Assembly: GCF_021272185.1 (NCBI RefSeq)
Contig: NZ_JAJSEC010000001.1
Span: forward strand, 1 to 64,000
Reading direction: 5' to 3'
DNA from: Roseivivax sp. GX 12232
GTDB taxonomy: Bacteria > Pseudomonadota > Alphaproteobacteria > Rhodobacterales > Rhodobacteraceae
DNA length: 64,000 bases
Part shown: piece after piece, positions 1 to 64,000 of the stretch
Layout of the letters: each line of letters begins with the position of its first letter
Position numbering within the stretch: the first letter of the stretch is position 1
The notes under the pieces: model-generated
Databases searched by the model: none
Seen by the model: the letters and a program-made list of their open reading frames with translations, nothing else
What the model was told of the DNA's origin: nothing
Translations under genes and position numbers: made by a program

Positions 1-4
1 TAAT

Positions 5-29
5 CCGCGCCGCCTCACGGGCGGCGCGG
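5..29 (-). terminator. Hairpin downstream of the SH3-like gene
   Basis: A perfect 10-bp GC stem (5-14 with 20-29) with a 5-base loop lies just after the stop of the minus-strand gene at 35-745. No good T-run follows before the window edge, so it is a candidate terminator or mRNA 3' stabiliser. Confidence 0.5.
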
Positions 30-34
30 ACACC

Positions 35-745
35 TCACTCGCCCGAGATCAGCCTGTCGGGCACTTCGAAGCGCTGATCGTCGACCCGGATGAGGTGCAG
101 GCCGTCCTCGAGCCGCCAATCGGTGTCTGTGCCAACCCCCGACATCGTGGCATTGCCCCGCAGGAACTGGCCATGCGCGAAGGTCAATGTGCGCCGAAAG
201 CCGTTCTGAAAGGTCGCGACCAGCGTTGCATCGCCGCCGCTGCCGCGCGCGGACCGGATCGTGCAGCGGCCCATCGGCTCGCCGGGGTTCTGCGCGCAGG
301 CGACCTCGGCACGGAGATCGAAGTCGCCGCGCTTGGCTCGGGCGGCGCTCTCGTCGAGCCCGCGCGCGACCACGCCATCGGGGCCTCCGGCCGGTGCCAG
401 CCGCGCGACTGGCAGATGGCCGCGCGGGCCGCCTGAGAGCGGCGCGACCCTGCACCAGACCTCACGAGCCAAGGCCTCACAGCCAAGATTGGACAGGATC
501 GTTCCAGGGGCGAGCCTGGTAGCAGGGGCGGCCTCCTCATTGGGCGCGCTGCGCAGGGGAACGGGCGCCTCGCCCAACAGCCGCCAGCGCCGGATGCCGC
601 CCGCTTCGGCCGCGGCGGGAACCGTTGCCTGCGCTGCCGAGGTGCCCCGCTCCTGCGCCATACCGGGACCTGCAAGCGCCACGAGCGTCAGTGCGAGGAT
701 CACGGGAAGCCGGAAACGGCACTGTGTGGCGGTCAATGGGGTCAC
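35..745 (-). CDS. Secreted SH3-like domain protein
   Basis: A 236-residue protein of unknown role. Residues 1-30 form a typical Sec signal peptide (basic start, LPVILALTLVALA core, AQ cleavage site), so it is probably periplasmic or lipid-free extracytoplasmic. Residues ~55-118 (LLGEAPVPLRSAPN, then an ILSNLGCEA stretch) resemble a bacterial SH3-like repeat with a paired Cys. The C-terminal ~100 residues have two further Cys and no motif I recognise. The start is GTG at 745 with a CGGAG about 10 bases upstream; an in-frame TTG nine bases further in is the alternative. It stands alone, with a hairpin after its stop. Confidence 0.7.
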   Translation of the reverse strand: MTPLTATQCRFRLPVILALTLVALAGPGMAQERGTSAAQATVPAAAEAGGIRRWRLLGEAPVPLRSAPNEEAAPATRLAPGTILSNLGCEALAREVWCRVAPLSGGPRGHLPVARLAPAGGPDGVVARGLDESAARAKRGDFDLRAEVACAQNPGEPMGRCTIRSARGSGGDATLVATFQNGFRRTLTFAHGQFLRGNATMSGVGTDTDWRLEDGLHLIRVDDQRFEVPDRLISGE

Positions 746-1128
746 GGATTGCGGCTCCGGTCAGGGCTTGGCACCAGTATCAAAAACTTCCCGCAGAAGT
801 CTGCCTTGGCGCAAGCCCGCAGAGGCTCAGCGGCGCAAGATGATCAGCGCCGGGGCCTATCAGGTGATAAGGTCGAGGAACCGGCGGTGCATGTCTCAGA
901 CCTCGGCGATGCGGCCTGGTGTCCACACTTCGCGCTCGGGACGTTCGTTGTGCCCGGCGATGCTTAACTGGAGATTTCAGTCCGGCTGGAAAATGCGCGC
1001 GAGTCTGCCAGAGAACGCCGGTCCGCTTGAACGCGGTCGCGAGGGCCGCGACGACAGTCGAGACCGTGCGCTGCAAGCTGAGCGCCCGACAGGCGTGCGG
1101 ATGTCCGAAATTCATCGCGGGGGGTAAA
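746..1128. other. Intergenic stretch without a convincing gene
   Basis: About 380 bases between the SH3-like gene and tRNA-Ser. Open frames occur on both strands but none has a plausible start signal, a signal peptide or a recognisable domain. It must hold the promoter of the SH3-like gene and the 3' trailer of the tRNA. I see no repeat. Confidence 0.5.
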
Positions 1129-1218
1129 TGGCGGAGAGGAAGGGATTCGAACCCTCGAGACGGTTTCCCGCCTACACACTTTCCAGGCGTGCGCCTTCGA
1201 CCACTCGGCCACCTCTCC
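1129..1218 (-). tRNA. tRNA-Ser(GGA)
   Basis: Read on the minus strand it begins GGAGAGGTGGCCGAGTGG and ends with CCTCTCC, a G discriminator and an encoded CCA (1131-1129). The anticodon loop CTGGAAA gives GGA, reading UCC/UCU serine codons. A long variable arm (GGCGGGAAACCGTC), typical of class II tRNAs, and the T-loop GGTTCGAATCC are both present. Length is 90 bases including CCA. Confidence 0.96.
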
Positions 1219-1351
1219 GCGGCGGTGTCTAGCGGAAGTCCGGGGCCGGGTGCAAGGGGCCTCGGGGCAGTTATTTTTCCTTATTTTTGACCCCGGCACA
1301 CGACGCTCGGACCAGGGCGCGCCGCGGGCGCAGGACGCGCCCGCATGTGCC

Positions 1352-3907
1352 CTACTCGCCGCCGTCGGGGTCGCCGCCGCCGGTGGAGCTGCGCACGGAT
1401 TTCGACAGCGGGCCCTTGTCTTCCATGCTCTGCGGGGTCTGGCCCTCGGCGGCGAAGGCGCGGTGGTCGGGCACGCCCTGCCCGGTCAGCGCCTCGGCGT
1501 TGCGCAGCCAGAGGTCGCGCTGCGGGAAGGGGATCTGGATGTCCTCTTCGGAGAAGCGCTCCGCGATCTGGTGATTCATCTCGGTCTGGACCTCGAAGAT
1601 CTCCAGGATGTCGGTCAGGATCACCCGGATCTCGAACTCGATGCCGCTTTCGGCGAAGCCCTTGAACCAGACGTAGGGCGCGGGGTTCATCAGCACCAGC
1701 GGATGCGCCCGGGCGATGGACAGAAGGATGCGCTGCACCTTGCGGGTGTCCGAGCCATAGGCCACCCGGATCGGCACGATCAGCCGGCCGAGCGTGTTGC
1801 CGCGGGTGTAGTTGGTCACCGTGCCCGAGACGAGGTCCGAGTTCGGCACGATCACGTCGAAACGGTCGAAGGTCTCGATCCGGGTGGAGCGCACCGAGAT
1901 GTCCTTCACGAAGCCCATGTTGTCGCCCACGGCGATCCAGTCGCCCTGGCTGATCGGCCGTTCGATCAGAAGGATGATGCCCGAGACGAAGTTCGACACG
2001 ATGTTCTGCAGGCCGAAACCGATGCCGACGGACAGCGCACCGGCGACCAGCGCGATCGAGGACAGGTCGATGCCGGCGGCGGTGAAGGCCACGATGGCGG
2101 CGGTGAAGATGCCGATGTAGCCGATGCCCGCGACGATGGCGTTGCGCCCGCCGATGTCGATCCGGGTCTTCGGCAGCACGCTCGAGCGCAGCCCGCCCTG
2201 AAGGCCCCGGGTGATCGCAAAGCCGATCAGGAAGACGGCGATGAAATAGAGGAAGTCCGCCGGAGAGATGCGGCTTTCGCCGAGCTGGAAGCCGGTGGTG
2301 AAGGCGGTCCAGAGCTCGGTCAGATCCGAGACCCGCGCGCCCCAGATCAAGGCCAGGACGGGGAAGGCGCAGAGCATCAGAAGGAAGCCCGCGAAGACCG
2401 GCACCAGGCTGTTCGATTCCCGCGCCGTGCGGCCGGTCACCAGGTGGTAGACATCCGCGATGACCCGCAGAAGCACGAGGAGCGTGCCCGCCAGGACCAG
2501 CGTGGCGATCATCGGGAAGGTCAGCGCCAGCGCCACCTGCAGGTAGCCCGCGGCGGCGAAGATCGGCGCGGCGAAGGCGGTGACGATCAGGATCCGCCCC
2601 AGGAGCCGCGCGACGCGGAACCAGAAGAGCACCGGGTCGGGGTCGTCCTCCTCGCCCTGGGCCTCGGCCTCGGGCGCGGCGCCGCGGAAGATCATGCCGA
2701 GCCGGAACAGGAGCAGCGAGGCGACCGCGATGATCGGGAAAGACAGGACCGCCACCACGTCCGAGGAATAATCGTCGGCCTCGGTGAAGACGTTCAGGAT
2801 CGCGCCCAGGACGACCAGCACCGAGAGGCCCGAGAAATAGACCCGCGCCTCGGTCCGCCGCGCGTTCTCGAGCGGCAGCGTCGCCTCGTCGTCATCCGAG
2901 GAAAAGCTCTGCTGGGCGAGCCAGCGCACGTAGACCAGGATGCCGACCCAGACCGGCAGGCTTTCGAGGATCAGCTCGCCCCGGGCGCCGATCAGCCCGG
3001 TCAGCCGCAGCCCGTAGGAGATCAGGATGATGCCGATCAGCGGCAGCACGATCATCCCGAGCGAGGCGGCGAAGCGCCAGACGCCCGAGGCCCGGCGCGA
3101 GATCGTGTTGCGCAGCCAGCGCACGCCGCGTTCGGCCCAGTGCCGCCCGCGCGCCAGGAGCAGCAGCCCCAGGAGGATCAGCACCACCGCGATCGGCAGG
3201 CTCTCGCGATCGGTGGAGAGCGCGCCATCGGCGAACTCGCCCTCGGTCTCGACCACGAAGGCGCGGAAGGAGCGCAGGAGCTCCTCGACCGCGGTCGGCC
3301 AGAGCGCGGGGTTGAGTGGCGTCGGCCCCTGCGAGAACAGCCGCTCGGCGGCGCGGGCGCGGATCCGGCCGTCGATCTCGCGGATCAGACCGTCTGCGCG
3401 GGTATAGGCCTCCTCGGCGGTCAGGACCGGGGCGCGGGCCTCCTCGAGCTGGCGGCTGAGCGCGGCGCGGCGCTCGGCGATGTCGGCGGCCTCTTCCTGG
3501 CCTTCCTCGGGCGCGGGGCCCAATGCGTCGAGCTGCGCCTGCAGGGTCTGCACCCGGGCGTTCTGCTCGTTCTGCAGGATGCTGAAGCGCTCGCGGTAGG
3601 CCACGAGGTCGCCGCGGATGCGTTCGAGAAGGCTGGTCGAGGCCTGGCCGTCGGCCAGCGTCTTCTCGATCCGCTCGGCGCTTTCGTTCCAGGCGTCGAA
3701 ATCCACCGTCTCGGCGCGCGGGGCGGGATCGGGGCTGCTGTCCTCGACCGCGCCGCCGCGGCCGGTGGCGGCCTGGCCGATCTCCTCGGCGGACTCGGCC
3801 GCGGTCTCGGCGGCGCTGCCGTCTTCCTGCGCAGCAAGACCGCCCGGCGCCAGCGCCAGGAGCGCCGCCAGCCCGGCGGCGCGAAGCCAGCGGGCGGCGG
3901 CGGTCAT
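1352..3907 (-). CDS. Large MscS-family mechanosensitive channel
   Basis: An inner-membrane channel of about 851 residues, of the large MscS/MscK-like class that releases solutes on hypo-osmotic shock. A signal peptide (MTAAARWLRAAGLAALLAL) leads a coiled-coil-like periplasmic domain of the DUF3772 kind to about residue 170. Many hydrophobic segments follow. Near residues 610-720 lies the MscS core: the pore helix GALSVGIGFGLQNIVSNF, the ERPISQGDWI beta domain and the VPNSDLVSGTVTNYTR stretch. The start at 3907 is chosen because its ATG overlaps the TGA of the upstream cysK-like gene (ATGA) and gives a clean signal peptide; a longer frame would start inside cysK. Translational coupling to cysK is likely. 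Confidence 0.88.
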   Translation of the reverse strand: MTAAARWLRAAGLAALLALAPGGLAAQEDGSAAETAAESAEEIGQAATGRGGAVEDSSPDPAPRAETVDFDAWNESAERIEKTLADGQASTSLLERIRGDLVAYRERFSILQNEQNARVQTLQAQLDALGPAPEEGQEEAADIAERRAALSRQLEEARAPVLTAEEAYTRADGLIREIDGRIRARAAERLFSQGPTPLNPALWPTAVEELLRSFRAFVVETEGEFADGALSTDRESLPIAVVLILLGLLLLARGRHWAERGVRWLRNTISRRASGVWRFAASLGMIVLPLIGIILISYGLRLTGLIGARGELILESLPVWVGILVYVRWLAQQSFSSDDDEATLPLENARRTEARVYFSGLSVLVVLGAILNVFTEADDYSSDVVAVLSFPIIAVASLLLFRLGMIFRGAAPEAEAQGEEDDPDPVLFWFRVARLLGRILIVTAFAAPIFAAAGYLQVALALTFPMIATLVLAGTLLVLLRVIADVYHLVTGRTARESNSLVPVFAGFLLMLCAFPVLALIWGARVSDLTELWTAFTTGFQLGESRISPADFLYFIAVFLIGFAITRGLQGGLRSSVLPKTRIDIGGRNAIVAGIGYIGIFTAAIVAFTAAGIDLSSIALVAGALSVGIGFGLQNIVSNFVSGIILLIERPISQGDWIAVGDNMGFVKDISVRSTRIETFDRFDVIVPNSDLVSGTVTNYTRGNTLGRLIVPIRVAYGSDTRKVQRILLSIARAHPLVLMNPAPYVWFKGFAESGIEFEIRVILTDILEIFEVQTEMNHQIAERFSEEDIQIPFPQRDLWLRNAEALTGQGVPDHRAFAAEGQTPQSMEDKGPLSKSVRSSTGGGDPDGGE

Positions 3908-4932
3908 ACGTCCTCGAAGACGCCCGGGATAGAGGCCGGCGCGCGGTCCATCCACGGCGGCTTGGGCAGGCCCTTGCTGTCGAGGAACTCGGGGTTGAAG
4001 AGCTTCGACTGGTAGCGGTTGCCGAAGTCGCAGAGGATCGTGACGATGGTGTGGCCGGGGCCCATCTCCTTGGCCATGCGGATCGCGCCCGCGACGTTCA
4101 CGCCGGTCGAGCCGCCCATGACGAGGCCCTCTTCGCTCAGCAGGTCGTAGACGATGGGCAGCGCCTCGGCGTCGGCGACGCGGCAGGTGAAATCGGGGGT
4201 GAAGCCCTCGAGGTTGGCGGTGATCCGCCCCTGCCCGATGCCCTCGGTGATCGAGTCGCCGGGGTTCTCCTCGCCGGTGTAGAGCTTTAGGAGGCCCGCG
4301 CCCTCGGGATCGGCGAGGCCGACCTTCACGCCCTTGGGCTGCAGCGCCATTCCGACGCCCGCGACCGTGCCGCCCGAACCCGCCGCGCAGATGAAGCCGT
4401 CGACCTTGCCGCCGGTCTGTTCCCAGATCTCGGGGCCCGTGGTCTCGACGTGGGCCTGGCGGTTGGCGACATTGTCGAACTGGTTGGCCCAGATCGCGCC
4501 ATGCGGCTCGGTCTTGGCCAGCTCCTCGGCCAGGCGGCCCGAGTAGCGCACGTAGTTGTTGGGGTTCTTGTAGGGGGCCGCGGGCACCTCGACCAGCTCG
4601 GCGCCGGCGAGCCGCAGCATGTCCTTCTTTTCCTGGCTCTGGGTCTCGGGGATCACGATCACCGTCTTGAAGCCCAGCGAGGCGCCGACCAGCGCCAGCC
4701 CGATGCCGGTGTTGCCGGCGGTGCCCTCGACGATGGTGCCGCCGGGCTCCAGGAGCCCGCGCTGGACCGCGTCGCGGATGATGTAGAGCGCCGCGCGGTC
4801 CTTCACCGACTGGCCGGGGTTCATGAACTCGGCCTTGCCGAGGATCTCGCAGCCGGTCTCCTCGCTGGCCCGTTTCAGGCGGATCAGGGGGGTGTTGCCG
4901 ACGGCTTCGGCCAGGTCCTTTGCGATGCGCAT
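3904..4932 (-). CDS. cysK: Cysteine synthase A family (O-acetylserine sulfhydrylase)
   Basis: A PLP enzyme of 342 residues that makes cysteine from O-acetylserine and sulfide. Lys44 in NPGQSVKDR is the PLP lysine; GSGGT near residue 185 is the phosphate-binding loop. The substrate loop reads TAGNTGIG (71-78), while classical CysK has TSGNTGIG, so this belongs to a divergent CysK-like subgroup and its acceptor preference is unproven. The start at 4932 (MRIAKDLAEAVGNTPLIRLK) matches the family N-terminus; a longer frame runs into the spacer. It lies 62 bases downstream of trgB. The same gene order with a cysK is known from the Rhodobacter sphaeroides tellurite-resistance locus. Confidence 0.9.
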   Translation of the reverse strand: MRIAKDLAEAVGNTPLIRLKRASEETGCEILGKAEFMNPGQSVKDRAALYIIRDAVQRGLLEPGGTIVEGTAGNTGIGLALVGASLGFKTVIVIPETQSQEKKDMLRLAGAELVEVPAAPYKNPNNYVRYSGRLAEELAKTEPHGAIWANQFDNVANRQAHVETTGPEIWEQTGGKVDGFICAAGSGGTVAGVGMALQPKGVKVGLADPEGAGLLKLYTGEENPGDSITEGIGQGRITANLEGFTPDFTCRVADAEALPIVYDLLSEEGLVMGGSTGVNVAGAIRMAKEMGPGHTIVTILCDFGNRYQSKLFNPEFLDSKGLPKPPWMDRAPASIPGVFEDV

Positions 4933-4994
4933 GGCGGCGTCCTTTTGATTTCCCGCTCGGGTGTCCTTGGGTGTAGGACGCGGACCCCGGGAAC

Positions 4995-6107
4995 TCAAGC
5001 GCCCGCGCGGAGGCCCGCGCGTTCGCGCGCCAGCCACAGGAGCATCATCGCCAGCGGTCCGGCGTTGATCTCGCCGCTCTCGACATGGCCCAGGGCCTCC
5101 TCGAAGGGCAGGACATGGCTGCGGATGTCCTCGTTCTCCTGGTCGAGCCCGGCGTGCACGACGCCCCGCCCGTCGAGGTCGGCGAGTCCCAGGAAGCAGT
5201 GGAAGAACTCCGAGGAATAGCCCGGCGAGGCATAGACCTTGAGCATCGGGCGGATGTCGGAGAGCTCCAGATGCGCCTCCTCCAGCGCCTCGCGGCGGGC
5301 GGTCTCGATCGGCGGCTCGCCCGCGTCGACCAGCCCCGCGACGGGTTCCAGCACCCAGGGGCGCGGGTCGTCGCGCATGAGCGGGCCGTAGCGGAACTGC
5401 TCGATCAGCAGCACCTGGTCGGTGACCGGATCATACGGCAGGACCAGGGCCGCGTCGAAGGCGCAGAAGGCCTCGCGGGTGACGGTCCGGGACTGTCCGC
5501 CCTGGTATTGCGGGAAGCGCACGTCGAAGCGGCGGAGGCGGAAGAAGCCGTCGTGCCCGCCCTCGCGAAACTTCACCTCGGGCGCGCCACGCTCGCCCAT
5601 GTCGGTGCGCAGCGCCGCGGGCGCGGGGTCGCGGCCCATCTCGCGGGCCCAGCCGCGCGCGGCAAAGACCGGCCAGAGCGCATGGGCGGCGCTGGCGTCC
5701 TCGTGGCCGAAGCGGGCCATGATCTCCTCCGCCGCCGAGGTCGCGATGGCGCCCCAGCGCGCCGACCAGTCGGCGATCTCGAAGGGCGCGCCGGTCTCGG
5801 GGATCTCGGCGGGGACATAGACCCGGGCCAGGCAGCGGCCCGCCTCGGTCTCGACCTCGAGGTCCTGCGGCAGGTAGCCGAAGCCTTCCTCGTAGTAGTC
5901 GACCCGCCGGGCGGCCTCGGCGTCGAGCGTCACCAGCTGGCCCTCGGCGGCGCCGGGGCTCTCGATCAGCACCGGGTAGGCCGCGCCCGCGACCCAATGC
6001 GCCGCCCGGCCCGGCAGACGCGCGGGCGTGACAGCGACCTCGCGGCCGGCGACCGCGGTCAGAAGCGGCGCGTGCCGCAGGGTTCCGAACAGAAAATAAT
6101 GTGTCAC
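4995..6107 (-). CDS. trgB: TrgB-like protein: AIG2-like domain fused to NUDIX hydrolase
   Basis: A 370-residue, two-domain protein. Residues 1-150 (THYFLFGTLRHAPLL, then PVLIES and YYEEGFGY) have the fold of gamma-glutamylcyclotransferase/AIG2 proteins. Residues ~175-350 form a NUDIX domain of the ADP-ribose pyrophosphatase kind, with GLVDAGE followed by REALEEAHLEL. The Nudix box has His where the motif has its last Gly (EExG). The start is GTG at 6107, one base after the trgA stop; an ATG at 6143 would overlap trgA by 35 bases. TrgB of R. sphaeroides was found as a tellurite-resistance factor; its biochemical role is not settled. The neighbours trgA and cysK fit. Confidence 0.85.
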   Translation of the reverse strand: MTHYFLFGTLRHAPLLTAVAGREVAVTPARLPGRAAHWVAGAAYPVLIESPGAAEGQLVTLDAEAARRVDYYEEGFGYLPQDLEVETEAGRCLARVYVPAEIPETGAPFEIADWSARWGAIATSAAEEIMARFGHEDASAAHALWPVFAARGWAREMGRDPAPAALRTDMGERGAPEVKFREGGHDGFFRLRRFDVRFPQYQGGQSRTVTREAFCAFDAALVLPYDPVTDQVLLIEQFRYGPLMRDDPRPWVLEPVAGLVDAGEPPIETARREALEEAHLELSDIRPMLKVYASPGYSSEFFHCFLGLADLDGRGVVHAGLDQENEDIRSHVLPFEEALGHVESGEINAGPLAMMLLWLARERAGLRAGA

Positions 6108-6108
6108 G

Positions 6109-6549
6109 TCAGCGCCAGTAATGGCTCGCCACTTCGGCTGCAACGCCCGCGATCACCGCGCCCAGGGCCATGAGGCCCAGGGTCTGCGGCACCAGCAGGT
6201 AGCTGCCGTATTCCAGGAAGAAGGCGATGCCGCCGTCGATCGCCTCGAAGACCGAGGAGTATTTCTTCTTCAGGCTTTCCTCGACCATGGCGTCGGTGGC
6301 CTGCACCCCGAGGCAGAGGATCGTCGCGACCGCGGTGCCGGTGATGCCATTGGTGATCGCCGCCGCACTGCCCCGGCCGATCCCGCGCCCGATCACCCGC
6401 CAGCCGACGATGAAGGCCAGGACCGCGTTGACCTCGGCCACGAGCCCCACGACCACCGAGTCCGGCAGATCGGCCACCACCAGCTGGGTGACCGCATAGG
6501 CCAGGAGGGCGAGCAGAAGGCCCGCCACGAGTTTCGGTGCCGTGGGCAT
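6109..6549 (-). CDS. trgA: TrgA family membrane protein
   Basis: A 146-residue integral membrane protein with four hydrophobic stretches (LVAGLLLALLAYAVTQLVV, VNAVLAFIVGWRVIG, AITNGITGTAVATILCLGV and the C-terminal LVPQTLGLMALGAVIAGVAA). It matches the TrgA family, first described as a tellurite-resistance determinant in Rhodobacter; its mechanism is unknown. The start at 6549 (MPTAPKLVAG) is preferred over a frame beginning at 6642, which would lie inside the cfa gene. It sits 5 bases after cfa and 1 base before trgB, so the three genes are probably one transcript. Confidence 0.85.
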   Translation of the reverse strand: MPTAPKLVAGLLLALLAYAVTQLVVADLPDSVVVGLVAEVNAVLAFIVGWRVIGRGIGRGSAAAITNGITGTAVATILCLGVQATDAMVEESLKKKYSSVFEAIDGGIAFFLEYGSYLLVPQTLGLMALGAVIAGVAAEVASHYWR

Positions 6550-6554
6550 GGGGC

Positions 6555-7763
6555 TTAACCCGGACGTGACAACGTGATCTGCGTGACGTCGCAATTGCCC
6601 GAGGAGAAGGTCGCCGCGCAGGACGTCAGGTAGAAGTTCCACATCCGGCGGAAGCGGTCGTCAAACCCTAACTGGGCGACCTGGTCCCATTTGTCGTTGA
6701 ACGTGTCGTGCCAGCGACGCAGCGTCTGGCTGTAGCTTTCGCCGAACTCGATGCTCTTCATCACCTCGAGGCCGGCGCGGGTGATCTCGTCGCGCAGCAC
6801 CACCGGCGAGGGCAGCATGCCGCCGGGGAAGATGTATTTCTGGATGAAGTCGGGCCCGCGCTTGTAGACCTTCCAGCGGCGGTGCTGGACGGTGATGACC
6901 TGCAGCGTGGCCCGGGCGCCGGGTTTCAGGCGTTCTTTCACCGTGTCGAAATAGACCGGCCAGTATCTCTCGCCCACCGCCTCGAACATCTCGATCGAGG
7001 CGATGCCGTCGAAGCGGCCCTGTTCGTCGCGGTAGTCCTGCAGCTTGATCTCGACCTGGTCTTCCAGCCCGGCGCGGCGCATGCGCTCGCGGGCGTAGTC
7101 GTATTGCGCCTGGCTGATCGTCAGCCCGGTGACCTTGAGCCCGCGTTCGCGCGCGGCATATTCCGCGAAACCGCCCCAGCCGCAGCCGATCTCGAGCACG
7201 TGGTCGCCGGGCTTGGCGCCCATCTGGTCGACCATGGAGGCGTATTTCTTCACCTGCGCCGCCTCGAGGCTTTCCTGGCCGGTTTCGAATTTAGCCGAGG
7301 AATAGGTCATCGTGTCGTCAAGCCAGAGGCCGTAGAACTCGTTCCCGAGGTCGTAGTGATGGGCGATGTTGCGCCGCGCCTGGGTCTTGGAGTTCGACTT
7401 CAGCCAGAAGCGCGCGCGCTCGTAGAGCCGCACCAGCCCCATGCCGGGGAAGCCGTCGTAGATGTCCTCGTTGTCGGCATGGACGAGGTCCATGAAGGCC
7501 TGCAGGTCCGGGGTGGACCACCAGCCGTCGAGATAGGCGTCGCAGAAGCCCAGGTCGCCCTCGCGGATGAGCCGCGCGAAGAGGTCGGGGTTGTGGATCT
7601 CGAGCTCGGCCACCGGCCCCGGGGCCTTGCCCTCGGCGCGGAAGCGGCGGCCGTCGGGCAGGACGAAGTCGACGCGGCCGTTCTCCAGGCCCCGGACCAT
7701 GTCGAAGACCTGCGTGAAGTAACGGGGCAGATCCTTCTGCCCGGCGGTATCGGTCAGGATCAT
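6555..7763 (-). CDS. cfa: Cyclopropane-fatty-acyl-phospholipid synthase
   Basis: A cytoplasmic, membrane-associated SAM-dependent methyltransferase of about 402 residues that adds a methylene bridge across the double bond of unsaturated phospholipid acyl chains. The SAM motif HVLEIGCGWGGF is followed by a typical CFA core (GLTISQAQYDYARER, SIEMFEAVGERYW, QKYIFPGGMLPS). The length fits the family. The start is uncertain: ATG at 7763 has a GAGGGGGA about 10 bases upstream, while TTG/GTG codons at 7793/7790 follow GGAGAG and would add about 10 residues. First gene of the cfa-trgA-trgB run. Confidence 0.9.
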   Translation of the reverse strand: MILTDTAGQKDLPRYFTQVFDMVRGLENGRVDFVLPDGRRFRAEGKAPGPVAELEIHNPDLFARLIREGDLGFCDAYLDGWWSTPDLQAFMDLVHADNEDIYDGFPGMGLVRLYERARFWLKSNSKTQARRNIAHHYDLGNEFYGLWLDDTMTYSSAKFETGQESLEAAQVKKYASMVDQMGAKPGDHVLEIGCGWGGFAEYAARERGLKVTGLTISQAQYDYARERMRRAGLEDQVEIKLQDYRDEQGRFDGIASIEMFEAVGERYWPVYFDTVKERLKPGARATLQVITVQHRRWKVYKRGPDFIQKYIFPGGMLPSPVVLRDEITRAGLEVMKSIEFGESYSQTLRRWHDTFNDKWDQVAQLGFDDRFRRMWNFYLTSCAATFSSGNCDVTQITLSRPG

Positions 7764-8001
7764 CTCCCGCGCATCCCCCTCAAAAATCACCAATCTCTCC
7801 GGCGAACCACGACGGGCCCCTGCGCGAAGTTTCCAAAGAAGCTATAGGCGGCGGAGGCGGCGCGGCAAGGCGACCCCCGCGCAAGTGACGCGGCGAGAGC
7901 ACAGTGGCGCCCTGCCCCGCCGGGCCCGGACCTGCGCCGCGGTGCCGCGGGCGGACGGCCCGGCTTCGCGGGGCGTGCCGCCCGGTCATGCGCCGTCCCA
8001 C

Positions 8002-9423
8002 TCAGAAATCGCGGTTCTCATAGGCCTTGAGCGCCCGTTCCCGGCCCTCCTTGGCGCCCACGATCGGCTCGGGATAGGCATCCCCGGGCGCCATCTTCCA
8101 GGACCGCGGGATCGCGTCGAAATAGCTCAGCGCCTCGGCGGGCGGGTCCTGCTGGCCCTCGGCGATCCAGCGCCGGAGATAGCGGCGCTGCTTGTCGAAG
8201 CGGTCGACCTGGGTCTCGGGGTTGAAGACCCGGAAATAGGGCGTCGCATCCGGGCCCGAGCCCGCCGACCACTGCCAGCCGAGCGCGTTCGAGGCCGGGT
8301 CCCAGTCGATCAGGCAGTCCTCGAACCAGGCCTTGCCGATGCGCCAGTGGCTCATCAGGTGCTTGCAGAGATAGGAGGCCACGATCATCCGGCCGCGGTT
8401 GTGCATCCGGCCGGTCACATACATCTCGCGCATGGCCGCGTCGACGAAGGCCATGCCGGTGCGGCCGCGCTTCCAGGCGATGACCTCGGAGCGGCGCTCG
8501 TCCTCGTTCCAGGGGAAGGCGTCCCATTCCCGGCGCCAGTTGCCGCTGTCGAGCTGCGGGGTGTGCCAGAGCAGGTGATAGGCGAACTCGCGCCAGACCA
8601 GCTCCTGCAGGAAGGTGCCGGCGCCCGCCTTGCCGTCCTCCTGCGCGCGGCGCCCGGCGGCCCAGCATTGCGCCGGGGTGATCTCGCCCAGGGCCAGGTT
8701 CTCCGAGAGGTTCGAGGTGCCGTCCTCGGCCGGCAGGTCGCGGGTGGTGTCGTAGTCGCCGATGAGGTTGGCGGTGAAGGCGCCGAGGCGGGACTGCGCC
8801 GCCCCCTCGCCGAGGCGCACGTAGGGCCGCACCACCGCCGCGCCCCGGTCCATGCCCGCGCCGAGCGCCCAGTCGCGCAAGCTGTCGCTCGCGGGCCAGC
8901 TTTCGGGGGCCGGGATGCGGCCCGGCGTGGCGATCGGCTCGGGCACATCGCGGTCGCGGACGGCGCGCCAGAAGGGGGTATAGACCTTGTAGAAGCCGCC
9001 GGTCTTGGTCTCGACGCTCCAGGGTTCGAACATCACGTGGCCGGCGAAGCTTTCGGCCGCGACGCCCTGGTCCTTGAGGGCGGATTTGACCTCGCGGTCG
9101 CGCTCCACGCTCTCGGCGTCATAGGCGCGCATCCAGTGCACCGCGCCGGCGCCGGTCTCTTCGATCAGGTCCTGCAGGACGCTGAGGGCATGGCCCGCGC
9201 GCAGGATCAGCCGGCTGCCCTTCTCGGCGTAGCTTTGCCCGAGGTGCTCGAGCCCCAGCTCCAGTCGCCAGGCCGGCGCGGTGCCGAGACCGCCGACCAG
9301 CCGGTCGCGGATGAAAACCGGGATGACCGGCCCGCCGCGGCGGGCGGCGGCCTCCAGCGCGGGATGGTCGGAGAGCCGCAGGTCGCGGCGGTGCCATAGG
9401 AGCGTCGGTCTCGTGTCAGCCAA
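8002..9423 (-). CDS. phrB: Deoxyribodipyrimidine photo-lyase
   Basis: A 473-residue member of the photolyase/cryptochrome family, which uses blue light and FAD to split cyclobutane pyrimidine dimers. The N-terminal antenna Rossmann domain starts TLLWHRRDLRLSDHPAL. The C-terminal FAD domain has LVWREFAYHLLWHTP, the MHNRGRMIVASYLCKHLMS stretch and the GWQWSAGSGPDATPYFRVFNP signature, where the Trp residues contact the lesion. It ends at the usual family C-terminus. Monocistronic; the ~1-kb gene-free stretch upstream must hold its promoter. A cryptochrome-like variant cannot be excluded by eye. Confidence 0.93.
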   Translation of the reverse strand: MADTRPTLLWHRRDLRLSDHPALEAAARRGGPVIPVFIRDRLVGGLGTAPAWRLELGLEHLGQSYAEKGSRLILRAGHALSVLQDLIEETGAGAVHWMRAYDAESVERDREVKSALKDQGVAAESFAGHVMFEPWSVETKTGGFYKVYTPFWRAVRDRDVPEPIATPGRIPAPESWPASDSLRDWALGAGMDRGAAVVRPYVRLGEGAAQSRLGAFTANLIGDYDTTRDLPAEDGTSNLSENLALGEITPAQCWAAGRRAQEDGKAGAGTFLQELVWREFAYHLLWHTPQLDSGNWRREWDAFPWNEDERRSEVIAWKRGRTGMAFVDAAMREMYVTGRMHNRGRMIVASYLCKHLMSHWRIGKAWFEDCLIDWDPASNALGWQWSAGSGPDATPYFRVFNPETQVDRFDKQRRYLRRWIAEGQQDPPAEALSYFDAIPRSWKMAPGDAYPEPIVGAKEGRERALKAYENRDF

Positions 9424-9670
9424 GGGCGCCTCGCGGGGTTGTTCTTGGGGGGCTGGGAGGGTGGGGTTGGCAGGAGAGCTAGCGTGGCGCGGCGGAGGTC
9501 AACTGTTGGGGGGGGGTGTTGGTCCGGGGCGTTGGGAGGATGGTGGCTGGCGAGATGTGCTCGGAGGACGGATGGAGGTGGGGACCACCTGAAGCCGGCG
9601 GGAGGAGGAAGCCCCGAGACGCCCCCGCCTTCGCAGGGACTCATGCATGCACGGAACGGCTAGGCCCCCT

Positions 9671-9840
9671 CTTGCGCCCGAATAGCACCGAAGGTGCCGG
9701 GCGCGCGCCGGACCGGCCCCTTGGGCCGGCGCTCCTTGGGGTGGCGTGCATAGCTCGTCGCTAGCCCTGAGCTTGCTGGGATTAAGTGCCCCGCTCAGAG
9801 CGCAGCAGCGCCGGCCCCCGGTCCGGTGCGCGCCCTCTGT
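9671..9840 (+). repeat. Structured palindromic repeat, copy A
   Basis: Starts TTGCGCCCGAATAGCACC. Mini-hairpin GCACC-GAA-GGTGC, then CCGGCCC-CTT-GGGCCGG. The left arm 9699-9733 is complementary to the right arm 9807-9835, giving a stem of about 28 bp around a ~70-base apex. At the apex the helix CTGACCT/AGGTCAG of the other copies is changed to CTGAGCT/AGCGCAG, one pair being exchanged on both sides. Confidence 0.85.
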
Positions 9841-10002
9841 TGGGAGTGTTGAGAGGGGGTTTGGGTCCCGGCCTCTTAGGGAGGATCAGCTCACTCAAAG
9901 GACGTCTCCAATCCGAAAGCCGCGCATGTGGCGTGGACGGGCAAGACATCTCGACGCCGCCCCCACAGGAGCTCTGGCCTTCACAGCACGGCCAGGCACC
10001 TC

Positions 10003-10172
10003 CTTGCGCCCGAATAGCATCGAAGATGCCGGGCGCGCGCCGGACCGGCCCTATGGGCCGGCGCTCCTTGGGATGGCGTGCTTAGCTCACAGCCAGCCCT
10101 GACCTTGTTGGGATAAAGTGCTGAGCTCGGAGGTCGGTTGCGACGGCCCCCGGTCCAGCGCGCGCCCTCTGT
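10003..10172 (+). repeat. Structured palindromic repeat, copy B
   Basis: Same layout and orientation as copy A. The first hairpin is GCATC-GAA-GATGC: both strands changed relative to GCACC/GGTGC, so pairing is kept. The second hairpin keeps CCGGCCC/GGGCCGG but has loop TAT. The apex helix is CTGACCT with AGGTCGG (one G-U pair). The right arm is 10141-10168. Confidence 0.85.
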
Positions 10173-10357
10173 CGGGAGGGATGAGAGGGGGTTGGGGGCG
10201 CGAACTCGGGTGAGCGGTCCGGCACGCTTCGGGCGGAGAGCGACGCTTGGCGACGCTACGTGTTCAGATGTGACTAAGGTGCCCTACCACCCAGGACGCC
10301 CCACCGTCTCCCGCGACGCCCCAACACTCCCAAACCAAGCCCCTTGCCCCCTCTCAA

Positions 10358-10395
10358 ACAAAAAAAAGACCCGGGCGCTCCACGCGCCCGGGCCC
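10358..10395 (-). terminator. Rho-independent terminator of the first BCCT gene
   Basis: On the minus strand a 9-bp stem CCCGGGCGC/GCGCCCGGG (10384-10392 with 10370-10378) is followed by a run of eight T. It lies about 30 bases beyond the stop of the BCCT gene at 10422. Confidence 0.9.
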
Positions 10396-10421
10396 AAAAG
10401 CCTCTCAGCTCACCCTGCCGC

Positions 10422-12065
10422 TCAGCGCGGCTCGGTGCGCAGGCCCTGCAGGGTCGACCAGCAGAGCACCAGCAGGATCAGCGTGAAGAAGATCCCGGTG
10501 GTGTTCACCATGGCCTGCAGCGCGGTCAGACCGCCGCCGATCAGGAGCACGATGGCCACCACGCCCTCGGTCGTTGCCCAGAACACCCGCTGCGCGGTGG
10601 GCGCCTCGGTCTTGCCGCCGGCGGTGATCGTGTCGATCACCAGCGAGCCCGAATCCGAGGAGGTGATGAAGAACACCAGCACCAGCACGATGCCCAGCGT
10701 CGAGGTGATCATCGTGAAGGGCAGATCGCCGAACATCGCGAACATGGCGATGGAGTCGTTATAGCTGCCGATCACGTTCTGGTAGACGCCGCTCTCGGTG
10801 CCCATCTCGATGACATGGCTGATCGCCGTGCCGCCGAAGGTGGCCATCCAGAAGACCGACACCAGGGTCGGGATCAGGATCACGCAGGTGATGAACTCGC
10901 GCACCGTGCGGCCGCGGCTCACACGGGCGATGAACATGCCCACGAAGGGCGACCAGGAGATCCACCAGGCCCAGTAGAACGAGGTCCAGCCCTGGCGGAA
11001 GCTGTCATCCTCGCGGCCCACCGGGTTCGACAGCGGGATCACGTCGCGCACATAGGTCGACAGGCCGGTCCAGAAGTCGCTGAGGATCTGCAGCGTCGGC
11101 CCCGCGATGAAGACGAAGAGCAGCAGCAGCCCGGCCAGGAACATGTTGAAGTTCGACAGGACCTTCACGCCGCCGTCGATGCCGCGCACCACCGAGATCA
11201 GCGCCACGGCGGTCACGCCGATGATCACGATGACCTGGGTGTTGAGCCCCTCGGGCAGGCCGAAGACGTAATGCAGACCCGAGGAGGCCTGCTGCGCGCC
11301 GAGACCCAGCGAGGTGGTCAGGCCGAAGAGCGTCGCGAATACCGCGGTGATGTCGATCACATGGCCGGTCCAGCCCCAGACGCGATCGCCGAGGAGCGGG
11401 TAGAAGGCCGAGCGGATCGAGAGCGGCAGCTGCTTGTTGTAGGTAAACAGCGCCAGCGACAGGGCGACCACCGCGTAGACCGACCAGGGGTGCAGACCCC
11501 AGTGGAAGATCGTCGCGGCCAGGCCATGGGCGCGCGCTTCGGCGACCAGCGCCTCGTTGACCGTGCCGTCCTCGGAGAGCGGCCCCTCGAGACCAAGCGG
11601 GCCCGAGACCTGCATGTGGTAGACCGGCTCGAGCACGCCGAAGAACATCAGGCCAATGCCCATGCCGGCAGCAAAGAGCATGGCGAACCACGACAGGTAG
11701 CCGAAGTCCGGCGTCGCCTCGGTGCCGCCCAGGCGCACGGTGCCCCAGGGGCTGACGATCAGCGCCAGGCAGAAGATCACGAAGATGTTCGCCGCCGACA
11801 GGAAGAACCAGTCGAAGGTCGTGGTCACGAATGTGAACAGCCAGTTGAACACCGCCGATGCCTGATCCTGGAAGATCAGCGTGACCAGCACGAAGGCCAT
11901 GGTGGTCAGCGAGGAAATCAGGAAGACGGGGTTGTGAATGTCGAAGACCAGCGGGCCGATCTTCTTTGTGACATTGTCCTGTCCGACCTCATAGGATGTG
12001 TCGATCGTGTCGACTTCTCCGTCGGGGCTTGGAATATCCAGCCCTTCCGATGACGTATCCGTCAT
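10422..12065 (-). CDS. BCCT family betaine/choline/carnitine transporter (copy 1)
   Basis: A 547-residue inner-membrane transporter of the BCCT family, with about 12 transmembrane segments, for quaternary-ammonium osmolytes such as glycine betaine, choline or perhaps DMSP. The substrate and ion motif FAAGMGIGLMFFGVLEP keeps the Gly that in BetP goes with sodium coupling. The family signature WWISWSPFVGMFIARVSRG is complete. The start at 12065 (MTDTSSEGLDI) has AAGGAGG about 9 bases upstream; a longer frame lacks this. It lies downstream of a second BCCT gene of identical length, with a terminator between, so it has its own promoter. The exact substrate is not readable from sequence. Confidence 0.9.
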   Translation of the reverse strand: MTDTSSEGLDIPSPDGEVDTIDTSYEVGQDNVTKKIGPLVFDIHNPVFLISSLTTMAFVLVTLIFQDQASAVFNWLFTFVTTTFDWFFLSAANIFVIFCLALIVSPWGTVRLGGTEATPDFGYLSWFAMLFAAGMGIGLMFFGVLEPVYHMQVSGPLGLEGPLSEDGTVNEALVAEARAHGLAATIFHWGLHPWSVYAVVALSLALFTYNKQLPLSIRSAFYPLLGDRVWGWTGHVIDITAVFATLFGLTTSLGLGAQQASSGLHYVFGLPEGLNTQVIVIIGVTAVALISVVRGIDGGVKVLSNFNMFLAGLLLLFVFIAGPTLQILSDFWTGLSTYVRDVIPLSNPVGREDDSFRQGWTSFYWAWWISWSPFVGMFIARVSRGRTVREFITCVILIPTLVSVFWMATFGGTAISHVIEMGTESGVYQNVIGSYNDSIAMFAMFGDLPFTMITSTLGIVLVLVFFITSSDSGSLVIDTITAGGKTEAPTAQRVFWATTEGVVAIVLLIGGGLTALQAMVNTTGIFFTLILLVLCWSTLQGLRTEPR

Positions 12066-12221
12066 GGACGATACCCTCCTTGCAGGTATGAGTGGATTTT
12101 TGCCTATCGCTTCACCTAGGGCCTCAGCCTCAAGGTCCAGCGAAAACCGCGAATTCGGCCCTTTAACGCGGTTCTGACCGGATGACACCCGGAAAACACG
12201 GGAAAATTCCCCGCAAAACGA

Positions 12222-12254
12222 CACCGCCCCGCATCGCTCGGATGCGGGGCGGTG
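12222..12254 (-). terminator. Terminator between the two BCCT genes
   Basis: A perfect 14-bp stem (12222-12235 with 12241-12254) with a 5-base loop, followed on the minus strand by TGTCGTTTTGC. It lies 53 bases past the stop of the BCCT gene at 12308 and so separates the two transporter genes. Confidence 0.8.
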
Positions 12255-12307
12255 GATGGTTTCCTGTCCGCGCGGGCCCTGTCACGGGCCCCTCGGAGGC
12301 GGCTGGC

Positions 12308-13951
12308 TCAGCCGCGTTTTTCGCTTTTGAGGCCCGCGATGATCGCCCAGCACATCAGAAGAAGCACGATGGTGAAGGGCAGCCCGGTGGAGATCACCAT
12401 GGCCTGCAGCGCGCTCAACCCGCCGCCCAGAAGCAGCACGATCGCCACCGCGCCTTCGAAGAGGCACCAGAAGACCCGCTGCGGCACCGGCGCGTCGATC
12501 TTGCCGCCGGCGGTGATCGTGTCGATCACCAGCGAGCCCGAGTCCGAGGAGGTGACGAAGAAGACGATCACCAAGATCACCGCGATGGTCGAGGTGATCG
12601 CCGCCATCGGCAGATCCGCCAGCATCCCGAAGAGCGACAGCTCCGGCGAGTAGCTGTCGATCACATTGGCCTTCACCTGGCTGGTCTCGGGGTTGGCGAG
12701 CACCTGTTCGATCGCCGTGCCGCCAAAGACCGCCATCCAGAGCACGCAGACCAGGCTCGGGATCAGGATCACGCAGGTGATGAACTCGCGCACCGTCCGG
12801 CCGCGGCTGACGCGGGCGATGAACATGCCGACGAAGGGCGACCAGGAGATCCACCAGGCCCAGTAGAAGGCCGTCCAGCCCTGGCGGTAGCTGTCATCCT
12901 CGCGCCCGACCGGGTTCGAGAGCGGCAGGAGATCCCGGCCGTAAGCCACGAGCCCCTGCCCGAAGTCGGTCAGGAGCACCAGCGTCGGCCCGGCCAGCAG
13001 CACGAAGAGCAGAAGCAGCGCGGCCACCACCATGTTGACCTCGGAGAGGACCTTCACCCCGCCGTCGAGCCCGCGCAGCACCGACACCAGTGCCACCACG
13101 GTGATCGCCACGATCAGCACCACCTGGCTGGTGACGGTATTGGGTACGCCGTAGACGAACTCGAGCCCCGCGACCGCCTGCTGCGCCCCGAAGCCCAGCG
13201 AGGTCGCGAGCCCGAAGAGCGTGGCGAAGACCGCCAGCGTGTCGATGATATGGCCGGTCCAGCCCCAGACCCGCTCTCCGAAGATCGGGTAGAAGGCCGA
13301 GCGGATGGTGAGCGGCAGCCCCTTGTTGTAGGTGAAAAGCGCCAGCGCCAGGGCGACGATGGCGTAGATCGCCCAGGGGTGCAGGCCCCAGTGGTAGATC
13401 GTCGCCGCCAGCCCCATGCGGGCCGCCGCCTCGACGTTCTCGGCGATGATCGAGCCGTCCTCGGCGATGGGCGAGGCCACGCCCAGGGGCTCCGAGATGG
13501 CCATGTGGTAGACCGGCTCCAGCACCCCGAAGAACATCAGCCCGATGCCCATGCCGGCGGCGAAGAGCATGGCGAACCAGCCCGCGTAGGTGAAATCCGG
13601 CGTCGCCTCGGTGCCGCCCAGCCGGACCGAGCCCCAGGGGCTGACGATCAGGAACAGGCTGAAGAGCACGAAGATATTGGCCGCCGAGAGGAAGAACCAG
13701 TCGAAGGTGCTGGTCAGCGCCGGGCGCAGCCAGCCGAAGAACTCGGTCGCCTGGGCCTGGAAGATCAGCGCGTAGAGGACAAACAGCACCACCGCCGCGC
13801 CGGAGATCACGAAGACCGGGTTGTGGATGTCGAAGCCGAAGGGCCCGACCTGGCCGTCGATGTTGTCCTGTCCGATGTCGTATTCGGTGTCGATGATGAC
13901 GGCGTGCCCCTCCGGTTCCGGCACGCCTTCGGCGACGTTCTGATCGGTCAT
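12308..13951 (-). CDS. BCCT family betaine/choline/carnitine transporter (copy 2)
   Basis: A 547-residue paralogue of the neighbouring gene, with the same order of motifs: AAGMGIGLMFFGVLEP, a WGWTGHIID stretch, NPVGREDDSYRQGW and WWISWSPFVGMFIARVSRG. The N-terminal ~45 residues and the region after residue ~440 differ most between the two. Start at 13951 (MTDQNVAEG) with GGGGAGGA upstream. Probably an osmolyte importer. The pair looks like an old tandem duplication, since the proteins have the same length but clearly different residues throughout; they may differ in substrate or affinity. Confidence 0.9.
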   Translation of the reverse strand: MTDQNVAEGVPEPEGHAVIIDTEYDIGQDNIDGQVGPFGFDIHNPVFVISGAAVVLFVLYALIFQAQATEFFGWLRPALTSTFDWFFLSAANIFVLFSLFLIVSPWGSVRLGGTEATPDFTYAGWFAMLFAAGMGIGLMFFGVLEPVYHMAISEPLGVASPIAEDGSIIAENVEAAARMGLAATIYHWGLHPWAIYAIVALALALFTYNKGLPLTIRSAFYPIFGERVWGWTGHIIDTLAVFATLFGLATSLGFGAQQAVAGLEFVYGVPNTVTSQVVLIVAITVVALVSVLRGLDGGVKVLSEVNMVVAALLLLFVLLAGPTLVLLTDFGQGLVAYGRDLLPLSNPVGREDDSYRQGWTAFYWAWWISWSPFVGMFIARVSRGRTVREFITCVILIPSLVCVLWMAVFGGTAIEQVLANPETSQVKANVIDSYSPELSLFGMLADLPMAAITSTIAVILVIVFFVTSSDSGSLVIDTITAGGKIDAPVPQRVFWCLFEGAVAIVLLLGGGLSALQAMVISTGLPFTIVLLLMCWAIIAGLKSEKRG

Positions 13952-14177
13952 GCTGTCCTCCCCTAGCCCTGTTGCAGGCGAGCGCCCCTCTCGAGGGTCC
14001 GCCGCTCTGGCGCGGTGGGCCCCGGAGGCGCCTTCCATGGCCGGGAAGCCTACCGGGTCGAATCGCTCTGTCCAGAAAAATGCTTAATCCCTAGGCATTT
14101 TGCTGGTGGGGGGACCGGGGAAATCGAGGCTGAGACGGCGGGTGTGGGGCGGGGGCACGTAGGGGTTGGCGCCCTCC

Positions 14178-14218
14178 GAAAAGCAGACCGCGCGCGACCA
14201 CATCGGCCACGCGCGGTC
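14178..14218 (-). terminator. Terminator of acuI
   Basis: A 9-bp stem GACCGCGCG/CGCGCGGTC (14186-14194 with 14210-14218) with a T-rich tail (TGCTTTT on the minus strand). It lies about 50 bases past the acuI stop. Confidence 0.65.
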
Positions 14219-14270
14219 CCGTAAGTCGCGCGGTTAGGCGGCTCTGGACCCGCCGCGGGCCCGCCCCCGC

Positions 14271-15263
14271 CTAGCTGCCGAGGTCGACCACGACCCGCCC
14301 GCGCACCTGGCCTTGCAGGATCTGCGCGCCGAGCTCGGGCAGGTCTTCCAGGGTCGCGGGGTGCACCATGGCCTCGAGCTTCTGCATCGGCAGGTCGCGG
14401 GCCACCCGCTGCCAGGCGCGCAGCCGGTTGTCATAGGGCTGCATCACGCTGTCGATGCCCAGGAGGTTCACCCCGCGCAGCAGGAAGGGGATGACCTTGG
14501 CGGGCAGATCCGCCCCGCCGGCGAGCCCCACCGCCGCGGCCGAGCCACCGTATTTCAGCTGCCCCAGAAGCCGCGCCAGCATCGGCCCGCCAACCGCGTC
14601 GACCGCGCCCGCCCAGCGCTCGCTCTCGAGCGGGCGCTTGGTGGTCTCGGCCAGCTCCTCGCGGGCCACGATCTCGGTGGCACCCAGATCCTTGAGGTAA
14701 TCCGCGCCCTCGGGCCGCCCGGTGACCGCCGCGACCTCGTGGCCGAGCTCGGCCAGGATCGCGGTCGCGACCGAGCCCACGCCGCCCGAGGCGCCGGTGA
14801 CCAGCACCGGCCCCTGCCCCGGCGTGAGCCCGTGATCCTCGAGCGCCATGACCGCCAGCATGGCGGTGAAACCCGCGGTGCCCACCGCCATGGCCTGGCG
14901 CGTGGTGAGCCCCTCGGGCAGCGGCACCAGCCAGTCGGCCTTGACCCGGGCCTTCTGGGCGTAGCCGCCCCAATGCGCCTCGCCGACGCGCCAGCCGGTC
15001 AGCACGACCTTGTCGCCGGGCGCGTAGCGATCGTCCGAGGACGCCTCGACCGTGCCCGCGAAATCGATGCCGGGCACATGGGGGTAGCTGCGCACCAGCC
15101 CGCCGCCGGGCCCGAGGCAGAGCCCGTCCTTGTAGTTCAGCGTGCTGTATTCGACCGCCACGGTGACCTCGCCCTCGGGCAGGTCCTCGGTGGCGATCTC
15201 GCGCAGCCCGGCGCTGGTCTTGCCGGTCTCCGCGTCCTTCTCGACGATCAGGGCCTTGAACAT
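14271..15263 (-). CDS. acuI: Acrylyl-CoA reductase (AcuI/YhdH family)
   Basis: A 330-residue zinc-independent medium-chain reductase that uses NADPH to reduce acryloyl-CoA to propionyl-CoA, in roseobacters a step that detoxifies the acrylate made from DMSP. The N-terminal catalytic domain has the YSTLNYKDGLC and VPGIDFAGTVE motifs. The Rossmann motif VLVTGASGGVGSVA comes near residue 150, and the C-terminal part has the YhdH-type KVIPFLLRGVNLLGIDS. Start at 15263 (MFKALIVEKD) with AGGAGG upstream; a longer frame overlaps the DinB gene. No dddL/dmdA-type gene is nearby, so the DMSP link is by family, not context. Confidence 0.9.
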   Translation of the reverse strand: MFKALIVEKDAETGKTSAGLREIATEDLPEGEVTVAVEYSTLNYKDGLCLGPGGGLVRSYPHVPGIDFAGTVEASSDDRYAPGDKVVLTGWRVGEAHWGGYAQKARVKADWLVPLPEGLTTRQAMAVGTAGFTAMLAVMALEDHGLTPGQGPVLVTGASGGVGSVATAILAELGHEVAAVTGRPEGADYLKDLGATEIVAREELAETTKRPLESERWAGAVDAVGGPMLARLLGQLKYGGSAAAVGLAGGADLPAKVIPFLLRGVNLLGIDSVMQPYDNRLRAWQRVARDLPMQKLEAMVHPATLEDLPELGAQILQGQVRGRVVVDLGS

Positions 15264-15340
15264 GGTGCCTCCTCCTTGTCGGTCGCGCCGCGCGGGGCCT
15301 CTCGGGGCCCGCGCGGGGTGGGGTTGGGTCGCGCCGCGGC

Positions 15341-15856
15341 TCAGGGCGCGTCGGCCTCCTCGGGCATGAAGACGAGGTCGCTGACCGGCGCCTTGGCGCC
15401 CGCCTCGGTCAGCATGGCGTGGATCTGGCCGCGGTGGTGGGTCTGGTGGTTGAAGAAATGCGTGACGCAGAGCGCCATGGGCCGGCTGACCTCGCGCCCC
15501 GCGACGCCGGAATACCAGCTGAGATCGCCCTGGAGCGCGGCGCTCTGCAGCCCCCGCGCCCAGTCGGTGAGCCGCGCGTCGAGCGCGGCGCGGGCGCGCT
15601 GTTGTTCCTCGAGGCTCGCGGTGAACTCCGGGCTCTCGGGGATACCGCCCTCGGGCAGCGGGCCCCCGGTGAAACGCGCGAGCCAGACCGTGTCGCCCCA
15701 GAGCAGGTGGTTCGCGGTCCGGAAGATCGAGCCGAAGAAGCCCGCGCCGGTGCTTTTCAGCCGCGCCTCGCCGAGCGCGCGGAAGGCCGCGCCGAGCTGG
15801 CGGTTCTGCCAGGCGTTGTAGCGCGCCATCTGCCGCACGTAGTCCGCGTCGATCAT
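15341..15856 (-). CDS. DinB family protein (metal-dependent four-helix bundle)
   Basis: A 171-residue protein of the DinB/YfiT-like fold, usually a cytoplasmic metal-binding enzyme (thiol transferase or hydrolase) of unclear substrate. His50 in TANHLLWGD and the closely spaced His residues in THFFNHQTHHRGQIHAML are the expected metal-ligand sites. Start ATG at 15856 with a GAGGCCG stretch upstream. It lies 77 bases upstream of acuI on the same strand, so the two could be cotranscribed. The function cannot be named. Confidence 0.82.
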   Translation of the reverse strand: MIDADYVRQMARYNAWQNRQLGAAFRALGEARLKSTGAGFFGSIFRTANHLLWGDTVWLARFTGGPLPEGGIPESPEFTASLEEQQRARAALDARLTDWARGLQSAALQGDLSWYSGVAGREVSRPMALCVTHFFNHQTHHRGQIHAMLTEAGAKAPVSDLVFMPEEADAP

Positions 15857-15960
15857 CAGCCGGCCTCCTCTGCCGCCGCCAATCGAGCAGCTTGCCGCGC
15901 CGCTGGCAAGACCGTCGAGGGTTTACGGCTTCTTTACCTTGAGGACGGAGGCTGGCGCCC

Positions 15961-16191
15961 ATGCCGCGTCTTTATGGTGCCCTCTCGCCCGAAGCCTGGA
16001 TGGCCGAGCTTTTTGGCTCGCAATCGGCCATCCGCGGCCAGGTGATCCGCCGCTCGCGCCGCGACGTGGAGCGTTACGCGGGCATGGATGCGCTCAAGGC
16101 CGAGGTGGCGCGGCGCGGCTACCGGGCGGTGGAGAACTCGGGCCAGGTGGTGATCTTCTGCAACCGCGCGCCGATCACGCGGCTGGTCTGA
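15961..16191 (+). CDS. Small conserved protein (76 aa)
   Basis: A 76-residue soluble basic protein beginning MPRLYGALSPEAW and ending in a beta-like GQVVIFCNRAPITRLV. I recall similar short proteins in many Rhodobacteraceae, sometimes misnamed phosphoribosylanthranilate isomerase; this one is far too short for that enzyme. No catalytic motif is seen. It is divergent from the DinB gene. Its TGA is directly followed by a perfect 9-bp inverted repeat, probably its terminator. Confidence 0.65.
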   Translation: MPRLYGALSPEAWMAELFGSQSAIRGQVIRRSRRDVERYAGMDALKAEVARRGYRAVENSGQVVIFCNRAPITRLV

Positions 16192-16211
16192 GGGTTCCGC
16201 ACGCGGAACCC
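16192..16211 (+). terminator. Perfect inverted repeat at the end of the 76-aa gene
   Basis: GGGTTCCGC (16192-16200), a 2-base loop, then GCGGAACCC (16203-16211), starting at the base after the stop codon. It is the first of five short perfect hairpins before ssrA. No T-run follows, so termination is likely but not certain. Confidence 0.5.
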
Positions 16212-16510
16212 TCGGGGAAATCCGACGCGGATTTTAGGGGGATGTTTGAGGGAATCGCTTTTGAGCGACCCGCGCGCCCCTGTTGGACGCGATGTCCGGC
16301 CGTCCACCCGCGGTGACCACCCGGTCCAAATGCCAGCTGAACCACCACGGCGCGTGAACCACCCGTCACAAAAGACTCCAAACCGCCACCACCCGCGCCC
16401 CCAGGTTTTCCGCGTCCGGAAAACCGCCCCGAAATCTCCGCGAGATTTCGACACCCCCTTTGCAAGCCCGCCGCAAACCCCTATCTTCCCAAGTGTTCCG
16501 GAAACGGAAC
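16212..16510. repeat. Cluster of short perfect hairpins before ssrA
   Basis: No gene here. Four more perfect inverted repeats follow the one at the end of the 76-aa gene: AAATCCG/CGGATTT (16218-16234), GGTTTTCCG/CGGAAAACC (16404-16425), CGAAATCTC/GAGATTTCG (16430-16450) and GTTCCG-GAAA-CGGAAC (16495-16510). All have 3-4 base loops and most share a CCG/CGG closing end. They may be remnants of one mobile hairpin family, or processing and promoter elements for ssrA. Confidence 0.65.
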
Positions 16511-16810
16511 TATGGACATAAACGCGCTCGTAATAAGCGGATCGGACCCGGGGGCGGTACCCGGCGGCTCCACCAAACACCCTTCGTTGGGGGGATCCTG
16601 GGGCCGAAACAGGATCGACGAACGTGTAAAGGGGTAGCTTTGTCCCGGTGAGGTACCACCGTTATCGGTCCGTAAAGCATAATTGCCAACGACAATCGTG
16701 CTCCGGTCGCTCTCGCAGCCTAATGCTGCGCGAAAGACCGAAATCTTAAGTCCAGTCCTCTAGCAAGGGCTGGCGGGGTTCGCAGGCACCTGGCAACAGA
16801 AGCCTGCATT
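16495..16810 (+). ncRNA. ssrA: tmRNA, circularly permuted two-piece gene
   Basis: tmRNA rescues stalled ribosomes. Here the order of the halves is reversed, as in alphaproteobacteria. The acceptor part comes first: a T-arm-like stem-loop near 16547-16562 followed by GGCTCC and ACCA, ending at 16575. After a ~24-base spacer the coding part starts at 16600 with GGGGCC, which pairs with GGCTCC, followed by the tRNA-like GAAACAGGATCGACG. The tag frame 16685-16723 reads ANDNRAPVALAA then TAA. A GCAGGC/GCCTGC hairpin at 16782-16807 closes the gene. Exact 5' and 3' ends are estimates. Confidence 0.93.
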
Positions 16811-16938
16811 TCAATACAATATGGGATGTTTGATGGCGCTGACGGGTGCATTGCGCCGGGCTATGCAAGCTGCGTGGTCACGCCGGGGGCGGGCCGAGCG
16901 TTTTGCCATCCGACCCAAAGCTCCAGCCGCAACGCGCC

Positions 16939-17991
16939 TCACCCCTCTTCGCCGGAGTTCGCCTTCTCGAGGTCATCCGGACGCCCGACGTCGAGCCAGG
17001 GTTCGTGCATCGGATAGGCCACGGTGCGCTCGCCGGCCTCCCGCAACCGGTCGAAAAGCATCGGCATGTCGCAGCGCTCGTCGCGCCGGAGATGCGCCAG
17101 GGCCTGCGGCTCGAAGGCATAGACACCCGCGTTGATATGGCTGCGCGACACTGGTTTCTCGACGAAGCCCGTGATCTCCAGCCCGTCCATCTGCACCACG
17201 CCATAAGGATTGGTCCACTCGTAGATCCGCACGGCCATGACGCCCAGCGCCTCCTGCCGCTCGCAGAACTCGATCAGGTCGCGGTAGTCGATGTCGGTCA
17301 GCACGTCGCCATTGGTCACGACGAAGGGCCGCGTCGGCGCGGGCGAAAGAAGCGACAGCGCGCCGGCGGTTCCAAGCGGCTGATCTTCGGTCACGTAGTC
17401 GATCGAGACCCCGAACCGCGACCCGTCGCCGAAATGGTCCCGGATCATCTCGCCAAGGTAGTTCAGCGACAGGATGAACTTGGTGAACCCCTGGCCGCGG
17501 GCGCGTTCGATGATGTGCTGCAGAATCGGTTTGCCGGCCACCGGCAGCAGCGGCTTGGGGCAGTTCTCGGTGTAGGGCCGCAGCCGCGTGCCTTTGCCGC
17601 CGGCCATGATCACCATGGCATGGTCATGCGCGATCGGCCGGTCGAGGTCGTTCCAGAGATGCAGCCCGACCACGTGGCCCTCGCCGTCGACCACCGGCAC
17701 CTGCATGACGTCGTTGGCCTGCATGATCGCGCGGATCATCGCGCGGTCGGCGCCTTCGGGCACGACCAGAGGCCGCTTGTTCGCCACGTCCTGGGCCAGG
17801 TCCTCCATGGTCAGGCCGCGCAGCAAGCCACGGCGCACATCGCCGTCGGTCACCGTGCCGAAGAGCCGCCGCTCCGCGTCCACGCAGAGCACCAGCTTCA
17901 GGCCGGTCTCGTTGAGATTGGCGATGGTCTCGCCCAGCGTGGCGTCGCGCGGCAGGAGCGCCCCGCGCCACTTCGTGTCCTGTTCCGTCAC
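16939..17991 (-). CDS. ptmE: CBS-domain nucleotidyltransferase, PtmE-like (GlcN-1-P guanylyltransferase)
   Basis: A 350-residue protein. Residues 1-125 are a pair of CBS domains (LFGTVTDGDVRRGLL and VPVVDGEGHVVGLHLW). From about 127 comes a sugar-phosphate nucleotidyltransferase with AGGKGTRLRPYTENCPKPLLPV and the metal-binding VTNGDVLTDIDY. In Campylobacter, PtmE of the same architecture activates glucosamine-1-phosphate with GTP at the start of the legionaminic acid route. Start is GTG at 17991, overlapping the legG stop as GTGA. Last gene of the legB-to-ptmE run. Specificity for GTP rather than CTP or UTP is inferred from architecture and neighbours. Confidence 0.82.
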   Translation of the reverse strand: MTEQDTKWRGALLPRDATLGETIANLNETGLKLVLCVDAERRLFGTVTDGDVRRGLLRGLTMEDLAQDVANKRPLVVPEGADRAMIRAIMQANDVMQVPVVDGEGHVVGLHLWNDLDRPIAHDHAMVIMAGGKGTRLRPYTENCPKPLLPVAGKPILQHIIERARGQGFTKFILSLNYLGEMIRDHFGDGSRFGVSIDYVTEDQPLGTAGALSLLSPAPTRPFVVTNGDVLTDIDYRDLIEFCERQEALGVMAVRIYEWTNPYGVVQMDGLEITGFVEKPVSRSHINAGVYAFEPQALAHLRRDERCDMPMLFDRLREAGERTVAYPMHEPWLDVGRPDDLEKANSGEEG

Positions 17992-19160
17992 GCGGTCTGC
18001 TCCTCGGGCCAGGGCATGTCGAAAAAGCCCTTGGGGCGGGCTTGGGTGTCCCAGTTCTCGATCACCTCGAGCGTGCGGGCGCTGGCCCCGCCGTCGCCGT
18101 ATGGATTGACCAGACCCTCGAGCCCCGCACGAAACTCCGGCGCGAGGATACGGGTGATCGCGGCCTCTATGGCCCCGCGGTCTGCGGCGCAGTCCACAAC
18201 GCTCTCGGCCTTCAGGCGCCCGTCCTGACGGCTGCCGATATTGACCGTGCCGATCTTGAAGGCCGGCGCCTCGATCAGTCCCGAGGAGGAATTGCCCACC
18301 ACCCCGTCGACATGAGCCAGCGCCGAAAGATAGCGCCTCTGGCCGAGCGAGCGGTGCACGCAGGCGCGCCCGGGATGCCGCGCGACAAATGCGTCGATCA
18401 TCTCGAACAGCACCTGACCGCCGGAGTCCGCGTTGGGCATGGTGAAGATCAGCTGAGCGGGCGTCTCTTCCAGCGCGGAGAGCAGCTCGCGCATCTGCGC
18501 GGCAGGGTCCGCACCGCTGGCCGTCTCGGGGTGGAAGGTCACCATCAGGCTCCGCTCGCCAAGGGGCAGTCCAAGCGCCTCTTCCAACTCGCCGCGCGCC
18601 ATGGGCTCAAGTCGTGCAATGCCATCGAGGCCAAAGCCGCCGACGTCAAAGACCCGCCCAGGGTCCTCGCCCATCTGCACCACCCGCCGCCGGTAGGCTT
18701 CGCTTGCGGTGAAATGCAGGTCCGCCATCTTGGTGATGGCGTGCCGGATCGCGTCGTCGAAAGCGCCTTCGGTGACCTCCCCACCGTGCAAATGGGCGAT
18801 GGGCACGCCCGCGATCAACGCCGCCGAGGCGGCCGCGAGAATCTCGAAGCGGTCTCCCAGAAGAACCACCATGTCCGGCGCCAGGTGCTGGAAGGCATCG
18901 GCAAAACCCGACATCGCGAGACCCATGGATTTCGTCACCGCCGGGCTGCTGTCCGAGGCCAGGAGCATCTCGACCTTCCAGTCGATCGTGAAGCCGTCCG
19001 CTTCGATCGCGCGCCAGGTCTCGCCGAACTGCGGGGCGAGATGCATGCCCGTCACCACGGTCTGCAGCTCGCAGGAGGTCGAGTCCTTCAGCCCCTGCAT
19101 GAGCCAGCGCAGAAGCCCGTATTCAGCGCGCGAGCCGGTGACGACGCAGACCCGTTTCAC
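17988..19160 (-). CDS. legG: NDP-N,N'-diacetylbacillosamine 2-epimerase (hydrolysing), NeuC/LegG family
   Basis: A 390-residue enzyme of the UDP-GlcNAc 2-epimerase family that releases the nucleotide and inverts C2, here most likely giving 2,4-diacetamido-2,4,6-trideoxymannose. The N-terminus VCVVTGSRAEYGLL, then VVLLGDRFEILAAA, HLHGGEVTEGAFDDAIRHAITK and GNSSSGLIEAP are hallmark NeuC motifs. The start is GTG at 19160, overlapping the legI stop. A sialic acid NeuC would look much the same; legC, legB and ptmE in the same run favour the legionaminic role. Confidence 0.88.
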   Translation of the reverse strand: MKRVCVVTGSRAEYGLLRWLMQGLKDSTSCELQTVVTGMHLAPQFGETWRAIEADGFTIDWKVEMLLASDSSPAVTKSMGLAMSGFADAFQHLAPDMVVLLGDRFEILAAASAALIAGVPIAHLHGGEVTEGAFDDAIRHAITKMADLHFTASEAYRRRVVQMGEDPGRVFDVGGFGLDGIARLEPMARGELEEALGLPLGERSLMVTFHPETASGADPAAQMRELLSALEETPAQLIFTMPNADSGGQVLFEMIDAFVARHPGRACVHRSLGQRRYLSALAHVDGVVGNSSSGLIEAPAFKIGTVNIGSRQDGRLKAESVVDCAADRGAIEAAITRILAPEFRAGLEGLVNPYGDGGASARTLEVIENWDTQARPKGFFDMPWPEEQTA

Positions 19161-20185
19161 AGGTGGACCTCCTCATCCGTCTCGAAGGCCCGGGGCGCCG
19201 CCTGTCCGACCACCTCGTCCCAGCGCATCGGCGAGAGGCCGGTGCCAGGCCGTTTGGCGGTCAGGTTGTCCTCGCTGAAACGCTCGCCCGGGGCGATCGG
19301 CCGGGCGGCCACGATGGATTTCCGCGCGACTGCGCAATTCGCCGCCTCGGACGCCGTGCGCGCCTTGATCGGCGAGCCCAGCGCCCGCTCGATGCGCCGG
19401 ATGCCGCGGATCATCTCGCGCAGCTCCTCGGGCTCGAGGCTCGCCGCATGGTCGGGCCCGGGCATGGCGCGGTCGAGCGTGAAGTGTTTCTCGATCACCC
19501 GCGCCCCCAACGCGACGGCGGCAATCGCCACCTCGATGCCCTCGGTGTGGTCGGAGTAGCCGACAGGCACCCCGAAAGCCTCGGCGATGGTCCGCATGGC
19601 CCGCAGGTTCACTTCGTCGAACGGCGCGGGATACTCGGTGGTGCAATGCAGCACGGTGATGCGGGCGCGCGGCAGCCCGGCCTCTTCGAGCGCGGCGATG
19701 GCCGCCTCGATGTCGCCGAGCGTCGCCATGCCGGTCGACAGGATCACGTCTTTCCCGAAGGAGGCGAGCCTGCGCAGATACGGCAGGTTGGTGATCTCGC
19801 CCGAGGGGATCTTGAACTGCGGGAAGCCCAGGGTGTTCAGGTAGTCGAGACTGTTGAGATCGAAGCCGGTCGAGAAAAAGCCGATGCCGCGGGCCTCGCA
19901 ATGCGCGATCAGCGCTGCGTGATCGGCCTCGCTCAGCTCGAGCTTGCGCAGCATGGCCAGTTGCGAGCTGTCGCCATCGGATCCTTCGCCCGCCGTGTTG
20001 CGGCTTTGGTAGCTGGCCTTCTGCGCCGAGGCCGCAGCGATCTTCTCGGCCTTGAAGGTCTGGAACTTGACCAGATCCGCCCCGGCCTCCGCCGCGACAT
20101 CGACGAGGCGTTTGGCCGTCTCGAGATCGCCGTTGTGGTTCACGCCGGCCTCGGCGATGACCAGAACCTTTGCGTCTTGCGTCAC
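19157..20185 (-). CDS. legI: Nonulosonic acid synthase (N,N'-diacetyllegionaminate synthase type)
   Basis: A 342-residue NeuB-family enzyme that condenses a six-carbon N-acylated mannose-type sugar with phosphoenolpyruvate to form the nine-carbon acid. The TIM barrel opens with VLVIAEAGVNHNGD and has VKFQTFKAEKI, KIPSGEITNLPYLR and GYSDHTEG. The last ~60 residues form the SAF antifreeze-like lid. The start is GTG at 20185, set by the GTGA overlap with the legH stop; a longer frame would run through legH. NeuB, LegI and PseI cannot be told apart with certainty by eye; the neighbours point to LegI. Confidence 0.9.
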   Translation of the reverse strand: MTQDAKVLVIAEAGVNHNGDLETAKRLVDVAAEAGADLVKFQTFKAEKIAAASAQKASYQSRNTAGEGSDGDSSQLAMLRKLELSEADHAALIAHCEARGIGFFSTGFDLNSLDYLNTLGFPQFKIPSGEITNLPYLRRLASFGKDVILSTGMATLGDIEAAIAALEEAGLPRARITVLHCTTEYPAPFDEVNLRAMRTIAEAFGVPVGYSDHTEGIEVAIAAVALGARVIEKHFTLDRAMPGPDHAASLEPEELREMIRGIRRIERALGSPIKARTASEAANCAVARKSIVAARPIAPGERFSEDNLTAKRPGTGLSPMRWDEVVGQAAPRAFETDEEVHL

Positions 20186-20814
20186 GACGGTGCCCTCCGC
20201 GGTGTCTCGCGTATGGTCGTATCCTCGGGCAGATCGCTGCGGATCACGCAGCCCGCCCCGATCACGCTGCCCCGGCCGATGCTTATGCCCTGGTGGATGA
20301 TCGCACCGGAGCCGATGAAACAGCCCTCCCCGAGCGTGACATTGCCATTCACCCGCGCCCCGGTCGAGACGTGGCAATGATCCCCGATCCTCGCGTCGTG
20401 CTCGACCAGGCATTGGCTGTTGAGAATGCAGTTCTCTCCGATCTCGGCCCCGGCATTGGCAATCGCCCCGTGCATGAGAATGCTGCCCGCGCCCAGGCTG
20501 GCGTGGCGAGAGCAGTAGGACGTGGGCGCGCAGACGACGGGCAGATCCGCGCCCGCGGCCCGGGCCGCGGCGAAACAGCGGATCCGCGCGGCGGCGGAGG
20601 CGATCTGCCCGATGGTCACAAGCGCCGCCGGATGCGCCGCCAGGATGTCGTCGAGCGCGTCGTCCGTCCCGAGGATGGGATAGCCCAGAACGGCGGTCGT
20701 CTCGGCGCCGGGACGCTCGACGATACCGGCGACCTCGAACCGCCCCTCGGCCTCGATCACGTCGATCGCGGCGCGGCAATGGCCGCCGCCGCCGATGAGC
20801 ACGATCCCGGTCAT
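20182..20814 (-). CDS. legH: PglD/NeuD-family sugar N-acetyltransferase
   Basis: A 210-residue acetyltransferase. Residues 1-75 form the small Rossmann-like substrate domain (IVLIGGGGHCRAAIDVIEA) found in PglD and NeuD. Residues ~85-200 are a left-handed beta-helix of hexapeptide repeats (GAGSILMHGAIANAGAEIG, GEGCFIGSGAII) that binds acetyl-CoA. In this context it most likely acetylates the 4-amino group made by LegC. O-acetylation of the finished acid, the NeuD role, is the alternative. Start ATG at 20814 overlaps the legC stop (ATGA); its own stop overlaps legI. Confidence 0.82.
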   Translation of the reverse strand: MTGIVLIGGGGHCRAAIDVIEAEGRFEVAGIVERPGAETTAVLGYPILGTDDALDDILAAHPAALVTIGQIASAAARIRCFAAARAAGADLPVVCAPTSYCSRHASLGAGSILMHGAIANAGAEIGENCILNSQCLVEHDARIGDHCHVSTGARVNGNVTLGEGCFIGSGAIIHQGISIGRGSVIGAGCVIRSDLPEDTTIRETPRRAPS

Positions 20815-21995
20815 GCCAGGGTTGCCCCGAGATAGGCCGAGGAGGGCACATTCACCACGCGGGCGGCCAGGTCCTCGGTCAAGGGCAGCGCCGCTCTTGG
20901 CGCATCGGCGTAGATCGGCAAGGTATGGAGCGGCTCCCAGACCGGCCGCGCCATGAGGCCCGCGTCGTTCAGCACCCCAAGCAGCGTGTCGCGCGCAGCG
21001 GCGGCATGCGGCTTCAGGACAAAGGCGTTCAGCCAGTAGTTCGACTCCGCGCCTTCGGGTTCGCGCAGCACCTCGAGATCGGGATGATCCGCGAAACTTG
21101 CCAGATAGGCCTCGGCCAGCCGGCGTTTCTGGGCCAGCCGGGTGTCGAGCTGGGCAAGCTGCGCCACGCCCAGCGCGGCATTAAGGTTCGGCATCCGGTA
21201 ATTATAGCCGATCTCATCGTGTTCGAAGGCCCAGCGATGGGCGGCTTTCGCGGTTGTGGTCAGATGCTTCGCGCGTGCCGCGAGCTCGGGGTCGTCGGTA
21301 ACTATGGCACCGCCGCCGCCCGTCGTCAGGACCTTGTTGCCATTGAAGCTGAGCGCGCTGACCCGGCCGAAACTGCCGCAGCGCTTGCCCTTGTAGCGGC
21401 TGCCCAGGGCTTCGGCGGCATCCTCGACGATGACGAGGCCGGCGTCCTGGGCGACCTCAGCGAGCCCGTCGATGTCGACCGGGTGACCAAAAGCGTGCAT
21501 CGGCAGGATCGCCGAAATCCGCCGTCCGGTTTCGCGGTTGAAGAGCCCCTCGCCGCGCCGCTCGGTGGTGGCATCCAGATGCGTCCGCAGCGCCGCGGGA
21601 TCGAGCCCCAGGGTCCGTTCTTCCACGTCCACGAAATGCGGCACCGCGCCCAGGTGATGCGTGGCATTGGCCGTAGCCACGAAGGTCAGCGAGGGCATCA
21701 GCACCTCGTCGCCCGCGGACACGCCCGCGACCCGCAGCGCCACCTCCAGCGCGGCCGTGCCGTTCACCACCGCGACGCCATGCGCCGTCCCGCAGGCGGC
21801 GGCGATCTCGGCCTCGAAACGGTCGACGTATTTGCCCACCGAGGACACCCAGCCCGAGCGGACGCAATCGGCCACCAGCGTCTCTTCCTCGCCGTGGAAC
21901 TCGGGCTTGTGCAGCGGAACGAAGTCGGAGGGCGCGCCCAGCATGGCGTGCAGGCGATCGCGGATGTCATGGGCCAGGCGGGTCGGATCGGTCAT
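20811..21995 (-). CDS. legC: NDP-4-keto-6-deoxy-sugar aminotransferase, LegC type
   Basis: A 394-residue PLP enzyme of the DegT/DnrJ/EryC1 family that transfers an amino group to C4 of the keto sugar made by LegB. Motifs include GTAALEVALRVAGVSAGDEVLMPSLTF-type core elements, EDAAEALGS and SFNGNKVLTTGGGG, whose Lys carries the PLP. The ~50-residue N-terminal extension (FVPLHKPEFHGEEETLV) is characteristic of LegC relative to PseC. Start ATG at 21995; the longer open frame upstream lies inside legB. It is 8 bases downstream of legB. Confidence 0.9.
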   Translation of the reverse strand: MTDPTRLAHDIRDRLHAMLGAPSDFVPLHKPEFHGEEETLVADCVRSGWVSSVGKYVDRFEAEIAAACGTAHGVAVVNGTAALEVALRVAGVSAGDEVLMPSLTFVATANATHHLGAVPHFVDVEERTLGLDPAALRTHLDATTERRGEGLFNRETGRRISAILPMHAFGHPVDIDGLAEVAQDAGLVIVEDAAEALGSRYKGKRCGSFGRVSALSFNGNKVLTTGGGGAIVTDDPELAARAKHLTTTAKAAHRWAFEHDEIGYNYRMPNLNAALGVAQLAQLDTRLAQKRRLAEAYLASFADHPDLEVLREPEGAESNYWLNAFVLKPHAAAARDTLLGVLNDAGLMARPVWEPLHTLPIYADAPRAALPLTEDLAARVVNVPSSAYLGATLA

Positions 21996-22003
21996 GCGGG
22001 CGC

Positions 22004-23005
22004 TCAGATGTTGTAGCGGTCGGTCTTGTACCGCGCGAGGTTGGCCGGATTCTGGAACCATTCGGCGGTCTCGGCCAGGCCGCGCACGAAGCCGTCGCGG
22101 CCGCTGAACTCCGGCGCCCAGCCGAAGCGGGCCTGGGCTTTCTCGGTCCCCGCGAAGAGCCGCTCGACCTCCGAGGCCGCCGGGCGCTCGCGGCTCTGGT
22201 CGCTCTCGATTTCGACCTCGACGCCCATGGCTTCGGCGATGAGGTCCACGGTGTCGCCGATGGAGATTTCGAAATTGCTGCCGATGTTCGTCACCTCGCC
22301 GATGCAGCTGTCGCAGGTCATCGCCTGGATGAAGCCGCGCGCGGTGTCCCGAACGAAGGTGAAATCGCGCGTCGGATGCAGCGCGCCCAGCTTCACGCGC
22401 CGCGAGCCCGCCGCGATCTGGCCGATGATCGTGGGGATGACCGCCCGCGCCGACTGCCGCGGCCCGTAGGTGTTGAAGGGTCGCAGCACCGAGACCGGCA
22501 TCTCGAAGGACCGCTGGAACGACAGCGCCATCTGGTCGGCGCCGACCTTGCTGGCCGCATAGGGCGATTGGGCGTTCAGCTGATGCTCTTCGGTGATCGG
22601 CACGAATTGCGCCGTGCCGTAGGTCTCCGAGGTCGAGGTGCAGACCGTGCGCGACACGCCGTGCCGGCGGGCCGCCTGCAGCACGTTGAGCGTGCCGGTC
22701 ACATTGGTCTGCACATAGGCGTCGGGCGCCTGGTAGCTGAAGGGAATGGCAATCAGGGCGGCGAGATGCAGGACGGTGTCGCACCCCTCGACCGCCGCAT
22801 CGACGCCGTAGGGGTCGCGAATATCGCCCGAGACCACCTCGAACTTGCCGGCCACATCCGGCGCGGCATCATCGAGCCAGCCCCAGGAGTTGAAGGAGTT
22901 GTAATAGACAAAGGCCCGCACGTCGTAGCCGTCCCGCACGAGCGTTTCGACCAGGTGCGACCCGATGAAGCCGTCCGCCCCGGTGACCAAGACCTTCTGT
23001 GCCAT
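22004..23005 (-). CDS. legB: NDP-GlcNAc 4,6-dehydratase, LegB type
   Basis: A 333-residue extended short-chain dehydrogenase that makes the 4-keto-6-deoxy sugar with bound NAD. The cofactor motif is VTGADGFIGSHL at residue 7-18. The catalytic elements are TSTSETYGTA and YAASK. PFNTYGPRQSARAVIPTII is typical of this branch, which retains the C5 configuration, unlike PseB. Start ATG at 23005. First gene of the minus-strand run ending with ptmE, divergent from legF with about 210 bases between, which should hold both promoters. Confidence 0.9.
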   Translation of the reverse strand: MAQKVLVTGADGFIGSHLVETLVRDGYDVRAFVYYNSFNSWGWLDDAAPDVAGKFEVVSGDIRDPYGVDAAVEGCDTVLHLAALIAIPFSYQAPDAYVQTNVTGTLNVLQAARRHGVSRTVCTSTSETYGTAQFVPITEEHQLNAQSPYAASKVGADQMALSFQRSFEMPVSVLRPFNTYGPRQSARAVIPTIIGQIAAGSRRVKLGALHPTRDFTFVRDTARGFIQAMTCDSCIGEVTNIGSNFEISIGDTVDLIAEAMGVEVEIESDQSRERPAASEVERLFAGTEKAQARFGWAPEFSGRDGFVRGLAETAEWFQNPANLARYKTDRYNI

Positions 23006-23218
23006 GCCGTTCCCTCAGCCGTCCTGTGGCGTGTCCCATGCCTCGGGATCACACCCCCTAGTTGGGGTTGGTCGTGCCACCGAACCCGCCCGCGCGCAAG
23101 CACCCAGCGCGGCGCCGCGCCCCCTGCCCCGACAACGAAGGGCCCGCAGATCCGCATCGACAAGACGCGCCGGGGCCCCTAGAGCTTGGCTCTGGAACAA
23201 AGGCGCATCGAGGCGGAC

Positions 23219-23929
23219 GTGAGCGACAAAGGCCTGCTGGCGATCATCCCCGCGCGCGGCGGATCCAAGGGGTTGCCGCGCAAGAACGTGCTGCCCCTGG
23301 GCGCGCAGCCGCTCATCGCCTGGACGATCCGTGCGGCGCTGGTCTCCGCATCCGTCCAGCGCGTGATCGTGAGCACCGACGACCGCGAGATCGCCGAGGC
23401 CGCCCGCGCCGCAGGGGCCGAGGTCCCCTTCCTGCGCCCGCCCGAGCTGGCCTCGGACACCGCCACTTCCGCCGACGTCGTGGCCCATGCCCTTGCGCAG
23501 GCGCCCGGCTTTGCCAGCGGCGTCTTGCTCCAGCCCACCTCTCCGTTCCGAACCGCCGAGGACATCGACACCGCGCAGGCGCTTTGGCGGGCTGGGCAGG
23601 CCGCGACCTGCGTCTCCGTCTGCGAGGCCGAGGAAAGCCCCTGGCTGATGTTCACACGGGATCCAGGCGGACAGCTCGACCGCGTTCTGCCGCAGCCGGA
23701 ACAGGGGCTTCGGCGGCAGGACCTCGCGCCGGCCTACCTTTTGAACGGGGCGATGTATTTCTTTCGGACGGAAGATTTTCTGGCCGACCGGCAGTTCGTC
23801 TCGGACGATACCGTCGGATACGTAATGCCCCGGGCGCGATCCCTGGATATCGACACCGCCGAGGATCTCGAGCTCGCACGCGACAGGCTGGCCGCCTGGG
23901 GTGGCCGCGTGCCGATGGACGTTGAGTGA
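23219..23929 (+). CDS. legF: CMP-legionaminate synthase (acylneuraminate cytidylyltransferase family)
   Basis: A 236-residue enzyme that joins CTP and the nine-carbon acid to make the CMP-activated donor. LLAIIPARGGSKGLPRKN is the nucleotide-binding signature; SGVLLQPTSPFRTAEDID and RSLDIDTAEDL are family motifs. The start is GTG at 23219, after GAGGCGGA, giving the N-terminus usual for the family; a TTG at 23186 would add 11 residues. It is transcribed away from legB and followed by the sulfotransferase-like gene. CMP-NeuAc and CMP-Leg synthases look alike; the pathway context decides. Confidence 0.9.
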   Translation: MSDKGLLAIIPARGGSKGLPRKNVLPLGAQPLIAWTIRAALVSASVQRVIVSTDDREIAEAARAAGAEVPFLRPPELASDTATSADVVAHALAQAPGFASGVLLQPTSPFRTAEDIDTAQALWRAGQAATCVSVCEAEESPWLMFTRDPGGQLDRVLPQPEQGLRRQDLAPAYLLNGAMYFFRTEDFLADRQFVSDDTVGYVMPRARSLDIDTAEDLELARDRLAAWGGRVPMDVE

Positions 23930-24018
23930 TCCCGCGGCCGAAGCTGGCGTGCGCGCCCCCGTGGTCTTGATTTCCGCCGCGTGCTAGGGGGACGCAAACG
24001 CAACGCGCCGAGGCTCCC

Positions 24019-25110
24019 ATGACCGCCGCCCCAAGATTGATCCTCCATATCGGCCAGGGCAAGACCGGCTCGACCTCGATCCAGAACGCGCTTCGGAACA
24101 ATCCCGAGACGCTGGCCCGCCACGGGGTCTTCTTTCCCGAGACCGGGCGGCACACCAATCACCAGGATATCTTCACCTATCTGACCGGCGACGTGAAACA
24201 CCACGATCCGGCGCTCGGTGGCGCACGCGACGATGCCCGCAAGACCGCGCTCGGCAAGGAGTACTGGGAGGCCGCCCGCCGCAATATCGCCGAGGCCGCG
24301 CCGGAACTGGTGGTTCTGTCCTGCGAGAACCAGTTCCGCCCGTTTTCGGCCGAGGCGCTGACCCGGCTGAGCCGCGAGTTGGAGGGCATGTTCTCCGAGA
24401 TCCTGGTGACCGCTTACCTGCGCGATCCTGCCGATCATTTCCTGTCCATGGCCCAGCAGGACGTGAAGAAGCGCCCCGACATCACCATCCCCGGCGAGAC
24501 CGCACTGCGCGACGTGCTGGAGCCCTGGCAGATGCACGGCCCCGGCCCGGTGGAGGTGATCCGTTTTGCCCGCGACACGCTGCAGGACGGCGATGTGGTC
24601 GCCGATTTCTGCGCCCGCTACCTGCCCTTTGCCGCGGGCGACCTGAGCATTCCCGCCAATCGCGACAACACCACGATCAGCGCCGAAGCCATGGCGCTTC
24701 TGCAGGCCTATCACCGCGGCGAGATCGCCCCGCCGTCGCGCTACCACGCGGCCCGTGCGCAGCGGACGAAGGAATTGATCCAGACCGCTGACGCCGCCGA
24801 ACCGGGCTTTTCCAAGCCGCGGCTCGCCGACGGTCTGAAAGCGGCGATCGAGGCGCGGGCGCAGGACCTCGGTTGGCTCGAAGAGCAGTTCGGCCTGTCT
24901 TTTCCCGGGCTCGATCCGGCCGCGATGCCGCGCGAGGCGGCGCGGGAGCGTATCGCCGGGATCGATGCGGTCTCGGATATCTGCGCGGTCGACGAGGCGC
25001 GGAAGAACGCCCTCTTGCAAAGGGTCCAAGCGGCGGGCGCACAAAAGCGCGGCCTGGGCGAGCGGCTCCTCGCGGCCTTCAGGCCCCGGCAAGACGCCAA
25101 GAGCGGTTAA
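24019..25110 (+). CDS. Sulfotransferase-like protein
   Basis: A 363-residue protein starting LILHIGQGKTGSTSIQNAL. That is the loop by which PAPS-dependent sulfotransferases bind the 5'-phosphosulfate (KTGSTS), placed after a first beta strand as in the family. AYLRDPADHFLSM resembles the 3'-phosphate-binding Arg/Ser segment. It could sulfate a surface glycan. It lies 89 bases after legF on the same strand and 45 bases before the GT42-like gene. The last 60 residues are charged and variable. The acceptor is unknown; a non-sulfating P-loop protein is possible. Confidence 0.68.
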   Translation: MTAAPRLILHIGQGKTGSTSIQNALRNNPETLARHGVFFPETGRHTNHQDIFTYLTGDVKHHDPALGGARDDARKTALGKEYWEAARRNIAEAAPELVVLSCENQFRPFSAEALTRLSRELEGMFSEILVTAYLRDPADHFLSMAQQDVKKRPDITIPGETALRDVLEPWQMHGPGPVEVIRFARDTLQDGDVVADFCARYLPFAAGDLSIPANRDNTTISAEAMALLQAYHRGEIAPPSRYHAARAQRTKELIQTADAAEPGFSKPRLADGLKAAIEARAQDLGWLEEQFGLSFPGLDPAAMPREAARERIAGIDAVSDICAVDEARKNALLQRVQAAGAQKRGLGERLLAAFRPRQDAKSG

Positions 25111-25155
25111 GCGCGCGCCGCCTTCACCGGGCGCGACAACAGACTGGAAAGAGAC

Positions 25156-25905
25156 ATGTCGAAAACAATCATGGTCGTCGGATCGGCGCCGAACGCCAAA
25201 CTCGTCCCCAGCGACCACATCTATTTCGCCAACTTCTCGGCCGTGGTCTTTGCGCCCGAAACGCTGCCCGAGACCGGGGCCAAGACCACGACCGTCTGCG
25301 CCGCCTCGGCCTATTTCTTCGACCAGTTTCCCGACCTCTACACCGAAGAGCCCGATCCGGAGAAGCCGCGCAAGAACACTTTCCGCTCGATGCAGGACCG
25401 CCTGGACCGGCTGAAAGCCGCCCCGGTGGACGAGACGCTGGCCTTTTCGCACAAGGACAAATACCTCGACGGCCTGCCCGCCGAGAAAAGCGAAGCGCGC
25501 CTGGTTCCGCCCCAGGAGGTCTTCGACAGCTTCGCGGCCATGGGCCTTACGCGCGATCTCCGCTGGCCCCTGCCCGTCCTGAAAGAGGCGCGCGCCTCGG
25601 GGCAGAAGATCCCCCGGAAAGACATGAGCTCCTTCCTCAAGGAGTTCTTCTGGAAGCGTCCCGCGCTGTTCTACTCCAGCGGCTATTTCCGCCCCTCCTC
25701 GGGTCTGACCACCATGGCCATCGCCATGGCGACGCATGGGCCGGAGGCGCGCTACCTGATCTCTGGGCTGACCTTCGAGAACCGCTCGGGCTATTCCACC
25801 GGGATCGCCGCGGATGCCAAGGTGCAGACGACCTCGAAGCACACGATCATCGACCGCCTTCTGATGGAGAAGATCCGCGAACGCTACGCGGTCGAGTTCA
25901 TCTAG
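25156..25905 (+). CDS. Candidate nonulosonate transferase (GT42 sialyltransferase-like)
   Basis: A 249-residue soluble protein without clear family assignment. By eye its layout follows Campylobacter Cst-II: an N-terminal nucleotide-binding strand-loop (KTIMVVGSAPNAK, compare VIIAGNGPSLK), a central SSGLTTMAIAMATHGPEARYLISGLTF (compare the SGVYMCAVAIALGYKEIYLSG type), and a late SKHTIID-x-LLMEKIRERY segment where Cst-II has its catalytic His and C-terminal helix. It directly follows legF and the sulfotransferase-like gene, so a role in moving legionaminic acid from its CMP donor onto an acceptor is attractive. This is inference, not a confirmed match. Confidence 0.6.
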   Translation: MSKTIMVVGSAPNAKLVPSDHIYFANFSAVVFAPETLPETGAKTTTVCAASAYFFDQFPDLYTEEPDPEKPRKNTFRSMQDRLDRLKAAPVDETLAFSHKDKYLDGLPAEKSEARLVPPQEVFDSFAAMGLTRDLRWPLPVLKEARASGQKIPRKDMSSFLKEFFWKRPALFYSSGYFRPSSGLTTMAIAMATHGPEARYLISGLTFENRSGYSTGIAADAKVQTTSKHTIIDRLLMEKIRERYAVEFI

Positions 25906-25913
25906 GCTGAAGA

Positions 25914-25933
25914 GAGCCCGCGTTTTCCGGGCT
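25914..25933. terminator. Hairpin between convergent genes
   Basis: AGCCCG, a short T-rich loop, then CGGGCT, placed in the 26-base gap between the GT42-like gene and the convergent acyltransferase gene. It could end either transcript; there is no strong T-run. Confidence 0.4.
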
Positions 25934-27785
25934 ACTCCGCCTGCCCCAGCACATGGGGCGCCGCCAGCCGCGCACCGCTGATCGAGATGTGGTGGTCGTC
26001 GAAGTATAGCGCCTTGTCGTCGCGCAGCGCGTAGCACTGTTGCGCGTCGCAGAAGACCTCGCTCAGATCGACCAGGTTGACCTCGGGGTCAAGCGCCGAC
26101 AGCGCGTTGTAAATCTCGGCGTTCTGCTCCGCCCAAGTGTCCAGCGGGCGGGCCGCCAGCGCCTCTCCGCCCGAGAAGCGGCTCGCGCTGATGTAGAAGC
26201 GGATGTCCCGCGGGATCGTCGGCGGATGCAGCACCAGGTGAGCGGTCCGGCCCGTCGCCGCGATGTCGTTGGCAAGGCGCACCAATGCACGCGCCGCTTC
26301 CGGCCCCGTGCCGTCGGTGCGGAAAGCCAGCACCACATTGCGGATCTCGGGGTCGTCCAGGACGGCGGCCAGACGCTCCTGGTAGAAGGCCTCGCAATGG
26401 GGCGCCGCGTCGATCCGGTAGCTCGGCGGGCAGCCGCTGATCGTATGATGGACGAGGCCCGCGCCCCGGGGCTCGAGCCCTTCGGCCAGCGCATAGGCCA
26501 GCTCGACCCCGTAGCTGTTGCCGTAGACCGCCCAGGAAGCCTCTTGCCCGAAATAGACGCAGGCCTCTTCCAGCGGGAACGCGTTGTCCTCGTGGTCGAA
26601 ATGGCACTTGTCGCGCTTGGGGCTTTCGCCGGCCGAGGCGATCACCCCGAGGAAGTCCTCCGAGAACCGCAAGGCGGTCAGCCGATCGTTGTTTGCATAG
26701 GTCAGGACCGCGATCCCCGCCAAACCGGCAAGCGCCGCCGCTGACGCCAGGAGAACCTGCCCCTTGCCGAGAACGCCGCGCCGGAAGGGCTGTTCGACGA
26801 AGCGCCACGTGAGGATCGAGGCGACGAGGATGCCCGCCGAAAGCAGGGCGAACACCCAGGGCCCGCCGGAGAGGCCCGAGATCCGGTAGAATGCGAAGAC
26901 CGGCTGATGCCAGAGATACAGGCTGTAGGAAATCAGCCCGACCGCCACCACGAGCTTCAGCGACAGCAGGCGATGCACGAGCGTTCCCGGGCGCGCACAG
27001 AGGATGACCAAGAGCGTGCCCACCGTCGGCGCCAGGGCGTAGAGGCTCGAGAAGGGTGTCTCTTCGTCATAGGCAAAGACCGAGAACAGGATCAGCCCCA
27101 GGCCCAAACCGGCGCCAAGATCAGCCCCGAGACCGGAGGCCGGTTCGGGGCGCGCGCGAAGATAGAGCGCGGCAAAGCTTCCCAGCAGCAGTTCCCACGC
27201 CCGGGCCGCAAGGAAGAAAAACGCCGTCTCGGGGTCGCTGTAGGCGGTGTGATGCGCATAGGCGAGGCTGGCCACGAAGATCAGCCCGAAGATGGTGGTC
27301 AGCGCCCGGGATCCGAAGCGCCAGATCGCCAGGACCAGCATCGGGAACAGGATGTAGAACTGCTCTTCGACGGCGAGGCTCCAGGTGTGCAGGAGCGGCT
27401 TGAGCTCGGCCGCGGTGTCGAAATAGCCCGCCTGCAGCTTGAAGATGATGTTCGAGACAAACAGCGCGACCCCAAGAAGGCTTTCGGCGAAGTCCTCCAT
27501 GTCGCCCGGCAGGAGCAACGCCCAGGCGAACGGCAGGCTGCACAGGACGACGAACAACAGCGCCGGCAGGATCCGCCGGGCGCGCCGGTGGTAGAAGTCC
27601 AAGAGGCTGAAGGTGCCCTTGTCCTTGGCGCCAAGAATGAGCGTGGTGATCAGGAAACCGCTGATAACGAAGAAGACGTCGACGCCGACGAAGCCGCCGC
27701 TGAACAGCTCGACCCCGCCGTGGAACAGGATCACCGGAACAACCGCGACCGCGCGCAGACCGTCGATTTCCTTGCGGTACTGCAT
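25932..27785 (-). CDS. OafA/YrhL-type O-acyltransferase with SGNH domain
   Basis: A 617-residue membrane protein. Residues 1-340 are an acyltransferase-3 domain with about ten transmembrane segments, starting YRKEIDGLRAVAVVPVILFH (the catalytic His lies here) and containing GFVGVDVFFVISGFLIT and HTWSLAVEEQFYILFP. Residues ~400-617 form a periplasmic SGNH-type domain, with WAVYGNSYG as the Ser block and YFDDHHISISGA as the Asp-His block. Such two-domain proteins acetylate O-antigens or other surface sugars. ATG at 27785. Inside the nonulosonate cluster, so surface-glycan O-acetylation is the likely job. Confidence 0.88.
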   Translation of the reverse strand: MQYRKEIDGLRAVAVVPVILFHGGVELFSGGFVGVDVFFVISGFLITTLILGAKDKGTFSLLDFYHRRARRILPALLFVVLCSLPFAWALLLPGDMEDFAESLLGVALFVSNIIFKLQAGYFDTAAELKPLLHTWSLAVEEQFYILFPMLVLAIWRFGSRALTTIFGLIFVASLAYAHHTAYSDPETAFFFLAARAWELLLGSFAALYLRARPEPASGLGADLGAGLGLGLILFSVFAYDEETPFSSLYALAPTVGTLLVILCARPGTLVHRLLSLKLVVAVGLISYSLYLWHQPVFAFYRISGLSGGPWVFALLSAGILVASILTWRFVEQPFRRGVLGKGQVLLASAAALAGLAGIAVLTYANNDRLTALRFSEDFLGVIASAGESPKRDKCHFDHEDNAFPLEEACVYFGQEASWAVYGNSYGVELAYALAEGLEPRGAGLVHHTISGCPPSYRIDAAPHCEAFYQERLAAVLDDPEIRNVVLAFRTDGTGPEAARALVRLANDIAATGRTAHLVLHPPTIPRDIRFYISASRFSGGEALAARPLDTWAEQNAEIYNALSALDPEVNLVDLSEVFCDAQQCYALRDDKALYFDDHHISISGARLAAPHVLGQAE

Positions 27786-27840
27786 ATGCGGCGTGGGTCC
27801 TAACGGTTGGTCGTCACGGGCGAAGCTCTGGTCGGCTGGG

Positions 27841-28485
27841 TCACAAATTCACGAAGGCTTCGAGGAAGCGCAACCCGTGATCCGCGGAACGTTCGGGATG
27901 GAACTGCACGCCCATCACGTTGTCGCGCCGCACCGCCGAGGTGATCGCGCGCCCGCCCAGCGTATGGGTTGCGATCAGGTGGTCGGGTTCGGAGACGACG
28001 GCCTCGTAGGAATGGACGAAGTAGAAGGCATTGGGATCAGGCACGTCCTGAAGGGGTGTCCCCTGCCAGGCGCCGCTTTGGCTTTCGGCGACCGGGCTCC
28101 AGCCGATGAAGGGAACGCGAAAGTTCGAAGCCGCGTCGTCCTCGACGGGGATCTTGCGGACGCGGCCCGGAATGAGGCCGAGCCCGGTGTGAGAGCCGAA
28201 CTCCTCGCTGGCCTCCATCAGCACCTGCAGACCGATGCAGATGCCCAGGAAGGGTTTCCCGCTGGCCACGTAGTCGTGGACCACCCGGTCGAGCCCGTCC
28301 TGCCGCAGCTTCTCCATCGCCCGTCCGAAGGCCCCCACCCCCGGCAGGATCACCCGGTCCGCGGCAAGGATCCGGTCGGGATCCGCCGTCAGTTCGGCCT
28401 CGACGCCGATCTGCTCGAGCGCGCGCCGGACCGAGAAGACATTCCCGATGCCGTAGTCGATGATCGCGCAGTTTGGTTGTGTCAC
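27841..28485 (-). CDS. HisH-like glutaminase subunit of a sugar amidotransferase
   Basis: A 214-residue class I glutamine amidotransferase that frees ammonia from glutamine. The nucleophile block GKPFLGICIGLQVLM and the GVQFHPERSADHG His-Glu block are complete. By sequence it is HisH, but with a HisF-like and a WbpG-like gene immediately upstream it is best read as the HisH2 partner that feeds ammonia to a sugar amidotransferase. Start GTG at 28485, preceded by GAGGAG at about 8 bases. It begins 10 bases after the HisF-like gene ends. A true histidine role is less likely, since hisB, hisA and hisE are absent. Confidence 0.85.
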   Translation of the reverse strand: MTQPNCAIIDYGIGNVFSVRRALEQIGVEAELTADPDRILAADRVILPGVGAFGRAMEKLRQDGLDRVVHDYVASGKPFLGICIGLQVLMEASEEFGSHTGLGLIPGRVRKIPVEDDAASNFRVPFIGWSPVAESQSGAWQGTPLQDVPDPNAFYFVHSYEAVVSEPDHLIATHTLGGRAITSAVRRDNVMGVQFHPERSADHGLRFLEAFVNL

Positions 28486-28495
28486 TTCTGTCTCC

Positions 28496-29281
28496 TCACT
28501 GCCCACCGGAAGAGGCGACCGCGCCGAGGGGGCGCACGAAGTGCCCATGGGCCGAAACCGTGTCGCGCAGGTCGTCGAGCGACAGCTTGTTCCAATGCAA
28601 GGCCTGCGCCACAGCGACCGCCGAGGCCGGCGTCTTCTCGAGCAGCGCGCCCAGGTGGTCTTTCGTCCCGATGCCGCCGGCCGCGACCACGGGCACCCGC
28701 ACGCTGTCGCAGACCCGCGACACCAGGTCGAGGTCCATGCCGCGGCCGAGGCCCTCCTTGTCGATCGCGGTCAGGATGATCTCGCCCGCCCCCCGGTCGG
28801 TCGCCTCGCGCGCCCAGTCGAGCGCCTTGCGCCCGGTGTGATTGCGCCCGTTGTCGGTCATCACCATCCACTCGCCCTCGTAGCGGACGGTCTCGATGGC
28901 CACGACGCAGGCCTGCGCGCCGAAGGTCTGCGAGATCTCGGTGATCAGCGCCGGATCCTGCGTCGCGCCGGTGTTGAGCGCGACCTTGTCCGCCCCGCAG
29001 GCCAAAAGCTCGCCGGCGTCACCCACCGAGCGGACGCCGCCGCCGATAGTCATCGGCACGAAGACCTCCGAGGCGACATCCCGCACGATCTGATGCAGCG
29101 AGTTGCGCTGGTAGAGGCTGGCCACGACATCGGTGAACATCAGCTCGTCCGCGCCCTCGGCGGCGTAGCGGGCGGCGAACTCCCGCGGGTCGCCCACCTT
29201 GCGCCAGCCCTCCATCTGCACGCCCTTTATTAGCGTCTTCATCTTGACGTCGAGCCGGGCGATCAGGCGAAAGTTCCGCAT
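28496..29281 (-). CDS. HisF-like ammonia-channel subunit of a sugar amidotransferase
   Basis: A 261-residue TIM barrel of the HisF family. Asp11 in RLDVKMKTLIKG is kept. The second catalytic Asp of HisF (Asp130 in the Thermotoga enzyme, in VAIDAKR) is Glu130 here (VAIETVR). That suggests the barrel no longer makes the imidazole ring and acts mainly as the ammonia tunnel between the HisH-like glutaminase and the WbpG-like enzyme. The MKTLIKGVQMEGWRKVGDP start is what I recall of HisF2-type proteins in O-antigen loci. ATG at 29281, 12 bases after the WbpG-like gene. Confidence 0.85.
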   Translation of the reverse strand: MRNFRLIARLDVKMKTLIKGVQMEGWRKVGDPREFAARYAAEGADELMFTDVVASLYQRNSLHQIVRDVASEVFVPMTIGGGVRSVGDAGELLACGADKVALNTGATQDPALITEISQTFGAQACVVAIETVRYEGEWMVMTDNGRNHTGRKALDWAREATDRGAGEIILTAIDKEGLGRGMDLDLVSRVCDSVRVPVVAAGGIGTKDHLGALLEKTPASAVAVAQALHWNKLSLDDLRDTVSAHGHFVRPLGAVASSGGQ

Positions 29282-29293
29282 CTCGCCGGCCCC

Positions 29294-30616
29294 TCAGATG
29301 TCTTCGATCTGGTGGCGCAGCGACCAGGTCCCGTCCTCGACCTGCCAGAGGTGCGGCGACCGGAACTGGTTGGTCAGGGCGTCGAAATATTCCCGGGTCA
29401 TCTGCGGATGTTCGAACATCTTGTGCGCCTCGGGGAAGGATTTTTCGTCGATCGACAGGTAGTCGAAGACCTCCTCGGCCCAGCGTTCGGGAAACTCGCC
29501 GTCGTAACGCTGGATCAGCGCCACGGCTTCCTCGCGCTCGAGATCGCCCGACCGGACCTCCTGCGAGGCGTCATAGGTCGCCCGGCCGATGCCGAATTTC
29601 ACGAAGGTCGTGTAGTAGTGGAAGTCGTCGATCTTGTCGTCGATCGAGTTGTATTTCGAATAGGTCCCGGCCGTGCGCTCGGGCGAGGCCCGGAACCCGC
29701 CGTTTTCCACCGCGAAGTAATAGGCCGACTGCGGGTGCCACTTCAGGTAATACCCGAGGTAATGGACCTCGGCGCCAAGCTCCTTGAGAGGCGAGACATC
29801 GGCGGGAAGATAGGGGCTGAGATCGGCCTGGCTCATGCCGAAGTCCGATTTCAGCTGCGCGATGCTTTCGCCGCCGATGTAGAGATCGCTTTCCGATGCG
29901 GAAGCGAAGTAGTCGTAGTTGCGCTGCGCCTCGTTGTTGTCGTCGATCGGATTGCCGTATTCGGCCTCGTTCTCGCCGTAGAAGATCAGCGGAATGTTAA
30001 ACATGATCGCCATTTTGGGCGCAAAGCCCTTCTGGCCGATGATGAAGGGCTGGAACGGGTGGAACAGGTTTTCCACGGCCAGCCGGGTCAATAGCCGTTT
30101 CGACCGGCCCGAGGCGGTCATCAGGTAGTTGTCCATGCCCGAATGGATCCAGGCATCGAAGTTCTGGCGCCCCCAATCGGTGTAGATGTTCGGCGCCCAG
30201 GTCACCGTCAGCGGGTTCATCCCGTATTTGTACTTGAGCATCCAGGACTGGTAGAAACTGTCCTTCCCGCCCGAACCCGGCACCAGGCAATCGTAAGAGC
30301 CGTTGCGGCTGCGGAAGCGGTCGCAGAGCGCGATCAGCTCGCGCTCGCGCTTCTCCCAGTCGATTTCCTTGTTCTTGCGCTCGGCGGTGCGGCAGGCGTC
30401 GCAGACCCCGGCCTCGTCGAAGTTGATCGTCTTCTTCTTCGAGGCTTCGGTGTGTTTGAACTCCACCGAGGAATTCGGCCGCTGGTTCGACACGCCGCAA
30501 TTGCGGCAGAAGTCGACCTCGCCCGGCAAACCGTATTTTCGGGGCAGATCATTGGCTTGCGGCGCAAAGTCCGTCCAGTTCAGCGGTTTTTCCAGCGCGT
30601 TCGGCTTCGGTGCCAT
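29294..30616 (-). CDS. N-acetyl sugar amidotransferase (PseA/WbpG/LegA family)
   Basis: A 440-residue ATP-pyrophosphatase-type enzyme that activates the carbonyl of an N-acetyl group and lets ammonia attack, giving an acetamidino group. The PP-loop SGGKDS is at 115-120. Two Cys pairs, C37/C40 and C72/C75, should bind zinc. Known relatives are WbpG (P. aeruginosa O-antigen) and PseA (acetamidino-pseudaminic acid). Next to HisH- and HisF-like genes and the leg genes, the substrate is probably legionaminic acid or its CMP form. ATG at 30616. Head of the three-gene run. Confidence 0.88.
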   Translation of the reverse strand: MAPKPNALEKPLNWTDFAPQANDLPRKYGLPGEVDFCRNCGVSNQRPNSSVEFKHTEASKKKTINFDEAGVCDACRTAERKNKEIDWEKRERELIALCDRFRSRNGSYDCLVPGSGGKDSFYQSWMLKYKYGMNPLTVTWAPNIYTDWGRQNFDAWIHSGMDNYLMTASGRSKRLLTRLAVENLFHPFQPFIIGQKGFAPKMAIMFNIPLIFYGENEAEYGNPIDDNNEAQRNYDYFASASESDLYIGGESIAQLKSDFGMSQADLSPYLPADVSPLKELGAEVHYLGYYLKWHPQSAYYFAVENGGFRASPERTAGTYSKYNSIDDKIDDFHYYTTFVKFGIGRATYDASQEVRSGDLEREEAVALIQRYDGEFPERWAEEVFDYLSIDEKSFPEAHKMFEHPQMTREYFDALTNQFRSPHLWQVEDGTWSLRHQIEDI

Positions 30617-30933
30617 TTTTCAGCTCCCCTGATCAGCGATCTGGCGTCGTTTTGGAGACAGTTCTCTTTTGGTGCAAGCGATTACAGCGCGAATGCGCGC
30701 CGTCGGGGGGCCTGCGCTGCGGCGTGATCTTTGGGAAAAGTTGACCCCTTGGGATGTCGCGCGCTCGGCGCCAGCCTGGAGTCCGCCCATTCCCTCCTCC
30801 GCATCCATTAATATTCGAATGTGATTATTCGTCACTGGAATCCCGCGCGACAATCCCCCCGCCGCGCTTTACCCCGGCCGCAGGCGCCGCTACCTCCGGG
30901 CTTGCGTCCAGCTTCAACCGCCCCGGGGGCCCC
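30617..30933. promoter_or_regulatory. Divergent promoter region of the amidotransferase run and chrA
   Basis: About 317 bases with no gene. It includes the only clearly AT-rich patch nearby (30808-30835, TTAATATTCGAATGTGATT), with an 8-bp palindrome ATTCGAAT, a plausible promoter or operator in this GC-rich genome. A longer reading frame of chrA into this stretch is not supported. Confidence 0.4.
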
Positions 30934-32172
30934 ATGACCGCGCCGACGCTTCGCGAGATCGCCCGCGTCTTCCACCGCATCGGCTGGCTGTCTTTCGGCG
31001 GGCCGGCAGCGCAGATCGCGCTTCTGCACCGCAGCACCGTGGAAGAGCGGCGCTGGCTCGACGAGCCGCGCTATCTCGACGCGCTCAGCCTCTGCATGCT
31101 CCTGCCCGGCCCCGAGGCGATGCAGCTCGCGACCTATGCCGGCTGGTCACAGCGCGGCGTTGCGGGCGGGCTGATCGCGGGGGGGCTTTTCGTGCTGCCC
31201 GGCGCGCTGGTCATCGGGGCGCTGGCGCTCTTGCATGCGGCGCTGGGGGAGGATCCGCTGGCCGCGGCCCTGCTTCTCGGCGTGCAGGCCACGGTGATCG
31301 TGATCGTCCTGCAGGCCCTGGCGCGGCTCGCACAGCGGACTCTCGACGGGCCGGTCAAACCGGCGCTGGCGCTCCTGGCCTTCCTCGCGATCTACGCGGG
31401 CGGGGTGCCCTTCCCGGTGATCCTGGCGCTTGCGGCCGGAGCCGGGGCGCTCCTCTTCCGCCCCGAGGCACCCGCGACCCCGCCGCCGCCCGCGCCGCCC
31501 CTGCCGCTCACCCGCCTGGCCGCCTGGACCGCGCTCTGGCTCGCGCCGCTGGGCCTCCTTCTCCTGATCGACGCGCCCTTCCTCACCGAGATCGTCAGTT
31601 TCTTCGCCAAGCTCGCCGTGGTCAGCTTCGGCGGCGCCTATGCGGCCCTGGCCTATATGGCGCAGGACGCGAGCTGGGTCGCGCCCGAGACCATGATCGA
31701 CGCGCTGGGGCTCGCCGAGACCACGCCCGGCCCGCTGGTCCTCGCCACGCAGTTCGTCGCCATGCGCGCGGGCGCCGAGCTCGGCGGGCTGCCGCTGGCG
31801 CTTCTGGCGGGCGGGTTGACGCTCTGGATGATGTTCCTGCCCTCCTTCCTCTTCATCTTCGCGCTGGCCGCGCATCTCGACTGGCTGCGCGCCCGGCCGG
31901 CGCTGAAAGGCGCGCTATCCGGCGTCACCGCGGCGGTGCTGGGGGTGATTCTCAACCTCTCGGTCTTCTTCGCGCTGCACGTGCTTTTTGCCGAGACCGC
32001 GGTGCTGGCCCTGGGCCCGCTCAGCGCGGAAATCCCCGTCTGGGCCAGCCTCTCGCCCCGCGCGCTGGGGCTGACGGCGCTGGCCGCGCTCCTGATCTTC
32101 GGGATGCGCCGGGGCATCGTCACCACGCTGGCGGCTTCGGCCGGAACCTCGGCGCTTCTGGCGCAGATCTGA
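30934..32172 (+). CDS. chrA: Chromate transporter, ChrA family
   Basis: A 412-residue inner-membrane protein of the chromate ion transporter family, which exports chromate. It has the two homologous halves of long-chain ChrA: the first opens with GWLSFGGPAAQIALLH, and the second near residue 225 with KLAVVSFGGAYAALAYMAQDASWV. The acidic proline-rich linker lies near residue 180. PGPEAMQLATYAGW and ETTPGPLVLATQFVA are the paired PGP motifs. Start ATG at 30934, chosen because the protein then begins as the family does. Monocistronic. Some family members move sulfate or have unknown cargo. Confidence 0.92.
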   Translation: MTAPTLREIARVFHRIGWLSFGGPAAQIALLHRSTVEERRWLDEPRYLDALSLCMLLPGPEAMQLATYAGWSQRGVAGGLIAGGLFVLPGALVIGALALLHAALGEDPLAAALLLGVQATVIVIVLQALARLAQRTLDGPVKPALALLAFLAIYAGGVPFPVILALAAGAGALLFRPEAPATPPPPAPPLPLTRLAAWTALWLAPLGLLLLIDAPFLTEIVSFFAKLAVVSFGGAYAALAYMAQDASWVAPETMIDALGLAETTPGPLVLATQFVAMRAGAELGGLPLALLAGGLTLWMMFLPSFLFIFALAAHLDWLRARPALKGALSGVTAAVLGVILNLSVFFALHVLFAETAVLALGPLSAEIPVWASLSPRALGLTALAALLIFGMRRGIVTTLAASAGTSALLAQI

Positions 32173-32272
32173 CGCCTCCGCCCGCGGCCCGAGGGAAATT
32201 AGCCCGCCCCGCCCCCTTTTCCTCGGCTCGAAAACCAATATCATCGGGGCACAGCTTGCCGAAGGAACCCCC

Positions 32273-32746
32273 ATGTCCCGTGGAATCGACTACGGAAACC
32301 TGATGCACGAGGCCATGCGCGGCCTGATCCAGAAGGTGCTGATCGGTGTGGCCGAGCGCGGATTGCCCGGCGACCACCATTTCTTCATCACCTTCGACAC
32401 CGCGCATCCCGACGTGGAGCTGGCCGACTGGCTGTCGGACCGCTACCCCGGCGAGATGACCGTGGTCATGCAGCATTGGTTCGACGCGCTCGAGGTCACC
32501 GACGAGGGCTTCTCGGTCACGCTGAACTTCGGCGAGGCGCCGGAGCGGCTTTATATCCCCTACGACGCGATCAAGACCTTCGTGGACCCCTCGGTCGAGT
32601 TCGGGCTGAAGTTCGAATCCCCCGACGATCGCGACGACGGCGACGACGGGCCGGGCCAGGAGGCCGCCGACGAGGACGCCGAGGACGAGGCGCCCGAGGA
32701 TCACAAGGACGCCGAGATCGTCAGCCTCGATTCCTTCCGGAAGTGA
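32273..32746 (+). CDS. sspB: SspB-family ClpXP adaptor
   Basis: A 157-residue cytoplasmic adaptor of the alphaproteobacterial SspB type that hands ssrA-tagged proteins to ClpXP. The N-terminal ~115 residues are the tag-binding domain (DYGNLMHEAMRGLIQKVL, FFITFDTAHPDV, RLYIPYDAIKTFVDPSVEFGL). An acidic, disordered linker follows, ending in EIVSLDSFRK, the likely ClpX-binding tail. ATG at 32273 with GAAGGAA upstream. It fits the ssrA gene in the same window, whose tag ends in LAA. Confidence 0.92.
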   Translation: MSRGIDYGNLMHEAMRGLIQKVLIGVAERGLPGDHHFFITFDTAHPDVELADWLSDRYPGEMTVVMQHWFDALEVTDEGFSVTLNFGEAPERLYIPYDAIKTFVDPSVEFGLKFESPDDRDDGDDGPGQEAADEDAEDEAPEDHKDAEIVSLDSFRK

Positions 32747-32887
32747 GCGCGAGGGGGCCGCTTGGCCGCCCCCGCCTCTCACACCACAGCCCTGCCGCCC
32801 GCACCCCGATGCCGCCCCGCTCTTGGCCTTCGCGCCTCGGGCGGCTAAAGCGCATGCGAGTGTATACCGATCGCGAAAGGATGCCCC

Positions 32888-34282
32888 ATGAGTGAGACCC
32901 GCACCGAGACCGACAGCTTCGGCCCGCTCGACGTTCCCGCCGAGAAATACTGGGGCGCCCAGACCCAGCGCTCGATCATGAACTTCCCCATCGGCTGGGA
33001 GCGCCAGCCGGTGCCGATCATCCGCGGCCTCGGCGCGATCAAGAAGGCCTGCGCCCTGACCAACGTCGAGCTCGGCAACATGCAGGCCGAGATCGGCGAG
33101 GCCATCGCCGCCGCAGCGCAGGAGGTCATCGACGGCAAGTTCGACGACAACTTCCCGCTGGTGGTCTGGCAGACCGGCTCGGGCACCCAGTCGAACATGA
33201 ACGCCAACGAGGTGATCTCGAACCGCGCGATCGAGATGCTGGGCGGCGAGAAGGGCTCGAAAAGCCCGGTGCACCCGAACGATCACTGCAACATGGGCCA
33301 GTCCTCGAACGACACCTTCCCGACCGCCATGCATGTGGGCATCGGCCTGCAGGCGCGCGACGTGCTGCTGCCGGGCCTGCGCAAGCTGCTCGCCGCGCTG
33401 GTCGCCAAGTCCGAGGATTTCGCCGAGATCATCAAGATCGGCCGCACCCACACCCAGGACGCCACGCCGCTCACGCTGGGCCAGGAGTTCTCGGGCTACG
33501 CCCACCAGGTCGCCAAGGGCATCGAGCGTGTCGAGGCCTGCCTGCCCGACATCTACGAGCTGGCCCAGGGCGGCACCGCGGTCGGCACCGGGCTCAACAC
33601 CAGGAAGGGCTGGGACGCCAAGGTCGCGGCCCGCATCGCCGAGATCACCGGCCTGCCCTTCGTCACCGCGCCGAACAAGTTCGAGGCGCTGGCCGCGCAT
33701 GACGCCATGGTGATGTTCTCGGGTGCGCTGAAGACCGTGGCGGCTTCGCTCTTCAAGATCGCCAACGACATCCGGCTTCTGGGCTCGGGCCCGCGCTCGG
33801 GGCTGGGCGAGCTGATCCTGCCGGAGAACGAGCCCGGCTCCTCGATCATGCCCGGCAAGGTCAACCCGACCCAGGCCGAGGCGCTGACCATGGTCTGCGC
33901 CCATGTCATGGGCAATGACGCAGCGGTGGGATTCGCGGGCTCTCAGGGGCATTTCGAGCTCAACGTCTACAACCCGATGATGAGCTACAACGTGCTGCAA
34001 TCGATGCAGCTTCTGGGCGACAGCGCCGCGGCCTTCACCGACAACATGGTCGCCGGCATCGAGGCCAACGAGTCGCGGATCGGCGAGCTGATGCGCAACT
34101 CGCTGATGCTGGTCACCGCGCTGGCGCCGACGATCGGCTACGACAACGCCACCAAGGTCGCCAAGACCGCGCATAAGAACGGCACGACGCTGAAGGAAGA
34201 GGCGATCGCACTGGGCTTCGTGGACGCGGAGACCTTCGACCGCGTGGTGCGGCCCGAGGAGATGATCGGCCCGAAGGAGTGA
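32888..34282 (+). CDS. fumC: Class II fumarate hydratase
   Basis: A 464-residue, iron-independent homotetrameric enzyme that converts fumarate and malate in the TCA cycle. [24 protein letters not shown] is the family N-terminus in outline; [31 protein letters not shown] and the fumarase signature [11 protein letters not shown] are all intact. Length is usual. ATG at 32888. It stands alone, 141 bases after sspB. Confidence 0.96.
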
Positions 34283-34556
34283 GGGTCTGCCGGGGCCGGG
34301 TCGTTGGTGGGGTCCGGCCCCGGGTGGTTTGAGGGGGATGGCGGTGAGGTTTGCCGGGTTGCGCTTGGGGTGACGTTTGAGCGTGCGGCGGGCTTGGGGC
34401 GCGACTTGTGGCGTCTGATCTGACACCGCACGGCACGTCATTGGACACCTCCCCCGCTGCGTCCCATAGCCCACGGTCGGGAAAACCCCCAGCCTGCCCC
34501 GTTCACCGCCAGCCCCACCTCAATCGATACGCCAAACATTCGCTTCCCTCGCGCCC

Positions 34557-34728
34557 CTTGCGCCCGAATAGCACCGAAGGTGCCGGGCGCGCGCCGGACC
34601 GGCCCCTTGGGCCGGCGCTCTTGTGGGCGAAGCGCATAGCATGCCCCTAGTCCTGACCTTGCTGGGATAAAGCGCCTCGCTCAAAGGTCAGAAGCGCCGG
34701 CCCCCGGTCCGGTGCGCGCCCTCTGTTG
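34557..34728 (+). repeat. Structured palindromic repeat, copy C
   Basis: Same order as copies A and B: GCACC-GAA-GGTGC, CCGGCCC-CTT-GGGCCGG, apex helix CTGACCTT/AAGGTCAG extended by one A-T pair, and a right arm at 34693-34722 complementary to the left arm. It lies about 275 bases after fumC. Confidence 0.85.
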
Positions 34729-34762
34729 TGCGGGCTGTTGGCGGGGATAGCGTCGGCGTCCG

Positions 34763-34943
34763 GCCCTGACCACTAAAGGTTGGGCTCTGGCCGCTAGGCG
34801 GCGGGCTCTGGCCGCTAGGCGGCGGGCACTGGCCGCTAGGGGGCGGGCACTGGCCACTAGCGGCCAGTGCTATGACCACAAGGGGTTAGGCAATGGCCGC
34901 TTGGGGTTGGGCTCTGGCCACGCGGGGTCGGACACTGACCACA
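34763..34943. repeat. 21-bp tandem repeat, eight units
   Basis: Units start at 34763, 34784, 34805, 34826, 34847, 34869, 34890 and 34911, with a partial ninth. The core is CTGGCCGCTAGGCGGCGGG with drift. One unit is 22 bases long. The boundary of units five and six makes an almost perfect 24-base palindrome (34847-34870, arms GCACTGGC/GCCAGTGC). On the minus strand the array is open in one frame and would encode a Ser-Gly-Gln-Pro heptad, which I take as a by-product. Confidence 0.8.
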
Positions 34944-35078
34944 TCGGAGATTGCGCCCTCCGCAATCGTCACCGTCACCGCAACCCTCAGCGCCAAGCGC
35001 CAATCCCACGTCCAACCACCCCCAACCACCCTCACCACCCCTTCCGCTCCCCTGCCTGCCCGCCTAAACTCCCCGCCC

Positions 35079-35252
35079 ATGAGCAAGGTCACCAACCTCA
35101 AGGCCGCCCGGAAGGCCCGCGCGCGGGCGGAGAAGCGGCAGCAGGGCGACGAGAACGCCCGCGCCTTCGGCCGCAGCAAGGCCGAGAAGACCCGCGAGGC
35201 GGCGGAGCGCGAGAAGGCCCGGCGCGACCTCGACGGGCACCGGCGCGAATGA
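35079..35252 (+). CDS. DUF4169 family small protein
   Basis: A 57-residue, very basic and charged helical protein (MSKVTNLKAARKARARAEK, ending DLDGHRRE), matching the DUF4169 family of Rhodobacterales. Function unknown. ATG at 35079. Its TGA overlaps the ATG of the next gene (ATGA), and the two families are found together, so they are probably translationally coupled and may act together. Confidence 0.8.
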   Translation: MSKVTNLKAARKARARAEKRQQGDENARAFGRSKAEKTREAAEREKARRDLDGHRRE

Positions 35253-35476
35253 GCGACCGGCCCGCGAAACGCTCGCTGACGCTGCGCGGGCACCGGACCT
35301 CGGTCTCGCTCGAGGAGGACTTCTGGCAGGAGTTCCGCGCCATCGCCCGGCGCGAGGGCAAGCCGGTCAACGCGCTGGCGGTCGAGATCGACGCCGAACG
35401 GGGTCTCGAGACCGGGCTGGCCTCGGCGATCCGGCTTTACGTGCTGCGCGACCTCAAGGGGCGGTCAGGCGGGTAA
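35249..35476 (+). CDS. Ribbon-helix-helix domain protein
   Basis: A 75-residue protein with a ribbon-helix-helix fold: the beta strand KRSLTLRGHRTSVSLEEDFW and helices FRAIARREGKPVNALAVEID and LASAIRLYVLRDLKG. Likely a small DNA-binding protein. The start at 35249 overlaps the DUF4169 stop. Target unknown. Confidence 0.8.
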   Translation: MSDRPAKRSLTLRGHRTSVSLEEDFWQEFRAIARREGKPVNALAVEIDAERGLETGLASAIRLYVLRDLKGRSGG

Positions 35477-35702
35477 GACGCGGGGCGGAGTGCGGGAAGG
35501 GGCGAGACAGAGGGCGGGCCTGGGTCAGAATGGCCGCCCAAGCCAGCGCTGCGCGACGCTCCGGCCAACGGCCCGCAGGGCCGCAAGCCCGAAGGCCCCC
35601 TATGAACCCGCAGAGCGCTGCAAGCGCCCGGACCTCCTGCAAGGGTCTAATCTTCCCGCAAGCGCCCCAACCTCAAGCCTCGGCGCCCCACACCCCAAAC
35701 AC

Positions 35703-36410
35703 CTACTGCCGGATCTCGAACACCATCGAGACCTGCGCGCTGATCCCCGTCTCGCCGCGCGCCACCGGGACCGCGCCGTCGGCGGCCATGCGCATCTCGG
35801 CCATGGGCACCGGGCCGGGATAGCCGCCGCCCTGCTCCGAGAGCGACAAGACCCGCCCGAGCGTCACCCCCGCGGCCTCGGCGTATAGCTCGGCCCGGGC
35901 GCGGGCGTCGGCCACCGCCTCGCGGCGCGCGGCCTCGAGAAGCGGCTCGGGATCGGCCAGCCCGAAGGAGAGCCCCGAGAGCTGGTTCGCCCCGTCGCCG
36001 GTCACTGCCCCCAGAACTTCGCCCAGCCGGTCGAGATCGCGCACACGGACAGACAGCGTGTTCGAGGCCCGGAAGCCGCGGATCTCGGGCGGCCCGTCGG
36101 AGTTGCGACGGTCGCTGTAGACCGGGTTCAGCGAGAGGTTCGAGGTCTGCACGTCGCGCTCCTCGATCTCGAACCCCGCGAGCCGCTCGAGGATCCGCGC
36201 GGCGACCTCCGAGGTCTGATCCAGCGCCGCCTCGGCGCTCTCGGCCTCGGCCATGACGCCCAGCGTCACCGTCGCCATGTCGGGCACCGCGCGGGCCTCG
36301 CCCTCGCCGCTGACCGAAAGCCGGGCGACGGGCGGATCCCCCGCCTCCTGAGCCGAGAGCGGCAGGGCCAGGCAGGCCAGGGCCAGGACGGGAGCGATGA
36401 GACGGATCAT
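35703..36410 (-). CDS. SIMPL domain (DUF541) periplasmic protein
   Basis: A 235-residue protein with a signal peptide (MIRLIAPVLALACLALPLSAQ) and a SIMPL/DUF541 domain: LSVSGEGEARAVPDMATVTLGV near residue 30 and the C-terminal ARAELYAEAAGVTLGRVLSLSE. Relatives include the periplasmic oxidative-stress protein YggE. Start ATG at 36410 behind GGAGG; the frame stays open upstream but over the divergent gene. It is divergent from the 1114-residue protein gene, 159 bases away. Confidence 0.88.
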   Translation of the reverse strand: MIRLIAPVLALACLALPLSAQEAGDPPVARLSVSGEGEARAVPDMATVTLGVMAEAESAEAALDQTSEVAARILERLAGFEIEERDVQTSNLSLNPVYSDRRNSDGPPEIRGFRASNTLSVRVRDLDRLGEVLGAVTGDGANQLSGLSFGLADPEPLLEAARREAVADARARAELYAEAAGVTLGRVLSLSEQGGGYPGPVPMAEMRMAADGAVPVARGETGISAQVSMVFEIRQ

Positions 36411-36569
36411 GGATGCCTCCTTGCGGGCGGTGGGGTCTGCCGTCACTCTCGGGCCAAGCGCGGGGCGGCGCAAGCCGCGCCGGCGGATATCGGCGCGCCC
36501 TGGCGGAGAGGCGTGCCCCGAGACGACTGCAGACTCCCATGAGTGCCTGAGCGATGCTAAGAGTGCCCC

Positions 36570-39500
36570 ATGAAACCTGAATTCGCCCTGAACCTGTCCT
36601 TCGACGGCATCACCCTCCTGCGCCGGGTGCGCGGCGGCTGGGCGATCCTCGGCGAGGCGGCGCTCGACGGCGACATGGCCCGCGAGATGGCCTGGCTGCG
36701 CGAGGCCGCGGCGGCGGCGCCCCATGGCACCGAGGTCAAGCTGATCCTGCCCGAGGACCAGATCAAGTTCCTCGACCGCGAGGCCGGCGGCGCGCCCGAG
36801 ACCGCGGCCCGCGCGGCGCTCGAAGGCGCGACGCCCTACCCGGTCGCCGAGCTGCGCATCGACGCCGAGGAGACCGGCGGACGGCTGCATGTCGCCGCCG
36901 TGGCCGAGGAGACCCTGGCCGAGGCCGAGGCCTTCGCGCTGGAACACGGCTTCCAGCCGGTGGGCTTCGTCGCGGCCAAGGGCAACGGCTTCGGCCGCGA
37001 GGTGGTCTTCGGGCCTGCGCAGAGCTGGACCGGCAAGGCGCTGACGCCGGAGAGCGCCGGGCTGAAGATCGTGCCGATGCCGGAGGGGGTGGAGGCGTCT
37101 GGTGCGGCTACCGCCGAGGCAAAGGCAGATGCGGCGGCTGGTGTTTCTGACGTCGAGGCCGCAGCGGATGCGTCGGCTGACGCCGAAGCAGCGCCGGATG
37201 CGGCGGCTGGCGAGGCGGATGCGGCCCCATCGCAGAGCCACGCCGATGCCGCGCAGGACGATGCACTTGCCCCGGAGATACCGGAGCAGGCCCCCATCGC
37301 CGAAGCCGCCGCTTCAGAAGAATTTGAAGACACGCCCGAAGCCGCGGAAAACGATCAACCTATCGACGAGCCGGAAGCGGCGACTGGTGACGCCTTGGCG
37401 TCGGATTCTCCTGAAGACGTGCCCGAGGCAGCTCTCGCAAAGACCTCTGACGTAGAGCCGACGCCAGCCCGCCCCGTGTCCGCCGACCAGGAAAGCGCGG
37501 CGGAGCCCGAGCCCGAGGTCTCTCCCGCGCCCACGCCGGCCCCCTCAGAAGCGGAGACCAAAGCCAAGGAGGCCCCCGAGCCGGCGCAGGCCTCCTTCGC
37601 CTTCCAGAGCACCCGCAGCCGCGAGGAGGCGGGCGAGAGCCCGCGCGCGCCGCTGAGGGCCAACCCCGAGGACCGCCCCGCCGGGCGTCTCTCGCTGAGC
37701 AAGACCCCCAAGCGCAAGGCCCCGGCGGCACCGAAGAAACCCGCCGCGAAGAAAGCTTCCGAGGGCCCCGCGACGCCCGCGCCGGATCTCGAGGCGAGCC
37801 TCTCGCGCCCCGATCCCGCGCCGCCCCGGCGCTCGGAGCGCCGGTCGGACGCCACACCGCCGCTGCGCGCCGAGCGGCCCTCCGATGCGACCCCGCGCGA
37901 TCCAGCGGAGCCCGGCTCCGAGGCCAAGCCCGCGCGCGCGTCCCGCGCCGCCCCGGTGCCGCCCGCGCGGCCCGGGCGGTCGGCGGAGCCCGGCCCGCAG
38001 CTCTCCAAGCCCTCGGGACAGGCCCCCGCGCCGCGCGCCGGGGCAGGCGACGACATCCCACCGGCCCCGCGCCGCTCGGGGGCTGAAGCCCAGCCGCCCC
38101 GGCCCGAGGCCCAAGCCGAGCCCCCCGTCGCGCCGCTGCGCCCCGCCGCAGCGGCACAGGGCGAAGGCCGCCGAGACACCGCGCCTCAGGCGCCGCAGCG
38201 CCCGCAAGGCCGCGCCCCCCAGGCCGAGGACCACCCCGCCGAGCGCCCACCGCTCAGCGCACGGGACCGGATCGCCGCGCTGCGCCCGGGCACCGAAGCG
38301 CCCGCGGGCACGGCGGTCGACACGCCCGCGCTTGCGGCGGGCCTCGCCGCCTTCTCGGGCTCGCGCCGCGACGACCCGGCGGAGGCGCCGGGCCCCGAGG
38401 CCGCGCAAAACCTGCCGCGCGGCACCCGCCCCGGGGTCGGCAGCTTCTTCGCCCGCAAGCCGCGCATCGACCCCGAGAAAGCCGCCGAGGAAGAGCGCAT
38501 GACCGTCTTCGGCGCGCGCCGGAAGGACGGCTATGTCGGCGGCAAGCCGCGCTACCTGGGCCTGATGCTGACCTCGGCGCTGCTGGTCTTCCTCCTGGGG
38601 GTCGCGGCCTGGGCCTCGGTCTTCCTCGAGGACGGCATCGCGCGGTTCTTCCGCGAGACGCCCGAGAGCGCGGTCGCGAGCCTGACGCCTTCCGAGGACC
38701 TGCCCGCCCTGCCGCTCGAGACCAGCGCCCGGCCCGCGGCGCGGCCTGCCCCGGCGCCCGAGGCGGACCCGGTCCGCGAAGCCCGGCTCGAGACCGGGGC
38801 GGAGACCGACGCCGCCCGGAGCCCCGCGCCCGAGAGCCCCGAGACTTCCGAGGAGACCGGCGAGGAGACCGCCCCCGAGGCCCCGGCGGCCCTGCCAGAG
38901 GCGCCCGCCGAGGCCCCGCCCCGCCTGCTCTCGCCCGAGGAGGCCGAGGCCACCTATGCCGCGACCGGCATCTGGCAGCGCGCGCCGGGCGCGCCCGCCG
39001 AGATCGCGGGCGAGGAGTCGGGCGACCCCTATGTCGCCTCGATCGACCCGGAGGTGCCGCAGTTCGACGCCACCGCCCTGCCCGAGGTCGCGGCCGCGCC
39101 CGACAGCGCCCCGGCCTCGCTGCCGATCCCGGCGCCCGCGGGCACGCCCTTCGACCTCGACGATCGCGGGCTGGTGCGGGCCACCCCCGAGGGCGCGGTG
39201 AACCCCGATAGGGTGCGCATCTTCGCGGGGCTGCCGCCGGCGGTGCCGCCCCGGCGCGGCGCGGCGCTGGCGCCGCTGATGGAGGCGATCCCCGAGCGCG
39301 GCGACGGCTCGCGCCCGGCCCCGACCGAGATCTTCAACCGCGTGCAAGAAAGCAGCGGCCTGCGCCCCTCGGCCCGGCCCGAGGACCTGCAGGAACAGAA
39401 CGACCGCGCCAATCTCGCGGGCTTCTCGCGGAGCGAACTGGCGGCCTTCCGGCCCGAGCTCCGCCCCGAGAACGCCAAGGACGAGTTGGAGGCCGACCGC

Positions 39501-39914
39501 AGCGCCACCGCCCAGGCGGTCGAGACCTCGAACCGGCCAAGCGGGCGGCCCGGCAATATCGCCGCCATCGTCGCCGCCGTGGAGGCCAGCCGCGCCGCCG
39601 CGCCCGCGCCCGCGCAAGCGCAGCAGGTCGCCCAGGCCGCGCCCCGCACCGTGGCGCCGAGCGTGCCCTCCAACACCTCGGTCAGCCGCGCGGCGACCGA
39701 GGAGAACGCGCTGAACCTGCGCCGGATCAACCTGATCGGGGTTTACGGCAACGAGTCGAACCGCCAGGCGCTGGTGCGGCTCGGCAACGGGCGCTACGTG
39801 AAGGTCGGCGTCGGAGACCGGCTCGACGGCGGGCGCGTCTCGGCCATCGGCGAGAGCCAGCTGCGCTACGTGAAGGGCGGGCGCAACATGACGCTGGAGA
39901 TGCCGCGGGGGTAA
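36570..39914 (+). CDS. Large single-pass membrane protein with PilM/GspL-like and GspC/PilP-like ends
   Basis: A 1114-residue protein. Residues 1-140 (LNLSFDGITLLRRVRGGW, VKLILPEDQIKFLDRE, ALEGATPYPVAELRID) resemble the actin-like cytoplasmic domain of PilM/GspL. Then about 500 residues rich in Ala, Pro, Glu and Arg, probably disordered. One transmembrane helix (LGLMLTSALLVFLLGVAAW) lies near 662-682. A second low-complexity stretch follows. The last 65 residues (LIGVYGNESNRQALVRLGN, KVGVGDRLDGGRVSAIGE) look like the periplasmic HR/PilP fold. No other secretion or pilus gene is near. The name IF-2-like that such proteins sometimes get only reflects composition. Confidence 0.72.
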   Translation: MKPEFALNLSFDGITLLRRVRGGWAILGEAALDGDMAREMAWLREAAAAAPHGTEVKLILPEDQIKFLDREAGGAPETAARAALEGATPYPVAELRIDAEETGGRLHVAAVAEETLAEAEAFALEHGFQPVGFVAAKGNGFGREVVFGPAQSWTGKALTPESAGLKIVPMPEGVEASGAATAEAKADAAAGVSDVEAAADASADAEAAPDAAAGEADAAPSQSHADAAQDDALAPEIPEQAPIAEAAASEEFEDTPEAAENDQPIDEPEAATGDALASDSPEDVPEAALAKTSDVEPTPARPVSADQESAAEPEPEVSPAPTPAPSEAETKAKEAPEPAQASFAFQSTRSREEAGESPRAPLRANPEDRPAGRLSLSKTPKRKAPAAPKKPAAKKASEGPATPAPDLEASLSRPDPAPPRRSERRSDATPPLRAERPSDATPRDPAEPGSEAKPARASRAAPVPPARPGRSAEPGPQLSKPSGQAPAPRAGAGDDIPPAPRRSGAEAQPPRPEAQAEPPVAPLRPAAAAQGEGRRDTAPQAPQRPQGRAPQAEDHPAERPPLSARDRIAALRPGTEAPAGTAVDTPALAAGLAAFSGSRRDDPAEAPGPEAAQNLPRGTRPGVGSFFARKPRIDPEKAAEEERMTVFGARRKDGYVGGKPRYLGLMLTSALLVFLLGVAAWASVFLEDGIARFFRETPESAVASLTPSEDLPALPLETSARPAARPAPAPEADPVREARLETGAETDAARSPAPESPETSEETGEETAPEAPAALPEAPAEAPPRLLSPEEAEATYAATGIWQRAPGAPAEIAGEESGDPYVASIDPEVPQFDATALPEVAAAPDSAPASLPIPAPAGTPFDLDDRGLVRATPEGAVNPDRVRIFAGLPPAVPPRRGAALAPLMEAIPERGDGSRPAPTEIFNRVQESSGLRPSARPEDLQEQNDRANLAGFSRSELAAFRPELRPENAKDELEADRSATAQAVETSNRPSGRPGNIAAIVAAVEASRAAAPAPAQAQQVAQAAPRTVAPSVPSNTSVSRAATEENALNLRRINLIGVYGNESNRQALVRLGNGRYVKVGVGDRLDGGRVSAIGESQLRYVKGGRNMTLEMPRG

Positions 39915-40326
39915 GGCGGCGCGGGGCGTGGTTGGTTGAGCGCTTCTACCGGACGCACCTCCGCCAATACACCCGGCACGCCGCTCGCAACTCTTAGCCC
40001 CTAATTCTTTGCTAAAGCCTCACAGCCGCGCAAATCGCAGCCCGAGATCCAGAGTTCACAGCCCTCTGAACTGAAGCCGCCCCCGCTCCCTCTCCACCAG
40101 CCCCACCAGAGGGCGCGCGGCGGACCGGGGGCCGGCGCTGCTGACCTCTGAGCTACGCACTTTATCCCAACAAGGTCAGGGCTCGCTGTGAGCTAAGCAC
40201 ACCAACCCAAGGAGCGCCGGCCCATCGGGCCGGTCCGGCGCGCGCCCGGCACCTGCGGTGCTGTTCGGGCGCAAGAAGGGGGTGGTGCAAGTGAGTGCCA
40301 CGCGGGGTTCCCGGTCCCGCCCCCCC
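39915..40326. other. Convergent intergenic stretch with an inverted copy of the repeat
   Basis: About 410 bases between the 1114-residue gene and hpd, which converge. It contains the fourth copy of the structured element in opposite orientation and nothing else that I recognise. Confidence 0.6.
40107..40275 (-). repeat. Structured palindromic repeat, copy D (inverted)
   Basis: On the minus strand: GCACC-GCA-GGTGC, then CCGGCCC-GAT-GGGCCGG, the apex helix CTGACCT/AGGTCAG (40150-40190 region), and the right arm at 40107-40140. The loop triplets differ from the other copies while the stems are kept. A 6-bp AGCTCA/TGAGCT pair lies around the apex. Confidence 0.85.
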
Positions 40327-40363
40327 AAAAAAAAGACGCGCGCCGGAGGATCGGGCGCGCGCC
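40327..40363 (-). terminator. Terminator of hpd
   Basis: On the minus strand a 10-bp GC stem (40354-40363 with 40335-40344, one G-U pair) is followed by eight T. It lies 29 bases past the hpd stop. Confidence 0.88.
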
Positions 40364-40391
40364 AGTCAATTCTGCCTGTTCGTTCTTCGGA

Positions 40392-41489
40392 TCAGCTGGT
40401 CTCTTCCAGCTCCCCATTGGCAATCTGTTCGGCCTCGATCGACTCGAAGAGCGCCTTGAAGTTGCCCTCGCCGAAGCCGTCGTCGCCCTTGCGTTCGATG
40501 AACTCGAAGAAGATCGGCCCGATCACCGTCTTCGAGAAGATCTGCAGCAGGATCTTGGTCTCGCCGCCGTCGACCACGCCCTCGCCGTCGATCAGGATGC
40601 CGTGTTTCTTCATCCGCTCGACCGGCTCGTCATGGCCCGCCACCCGCTCGAAGCTCAGGTCGTAATAGGTGTCCGGCGGGCCGGGCATGAACTTCACGCC
40701 CTTCTCGGCGATGGCATCGGTCGCCGCGTAGATGTCCTTGGCGCCGACGGCGATGTGCTGGATGCCCTCGCCGTTGTACTTCTCGAGATAGGCCACGATC
40801 TGGCCCTTCTCGCCGCGGTCCTCGTTGATCGGGATGCGGATCCGGCCGCAGGGCGAGGTCAGCGCGCGGCTGTAAAGGCCGGTGAACTTGCCCTCGATGT
40901 CGAAGAAGCGGATCTCGCGAAAGTTGAACAGGTCCCCGTAGAAGCGGAACCAGGTGTCCATGTTGCCCTTGTAGACGTTGTGGGTCAGGTGATCGAGATA
41001 CCAGAAGCCCACGCCCTCGGGCTTGGAGGTGGCGATCCAGTCGAAGTCCTCGTTGTAGGGCGAGGTGTCGAAATACTGGTCGGTGAAATAGATCAGGCTG
41101 CCGCCGATGCCCTTGATCGCGGGCCAGTCGACGGTCTTGTCGTCACCCTCGTAGGGCTCGGCGCCCAGCTTCACCGCATGTTCGAAGGCGTGCTGGGCAT
41201 CGACCACGCGCCAGGCCATGGAGGGCGCGCAGGGGCCGTGCTCCTCGACGAAGCGGGCGGCGAAACTGCCGGGCTCGGCGTTCAGCACATAGGTGATGTC
41301 GCCCTGTTGCCAGAGCTCGACCGCCTTGCTCTTATGGGTGGCGACATGGGCATAACCCATGCGGGCGAAGAGGTCGCGCAGCACCTGCGGCTCGGGATGG
41401 GCAAATTCGACGAACTCGAAGCCATCCGTGCCGGCGGGGTTCTCGGGGGTGATCTTCGCCTGCGGGGCGTCGTGGGGAAACGGACCCAT
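40392..41489 (-). CDS. hpd: 4-hydroxyphenylpyruvate dioxygenase
   Basis: A 365-residue Fe(II) enzyme that converts 4-hydroxyphenylpyruvate to homogentisate in tyrosine breakdown. The iron-ligand contexts are present: LDHLTHNVYKG, EGIQHIAVGAKD and the C-terminal QIFSKTVIGPIFFEFIERKG. The length is usual. ATG at 41489 with GGAGAGGA upstream. It is divergent from an Lrp-family regulator 110 bases away, which probably controls it. The rest of the homogentisate pathway is not in the window. Confidence 0.94.
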   Translation of the reverse strand: MGPFPHDAPQAKITPENPAGTDGFEFVEFAHPEPQVLRDLFARMGYAHVATHKSKAVELWQQGDITYVLNAEPGSFAARFVEEHGPCAPSMAWRVVDAQHAFEHAVKLGAEPYEGDDKTVDWPAIKGIGGSLIYFTDQYFDTSPYNEDFDWIATSKPEGVGFWYLDHLTHNVYKGNMDTWFRFYGDLFNFREIRFFDIEGKFTGLYSRALTSPCGRIRIPINEDRGEKGQIVAYLEKYNGEGIQHIAVGAKDIYAATDAIAEKGVKFMPGPPDTYYDLSFERVAGHDEPVERMKKHGILIDGEGVVDGGETKILLQIFSKTVIGPIFFEFIERKGDDGFGEGNFKALFESIEAEQIANGELEETS

Positions 41490-41599
41490 GATTCCTCTCC
41501 TGTCTGACTTTCCCCCAGTCTAGACTTGCGCCCATGCGGATGTTGCGCGAATGTCGGCATGTTCACCGTAAAATCCGCACCAGTTCCGCAGGTTTCCCC

Positions 41600-42079
41600 A
41601 TGGTCATGCAAAAACCCCGCATATCGCTGGATGAGACCGACCTGCGGCTCCTGGCCGCGCTGCAGCGCGACGCGCATCTCACCGCCGAGGCCCTGGGCGA
41701 GGAGCTGAACCTCTCGGCGAGCCAGGCAGGGCGGCGGCGCCAGCGGCTCGAGAAATCCGGCGCCATCCACGGCTATACCGCGCGGCTCGACCCCGAGGGG
41801 CTGGGGCTGGCGGTGCAGGCCTTCATCCAGGTCAGCCTCGAAAGCCACGGGCCCGAACAGGCCCAGGGCTTCGCCCGGCTGATCGCCACCCGGCCCGAGG
41901 TGGTCTCGGCCTGGACGCTGACCGGCGAGGCCGACTACCTCCTGCGGGCCTATACGACCGACCTGCGCGCGCTGCACCGGCTGATCCACGAGGTGCTCCT
42001 GTCGCATGCTACCGTGGCGCGGGTGCAGAGCCAGATCGTCATGGACCAGCTCAAGGCGGATGCAGCCCTGCCGCTCTGA
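41600..42079 (+). CDS. Lrp/AsnC family transcriptional regulator
   Basis: A 159-residue regulator. The N-terminal winged helix-turn-helix (LDETDLRLLAALQRDAHLTA, LNLSASQAGRRRQRLEKSGAI) is followed by the RAM ligand-binding domain (VQAFIQVSLESHG, ARLIATRPEVVSAWTLTGEADYLL in two stretches). ATG at 41600, or 41606, since the protein then begins where the family does; upstream codons are in the shared promoter. Divergent to hpd, so it probably senses an aromatic amino acid or keto acid and regulates hpd. Confidence 0.9.
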   Translation: MVMQKPRISLDETDLRLLAALQRDAHLTAEALGEELNLSASQAGRRRQRLEKSGAIHGYTARLDPEGLGLAVQAFIQVSLESHGPEQAQGFARLIATRPEVVSAWTLTGEADYLLRAYTTDLRALHRLIHEVLLSHATVARVQSQIVMDQLKADAALPL

Positions 42080-42170
42080 GCCCTGGCGCAGGGGGTCCGC
42101 GCGCCTCCGCCCATTGCGCCCCGCGCCCCAGGCGGCACTATAGACCGGACCCCGAAGGGAGCCTCCGCCG

Positions 42171-44042
42171 ATGGACACATTCCTGCTTCAGGCCTCGATC
42201 TACCTTCTCGCGGCGGTGATCGCCGTGCCCATCGCCTCGCGGCTGGGGCTGGGCTCGGTGCTGGGCTACCTCGCCGCGGGGCTGGTGATCGGCCCGATCC
42301 TGGGGCTGGTGCACGAGACCGAGGACATCCAGCATTTCGCCGAGTTCGGCGTGGTGATGATGCTCTTCCTGATCGGGCTCGAGCTGGAACCCCGCGCGCT
42401 TTGGGACATGCGCACCAAGCTCATCGGCCTCGGCGGGCTGCAGGTCGGGCTGACCACCGCGGCGGTGACGGCGGCGGCCATGGCCATGGGGCTGGCCTGG
42501 CAGCCGGCGCTGGCGGTGGGGCTGATCTTCTCGCTCTCCTCGACGGCCATCGTGCTGCAGACCCTGACCGAGAAACGGCTGATCCAGACCGGCGGCGGGC
42601 GCTCGATCTTCTCGGTGCTCCTGACCCAGGACATCGCGGTGATCCCGATGCTGGTGCTCTTGCCGCTCCTGGCCCTGCCCCAGCACGCGAGCCTCTCGCC
42701 CGACGGCTCGATCGAGCGCGACCATGGCGAGCACGGGGCCCATGCCACCATGAGCCTCGTCGAGGGGCTGCCGGGCTGGGGCGTGGCGCTGGTCACGCTG
42801 GGCGCCATCGCGGCGATCATCCTCGCCGGGATCTACCTGATCGGCCCGCTCTTCCGCTTCATCCACCAGGCCCGCCTGCGCGAGATGTACACCGCCTTCG
42901 CGCTCCTGATCGTGCTGGGCATCGCCTTCCTGATGATCCTCGTGGGCCTGTCGCCGGCGCTCGGCACCTTCCTCGCCGGGGTGGTGCTGGCCAACTCGGA
43001 GTTCCGCCACGAGCTCGAATCGGACATCGAACCCTTCAAGGGGCTGCTCCTGGGGCTGTTCTTCATCACCGTCGGTGCGGGCATCAGCTTCACCACCTTC
43101 TTCGCCGAGCCTTTCCTGATCCTCGGGCTGACGCTGGGGATGATGACCCTGAAGGGGCTGATCCTCTACGGGCTGGCGCGGATCTTCGGGCTCCGGCATT
43201 CGGACAACGCGCTCTTCACCATGGGGCTCGCGCAGGCGGGCGAGTTCGGCTTCGTGCTGGTGAGCTTCTCGCTGCAGCAGGACGTGCTGACCGGCGCCCT
43301 GGGCGAGCGCATCCTGCTGGTCATCGCGCTTTCGATGCTGTTCACGCCGCTGGTCTTCCTGGCCTACGAGGCGATTTCGAAGCGTTTCGCGCCGACCTCG
43401 GACCGGCCCGAGGACGACGAGATCGACGAGACCGCGCCGGTGATCATCGCGGGCATCGGGCGCTTCGGGCAGATCGTGAACCGGCTCCTGCAAAGCTCGG
43501 GCTTCCAGACCGTGGTGATCGACCACGACATGGAGACGATCCAGCTCATGCGGCGCTTCGGCTTCAAGGGCTATTTCGGCGACCCGACGCGGCCCGAGCT
43601 TCTGCATGCGGCGGGGCTGCACAAGGCGCGGGTGCTTTGCGTTGCGCTCGACGATCCCAAGGCCACCAACACGCTGGTGGCCTATGCCCGGCAGGCGCGC
43701 GGGGAGGATCTGCACATCGTCGCTCGCGCGCGGGACCGGACGCATGTCTACGAGCTTTACCAGGCCGGGGCCGACGACATCGTGCGCGAGACCTTCGACA
43801 GTTCGATCCGCGCCGGGCGCTACGTGCTCGAGAACATCGGGCTGACAGAATACGAGGCCTCGCAGGCCGAGCGGACCTTCTTCGACCACGACCGGATGAC
43901 GGTGCGGGAGCTGGCGAAGCTCTGGAAGCCGGGGGTGCGGGCGGTCGACAACCCCGAATACGTGGCCCGCGCGCAGGAGCTGGAGAAGGAGCTGGAGACG
44001 GCGCTGTTCTCGGCGCTGGAGCGCAAGGAGGACGCGGCGTGA
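42171..44042 (+). CDS. CPA2-family cation:proton antiporter with RCK domain (KefB-like)
   Basis: A 623-residue membrane protein. About 12-13 transmembrane segments form a Na/H-exchanger-type domain (SRLGLGSVLGYLAAGLVIGP at the start; FSLSSTAIVLQTL as the ion-binding crossing). Residues ~420-540 are a TrkA-N/RCK nucleotide-binding domain with VIIAGIGRFGQIVNRLL and acidic VVIDHD. A short charged tail follows. Likely potassium or sodium efflux gated by NAD(H) or a similar ligand. ATG at 42171. No KefF/KefG partner gene is adjacent. Confidence 0.9.
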   Translation: MDTFLLQASIYLLAAVIAVPIASRLGLGSVLGYLAAGLVIGPILGLVHETEDIQHFAEFGVVMMLFLIGLELEPRALWDMRTKLIGLGGLQVGLTTAAVTAAAMAMGLAWQPALAVGLIFSLSSTAIVLQTLTEKRLIQTGGGRSIFSVLLTQDIAVIPMLVLLPLLALPQHASLSPDGSIERDHGEHGAHATMSLVEGLPGWGVALVTLGAIAAIILAGIYLIGPLFRFIHQARLREMYTAFALLIVLGIAFLMILVGLSPALGTFLAGVVLANSEFRHELESDIEPFKGLLLGLFFITVGAGISFTTFFAEPFLILGLTLGMMTLKGLILYGLARIFGLRHSDNALFTMGLAQAGEFGFVLVSFSLQQDVLTGALGERILLVIALSMLFTPLVFLAYEAISKRFAPTSDRPEDDEIDETAPVIIAGIGRFGQIVNRLLQSSGFQTVVIDHDMETIQLMRRFGFKGYFGDPTRPELLHAAGLHKARVLCVALDDPKATNTLVAYARQARGEDLHIVARARDRTHVYELYQAGADDIVRETFDSSIRAGRYVLENIGLTEYEASQAERTFFDHDRMTVRELAKLWKPGVRAVDNPEYVARAQELEKELETALFSALERKEDAA

Positions 44043-44367
44043 GGGGCGACGGTCGGCGGGCCGCCTGCCCGGCTGGCGGGCTGGGGCGTTAGGCGGGAGG
44101 TGGCAGCGGGGCTGTTGAGGAGGCGTTCAGCGGATGCCGCGGGCAGCTTGGCTTTTCAATGCCCTGACAAGACCGGCATTTGCTCCGGGTTCGGCTCCGA
44201 GGCGGGAGCTGACTCGCGCCAGTCTCTCCCGAGCAACTGACCGGCCGCAGGCCTCCCCCGCGCCTGACAGGCCGCCGTCTACGCTCCGGCACCCGACCTC
44301 CCCCTGGCCTCGCTCGCCGCACCTGACCGGCCTTCGGCCTCCCCCTCGCCCCCTATCTCCGCCCATG

Positions 44368-44399
44368 GAAAAGGCCGCGCCCCTCGGGGACGCGGCCAA
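44368..44399 (-). terminator. Terminator of carD
   Basis: On the minus strand GGCCGCGTCCCC, a small loop, then GGGGCGCGGCC followed by TTTT, 24 bases past the carD stop. Confidence 0.8.
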
Positions 44400-44422
44400 T
44401 TCCTTGCGGGACCGTTGCCGGC

Positions 44423-44935
44423 TCAGGCGGCGCGGGAGACCAGCACCTCGTCGACCTGCTTGGCCGCCGCGATCTCGTCGCCGCCGGAGACCGCCGCCAC
44501 CTCGCGGGTGAGCCGCTCGAGCGCGGCTTCATAAAGCTGCCGCTCGGAGTAGCTCTGCTCGCGCTGATCGTCGGCGCGGTGCAGGTCGCGCACCACCTCG
44601 GCGATGGCGATCAGGTCGCCGGAGTTGATCTTCTGCTCGTATTCCTGGGCGCGGCGCGACCACATGGCCTTCTTCACCTTGGCCTTGCCCTGGAGGGTCT
44701 TCATCGCCTGGCTGACCACGTCGGGCGAGGACAGGGTCCGCATGCCCACCTCCGTCGCCTTGTGGGTCGGCACGCGCAGAGTCATCTTGTCCTTCTCGAA
44801 GGAGATCACGAACAGCTCCATCGTGATGCCGGCAATCTCTTGCTCTTCGATCGACATGATCTGCCCCACACCATGCGCCGGGTAGACGACGTAATCGTTC
44901 GGACGGAATTCGGACGACTGTTTGGTCTTGGTCAT
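44423..44935 (-). CDS. carD: CarD family transcriptional regulator
   Basis: A 170-residue protein. The N-terminal RNA polymerase-interacting (Tudor-like) domain reads NDYVVYPAHGVGQIMSIEEQEI and FEKDKMTLRVP. The helical C-terminal domain has the WSRRAQEYEQKINSGD motif, whose Trp wedges into the promoter fork. CarD stabilises open complexes, especially at rRNA promoters. ATG at 44935. The ~280-base upstream region is unusually rich in inverted repeats (for example near 45030-45065). Monocistronic with its own terminator. Confidence 0.94.
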   Translation of the reverse strand: MTKTKQSSEFRPNDYVVYPAHGVGQIMSIEEQEIAGITMELFVISFEKDKMTLRVPTHKATEVGMRTLSSPDVVSQAMKTLQGKAKVKKAMWSRRAQEYEQKINSGDLIAIAEVVRDLHRADDQREQSYSERQLYEAALERLTREVAAVSGGDEIAAAKQVDEVLVSRAA

Positions 44936-45216
44936 TAGGGTTCCTCAGGCAGCTTGAACGCTGAACCTTCCAGACGAAAAAAGTGCCCGGATACCTTGGG
45001 GGATCCGTTCACTTGGTTCGATCAAGAAAATTACCAGCGGGGCGCAGACCCCGCGACCTGGTATGGTTGCAGCGTTCTCATTTGTAACGAGAATATAGCA
45101 CAATTCCGGGGCGCTGAACAGCGCAAGCGGTAGATCGCGCTAACCCCAGTGTATCAAGGGGTTACGCCTCGTCCTTCAGGTGCGCACGGCGCCCGGGGGC
45201 GCCGGCTCGAATCGCG

Positions 45217-45555
45217 TCAGCCGCCTTCGCCGGGCTTCTCCGAGAAGTATTTCTCGAGCTTGCCCTCTTCGCCGTCGCGCTCTTCGGCCTCGGGCAGAGG
45301 GTCCTTCTTGGTGATGATCACCGGCCAGAGCTCGGAGTATTTCCGGTTGAACTCGACCCACTTCTCGGCTTCCGGCTCGGTGTCGGGCCGGATCGCATCG
45401 GCGGGGCATTCGGGTTCGCAGACACCGCAGTCGATGCATTCATCGGGGTGAATCACCAGCATGTTCTCGCCTTCGTAGAAGCAGTCGACCGGACAGACCT
45501 CGACGCAGTCGGTATACTTGCAGGCGATGCAGGCGTCATTGACGATATAGGTCAT
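45217..45555 (-). CDS. fdxA: 7Fe ferredoxin
   Basis: A 112-residue electron carrier with one 3Fe-4S and one 4Fe-4S cluster. Cys9, 12, 17, 21 and Cys40, 43, 46, 50 ([18 protein letters not shown] and [12 protein letters not shown]) are in the usual spacing. The acidic C-terminal extension is typical of the FdxA family of Rhodobacterales. ATG at 45555; the longer open frame upstream overlaps the next gene. A TAACCCC/GGGGTTA hairpin (45141-45164) lies some 50 bases after the stop. Confidence 0.95.
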
Positions 45556-45607
45556 GTTCGAGAGGTCCGTAAGCTGATCCGAGGGTTGGCTAGACCAAGC
45601 GCCGGGA

Positions 45608-45985
45608 TCATTCAAGAACCTCACGGCGGGTTTGATCGAGCTGGCGTCTTTCCTTCTTGGTCGGGCGACCGCTGCCTTCATACTTCGGCACATGCGGCGT
45701 TGCACTGCGGTCTTTTGGCCGCGGCGGGTCGAGATCGTCGTAAAGCGTCCGCGCCTCCGAGGCCGGCCCGCGCCGCGCCCCGGGCGCAAGCACCCGGATC
45801 ACCCGGATCTCATGCGCCTGCGGGAAGGTCAGCACGTCCCCCGGCCCCACCGCGAAGGCGGGCTTGGAGATCGGCTGCGCGTTCACCCGCACGCGGCCCG
45901 AGGCCACGACCTTGGCCGACAGGCTGCGGGTCTTGAAGAACCGCGCCTGCCAGAGCCATTTGTCGATGCGGATCCTGTCGCTCAT
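45608..45985 (-). CDS. S4-domain RNA-binding protein (Hsp15 family)
   Basis: A 125-residue basic protein with an S4 fold ([43 protein letters not shown]). Hsp15 binds free 50S subunits carrying nascent chains. ATG at 45985. The C-terminal ~45 residues are charged and probably disordered. It lies 50 bases after the helicase and ahead of fdxA; helicase, S4 protein and fdxA are on one strand and may form one transcript. Confidence 0.88.
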
Positions 45986-46035
45986 CTCTGGACCTGCCAT
46001 GCCGCGCGGGCGGTGGGCCCGCCGCGCGCAGTTCT

Positions 46036-48981
46036 TCAGGACTTGCCCTTGTTGAACCCCGAGAGCGCCGCGGCGAAGGGGTTGTCGGGGTCGATCTTGT
46101 CCTTCTTCGGCGGGCGCGCCTCGTAGTTCTTGGCCTGCTGCGGCGGGCGCTTGCCCTTCGGCTTGCCCTTGCCCTTGGGCGGGCCGCCCCGGCCCTGCGG
46201 ACGGCCCTTGCCGCCGCGGTCGCGGTTGCGGTTGCCGGCCCAGGTGAAGGTGTAGAAGACCTCGATCTCGGGCCCGGCGACGGCGGCGTCGGGGGCCTCG
46301 CCCAGCGGCGTCTCCTCGGGCGGGGTCTCGGCGACCGGGGTCTCGGGCACATCCTCGGCCGGCTCTGCGGCCAGCGGCGCCTCGCCGTGATCGGCGATCT
46401 CGGCGACCTTCTCCTCGGCCGGGTCCTCGGCGGGGGCCGCCGGGGCCTCGGCCTCGCCGGTCACCGCGCCGGGCTCGATGGCCTCGGGCGTGCCCTTGTC
46501 GAAGACCGGAGCGTCCTCGGCAGGCGCGGCCTCGTCCTCGGCGGCATCGGCGCCGGCTTCGGTGGACGCGCCCTCCTCGACCGGGACGGCGGCATCGACC
46601 GGCTTCTGCTTGGCGCGTTCGCCCTTCTCGGCGCGGTAGCCGAGGCCCTCCATGAGGTCGGCGAACTGCTCCAGCGTCAGCCCGGTGATCGAGAGCATGT
46701 CGGCGGTGGCCTCGAAGCCGCCGCGGCTGTCCTCGACCCGCACGAGGTCGGCCAGCCGCTCGAGCATGTCGATGCGGATCGCCCGGGTGCCGGCCTTGCG
46801 GTAGCCCATGATCGCGAACTCGTCCTGCGGCGTGCCCTGGTCGGCGGGCACGGTCACCAGCCCCGGCGGCGGCGCCTCGGGGAAGGTGTCGCGGCCCTGC
46901 GCGAGGCTCCAGAGCACCAGCCGCAGCCGGGTCGGCGCGGGTTTCAGGAGAAGCGGCATGAAGATGGTGAACTGGCCGAAGCGGATGCCGTGCTTGCGCA
47001 GCGCGCCGCGGGCCTCCTGGTCCAGCGCCTTGACCTCGTCGGCGACCTTGGCGCGCGGGATGACGCCCATGGCCTCGATCATCTGGAAGCCGAAGCCCTT
47101 GGCGAGCCCGGTCAGCGCCTCGTCGCGCTGGATGTTCATCAGGGGCTCGAAGAGCGCCGCGACCTTGCGGTCGATGAAATGCTGCAACCGGCGCTCGACC
47201 TTCTGGCGCACCTCGGGGCCCGCCTCGTCGTCGACGAAGGCCGCCACGCGGGGCTTCATCGGATCGTCGCCGCGCTCGAGCTTGCCGACGGCCTGCTCGC
47301 CCCACATCAGACCGCCCTGTTCGGTAAAGTCGATCTCGGTGTCGGGAGCGTTGTAGAACCGATCCGCGCGCAGATGGAAATGCGGCGCAAGCGCCTGAAG
47401 CGACGCGGATTTCAGCGTCTTCGCCTCTTCGCCCTTGGCGTCCTTGTCCTGCCGGAAGCGGAACCCTTCGAGACGGCCGATAAACTCGCCCTCGACGGTC
47501 ACTTCACCCTTGTCGTTCACTTCGGCCAAGAGGGCCTCCTTCTGCTTCAACCGGCGGAGCAACACGCTGGTCCGCCGGTCCACGAATCTCTGTGTCAGCC
47601 GCTCGTGCAGCGCGTCTGACACCCTGTCTTCTACCGCCCGCGTCCGGTCTCGCCAATGGGTCTCGTCGGAGACCCAGCCACGGCGTTGCGCGACGTAGGT
47701 CCATGTGCGGATATAGGCCAGCCGTTTCGACAACATGTCGATGTCGCCGTCGACCCGGTCGATGCGGTGCACCTGCCGCGCGATGAAATCGTCCGGCACG
47801 GTGCCGCGCTCGTGCAGATGCCGGAAGATAACGTCAAGCAGGCCCGCGTGTTCCGCCTGGCTGATGCCGCGGAAATCGGGGATCCGGCAGACATCCCACA
47901 AGAGTTGCACCGACCGCGCGTCGCTGGCCCGGGCGCGGATTTCCGCCCGCGTCGCGAGCTCCTTCAGCGCCTTGAGGTCGTCGGCCTCGCGCGCCTTCAG
48001 AAGCAGCGGATCCTCGCTGGCCGCCTCGAGCGAGGCGATCAGCGCCTCGGGCGTGCCGAAGGAGAGCTTCGGGTTGCGCCACTGCAGCTTGCGCAGCGGC
48101 GTGAAGCGGTGGTTGCAGATCGCCTCGGCGACCTCGTCCTCCAGCGGCGGCGCCTCGCCGGTCACGCCGAAGGTGCCGTCGCGCATCCCCCGGCCCGCGC
48201 GGCCGGCGATCTGCGCCAGCTCGTTCGGCGCCAGGGGCCGCATCCGCCGCCCGTCGAACTTCACCAGCGAGGAGAAGGCAACGTGGTCGATGTCCAGGTT
48301 GAGCCCCATGCCGATGGCGTCGGTGGCGACCAGGTAGTCGACCTCGCCATTTTGATAAAGCGACACCTGCGCGTTGCGCGTGCGCGGGCTGAGCGCCCCC
48401 ATGACCACCGCCGCGCCGCCCTTCTGGCGGCGCAGAAGCTCGGCGATGGCATATACATTCTCAACCGAAAATCCGACAATCGCGGTGCGGGGCTTGATGC
48501 GGCTTGTCTTTTTCGAACCCGTGTAGCTCAGCTGGCTCATCCGCTCCCGGCGCATGAACTCGCAGCCCGGGACCAGCTCGGCGATCGGCCCGCGCATGGT
48601 GTCGGAGCCCATGAACAGCGTCTCGTGGGTGCCCCGCATCCGCAGGAGCCGGTCGGTGAAGACATGGCCGCGCTCGGGATCGGCGCAAAGCTGGATCTCG
48701 TCGATGGCGACGAAATCGGTGCCCATGCCCTCGGGCATGGCCTCGACGGTGCAGACCCAATAGGCGGCGCGCGGCGGCACGATGCGCTCTTCGCCGGTGA
48801 CCAGCGCCACCACCGAGGGGCCGCGGGCGGCGACGATCTTGTCGTAGACCTCGCGCGCGAGCAGCCGCAGCGGCAGGCCGATCATGCCGGTGCGATAGCC
48901 CAGCATCCGCTCGATGGCGTAATGCGTCTTGCCGGTATTGGTCGGGCCGAGAATGGCCGCGACCCGCGAGTTCATGAGCAT
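46036..48981 (-). CDS. SUV3-like DEAD/DEAH-family RNA helicase
   Basis: A 981-residue helicase of the SUV3 branch, whose mitochondrial members unwind RNA for the degradosome. Motif I is LGPTNTGKTHYA (residues ~10-21), motif II is IDEIQLC with the DEIQ variant typical of SUV3, and motif VI is QIAGRAGRG. The SUV3 C-terminal region follows to about residue 780. The last ~200 residues are acidic and Ala/Pro-rich and then turn Lys/Gly/Arg-rich (RGGKGRPQGRGGPPKGK), a likely RNA-binding tail. ATG at 48981, or 48975. It is 18 bases from the TPR gene upstream. Confidence 0.9.
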   Translation of the reverse strand: MLMNSRVAAILGPTNTGKTHYAIERMLGYRTGMIGLPLRLLAREVYDKIVAARGPSVVALVTGEERIVPPRAAYWVCTVEAMPEGMGTDFVAIDEIQLCADPERGHVFTDRLLRMRGTHETLFMGSDTMRGPIAELVPGCEFMRRERMSQLSYTGSKKTSRIKPRTAIVGFSVENVYAIAELLRRQKGGAAVVMGALSPRTRNAQVSLYQNGEVDYLVATDAIGMGLNLDIDHVAFSSLVKFDGRRMRPLAPNELAQIAGRAGRGMRDGTFGVTGEAPPLEDEVAEAICNHRFTPLRKLQWRNPKLSFGTPEALIASLEAASEDPLLLKAREADDLKALKELATRAEIRARASDARSVQLLWDVCRIPDFRGISQAEHAGLLDVIFRHLHERGTVPDDFIARQVHRIDRVDGDIDMLSKRLAYIRTWTYVAQRRGWVSDETHWRDRTRAVEDRVSDALHERLTQRFVDRRTSVLLRRLKQKEALLAEVNDKGEVTVEGEFIGRLEGFRFRQDKDAKGEEAKTLKSASLQALAPHFHLRADRFYNAPDTEIDFTEQGGLMWGEQAVGKLERGDDPMKPRVAAFVDDEAGPEVRQKVERRLQHFIDRKVAALFEPLMNIQRDEALTGLAKGFGFQMIEAMGVIPRAKVADEVKALDQEARGALRKHGIRFGQFTIFMPLLLKPAPTRLRLVLWSLAQGRDTFPEAPPPGLVTVPADQGTPQDEFAIMGYRKAGTRAIRIDMLERLADLVRVEDSRGGFEATADMLSITGLTLEQFADLMEGLGYRAEKGERAKQKPVDAAVPVEEGASTEAGADAAEDEAAPAEDAPVFDKGTPEAIEPGAVTGEAEAPAAPAEDPAEEKVAEIADHGEAPLAAEPAEDVPETPVAETPPEETPLGEAPDAAVAGPEIEVFYTFTWAGNRNRDRGGKGRPQGRGGPPKGKGKPKGKRPPQQAKNYEARPPKKDKIDPDNPFAAALSGFNKGKS

Positions 48982-48999
48982 GTAACGCCCTTTGGCCGA

Positions 49000-49575
49000 T
49001 CAGAGGCGATACCCGTTCGCGAGGAGGTCGAGCCGCGTCAGCGCATTGGTCACACGTTCGTCGAAGGGACGCAATGCGTCCGCGGCGTCATAGGCGCGGT
49101 AGGCCCGCTGGGCATCGCCCAGGTGTTCGAAGATCGCGCCGAGCCCCTGCAAGGCCCCGTAATGGTTGGGATTGAGCGCCAGCGTCCGCTCCAGCGCATC
49201 GGCCGAAAGCCCCAGCCGGTCCTGCGCGTAATAGGCCTGGGCCAGGGTGTGCCAGCCCTCGGCGAAGCCCGGCGCATGGTCGGTCAGCGCGCGCAGGTGC
49301 TCGACCGCGCGGTCAAGCTCCTGCACCTCGAGCGCGTCGCGCCCGCGGCGCAACAGAAGGTCCATGGCCGCCGAGCCGGATTTCGACCATTCCAGCTCCA
49401 GCTCGCGTTCGAGCCGGCGCGCCTCGGCCGGGGTCTCCGCGGCGCCGAGGTCGCGCAGAAGTTCCGCCGCGCGCTCGCTGCCGCCCTCGGCCTGGCCAAG
49501 TGACGGAAGGGAAAACGCCAGCACGGCCAGAAATGCCGTGACGGTAGATTTGAATTTCGCGCGCGGCCTAATCAT
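49000..49575 (-). CDS. Periplasmic TPR protein
   Basis: A 191-residue protein with a signal peptide (KSTVTAFLAVLAFSLPSLGQA) and at least three tetratricopeptide repeats between residues ~85 and 185 (AEGWHTLAQAYYAQDRLGLS, NPNHYGALQGLGAIFEHLG). Probably a periplasmic scaffold; partner unknown. It sits 18 bases ahead of the helicase on the same strand, an order I recall in other Rhodobacterales. Confidence 0.82.
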   Translation of the reverse strand: MIRPRAKFKSTVTAFLAVLAFSLPSLGQAEGGSERAAELLRDLGAAETPAEARRLERELELEWSKSGSAAMDLLLRRGRDALEVQELDRAVEHLRALTDHAPGFAEGWHTLAQAYYAQDRLGLSADALERTLALNPNHYGALQGLGAIFEHLGDAQRAYRAYDAADALRPFDERVTNALTRLDLLANGYRL

Positions 49576-49646
49576 GGTGCCAAGGAGGATAGCGCGGCCG
49601 CGCGGCTTGTGAACACCCGCGCGCGATCACATGGAGGACACCACGC

Positions 49647-49937
49647 ATGAGCGACACGATCACCGAGGCGGTCTCGGCCTTGAACGCCAAGATGGACGGC
49701 CAGGACATCGGCGGCACCGTCAAGTTCGACATCGAGGGCGAAGGCACGATCATCATGGACGACAACGGCGCCCGCGCCGCGGATGAAGACGCCGATGTCA
49801 CCATGACCGCCGATGCCGACACCTTCCGCGAGATCCTCGAGGGCGAGATGAACCCCACCGCGGCCTTCATGTCGGGCAAGCTGTCGATCGACGGCGACAT
49901 GGGCCTGGCGATGAAGCTGGCGGGCGTCCTCTCCTGA
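49647..49937 (+). CDS. SCP2 sterol-binding domain protein
   Basis: A 96-residue small lipid-binding protein. It is essentially one SCP2 domain: VKFDIEGEGTIIMDDNG, DADVTMTADADTFREILEGE and TAAFMSGKLSIDGDMGLAMKL. ATG at 49647 with GGAGGA upstream. The TGA shares its last base with the ATG of the following hydrolase gene (TGATG), implying coupling. A role in presenting lipids to that hydrolase is possible. Confidence 0.9.
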   Translation: MSDTITEAVSALNAKMDGQDIGGTVKFDIEGEGTIIMDDNGARAADEDADVTMTADADTFREILEGEMNPTAAFMSGKLSIDGDMGLAMKLAGVLS

Positions 49938-50920
49938 TGGCCGAGACGGCCCCCTTCCTGGCCCAAGAGGCCGAGGGGCCAGAGGGCGCGCGCGCGCTCT
50001 GGGTGGCGGCCGTGGACGGCACGCGCCTGCGCATCGGGCATTACCCCGGCGGCGCGGCGGGCACGGTGCTTCTCTTGCCCGGCCGCACCGAATACATCGA
50101 GAAATACGGCCGCACCGCGGCCGATTTCGCCCGCGCGGGCTATCACACGCTGACCATCGACTGGCGCGGCCAAGGGTTGTCGGACCGGCTTCTGACCGAT
50201 GTCCGCACCGGCCATGTGCATGTCTTCGACGACTACCAGCGCGACCTCGACGCCGCGCTGAGCTGGGCCGAGGCCGAAGGTCTGCCGAAGCCTTGGCACC
50301 TGCTTGCCCACAGCATGGGCGGCTGCATCGGGCTGCGGGCGCTGATGAACGGCCTGCCGGTGGCGGGCGCGGGCTTCACCGGGCCGATGTGGGGCATCCG
50401 CATCTCGCCCTTCATGCGGCCCGCGGCCTGGGCCCTGTCCTGGAGCTCCTCGCGGGTGGGGCTGGGCCATACCATCGCGCCCGGCACCAGCCCCGACAGC
50501 TACGTCGTGGCCGAGACCTTCGACGACAACCTGCTGACCCGCGACCGCGAGATGTATGACTACATGCGCGCCCAGGTCATCGCCGAACCGGGCTTGCAGC
50601 TCGGCGGGCCCTCGCTGCGCTGGCTGAACGAGGCGCTGGTCGAATGCCGGACGCTGGCGCGGATGCCGGCGCCGGACTATCCCTGCCTGACCTTCGTGGG
50701 CTCGAACGAGCGCATCGTCGACGTGCCGCGCATCGCCCAGCGTATGGCGGGCTGGCCGGGCGGACGCCTGGTCACCGTGCCCGGCGGCGAACACGAGGTG
50801 CTGATGGAGGGCCCCGAGGTCCGGGGCGAGATCACCGAGGCGCTGATCGCCCATTACGACGCCGCCGGGGCTTCTACCCGCGAGGAAGAGAACGGCGGGC
50901 CGCAAAGCGCGCGGGCCTGA
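49937..50920 (+). CDS. Alpha/beta hydrolase, lysophospholipase (PldB)-like
   Basis: A 327-residue hydrolase. LLLPGRTEYIEKYGRTAADF and TIDWRGQGLSDR are the monoglyceride-lipase/lysophospholipase motifs. The nucleophile is Ser126 in AHSMGG. The likely acid is in the FVGSNERIVDV stretch and the His in VPGGEHEVLME. Probably cytoplasmic, acting on lysophospholipids or monoglycerides. Coupled to the SCP2 gene. Confidence 0.88.
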   Translation: MAETAPFLAQEAEGPEGARALWVAAVDGTRLRIGHYPGGAAGTVLLLPGRTEYIEKYGRTAADFARAGYHTLTIDWRGQGLSDRLLTDVRTGHVHVFDDYQRDLDAALSWAEAEGLPKPWHLLAHSMGGCIGLRALMNGLPVAGAGFTGPMWGIRISPFMRPAAWALSWSSSRVGLGHTIAPGTSPDSYVVAETFDDNLLTRDREMYDYMRAQVIAEPGLQLGGPSLRWLNEALVECRTLARMPAPDYPCLTFVGSNERIVDVPRIAQRMAGWPGGRLVTVPGGEHEVLMEGPEVRGEITEALIAHYDAAGASTREEENGGPQSARA

Positions 50921-51110
50921 GGGGCCCGGGCCGGGCCTCGCACCAGATGCGCGGGCCTGAGGGGCGCGGACCTGGCCCTGCGCCTGACGCGCCGGGCTAC
51001 AAGCGCGAGCCCCGCCGTTGGCACGACGTCTCGGCCCGACACAGCGGCCAGCGCAAAGACCGCCCCGCCCGCCTCTGGCGCGGCCCTCCGCCTGCCCTAT
51101 CATGGCCCTC

Positions 51111-52142
51111 ATGGCCGAGCCCGTCCTCACCTTCACCGACCGCGGCATCTACTGCCCCGCGGGCGATTTTTTCATCGACCCCTGGCGCCCCGTCGACCGG
51201 GCGCTGATCACCCATGGCCATGCCGATCACGCCCGGCTCGGTCATGCGCGCTACCTCGCCACCGAGGTCGCCGCCCCGGTCATGCGCTACCGGCTCGGCC
51301 AGATCGACCTCGAGACCATCCGCTTCGGCGAGACCACGCGCATCGGCGATGCCGAGGTCAGCTTCCACCCCGCCGGCCACATCCCCGGCTCGGCGCAGAT
51401 CCGCGTCTCGGTCGGCGGCGAGACCTGGGTGGTCTCGGGCGACTACAAGACCGCGCCCGACCGGCTGTCCGAACCCTTCGAGCCGGTGCGCTGCCACACC
51501 TTCATCTCCGAATGCACCTTTGGCCTGCCGGTCTTCAAATGGCGCCCCGAGGAAGAGGTGGCGGGCGAGATCAACGCCTGGTGGCAGGCCAATGCCGCCG
51601 CCGGCGTGACCTCGGTCCTGGGCGCTTATTCGCTCGGCAAGGCGCAGCGGGTGCTGACCCTGCTCGATCCTGAGACAGGCCCGATCCTGACCCATGGCGC
51701 GGTGGAGGCGACCAATGCCATCCTGCGCGACCAGGGGCTGGCGCTGCCCGCGACCGCCCAGGTGTCGGAGGAGAACGACCCCAAGAAAACCCCGGGCGCG
51801 CTGGTCATCGCGCCGCCCTCGGCGCTTGGCACGCCCTGGATGCGGCGCTTCGGGCCTTCGAGCCAGGCCTTCGCCTCGGGCTGGATGGCCCTGCGCGGGG
51901 TGCGGCGGCGGCGCGCCATGGACCGCGGCTTCGTCGTCTCCGATCACGCCGACTGGGAGGGGCTGCACGAGGCGATCCGCGAGACCGGCGCGGAAAAACT
52001 ATACGTCACGCATGGTTACACCGAGATCTTCGCGCGCTGGCTGAACGCCAGCGGCTGGGACGCCGAGGTGCTGCAGACCGAGTTCGGCACCGAGGAAGCC
52101 GAGGAGACCGCGCCCGCATCCGACAGCGGGGCCGCGGCATGA
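51111..52142 (+). CDS. Ligase-associated DNA exonuclease (metallo-beta-lactamase fold)
   Basis: A 343-residue nuclease of the beta-CASP/MBL superfamily. The metal site is THGHADH (His35, His37, Asp39, His40), with HPAGHIPGSAQ, SGDYKTA, FISECTFGLPVF and the late SDHADWEGL and YVTHGYTE. Proteins of this type pair with an ATP-dependent DNA ligase in bacterial repair modules. Start at 51111 (MAEPVLTFTD) or 51102. Its TGA overlaps the ligase ATG (ATGA). Confidence 0.88.
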   Translation: MAEPVLTFTDRGIYCPAGDFFIDPWRPVDRALITHGHADHARLGHARYLATEVAAPVMRYRLGQIDLETIRFGETTRIGDAEVSFHPAGHIPGSAQIRVSVGGETWVVSGDYKTAPDRLSEPFEPVRCHTFISECTFGLPVFKWRPEEEVAGEINAWWQANAAAGVTSVLGAYSLGKAQRVLTLLDPETGPILTHGAVEATNAILRDQGLALPATAQVSEENDPKKTPGALVIAPPSALGTPWMRRFGPSSQAFASGWMALRGVRRRRAMDRGFVVSDHADWEGLHEAIRETGAEKLYVTHGYTEIFARWLNASGWDAEVLQTEFGTEEAEETAPASDSGAAA

Positions 52143-53737
52143 AGGACTTCGCCGCGCTCTTCGCCGCCGTCGACCAGACCACCCGCACCAGCGCCAAGAC
52201 CGCCGCGCTGGCGCGCTATTTCACGCAAGCCTCGGACGCCGACAAGCTCTGGACCATCGCGCTTTTTTCCGGCCGCCGCCCCAAGCGCGCGGTGACCACG
52301 ACGCAGCTGCGCGAATGGGCGGCCGAGCGCGCGGGCATCCCGCTCTGGCTGCTCGAGGAGAGTTACCCGATCGTCGGCGACCTCGCCGAGACCATCGCGC
52401 TGGTCCTGCCGCCGCCCGGGGCGGAGAGCGACCTGCCGCTCTCGGAGTGGATCGCCGAGCTGCGTGCCCTGCCCGGCCTCGAGATCGCCGAGCGCCGGGC
52501 GCGCATCCTCTCGGCCTGGGACCGGCTCGACACCACCGAGCGCTTCCTTTTCAACAAGCTGATCACAGGCGGCTTCCGCATCGGCGTCAGCCGCAAGCTG
52601 ATGACCCGCGCCCTGGCCCGCGCCACCGGCCAGGAGGAGGCGGTTCTGGCGCATAAGCTCATGGGCGCCTGGCAGCCCGCCGAGACCAGCTATCACGCGC
52701 TGATCGAGGCCGAGGACCCCGCCGCCGACGCCTCGCGGCCCTATCCCTTCTACCTCGCCTACCAGCTCGACGAGGGCCCCGAGAGCCTCGGGCCGCCCGC
52801 GGACTGGCAGGCGGAATGGAAGTGGGACGGCATCCGCGGCCAGGTGCTGATCCGCGGTGCCGAGCATCACGTCTGGTCGCGCGGCGAGGAGCTGATGACC
52901 GACCGTTTCCCCGAGCTCGCGCCGCTCCGCGACTATCTGCCAGAAGGCACGGTGATCGACGGCGAGATCGTCGCCTGGGACGCGGCGACTTCGATGCCCC
53001 TGCCCTTCAACACGCTGCAGGCCCGGATCGGGCGCAAGACGGTGCCGAAGAAGCTCCTGCGCGAGGCGCCGGTGATCCTCCTGGCCTATGACCTCCTGGA
53101 GGACGGCGGCGCGGACATCCGCGACACGCCGCTGGCCGAGCGCCGCGCGCGGCTCGAGGCGCATCTGGCCGAGGTGCCGCCCGAGGCGCCGATCCGCCCT
53201 TCGCCGCGCATCGATTTCACCGATTGGCAGGCCCTTGCCCGCCACCGCGCCGAGGCCCGCGAGATGCGCGCCGAGGGCGTCATGCTGAAGCGCGCAGGCA
53301 GCCCTTATCTCTCGGGCCGCAAGAAGGGCGACTGGTGGAAATGGAAGCTCGACCCGCTGACCATCGACGCGGTGATGATCTACGCCCAGCAGGGCCACGG
53401 ACGGCGGGCGAACCTCTTCACCGATTTCACCTTCGCGGTCTGGGACGGCGAGGCGCTGGTGCCCTTCACCAAGGCCTATTCCGGGCTCACCGACGCCGAG
53501 TTCCGCCAGATCACCGCCTGGGTGCGCAAGAACACCCAGAACCGCTTCGGCCCGGTGCGCCAGGTGACCCCGGAGCATGTCTTCGAGATCGCCTTCGAGG
53601 GCATCTTCGAAAGCCCCCGCCACAAGTCCGGCGTCGCCCTGCGCTTTCCCCGCATGTCCCGCTGGCGCCACGACAAAGCCGCGGGCGAGGCCAACACGCT
53701 GGCGGACCTGAAGGAGATGCTGGCGGCTTACGGGTGA
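52139..53737 (+). CDS. ATP-dependent DNA ligase
   Basis: A 532-residue ligase. The N-terminal ~200 residues are the helical DNA-binding domain. The nucleotidyltransferase core has the adenylated Lys228 in EWKWDGIRG, motif III (EGTVIDGEIVAWD), motif IV (EGVMLKRAGSPY) and motif V (WWKWKL). The OB domain closes the protein. Such ligases act in repair alongside the essential NAD ligase. The usual companion helicase and phosphoesterase are not next to it in this window. Confidence 0.93.
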   Translation: MKDFAALFAAVDQTTRTSAKTAALARYFTQASDADKLWTIALFSGRRPKRAVTTTQLREWAAERAGIPLWLLEESYPIVGDLAETIALVLPPPGAESDLPLSEWIAELRALPGLEIAERRARILSAWDRLDTTERFLFNKLITGGFRIGVSRKLMTRALARATGQEEAVLAHKLMGAWQPAETSYHALIEAEDPAADASRPYPFYLAYQLDEGPESLGPPADWQAEWKWDGIRGQVLIRGAEHHVWSRGEELMTDRFPELAPLRDYLPEGTVIDGEIVAWDAATSMPLPFNTLQARIGRKTVPKKLLREAPVILLAYDLLEDGGADIRDTPLAERRARLEAHLAEVPPEAPIRPSPRIDFTDWQALARHRAEAREMRAEGVMLKRAGSPYLSGRKKGDWWKWKLDPLTIDAVMIYAQQGHGRRANLFTDFTFAVWDGEALVPFTKAYSGLTDAEFRQITAWVRKNTQNRFGPVRQVTPEHVFEIAFEGIFESPRHKSGVALRFPRMSRWRHDKAAGEANTLADLKEMLAAYG

Positions 53738-54099
53738 GGTCGTTGGGTGCTGTTGTGAGCGCGGCGCGGGGTGTGGCGGGGGCGTGTCGGCATTTTTGTT
53801 TGTGGGGGGCTCTGCCCCCTCTTCGGGCCTGCGGCCCGAATTCACCCCCGAGGGTATTTGGACAAGCTGAAGGGCAAGAGGCGGTGCGCTTTAAAGCCCG
53901 GCGGGGGGTGCGGGTGGTTGGCGGAGCTGGGTCGTGCGCTTTGGGGCCGTGCCGGGGGCGCGGGTATTTGGCGGTTGCGGGGCGCGCGGGCGGCGCGGTG
54001 GCGGCCGGTCTGCCTTGTCGTGGCGCGCCCTGCGGGGCTTGAACCCGGCTGGCGCGCGCGCCACCTTGAGCGGCAAGACCGACACCCATGGAGAACCTG
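53738..54099. other. Intergenic stretch with G-rich hairpins
   Basis: About 360 bases. GGGGGCTCTGCCCCC (near 53806) and CGGGCCTGCGGCCCG (near 53825) hairpins are followed by CCCCGAGGGTATTTGGACAA. I recall such hairpin-plus-TATTTGG strings recurring after genes in Rhodobacteraceae; here there is one copy. The rest is GC-rich and without a gene. Confidence 0.45.
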
Positions 54100-55911
54100 A
54101 TGACCCCACGCCCCGTCTTCGACGCCGACGCCCACCAGAAAGGCCAGGACCTGGGCGACCTGCCGGTCTGGGATCTGAGCGATCTCTACGCCGCGCCGGA
54201 TGCGCCCGAGTTCAAGCGCGATCTCGACTGGCTGGAGGCCGCCTGCCGCGACTTCGCGGCGGATTACGAAGGCAAGATCGAGGGCCTCGACGCCGCGGGC
54301 TTCGCCGAGATGATCGGCCGGCACGAGACCATCGAGCGGGTCGCGGGGCGCATCATGTCCTACGCCGGGCTGCGGTATTACCAGAACACCACCGATGCCG
54401 AGCGCGCCAAGTTCCTCTCGGACGCGCAGGAGAAGATCACCGTCTACACCACGCCGCTGGTCTTCTTCTCGCTCGAGCTGAACCGCCTGGGCGACGAGCA
54501 TTACGCGCAGCTCTTCGAGGATGCCGCGCTGGCGCGCTACAAGCCGGCCTTCGACCGCATCCGCGCGATGAAGCCCTACCAGCTCTCCGACGAGATGGAG
54601 AAGTTCCTGCACGACATGGGCGTGGTCGGCGACGCCTGGGAGCGGCTCTTCGACGAGACCATCGCCGGGCTGACCTTCGAGGTCGCGGGCGAGACCCTGG
54701 GCATCGAGGCGACGCTGAACGGCCTGACCGAACAGGACCGCGCCACCCGCGAGGCGGCGGCCCGCGCCCTGGCCGAGGTCTTCGGCCAGAACATCCGCAC
54801 CTTCGCCCGGGTCCACAACACCCAGGCCAAGGAGAAGGAGGTCATGGACCGCTGGCGCGGCATGCCCAGCCCGCAGACCGGGCGGCACCTGGCCAATGAC
54901 GTCGAACCCGAGGTGGTCGAGGCGCTGCGCGACGCGGTGGTGGCCTCCTATCCCGATCTCTCGCATCGCTACTACGAGCTGAAGCGCAAGTGGCTGGGGC
55001 TCGAGCGGATGCAGGTCTGGGACCGCAACGCCCCCCTGCCCATGGAGGAAACCCGCCGGGTCGGCTGGGAGGAGGCGCGCGAGACGGTGATGAACGCCTA
55101 TGGCGCCTTCGACCCGCGCATGGCCGAGATCGCCGAGCCCTTCTTTACCAAGGGCTGGATCGACGCCGGCGTCACCCCGGGCAAGGCCCCGGGCGCCTTC
55201 GCCCATCCCACGGTGACCGACGCGCACCCTTATGTGCTGCTGAACTACCTCGGCAAGCCGCGCGACGTGATGACGCTTGCCCATGAGTTGGGCCACGGCG
55301 TGCACCAGGTGCTGGCCGCCGACCAGGGCGAGATGCTGAGCCAGACGCCGCTGACCCTGGCCGAGACCGCCAGCGTCTTCGGCGAGATGCTGACCTTCCG
55401 GCGGATGCTGGCCAATGCCAAGGACGACGCCGAGAAGAAGGTGCTCCTGGCCGGCAAGGTCGAGGACATGATCAACACCGTCGTGCGGCAGATCGCCTTC
55501 TACGACTTCGAGTGCAAGCTGCACGAGGCGCGGCGCGGCGGCGAGCTGACGCCCGACGACATCAACGCGCTCTGGATGAGCGTTCAGGCCGAGAGCCTCG
55601 GGCCCGCCTTCGACTTCATGGAGGGCTACGAGACCTTCTGGGCCTATATCCCGCACTTCGTGCATTCGCCCTTCTACGTCTATGCCTATGCCTTCGGCGA
55701 CGGGCTGGTGAACGCGCTTTACGCCAATTACGAGGACGCGCCCGAAGGCTTCGAGGAGAAGTATTTCGAGATGCTGCGCGCCGGCGGCTCGAAGCATCAC
55801 ACCGACCTCCTGGCGCCCTTCGGGCTGGATGCGACGGACCCGGCCTTCTGGCAGAAGGGCCTGTCGATGATCTCGGGCTTCATCGACGAGCTGGAGGCGA
55901 TGGAGGGCTGA
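54100..55911 (+). CDS. pepF: M3-family oligoendopeptidase F
   Basis: A 603-residue cytoplasmic zinc peptidase that cleaves short peptides. The HExxH site is HELGH (His395, Glu396, His399), followed about 25 residues later by ETASVFGEML, the third ligand. SPFYVYAYAFGDGLVNALY is typical of the C-terminal part. Start at 54100 because GGAG lies 7 bases upstream; an in-frame ATG at 54088 contains that ribosome-binding site. Confidence 0.92.
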   Translation: MTPRPVFDADAHQKGQDLGDLPVWDLSDLYAAPDAPEFKRDLDWLEAACRDFAADYEGKIEGLDAAGFAEMIGRHETIERVAGRIMSYAGLRYYQNTTDAERAKFLSDAQEKITVYTTPLVFFSLELNRLGDEHYAQLFEDAALARYKPAFDRIRAMKPYQLSDEMEKFLHDMGVVGDAWERLFDETIAGLTFEVAGETLGIEATLNGLTEQDRATREAAARALAEVFGQNIRTFARVHNTQAKEKEVMDRWRGMPSPQTGRHLANDVEPEVVEALRDAVVASYPDLSHRYYELKRKWLGLERMQVWDRNAPLPMEETRRVGWEEARETVMNAYGAFDPRMAEIAEPFFTKGWIDAGVTPGKAPGAFAHPTVTDAHPYVLLNYLGKPRDVMTLAHELGHGVHQVLAADQGEMLSQTPLTLAETASVFGEMLTFRRMLANAKDDAEKKVLLAGKVEDMINTVVRQIAFYDFECKLHEARRGGELTPDDINALWMSVQAESLGPAFDFMEGYETFWAYIPHFVHSPFYVYAYAFGDGLVNALYANYEDAPEGFEEKYFEMLRAGGSKHHTDLLAPFGLDATDPAFWQKGLSMISGFIDELEAMEG

Positions 55912-56099
55912 AGGCCCGCGCCCGCGTAAGGCGCGGTTTTGCGGGACCGGGGGGAAGGCTGCGCTGCTGTCATACGGCAGTGCGACCCAAGCCCGGTCTC
56001 CGCCCCTCCCGACCGGCGGCGCGCGATCTCAAGCCTTGAGGCACGCGCGGCCCCTGCACTCAGATCCGGCGCCGCGTGGCGCCCCCCCCCACGCCAAGC

Positions 56100-56369
56100 C
56101 TACTTCAGCTGGCTGTCCTTCGAGCCGCGGCGGTTCACGCCGCCGCGCGCCGCGGGGCGGCCGTCGCGCTCGGACTGGCAGTCGATGCAGAGCTTCACCC
56201 CGGGCAGCGCCTTGCGGCGCTTCTCGGGGATCGGCTCGTCGCATTCCGCGCAATGGGTCAGGCTCTCGCCCTCGGGGGCGCGGCGGGCGCGTATCCGCGC
56301 CAGCTCGTCGCTGATCGAGGCCTCGATCTGTTCGCTCACCGCGCCGTCGCGGGTCCATCCTCCGGCCAT
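56100..56369 (-). CDS. DksA/TraR-type C4 zinc-finger protein
   Basis: An 89-residue member of the short DksA/TraR class. The zinc finger is CAEC...CIDC near residues 40-65, with the helix SEQIEASISDELARIRARR before it. Short forms bind RNA polymerase through the secondary channel, but this one lacks the long coiled coil, so an effect on transcription is inferred. ATG at 56369. Confidence 0.88.
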   Translation of the reverse strand: MAGGWTRDGAVSEQIEASISDELARIRARRAPEGESLTHCAECDEPIPEKRRKALPGVKLCIDCQSERDGRPAARGGVNRRGSKDSQLK

Positions 56370-56444
56370 GGCGTGCCTCCTTGCCTGCCATGAAGGCTAG
56401 GCCGGGCGGCGCCTTTCGCCAAGGGGCCAGCCCCCCGGACAGAC

Positions 56445-56480
56445 AAAGGCCGCCGCCGTGGGTGCCCGGCGGCGGCCTTT
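56445..56480. terminator. Terminator of the bet operon
   Basis: A perfect 13-bp stem (AAAGGCCGCCGCC, 56445-56457, with 56468-56480) and a 10-base loop, 40 bases past the betA stop. The AAA/TTT ends make it usable in either direction. Confidence 0.82.
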
Positions 56481-56520
56481 GCTCCTTGGCGTGGGGGCCG
56501 CAGGGGCTGCCCCCTGCGCC

Positions 56521-58161
56521 TCAGCGTTGCGCGGTCTGCCACTCGGGATGCACCCAGGGCGCGCTGTTCTCGGGCGGCAGACGGCGGCCAAGCACATGGT
56601 CGGCGATCTTCTCGCCCACGAGGATCGACGGGCCGTTGAGGTTGCCGTTGGTGATCCGCGGGAAGATCGAGCTGTCGGCGACGCGCAGGCCCTCGACGCC
56701 GATCACCCGGCCCTCGGGGTCGACCACCGCCTCGGGGTCGTCGGGCCGGCCCATGCGGCAGGTGCCGCAGGGGTGATAGGCGCTTTCGACATGCTCGCGG
56801 ATGAAGCCGTCGAGCTCTTCGTCGCTTTGCAGCTCGGCGCCCGGCTGGATCTCGAAATCGGCGTAATCGGAGAAAGCCTCCTGCGCGAAGATCTCGCGGG
56901 TGAGCCGGATCGCGGTGCGGAAGTCCTGCCAGTCCTTGTCGTGGCTCATGTAGTTGAACCGGATCTTCGGCGCCGCCTCGGGATCGGCGGAGCCCAGGCT
57001 GACCGAGCCGCGCGAGGGCGAGCGCATCGGGCCGACATGGGCCTGGAACCCATGCCCCTCGGAGGCCGCCTGCCCGTCGTAGCGCACCGCCAGCGGCAGG
57101 AAGTGATACTGGATGTCGGGGTAGTCGACACCCGGCGCGCTGCGGATGAAGGCCGCGCTTTCGAACTGGTTCGAGGCGCCGGGGCCGGACTTGTTCAGCA
57201 GCCAGCGCAGCCCGACGTAGGCCTTCCCGAAGAGGTTCCAGTAGCTGTAGAGGCTGACCGGCTTCTTCGAGGCCATCTGGATGTAGAGCTCGAGGTGGTC
57301 CTGCAGGTTCTGCCCGACGCCGGGACGGTCGGCGCGGACCTCGATGCCGTGTTCGGCCAGATGCGCCGCCGGGCCCACGCCCGAGAGCATCAGGAGCTTC
57401 GGCGAGTTCAGCGAGGAGGCGGCGAGGATCACCTCGCGGCTGGCGCGCACGGTCTCGACCGAAGCGCCGCGGGCGATCTCCACGCCGCTGGCGCGGCCCT
57501 CCTCGAAGGTGATCCGGCGGGCGAGGCCGCGCACCACCTGCGCGCCCATCTTCTCGGCCGGGCGCAGGTAGGCATGGGCGGCGGACCAGCGGCGGCCCTT
57601 GTGGATGGTGGCCTCCATCGGGCCGAAGCCTTCCTGCTTCTCGCCGTTGTAATCCTCGGTGGTCTCATAGCCCGCCTGGGCTCCGGCCTCGACGAAGGCG
57701 CGGGTCAGCGGGTTGTTGCGGGGCCCGCGGCTGACGTGCAGCGGCCCGTCGGTGCCGCGCCAGCCCTCCTGGCCGCCGTGGCTGGTTTCCATGCGCCGGA
57801 AATAGGGCAGCACGTCGGCATAGCCCCAGCCGTCGGCACCCTGGTCGCGCCAGTGGTCGTAGTCGCGCGCGTGGCCGCGCACGTAGACCATGCCGTTGAT
57901 CGAGGAGGAGCCGCCCAGCACCTTGCCGCGCGGGCAGGCCAGCCGGCGCCCGCCGAGGTGCGGCTCGGGCTCGGACTGGTAGCCCCAGTCGTAGCGCGAC
58001 ATGTTCATCGGGTAGGAGAGCGCGCCCGGCATCTGGATGAAGGGGCCGCCGTCCCAGCCGCCGTGTTCGATCACGATGACCGACTTGCCGGCCTCGGCCA
58101 GCCGGTAGGCCATTGCACAACCGGCGCTGCCCGCGCCGACGATGACGTATTCCGCCTGCAT
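56521..58161 (-). CDS. betA: Choline dehydrogenase
   Basis: A 546-residue FAD enzyme of the GMC family that oxidises choline to betaine aldehyde. The FAD motif [15 protein letters not shown] opens the protein; [19 protein letters not shown] is GMC signature 1 and the catalytic His lies in [14 protein letters not shown] at 58161. Third gene of betC-betB-betA, 77 bases after betB. Together they convert choline-O-sulfate to glycine betaine. Confidence 0.94.
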
Positions 58162-58238
58162 GTTGAAACCTCCGTGGAAGCTGTCCCGGCGGCGCAAGGG
58201 GCCCTCCCCCTTCGCGCCGCCGGGGCGAAAGCCAGCGC

Positions 58239-59705
58239 CTAGAAGGGCGCCTCGACGCGGCCCATCCGCACGTAGACGGACTTGAGCTGCGAGTAATGGT
58301 CGATCGCCGCCTTGGCGTTCTCGCGGCCGACACCGGACATCTTCACGCCGCCGAAGGGCATCTCGACCGGCGCGTCGTTGTAGGAATTGATGTAGCAGGT
58401 GCCCGCCTCGAGCCGGGAGATGACCCGGTGCGCGCGGCTGATGTCGCGGGTGAAGACCCCCGCCGACAGCCCGAAGGCCGTGTCGTTGGCGCGGGCGACG
58501 GCCTCCTCTTCGGTCTCGAACTCGAAGACCGACAGGACCGGGCCGAAGATTTCCTCCTGCGCGATGGTCATCTCGTCGGTGACCCCGTCGAAGAGCGCCG
58601 GCGTCATCCAGTAGCCCGCGCGGTCGAGGGTCTCGCCGCCGCAGACCAGCCGGGCGCCTTCGGCTTTGCCCTTCTCGAGGTAGCCCTGCACGATCTCGAG
58701 CTGGCGGGCGCTGACGAGCGGGCCGAAGTTGGTGTCTTCGTCCATCGGGTCGCCGATCACCGCGCCGCCGAGGCGCTCCTGCATGCGGGCGATGAAGCGG
58801 TCCTTCAGGCCCTTCTGGACGAAGACCCGCGTCCCGTTCGAGCAGATCTGCCCCGAGGAGTAGAAGTTGCCCATGATCGCGCCGCCGACCGCGTCGTCGA
58901 GATCGGCGTCATCGAAGACCACCATGGGGGACTTGCCGCCCAGTTCCATGGTCACATGCTTCAGGCTGTTGGCGGCGGCGGCATAGACCTTGCGGCCGGT
59001 CGGCACCGAGCCCGTGAGCGAGACCTTGTCGACCTTGGGGTGGGTGGTCAGAGCCGCGCCGACCGAGCCCGCGCCCTGCACCACGTTGAAGAGGCCCGCG
59101 GGCAGGCCCGCCTCGATCAGGATCTCGGCGACCTTGAGCGCCGAGAGCGGCGTGGTCTCGGAGGGCTTGAAGATCATCGCGTTGCCGCAGGCCAGCGCCG
59201 GCGCGGCCTTCCAGCAGGCGATCTGGGTGGGATAGTTCCAGGCGCCGATGCCGACGCAGAGGCCCAGCGGCTCGCGCATGGTATAGGCCCAGTCCTCGCC
59301 CAGCGGGATATGCTCGCCGGTCAGCCCCGCGGAGATGCCGCCGAAATACTCCAGCGCATCGGCGCCCGAGGTCGCATCGGCCACCAGCGTCTCCTGCAGG
59401 GGCTTGCCGGTGTCCTGGGTCTCGAGGACCGAAAGCGCACGGTTGCGCTCGCGCATCAGCGCGGCGGCGCGGGCCAGCACCCGGCCGCGCTCGCGCGGCG
59501 GGGTCGCGGCCCATTCGGCCTGCGCCCGGCGGCCGCTTTCCACGGCCTTGGCGATCACCGCCTCGGTGGCCTCATGCACGCGGGCGATCACCTCGCCGGT
59601 GGCCGGATAGACCACCTCGATCTCGGCGCCGGCGGTGTCCTCGACATAGGCGCCGTCCACGAAGTGGCTGGCTTTCGGTTGGGGGTCGTATCTCAGCTCG
59701 TCCAT
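58239..59705 (-). CDS. betB: Betaine aldehyde dehydrogenase
   Basis: A 488-residue NAD(P)-dependent aldehyde dehydrogenase. [20 protein letters not shown], the Glu in [11 protein letters not shown] and the nucleophilic Cys in [12 protein letters not shown] are all in place. It makes glycine betaine, an osmoprotectant. Start ATG at 59705; a GTG one codon earlier is possible. It begins 3 bases after betC ends. Confidence 0.95.
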
Positions 59706-59708
59706 CAC

Positions 59709-61217
59709 TTATTCGCCTCTCGGAAAGCGTTGATTTTCCTCGACAACATTGAGGTCCATGTGGTTGCGCATGTAGCGGTCCGAGGCCTCTCGGAGGGGTT
59801 GGTAATCCCAGGGGTAATAGCCGCCCTCGCGCAGGGCCTCGTAGACCACGCGGCGCCGGGCCTGGCTTTCGCGCACCTCGGCGTCGAAGGTCTCGAGGTC
59901 CCAGCGCAGCGCCGCGGCCTTGCGGAACTCCTCGAGCACCTCGGCGTGTTCCGGCGCCTCGGCCAGGTTCTCCTGTTCGTGCGGGTCGGCCTCGAGGTCG
60001 AAGAGCTGCTCGGGGTCGAGCGCGCAATTGGTGTATTTCCACCGCCCCGCGCGCAGCGCGACCAGCGGCGAATAGGAAGCCTCGGCGGCATATTCCATCG
60101 CCACCGGCGAGCGGCGCGCGCCGCCCTTGCCCAGGGGCACCAGGCTTTCGCCGGTGGTCCAGGGCATGACCTCCTCCATCGAGACGCCGGCCAGCTCGCA
60201 GAGCGTCGGGCAGAGGTCGATGGTGGAGACCGGCGCAGTGACCTGGCCCGGGGTCATCCCGGGCGCGGAGACCATGAGCGGCACCCGCGCGGAGCCCTCG
60301 AAGAGGCTCATCTTGAACCAGAGGCCGCGCTCACCCAGCATGTCGCCGTGATCCGAGACCAGGACCACGATGGCCTCCTGCCGGGTGCGCTCGAGCACGT
60401 CGAGGATGCCGCCGATCTTGTCGTCCAGGTAGGAGATATTGGCGAAATAGGCCCGGCGCGAGCGGCGCACGTCCTCGCGGGTGATCTCGAAGCTGCGCCA
60501 GTCGTTGGCGTCGAAGATGCGCTGGGAATGCGGGTCGTGGTCCTCGTAGGGCAGCGCCGGCACCTCGGGGTCGAGATGGTCGCAGTCCTCGTAGAGGTCC
60601 CAGTATTTCTTCCGCGCGACATAGGGGTCGTGCGGATGGGTGAAGCTGACGGTCAGCATCCAGGGCCGCGCGTCATGCCCGCGCGACAAGTCGTAGAGCT
60701 TCTGCTCGGCCTGGAAGGCGACGTCGTCGTCGTATTCCATCTGGTTGGAAATCTCGGCCACGCCCGCGCCGGTGACGGAGCCGAGGTTGTGATACCACCA
60801 GTCGATGCGCTCGCCGGGGCGGCGGTAGTCCGGGGTCCAGCCGAAATCGGCGGGGTAGATGTCGGTGGTCAGCCGGCTCTCGAAACCGTGCAGCTGGTCG
60901 GGGCCGACGAAATGCATCTTGCCCGAGAGGCAGGTCTGGTAGCCCGCCCGGCGCAGGTGGTGGGCATAGGTCGGAATCGCCGAGGGGAACTCGGCGGCAT
61001 TGTCATAGACCCCGGTCTCCGAGGGCAGCTGCCCGGACATGAAGGCCGCCCGCCCCGGCGCGCAGAGTGGCGAGGCGGTATAGGCATTGGCAAAGCGCGT
61101 CGAACGCGCCGCCAGCCGCTTGAGGTTGGGCGCGTGCAGCCAGTCGGCCGGGCCGTCGGGAAACAGCGTGCCGTTCAGCTGGTCGACCATCAGGACAAGT
61201 ATGTTCGGACGGGACAT
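59709..61217 (-). CDS. betC: Choline-sulfatase
   Basis: A 502-residue arylsulfatase-family enzyme that removes sulfate from choline-O-sulfate. The formylglycine site is C52-A-P-G-R56 (CxPxR); NILVLMVDQLNG supplies the first metal Asp and SDHGDMLGERGLWFKMS is the typical C-terminal metal block of choline sulfatases. ATG at 61217. First gene of the operon, just downstream of the BetI-type palindrome. Confidence 0.95.
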   Translation of the reverse strand: MSRPNILVLMVDQLNGTLFPDGPADWLHAPNLKRLAARSTRFANAYTASPLCAPGRAAFMSGQLPSETGVYDNAAEFPSAIPTYAHHLRRAGYQTCLSGKMHFVGPDQLHGFESRLTTDIYPADFGWTPDYRRPGERIDWWYHNLGSVTGAGVAEISNQMEYDDDVAFQAEQKLYDLSRGHDARPWMLTVSFTHPHDPYVARKKYWDLYEDCDHLDPEVPALPYEDHDPHSQRIFDANDWRSFEITREDVRRSRRAYFANISYLDDKIGGILDVLERTRQEAIVVLVSDHGDMLGERGLWFKMSLFEGSARVPLMVSAPGMTPGQVTAPVSTIDLCPTLCELAGVSMEEVMPWTTGESLVPLGKGGARRSPVAMEYAAEASYSPLVALRAGRWKYTNCALDPEQLFDLEADPHEQENLAEAPEHAEVLEEFRKAAALRWDLETFDAEVRESQARRRVVYEALREGGYYPWDYQPLREASDRYMRNHMDLNVVEENQRFPRGE

Positions 61218-61272
61218 GGGTCGCCTCTTCCTTCCACGGGATGCCGGGTGCGGGAGAGAAGCTAGGCATTTC

Positions 61273-61290
61273 TGATTGACTCGTCAATCA
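61273..61290 (-). promoter_or_regulatory. BetI-type operator
   Basis: TGATTGAC-TC-GTCAATCA, a perfect 8-bp inverted repeat with a 2-base spacer, 56 bases upstream of the betC start. It resembles the choline-responsive BetI sites known upstream of bet genes (TTGATTGA-type half sites). No betI lies in this operon, so the repressor must be encoded elsewhere. Confidence 0.75.
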
Positions 61291-61321
61291 ATACCCGGGG
61301 CGGAATGCCGCCGAAGACAAA

Positions 61322-61351
61322 GAAAAAGCCCGGTCGCGGATGCGGCCGGGC
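61322..61351 (-). terminator. Terminator of the 65-aa gene
   Basis: On the minus strand GCCCGGCCGC, a 4-base loop and GCGACCGGGC (one G-U pair), followed by TTTTTCTTT, 30 bases past the stop at 61382. Confidence 0.88.
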
Positions 61352-61381
61352 GTCAGAAATCGTGGTATGTCATGTGGTTGT

Positions 61382-61579
61382 TCAGTCCTCGATATGGCCG
61401 ATCACGCACATCTGCGGCAGGCGCGCGACCTCGTATCCGGCCTCGGTCTGGCGCAGGTTGTAGCCGAACCCGCGCATCCGGAAGCGCCATTCGGTGTCCG
61501 AGACCACCTTGCACCGCTCCTGCAGGGCGAAGTGGCGGATGTCGTCGAAGTTCTCGGTCAGTGTGTTCTCTGCAAACAT
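61382..61579 (-). CDS. Small conserved protein (65 aa)
   Basis: A 65-residue soluble protein (MFAENTLTENFDDIRHFAL ... QMCVIGHIED) with no known domain that I can name. ATG at 61579 with GGAGTT upstream. It has a strong terminator of its own, which supports it being expressed. The next gene upstream on the same strand is more than 120 bases away. Confidence 0.65.
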   Translation of the reverse strand: MFAENTLTENFDDIRHFALQERCKVVSDTEWRFRMRGFGYNLRQTEAGYEVARLPQMCVIGHIED

Positions 61580-61699
61580 GGGTCAACTCCGTATCCAAAA
61601 CACTGGGAACAAGCCCGATGCCCCGAGGATCGGCGCGAATTGGGGCAATACGGTGCCCAAGGCGTGATTATTTATGGAACGGAAACAGTCAAAGCGGGG

Positions 61700-62602
61700 C
61701 TAATGTTTTGTCGCATGGATCGGCGGGGTGACCCCCTGCCGCTTCAGCTGCGCCTCGCGCCAGGTGATGAAGCTCACCGCCGCGATGATGATGCCGCCGC
61801 CGAAGATCACCCAAGGATCGGGCGGCTCGGCGAAGAACAGCGCCCCAAGCGCCACCGACCAGACGAGCTGCAGGAAGGTCACCGGCTGGGTCACCGTGAC
61901 CGGTGCCGCCGCGAAGGCCAGCGTCATGGTGTAATGCCCCGCCGTGGCGAAGGCCGCGACGGCGAAGAGAAAGCCCAGCTCGGTCCAGCTGGGCCAGACC
62001 CAGTTCAGAAGCGCAAAGGGCATCAGCGCCAGCATCACCGTGACCGACAGGAAGGCCACCACCACCGGGGCCTCGGTCTCGTCCGAGAGGATCTTGGCCA
62101 GGAGGTAGCTGCCCGAGAAGGTGCCCGCGGTGATTAGCATGGCAAAATGCCCGGGGTCGAGCTCGCGGAAGCCCGGGCGCAGGATGAAGAGCGCGCCCGC
62201 CAGTGCCGCGCAGATCGCCAGGATGCGCCGCGCGGCGATCTTTTCGCCCAGAAGCAGCACCGCCAGCACGCTCACCCCGATCGGGTTGAGGTAATTTAGC
62301 GCCGTCACCTCGGCGATGGGAATGCGGGTCATGGCGAAGAACCAGCAGATCACCCCCGCCGCATGGGCCGCGCCGCGCAGGGTGAAGAGCCCCAGCTGCC
62401 GCTTGGTGAGCCGCGTCGCCGCCAGCACCCGCCAGAGCGGCAAGAGGAAGACCAGCCCCATGAGATAGCGCAGGAAGGCCATCTCGGCCGCCGGGATGCG
62501 CGGGCCGAGGGTCTTCACGAGCGCGGTGACCATCACGAAGCAGAAGCCCGTCACGACCATCCAGAAGATGCCTCGGAGCGGGCTTTGGGGCTTTTCCGTC
62601 AT
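61700..62602 (-). CDS. DMT-family (EamA) transporter
   Basis: A 300-residue inner-membrane protein with ten predicted transmembrane segments in two EamA halves (FWMVVTGFCFVMVTALVKTL; FAMLITAGTFSGSYLLAKIL). PIAEVTALNYLNPIGVSVLAVLLLGE is the conserved end of the first half. Likely an exporter of small metabolites. Start ATG at 62602; ATG at 62611 is possible. 45 bases after the LysE-type gene. Confidence 0.88.
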   Translation of the reverse strand: MTEKPQSPLRGIFWMVVTGFCFVMVTALVKTLGPRIPAAEMAFLRYLMGLVFLLPLWRVLAATRLTKRQLGLFTLRGAAHAAGVICWFFAMTRIPIAEVTALNYLNPIGVSVLAVLLLGEKIAARRILAICAALAGALFILRPGFRELDPGHFAMLITAGTFSGSYLLAKILSDETEAPVVVAFLSVTVMLALMPFALLNWVWPSWTELGFLFAVAAFATAGHYTMTLAFAAAPVTVTQPVTFLQLVWSVALGALFFAEPPDPWVIFGGGIIIAAVSFITWREAQLKRQGVTPPIHATKH

Positions 62603-62647
62603 GCGGTGCATCAAGCGCGCGGGCGCGGCGGATTGCAAGGGCGCGCG

Positions 62648-63241
62648 CTACCCAAGAAGCAGCGAAGCCGCGATTGCGAACATCGTGCAGCCGACCAGCG
62701 CATCGAGCACCCGCCAGGCCCGGGGCCGCGCGAAGACCGGCGCGAGAAGCCGCGCGCCGAAGCCCAGAAGGAAGAAGAAGGTGAAGGAGGCGGTGACCGC
62801 GCCGGCCCCGAAGAGCACCGGCGCCGCGTATTGCGCCGAGATCGCGCCCAGCAGCACCACCGTGTCGAGGTAGACATGCGGGTTCAGCCAGGTCAGCGCC
62901 AGGCAGGTCAGGAGCGAGGCCCGGAGGCTCGGCGCGGCGTCGCCCGCGCGCATCCCCTGCCCGCCCCGCCAGGCCGCCCTCAGCGCCAGGGCGCCATAGA
63001 CCACCAGGAAGGCCGCGCCGCCGTAGCGCATGACGCCCACGAGCCAGGGCGCGCGGTCGACCAGCACCCCGAAGCCCGCGACCCCCGCGGTCACAAGCAG
63101 CGCGTCCGAGATCGCGCAGGTCAGCACCACCGGCAGGACGTGCTGGCGCAACAGCCCCTGGCGCAGAACGAAGGCGTTCTGCGCGCCGATGGCGAGGATC
63201 AGGGAGAAGCCGAGCGTGAAGCCCGCGAAGGCAGCCTGCAT
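62648..63241 (-). CDS. LysE/ArgO-family amino acid exporter
   Basis: A 197-residue inner-membrane exporter. [21 protein letters not shown] is the family's N-terminal signature and [17 protein letters not shown] the NPH motif. Six hydrophobic segments. ArgO-like, so export of basic amino acids (Arg, Lys or analogues) is expected. ATG at 63241. Probably cotranscribed with the DMT gene. Confidence 0.9.
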
Positions 63242-63359
63242 GGCGCCCAGTTCTGGCCGCTCGGGCCCGGCGAGACAAGCGGTTTTGCGCCCTTGCCCCC
63301 TGCCCCCGGTAGCCCGTATATGTCCCCAGATTTTCAGACATCACCCGAATGAGGCAATC

Positions 63360-64000
63360 ATGGCCGGCCATTCCAAATGGGCGAACATCCAGCACCGCAA
63401 GGGACGGCAGGACGCCGCCCGTTCGAAGCTCTTCTCCAAGCTCTCCAAGGAGATCACCGTCGCCGCCAAGATGGGCGACCCGGACCCCGAGAAGAACCCG
63501 CGCCTGCGCATGGCGGTGAAGGAAGCCAAGGGCCAGTCGATGCCCAAGGACAACATCGAGCGCGCGATCAAGAAGGCGACCGGCGGTGACGGGGATTCCT
63601 ACGAGGAGATCCGCTACGAGGGCTACGGCCCGAACGGCGTCGCGGTGATCGTCGAGACGATGACCGACAACCGCAACCGCACCGCCTCGAACATCCGCTC
63701 CACCTTCTCGAAGAACGGCGGCAACATGGGCGAGACCGGCTCGGTCGGCTTCATGTTCGAGCGCAAGGGCGAGGTGGTCTATCCCGCCGAGGTCGGCAAC
63801 GCCGAAGAGGTGCTCGAGGCGGCGATCATGGCCGGGGCCGAGGACGTGGAAAGCTCCGAGGACGGGCATATCGTCTGGTGCACCGACACCGACCTCAACG
63901 ATGTCTCCAACGCGCTGGAAGAGGCGCTGGGGGAATCCGAGACCACCCGGCTGGTCTGGAAGCCGTCCAACACCACCGAGCTCGACCTGGAGGGGATGCA
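63360..64000 (+). CDS. YebC/PmpR-family protein (runs off the window)
   Basis: The first ~213 residues of a YebC-family protein of about 246. [20 protein letters not shown] is the family N-terminus; [18 protein letters not shown] and [19 protein letters not shown] follow. Members act as transcription regulators or, as shown more recently, in translation of difficult sequences. ATG at 63360 behind GAGG. The stop codon lies beyond base 64000. Confidence 0.95.

What the first reader, a model, noticed from the sequence alone, without database searches (positions are those of the whole stretch)
9671..40275. Four-copy ~170-bp structured element with compensatory base changes
Seen: copies at 9671-9840, 10003-10172, 34557-34728 and, inverted, 40107-40275, all between genes. 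Each has a mini-hairpin GCAYC-GNA-GRTGC, a hairpin CCGGCCC-NNN-GGGCCGG and a long-range stem joining its ends. Stems are constant and loops vary (CTT, TAT, CTT, GAT). Copy B changes both sides of the first stem (GCATC/GATGC for GCACC/GGTGC); copy A exchanges a pair in the apex helix. Inference: selection keeps the structure, so this is a structured RNA family or a REP/MITE-like element.
Basis: partly seen in the sequence, partly recalled or inferred. Interest (0 to 1): 0.8.

Follow-up and report, generated by a model that had tools for sequence, protein, structure and literature searches.

The report
Hairpin repeat family of Rhodobacteraceae
A 165-base DNA element that folds into a long hairpin is scattered through the spaces between genes of this marine bacterium and many of its relatives; it looks like a small mobile DNA parasite, but the enzyme known to move similar elements was not found.

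Summary
The four copies belong to a family with at least 150 full-length copies in this genome; 136 of 141 cores read are exactly 165 bases long. Relatives turn up in 71 of 149 genomes of the family, taken to be Rhodobacteraceae. In a sample of the class, 140 of 142 genomes have none, and the two with a match are of this family. On 24 further genera, a 29-pair long-range stem is 93% paired and 18 pairs changed on both sides.

The copies look like non-autonomous mobile DNA. They are intergenic, and one site is empty in six of six informative relatives. Nearby copies point the same way, in 35 of 35 pairs from three genomes. They resemble REPINs, but no RAYT-type transposase was found in nine Roseivivax genomes, a GTAG/CGTC tag is not conserved, and no fixed-register target duplication was seen. 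An RNA role on the described strand is not supported; the other strand stays open. The moving enzyme is unknown. New variant of a known kind.

The parts
9671..9835 (+). copy A, 165-base core
9674..9704 (+). copy A 5' hairpin: GCGCCCG / CGGGCGC outer stem, AATA bulge, GCACC-GAA-GGTGC inner stem with C(GNA)G triloop
9699..9716 (+). copy A left arm 1 of the long-range stem (pairs with 9818-9835)
9723..9733 (+). copy A left arm 2 of the long-range stem (pairs with 9807-9817)
9778..9788 (+). copy A apical motif GGGATTAAGTG (family consensus GGATAAAGCGC)
9807..9835 (+). copy A right arms of the long-range stem
9836..9866 (+). copy A loosely conserved G-rich tail
10003..10167 (+). copy B core; with A a direct doublet, 332 bases start to start
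10168..10198 (+). copy B G-rich tail
34557..34721 (+). copy C core
34722..34752 (+). copy C G-rich tail
40111..40275 (-). copy D core; this site is empty in the six informative same-genus relatives
40080..40110 (-). copy D G-rich tail

Best explanation
A family of non-autonomous mobile DNA elements that works like a REPIN or hairpin-ended MITE. The element is kept because, as single-stranded DNA, it folds into a 5' hairpin with an asymmetric bulge plus a 29-pair stem, and a trans-acting enzyme recognises this folded form and copies or moves it into intergenic DNA. Shown: the conserved fold, the nearly fixed length, the dispersal, one lineage-specific site, the direct-orientation doublets and that no Y1 (RAYT-type) domain was found in the genus. 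Inferred: that the recognised form is single-stranded DNA, that movement is by an enzyme acting in trans, and that this enzyme is not of the Y1 type in these genomes. The conserved ATAAAGCGC of the apical part is my guess for a recognition or joining site.
For: At least 150 full-length copies, E from 4.8e-40 to 4.5e-34 (only 150 of 9127 candidates were scored). 136 of 141 cores are exactly 165 bases. 0 of 141 overlap a called gene. Site of copy D: six of six informative relatives have 56-111 bases between the flanking matches where this genome has 476-515 (two of eight relatives were not informative). Eight gene families beside copies in several genera were looked at: the element lies on different sides and strands of them, i.e. 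mostly separate insertions. Long stem: 90.7% paired on 48 sequences, 19 of 29 pairs with two-sided change; 24 further genera 93.1% against 78.0% shuffled and 32-45% slid, 18 pairs. No sign of RNA wobble on this strand. Inner loop is C(GNA)G in 134 of 136 own copies and 54 of 64 others; this is a very stable DNA mini-hairpin type (recalled; one search is a listing only). Neighbouring copies point the same way in 23 of 23 pairs here and 12 of 12 in G042 and G112. Ten of ten solo 5' hairpins point the same way as the nearby element.
Against: No transposase or autonomous copy was found: no Y1 domain in this or eight other genomes of the genus, no link to Y2, no nuclease among the 14 largest protein clusters beside copies. 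No target-site duplication in fixed register. The gain at copy D is about 400-450 bases, not a clean 165-200, so the mobile unit is not defined. Doublet members are on average no more alike than random copies (0.883 to 0.873), which fits poorly with recent tandem duplication, although 5 of 19 pairs lie above the 95% point of random pairs. A-C mismatches exceed G-U pairs across genera (31 to 13), which would fit an RNA on the other strand. The sequences that show the covariation were themselves found with models that reward the stem. Direction follows GC skew here (27 of 34 at |skew| >= 0.02) and in G017 (17 of 20, hand tally), but not in G073 (4 of 8, same calls) nor in six more genomes together (44 of 79; G112 alone 7 of 7), so a general replication link is not supported.
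Confidence: 0.58

Rival explanations
1. A multi-copy structured non-coding RNA, most likely read from the strand opposite to the one described.
For: Strong covariation over many genera, a conserved ATAAA motif in the apical part (121 of 136 own copies, 34 of 40 and 23 of 24 elsewhere) and nearly fixed length look RNA-like. A-C mismatches exceed G-T ones across genera (31 to 13; 19 to 9); on the other strand these would be G-U pairs.
Against: Within this genome the two are about equal (28 G-T to 22 A-C). No Rfam match at the elements. No clear orientation preference to neighbouring genes (33 of 141 copies between two genes running the element's way, 43 between two running the other way). Compensatory changes fix the inner hairpin to a three-base loop, so the stable UUCG RNA tetraloop does not form in register on the other strand (my reasoning). 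150 or more near-identical RNA genes would be unusual.
Confidence: 0.17
2. A chromosomal DNA site with a host function (nucleoid protein binding, replication or segregation signal), spread by selection rather than selfishly.
For: Orientation follows GC skew in this genome (27 of 34), in G017 (17 of 20) and in G112 (7 of 7); no copy overlaps a called gene, and convergent gene pairs are preferred (47 of 141 copies against 4 of 36 element-free gaps).
Against: No such bias in G073 (4 of 8), G042 (11 of 22), G150 (14 of 24), G091 (5 of 11), G096 (3 of 8) or G123 (4 of 7). With the genome-specific model, copy number in one genus goes from at least 150 to none found in 3 of 9 genomes. 78 of 149 family genomes show no match (stricter filters).
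Confidence: 0.12
3. True REPIN/BIME elements moved by a RAYT transposase that was lost or missed.
For: Two inverted arms forming a hairpin, a bulged hairpin, solo hairpins, tandem clusters: REPIN or REP features in PMC3116915 and PMC8266576 (passages). Two of 24 relatives do have a Y1 domain, G015 and G023, and both carry the element.
Against: No Y1 domain found in 9 of 9 genomes of the genus. GTAG or GTGG stands before the 5' hairpin in 2 of 141 own copies and 3 of 59 others, CGTC in 5 of 141 and 2 of 59. The GI REPINs of PMC3116915 have 71 bases between their invariant 16-mers; this core is 165.
Confidence: 0.1
4. Transcription terminators or mRNA-stabilising hairpins at gene ends.
For: Enriched between convergent genes.
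Against: No run of five T within 35 bases after the core on either strand, 0 of 141 copies; found between divergent genes too (18 of 141) and in either direction between genes that run the same way; a hairpin with a T run lies beside copy D (read by eye).
Confidence: 0.03

Closest known systems
REPINs / BIMEs with RAYT (TnpA-REP)
   Same: Dispersed intergenic, inverted arms that fold in single-stranded DNA, bulged hairpin, solo remnants, tandem clusters (PMC3116915, PMC8266576, PMC6006769; passages read).
   Different: No RAYT-type gene found in the genus, no conserved GTAG/CGTC tag, longer (165-base core against 71 bases between 16-mers in GI REPINs), an asymmetric 5' hairpin plus long stem, conserved apical motif, one architecture across the family, doublet members mostly not near-identical.
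Bacterial MITEs
   Same: Short, non-coding, high copy, lineage-specific, long inverted arms (general knowledge).
   Different: No fixed-register target-site duplication, no related transposon recognised, strand-asymmetric, and arms change by compensation between genera.
Alphaproteobacterial intergenic repeats (RIME, CIR; recalled, not read)
   Same: Long imperfect palindromes between genes in Alphaproteobacteria.
   Different: Not compared by sequence here; recalled from Rhizobiales and Caulobacter, whereas this family was found only within its own family.
IS200/IS605 ends
   Same: Subterminal hairpins recognised as single-stranded DNA (PMC6006769, passages); no target duplication (recalled).
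   Different: No Y1 transposase found, no conserved guide tetranucleotide, and replication-strand bias not general.

Membership tests
REPIN/RAYT | two inverted REP arms forming a hairpin | tested here: met
   long-range stem, (arms are not REPs by their tag)
REPIN/RAYT | GTAG (or CGTC) tag 5' of the palindrome | tested here: not met
   GTAG/GTGG 2 of 141 own and 3 of 59 others; CGTC 5 of 141 and 2 of 59
REPIN/RAYT | RAYT (Y1) gene in the genome | tested here: not met
   none in 9 genomes of the genus; 2 of 24 relatives have a Y1 domain, both with the element
REPIN/RAYT | cleavage by the cognate enzyme | not testable with these tools
   needs biochemistry
MITE (DDE type) | target-site duplication | tested here: not met
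   best score 3.8, shuffles 3.5-4.1; tests duplications at a fixed distance only
MITE (DDE type) | dispersed, lineage-specific non-coding copies | tested here: met
   (empty site tested at one locus)
MITE (DDE type) | parent transposon with the same ends | tested here: inconclusive
   none recognised in the clusters shown; no genome-wide search was made
structured RNA family | covariation supporting the stem | tested here: met
structured RNA family | G-U pairs tolerated on the RNA strand | tested here: inconclusive
   not met for the strand described; the other strand stays open
structured RNA family | transcription | not testable with these tools
   no RNA-seq
any Rfam family | match to a curated covariance model | tested here: not met
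   window, gathering; 8 loci, E up to 5: three weak matches, none at an element

The most novel reading that the evidence does not exclude
A class of hairpin mobile DNA of its own, old in Rhodobacteraceae and present in about half of its sampled genera, that spreads as folded single-stranded DNA by an enzyme unlike RAYT or the known Y1/Y2 transposases, and that preferentially lands beside an existing copy in the same direction, building direct doublets of narrow spacing.
Probability: 0.3. Interest if true: 0.78.

Novelty: new variant of a known kind. Interest (0 to 1): 0.6.

Why it matters
REPINs are the textbook case of tiny hairpin DNA that lives off a host-encoded transposase. Here is a family with at least 150 copies in a 4.1-Mb genome and matches in 71 of 149 sampled genera of its bacterial family, and no such enzyme was found in the genus. 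It gives a clean search target (which gene tracks copy number?) and a covariance model that stayed silent in 140 of 142 genomes of the class. The direct doublets, 35 of 35 in one direction, are a mechanistic clue that random insertion does not give.

Tried and rejected
RAYT: not found in the genus. IS91-type Y2: no link (2 of 10 element-rich genomes, 2 of 10 genomes without a match; its 14 control genomes gave none). Local hairpins instead of the long stem: 80.1% paired against 76.6% shuffled; three of five measures exceed all 500 shuffles, but only 5 of 14 pairs change on both sides (shuffles 4.5) and four pairs fail in nearly half of the rows or more. Copy-specific complementarity of flanks: suspected by eye, not borne out; direct similarity of left and right flank was slightly above cross-copy (p 0.011), probably from doublets. 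A mirrored GC/AT skew on both sides looked like part of the element in all gene contexts, but element-free gaps of 300-500 bases show it too (14 gaps), so it was dropped. Replication-strand orientation: found here, then in G017, then failed in six of seven further genomes, G112 being the exception. Tandem duplication as the origin of all doublets: see the 5 of 19 above; some spacers are homologous. Conserved position next to certain genes: sides and strands differ in the eight families examined; G005 and G007 share a site; a few rows are unreliable because the element position was a default. RNA tetraloop UUCG on the other strand: register does not allow it. Alignment A5 had two rows with wrong coordinates and was replaced by A6. 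A plasmid BLAST of copy C gave nothing. Papers: searches listed, by title and start of abstract, nothing that describes this family; passages only were seen in PMC12306157, PMC6006769, PMC8266576 and PMC3116915, and in PMC3733652 a term search that found none of its terms.

Full report
What is there. The four copies were read and aligned. Each has a 165-base core and a G-rich tail of about 31 bases that is conserved only loosely.

Copy number. BLAST found 46 matches, one of them short; a covariance model found 150, all matching model positions 1-170, E from 4.8e-40 to 4.5e-34. That search scored only 150 of 9127 candidates, and other searches list copies outside the 150, so 150 is a lower bound. 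I fetched stretches around most of them and read 141 copies: 136 cores have 165 bases, four 166 and one 164. Ends are conserved and the apical part varies (1.89, 1.38 and 1.90 bits per position for left, middle and right).

Structure. The core has a 5' hairpin (outer stem GCGCCCG/CGGGCGC, a bulge, inner stem with a C(GNA)G loop) and a long-range stem of 18 + 11 pairs around an apical region with ATAAAGCGC. On 48 sequences from 10 genomes the long stem is 90.7% paired, against 77.0% with shuffled partners and 36-43% with slid partners; 19 of 29 pairs change on both sides. On 24 genera not used to build any model it is 93.1% paired, with 18 two-sided pairs, and 0 of 500 shuffles reach any of the five measures (the row of this window was included as the 25th). 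These sequences were found with models that score the stem, which favours paired ones; the slid and shuffled controls do not remove that. The alternative of two local hairpins reaches 80.1% against 76.6%. Within this genome alone covariation is thin: 2 of 34 pairs. In many genera the outer stem of the 5' hairpin also changes by compensation, for example GCGCGG/CCGCGC, CGCCCGG/CCGGGCG and GGACCGG/CCGGTCC (per-sequence list; not counted formally).

DNA or RNA. If the described strand were an RNA, G-U pairs should exceed A-C mismatches. They do not: 28 to 22 in 136 own copies, 13 to 31 in 48 sequences, 9 to 19 in 24 further genera. Ten tRNAs from the same loci give 13 to 0 (ARAGORN favours paired stems, so this control leans). 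The excess of A-C could mean an RNA on the other strand or a mutation bias. The inner loop is C(GNA)G in 134 of 136 own copies and in 54 of 64 others by a relaxed pattern (47 of 64 by an automatic fold). That C(GNA)G is a very stable DNA loop I recall; one search shows only a listing of papers on GCGAAGC hairpins.

Places. None of 141 copies overlaps a called gene. Contexts, doublet members counted singly: 47 convergent, 33 + 43 codirectional, 18 divergent. Convergent pairs are enriched, 47 of 141 against 4 of 36 gaps without the element (the gene caller is my own, trained on the window). At copy D eight relatives were asked. Six have both flanks on one contig with 56-111 bases between the matches, where this genome has 476-515; G002 and G003 were not informative. 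The gain exceeds core and tail by some 200-250 bases, so the mobile unit is not delimited. This was done at one site only.

Doublets. Of the 150 copies, 23 pairs lie within 1 kb, start to start 253-371 bases, and no spacing falls between 371 and 2225; all 23 point the same way. In stretches taken around copies of six other genomes 12 of 12 steps (234-376 bases) do too; all 12 are in G042 and G112, the other four genomes showed none (of 94 hits, three low-scoring ones that overlap a better hit on the other strand were dropped). The listings show four more same-way pairs (G006, G007, G017, G161) and one short opposite partial match beside a copy in G023. Members of a pair are on average no more alike than random copies (0.883 to 0.873, 19 pairs), but 5 of 19 lie above the 95% point of random pairs. 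Several spacers are homologous. Ten solo 5' hairpins were found in the fetched stretches, all in the direction of the nearby element.

Spread. The pan-family model finds it in 71 of 149 genomes of the family, this one included, one genome per genus (stricter filters). In a class sample of 142 genomes only this genome and one of the same family match (of the 140 without a match 20 are listed, all of other families, and 120 rows were not shown). In the genus, 6 of 9 genomes match the genome-specific model at E <= 0.01.

Enzyme. No Y1 transposase was found in this genome or in eight others of the genus; 2 of 24 relatives have one, G015 and G023, and both carry the element. Y2 is in 2 of 10 element-rich and 2 of 10 element-free genomes. 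A clustering of 842 proteins near copies shows no recurrent nuclease among the 14 largest clusters; the recurrent ones look like housekeeping genes by my reading, without an annotation search. No target duplication in fixed register.

Orientation. In this genome element direction follows GC skew in 27 of 34 places where |skew| is at least 0.02 and 66 of 98 overall, doublets counted once. G017 agrees, 17 of 20 (hand tally of positions against skew). G073 does not (4 of 8, listed copies only), and six more genomes give 44 of 79, with G112 alone 7 of 7. I therefore do not build on it.

Verdict. A real family of structured, dispersed intergenic DNA that my searches did not find described. It works like a REPIN but fails two defining tests of that family (tag, RAYT), so I file it beside them, not with them.

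Noticed in passing
window 34778-34942: Tandem repeats of 21 bases (GGGCACTGGCCGCTAGGCGGC, 4 copies, and a related weaker array) right after copy C.
   Followed up: partly
window 36570-39914 (+): 1114-aa reading frame with no NCBIfam match (E <= 1e-5) or Pfam match (E <= 0.001); its last part is similar beside the hpd gene in relatives.
   Followed up: partly
own-genome intergenic regions of 300-500 bases: First third is G/T-rich and last third C/A-rich on the + strand, with the element (18 gaps) or without it (14 gaps). Unexplained.
   Followed up: partly
L056 about 1671-1936 (- strand): Three direct copies of a roughly 60-base mini-element (5' hairpin plus a short palindrome) upstream of a full copy (one of them also).
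   Followed up: no
L014:1823-1897 (+): Compact form of the element: 5' hairpin and arms without the apical part, 322 bases downstream of a full copy's start.
   Followed up: no
window 16455-16810 (+): Alphaproteobacterial permuted tmRNA.
   Followed up: no
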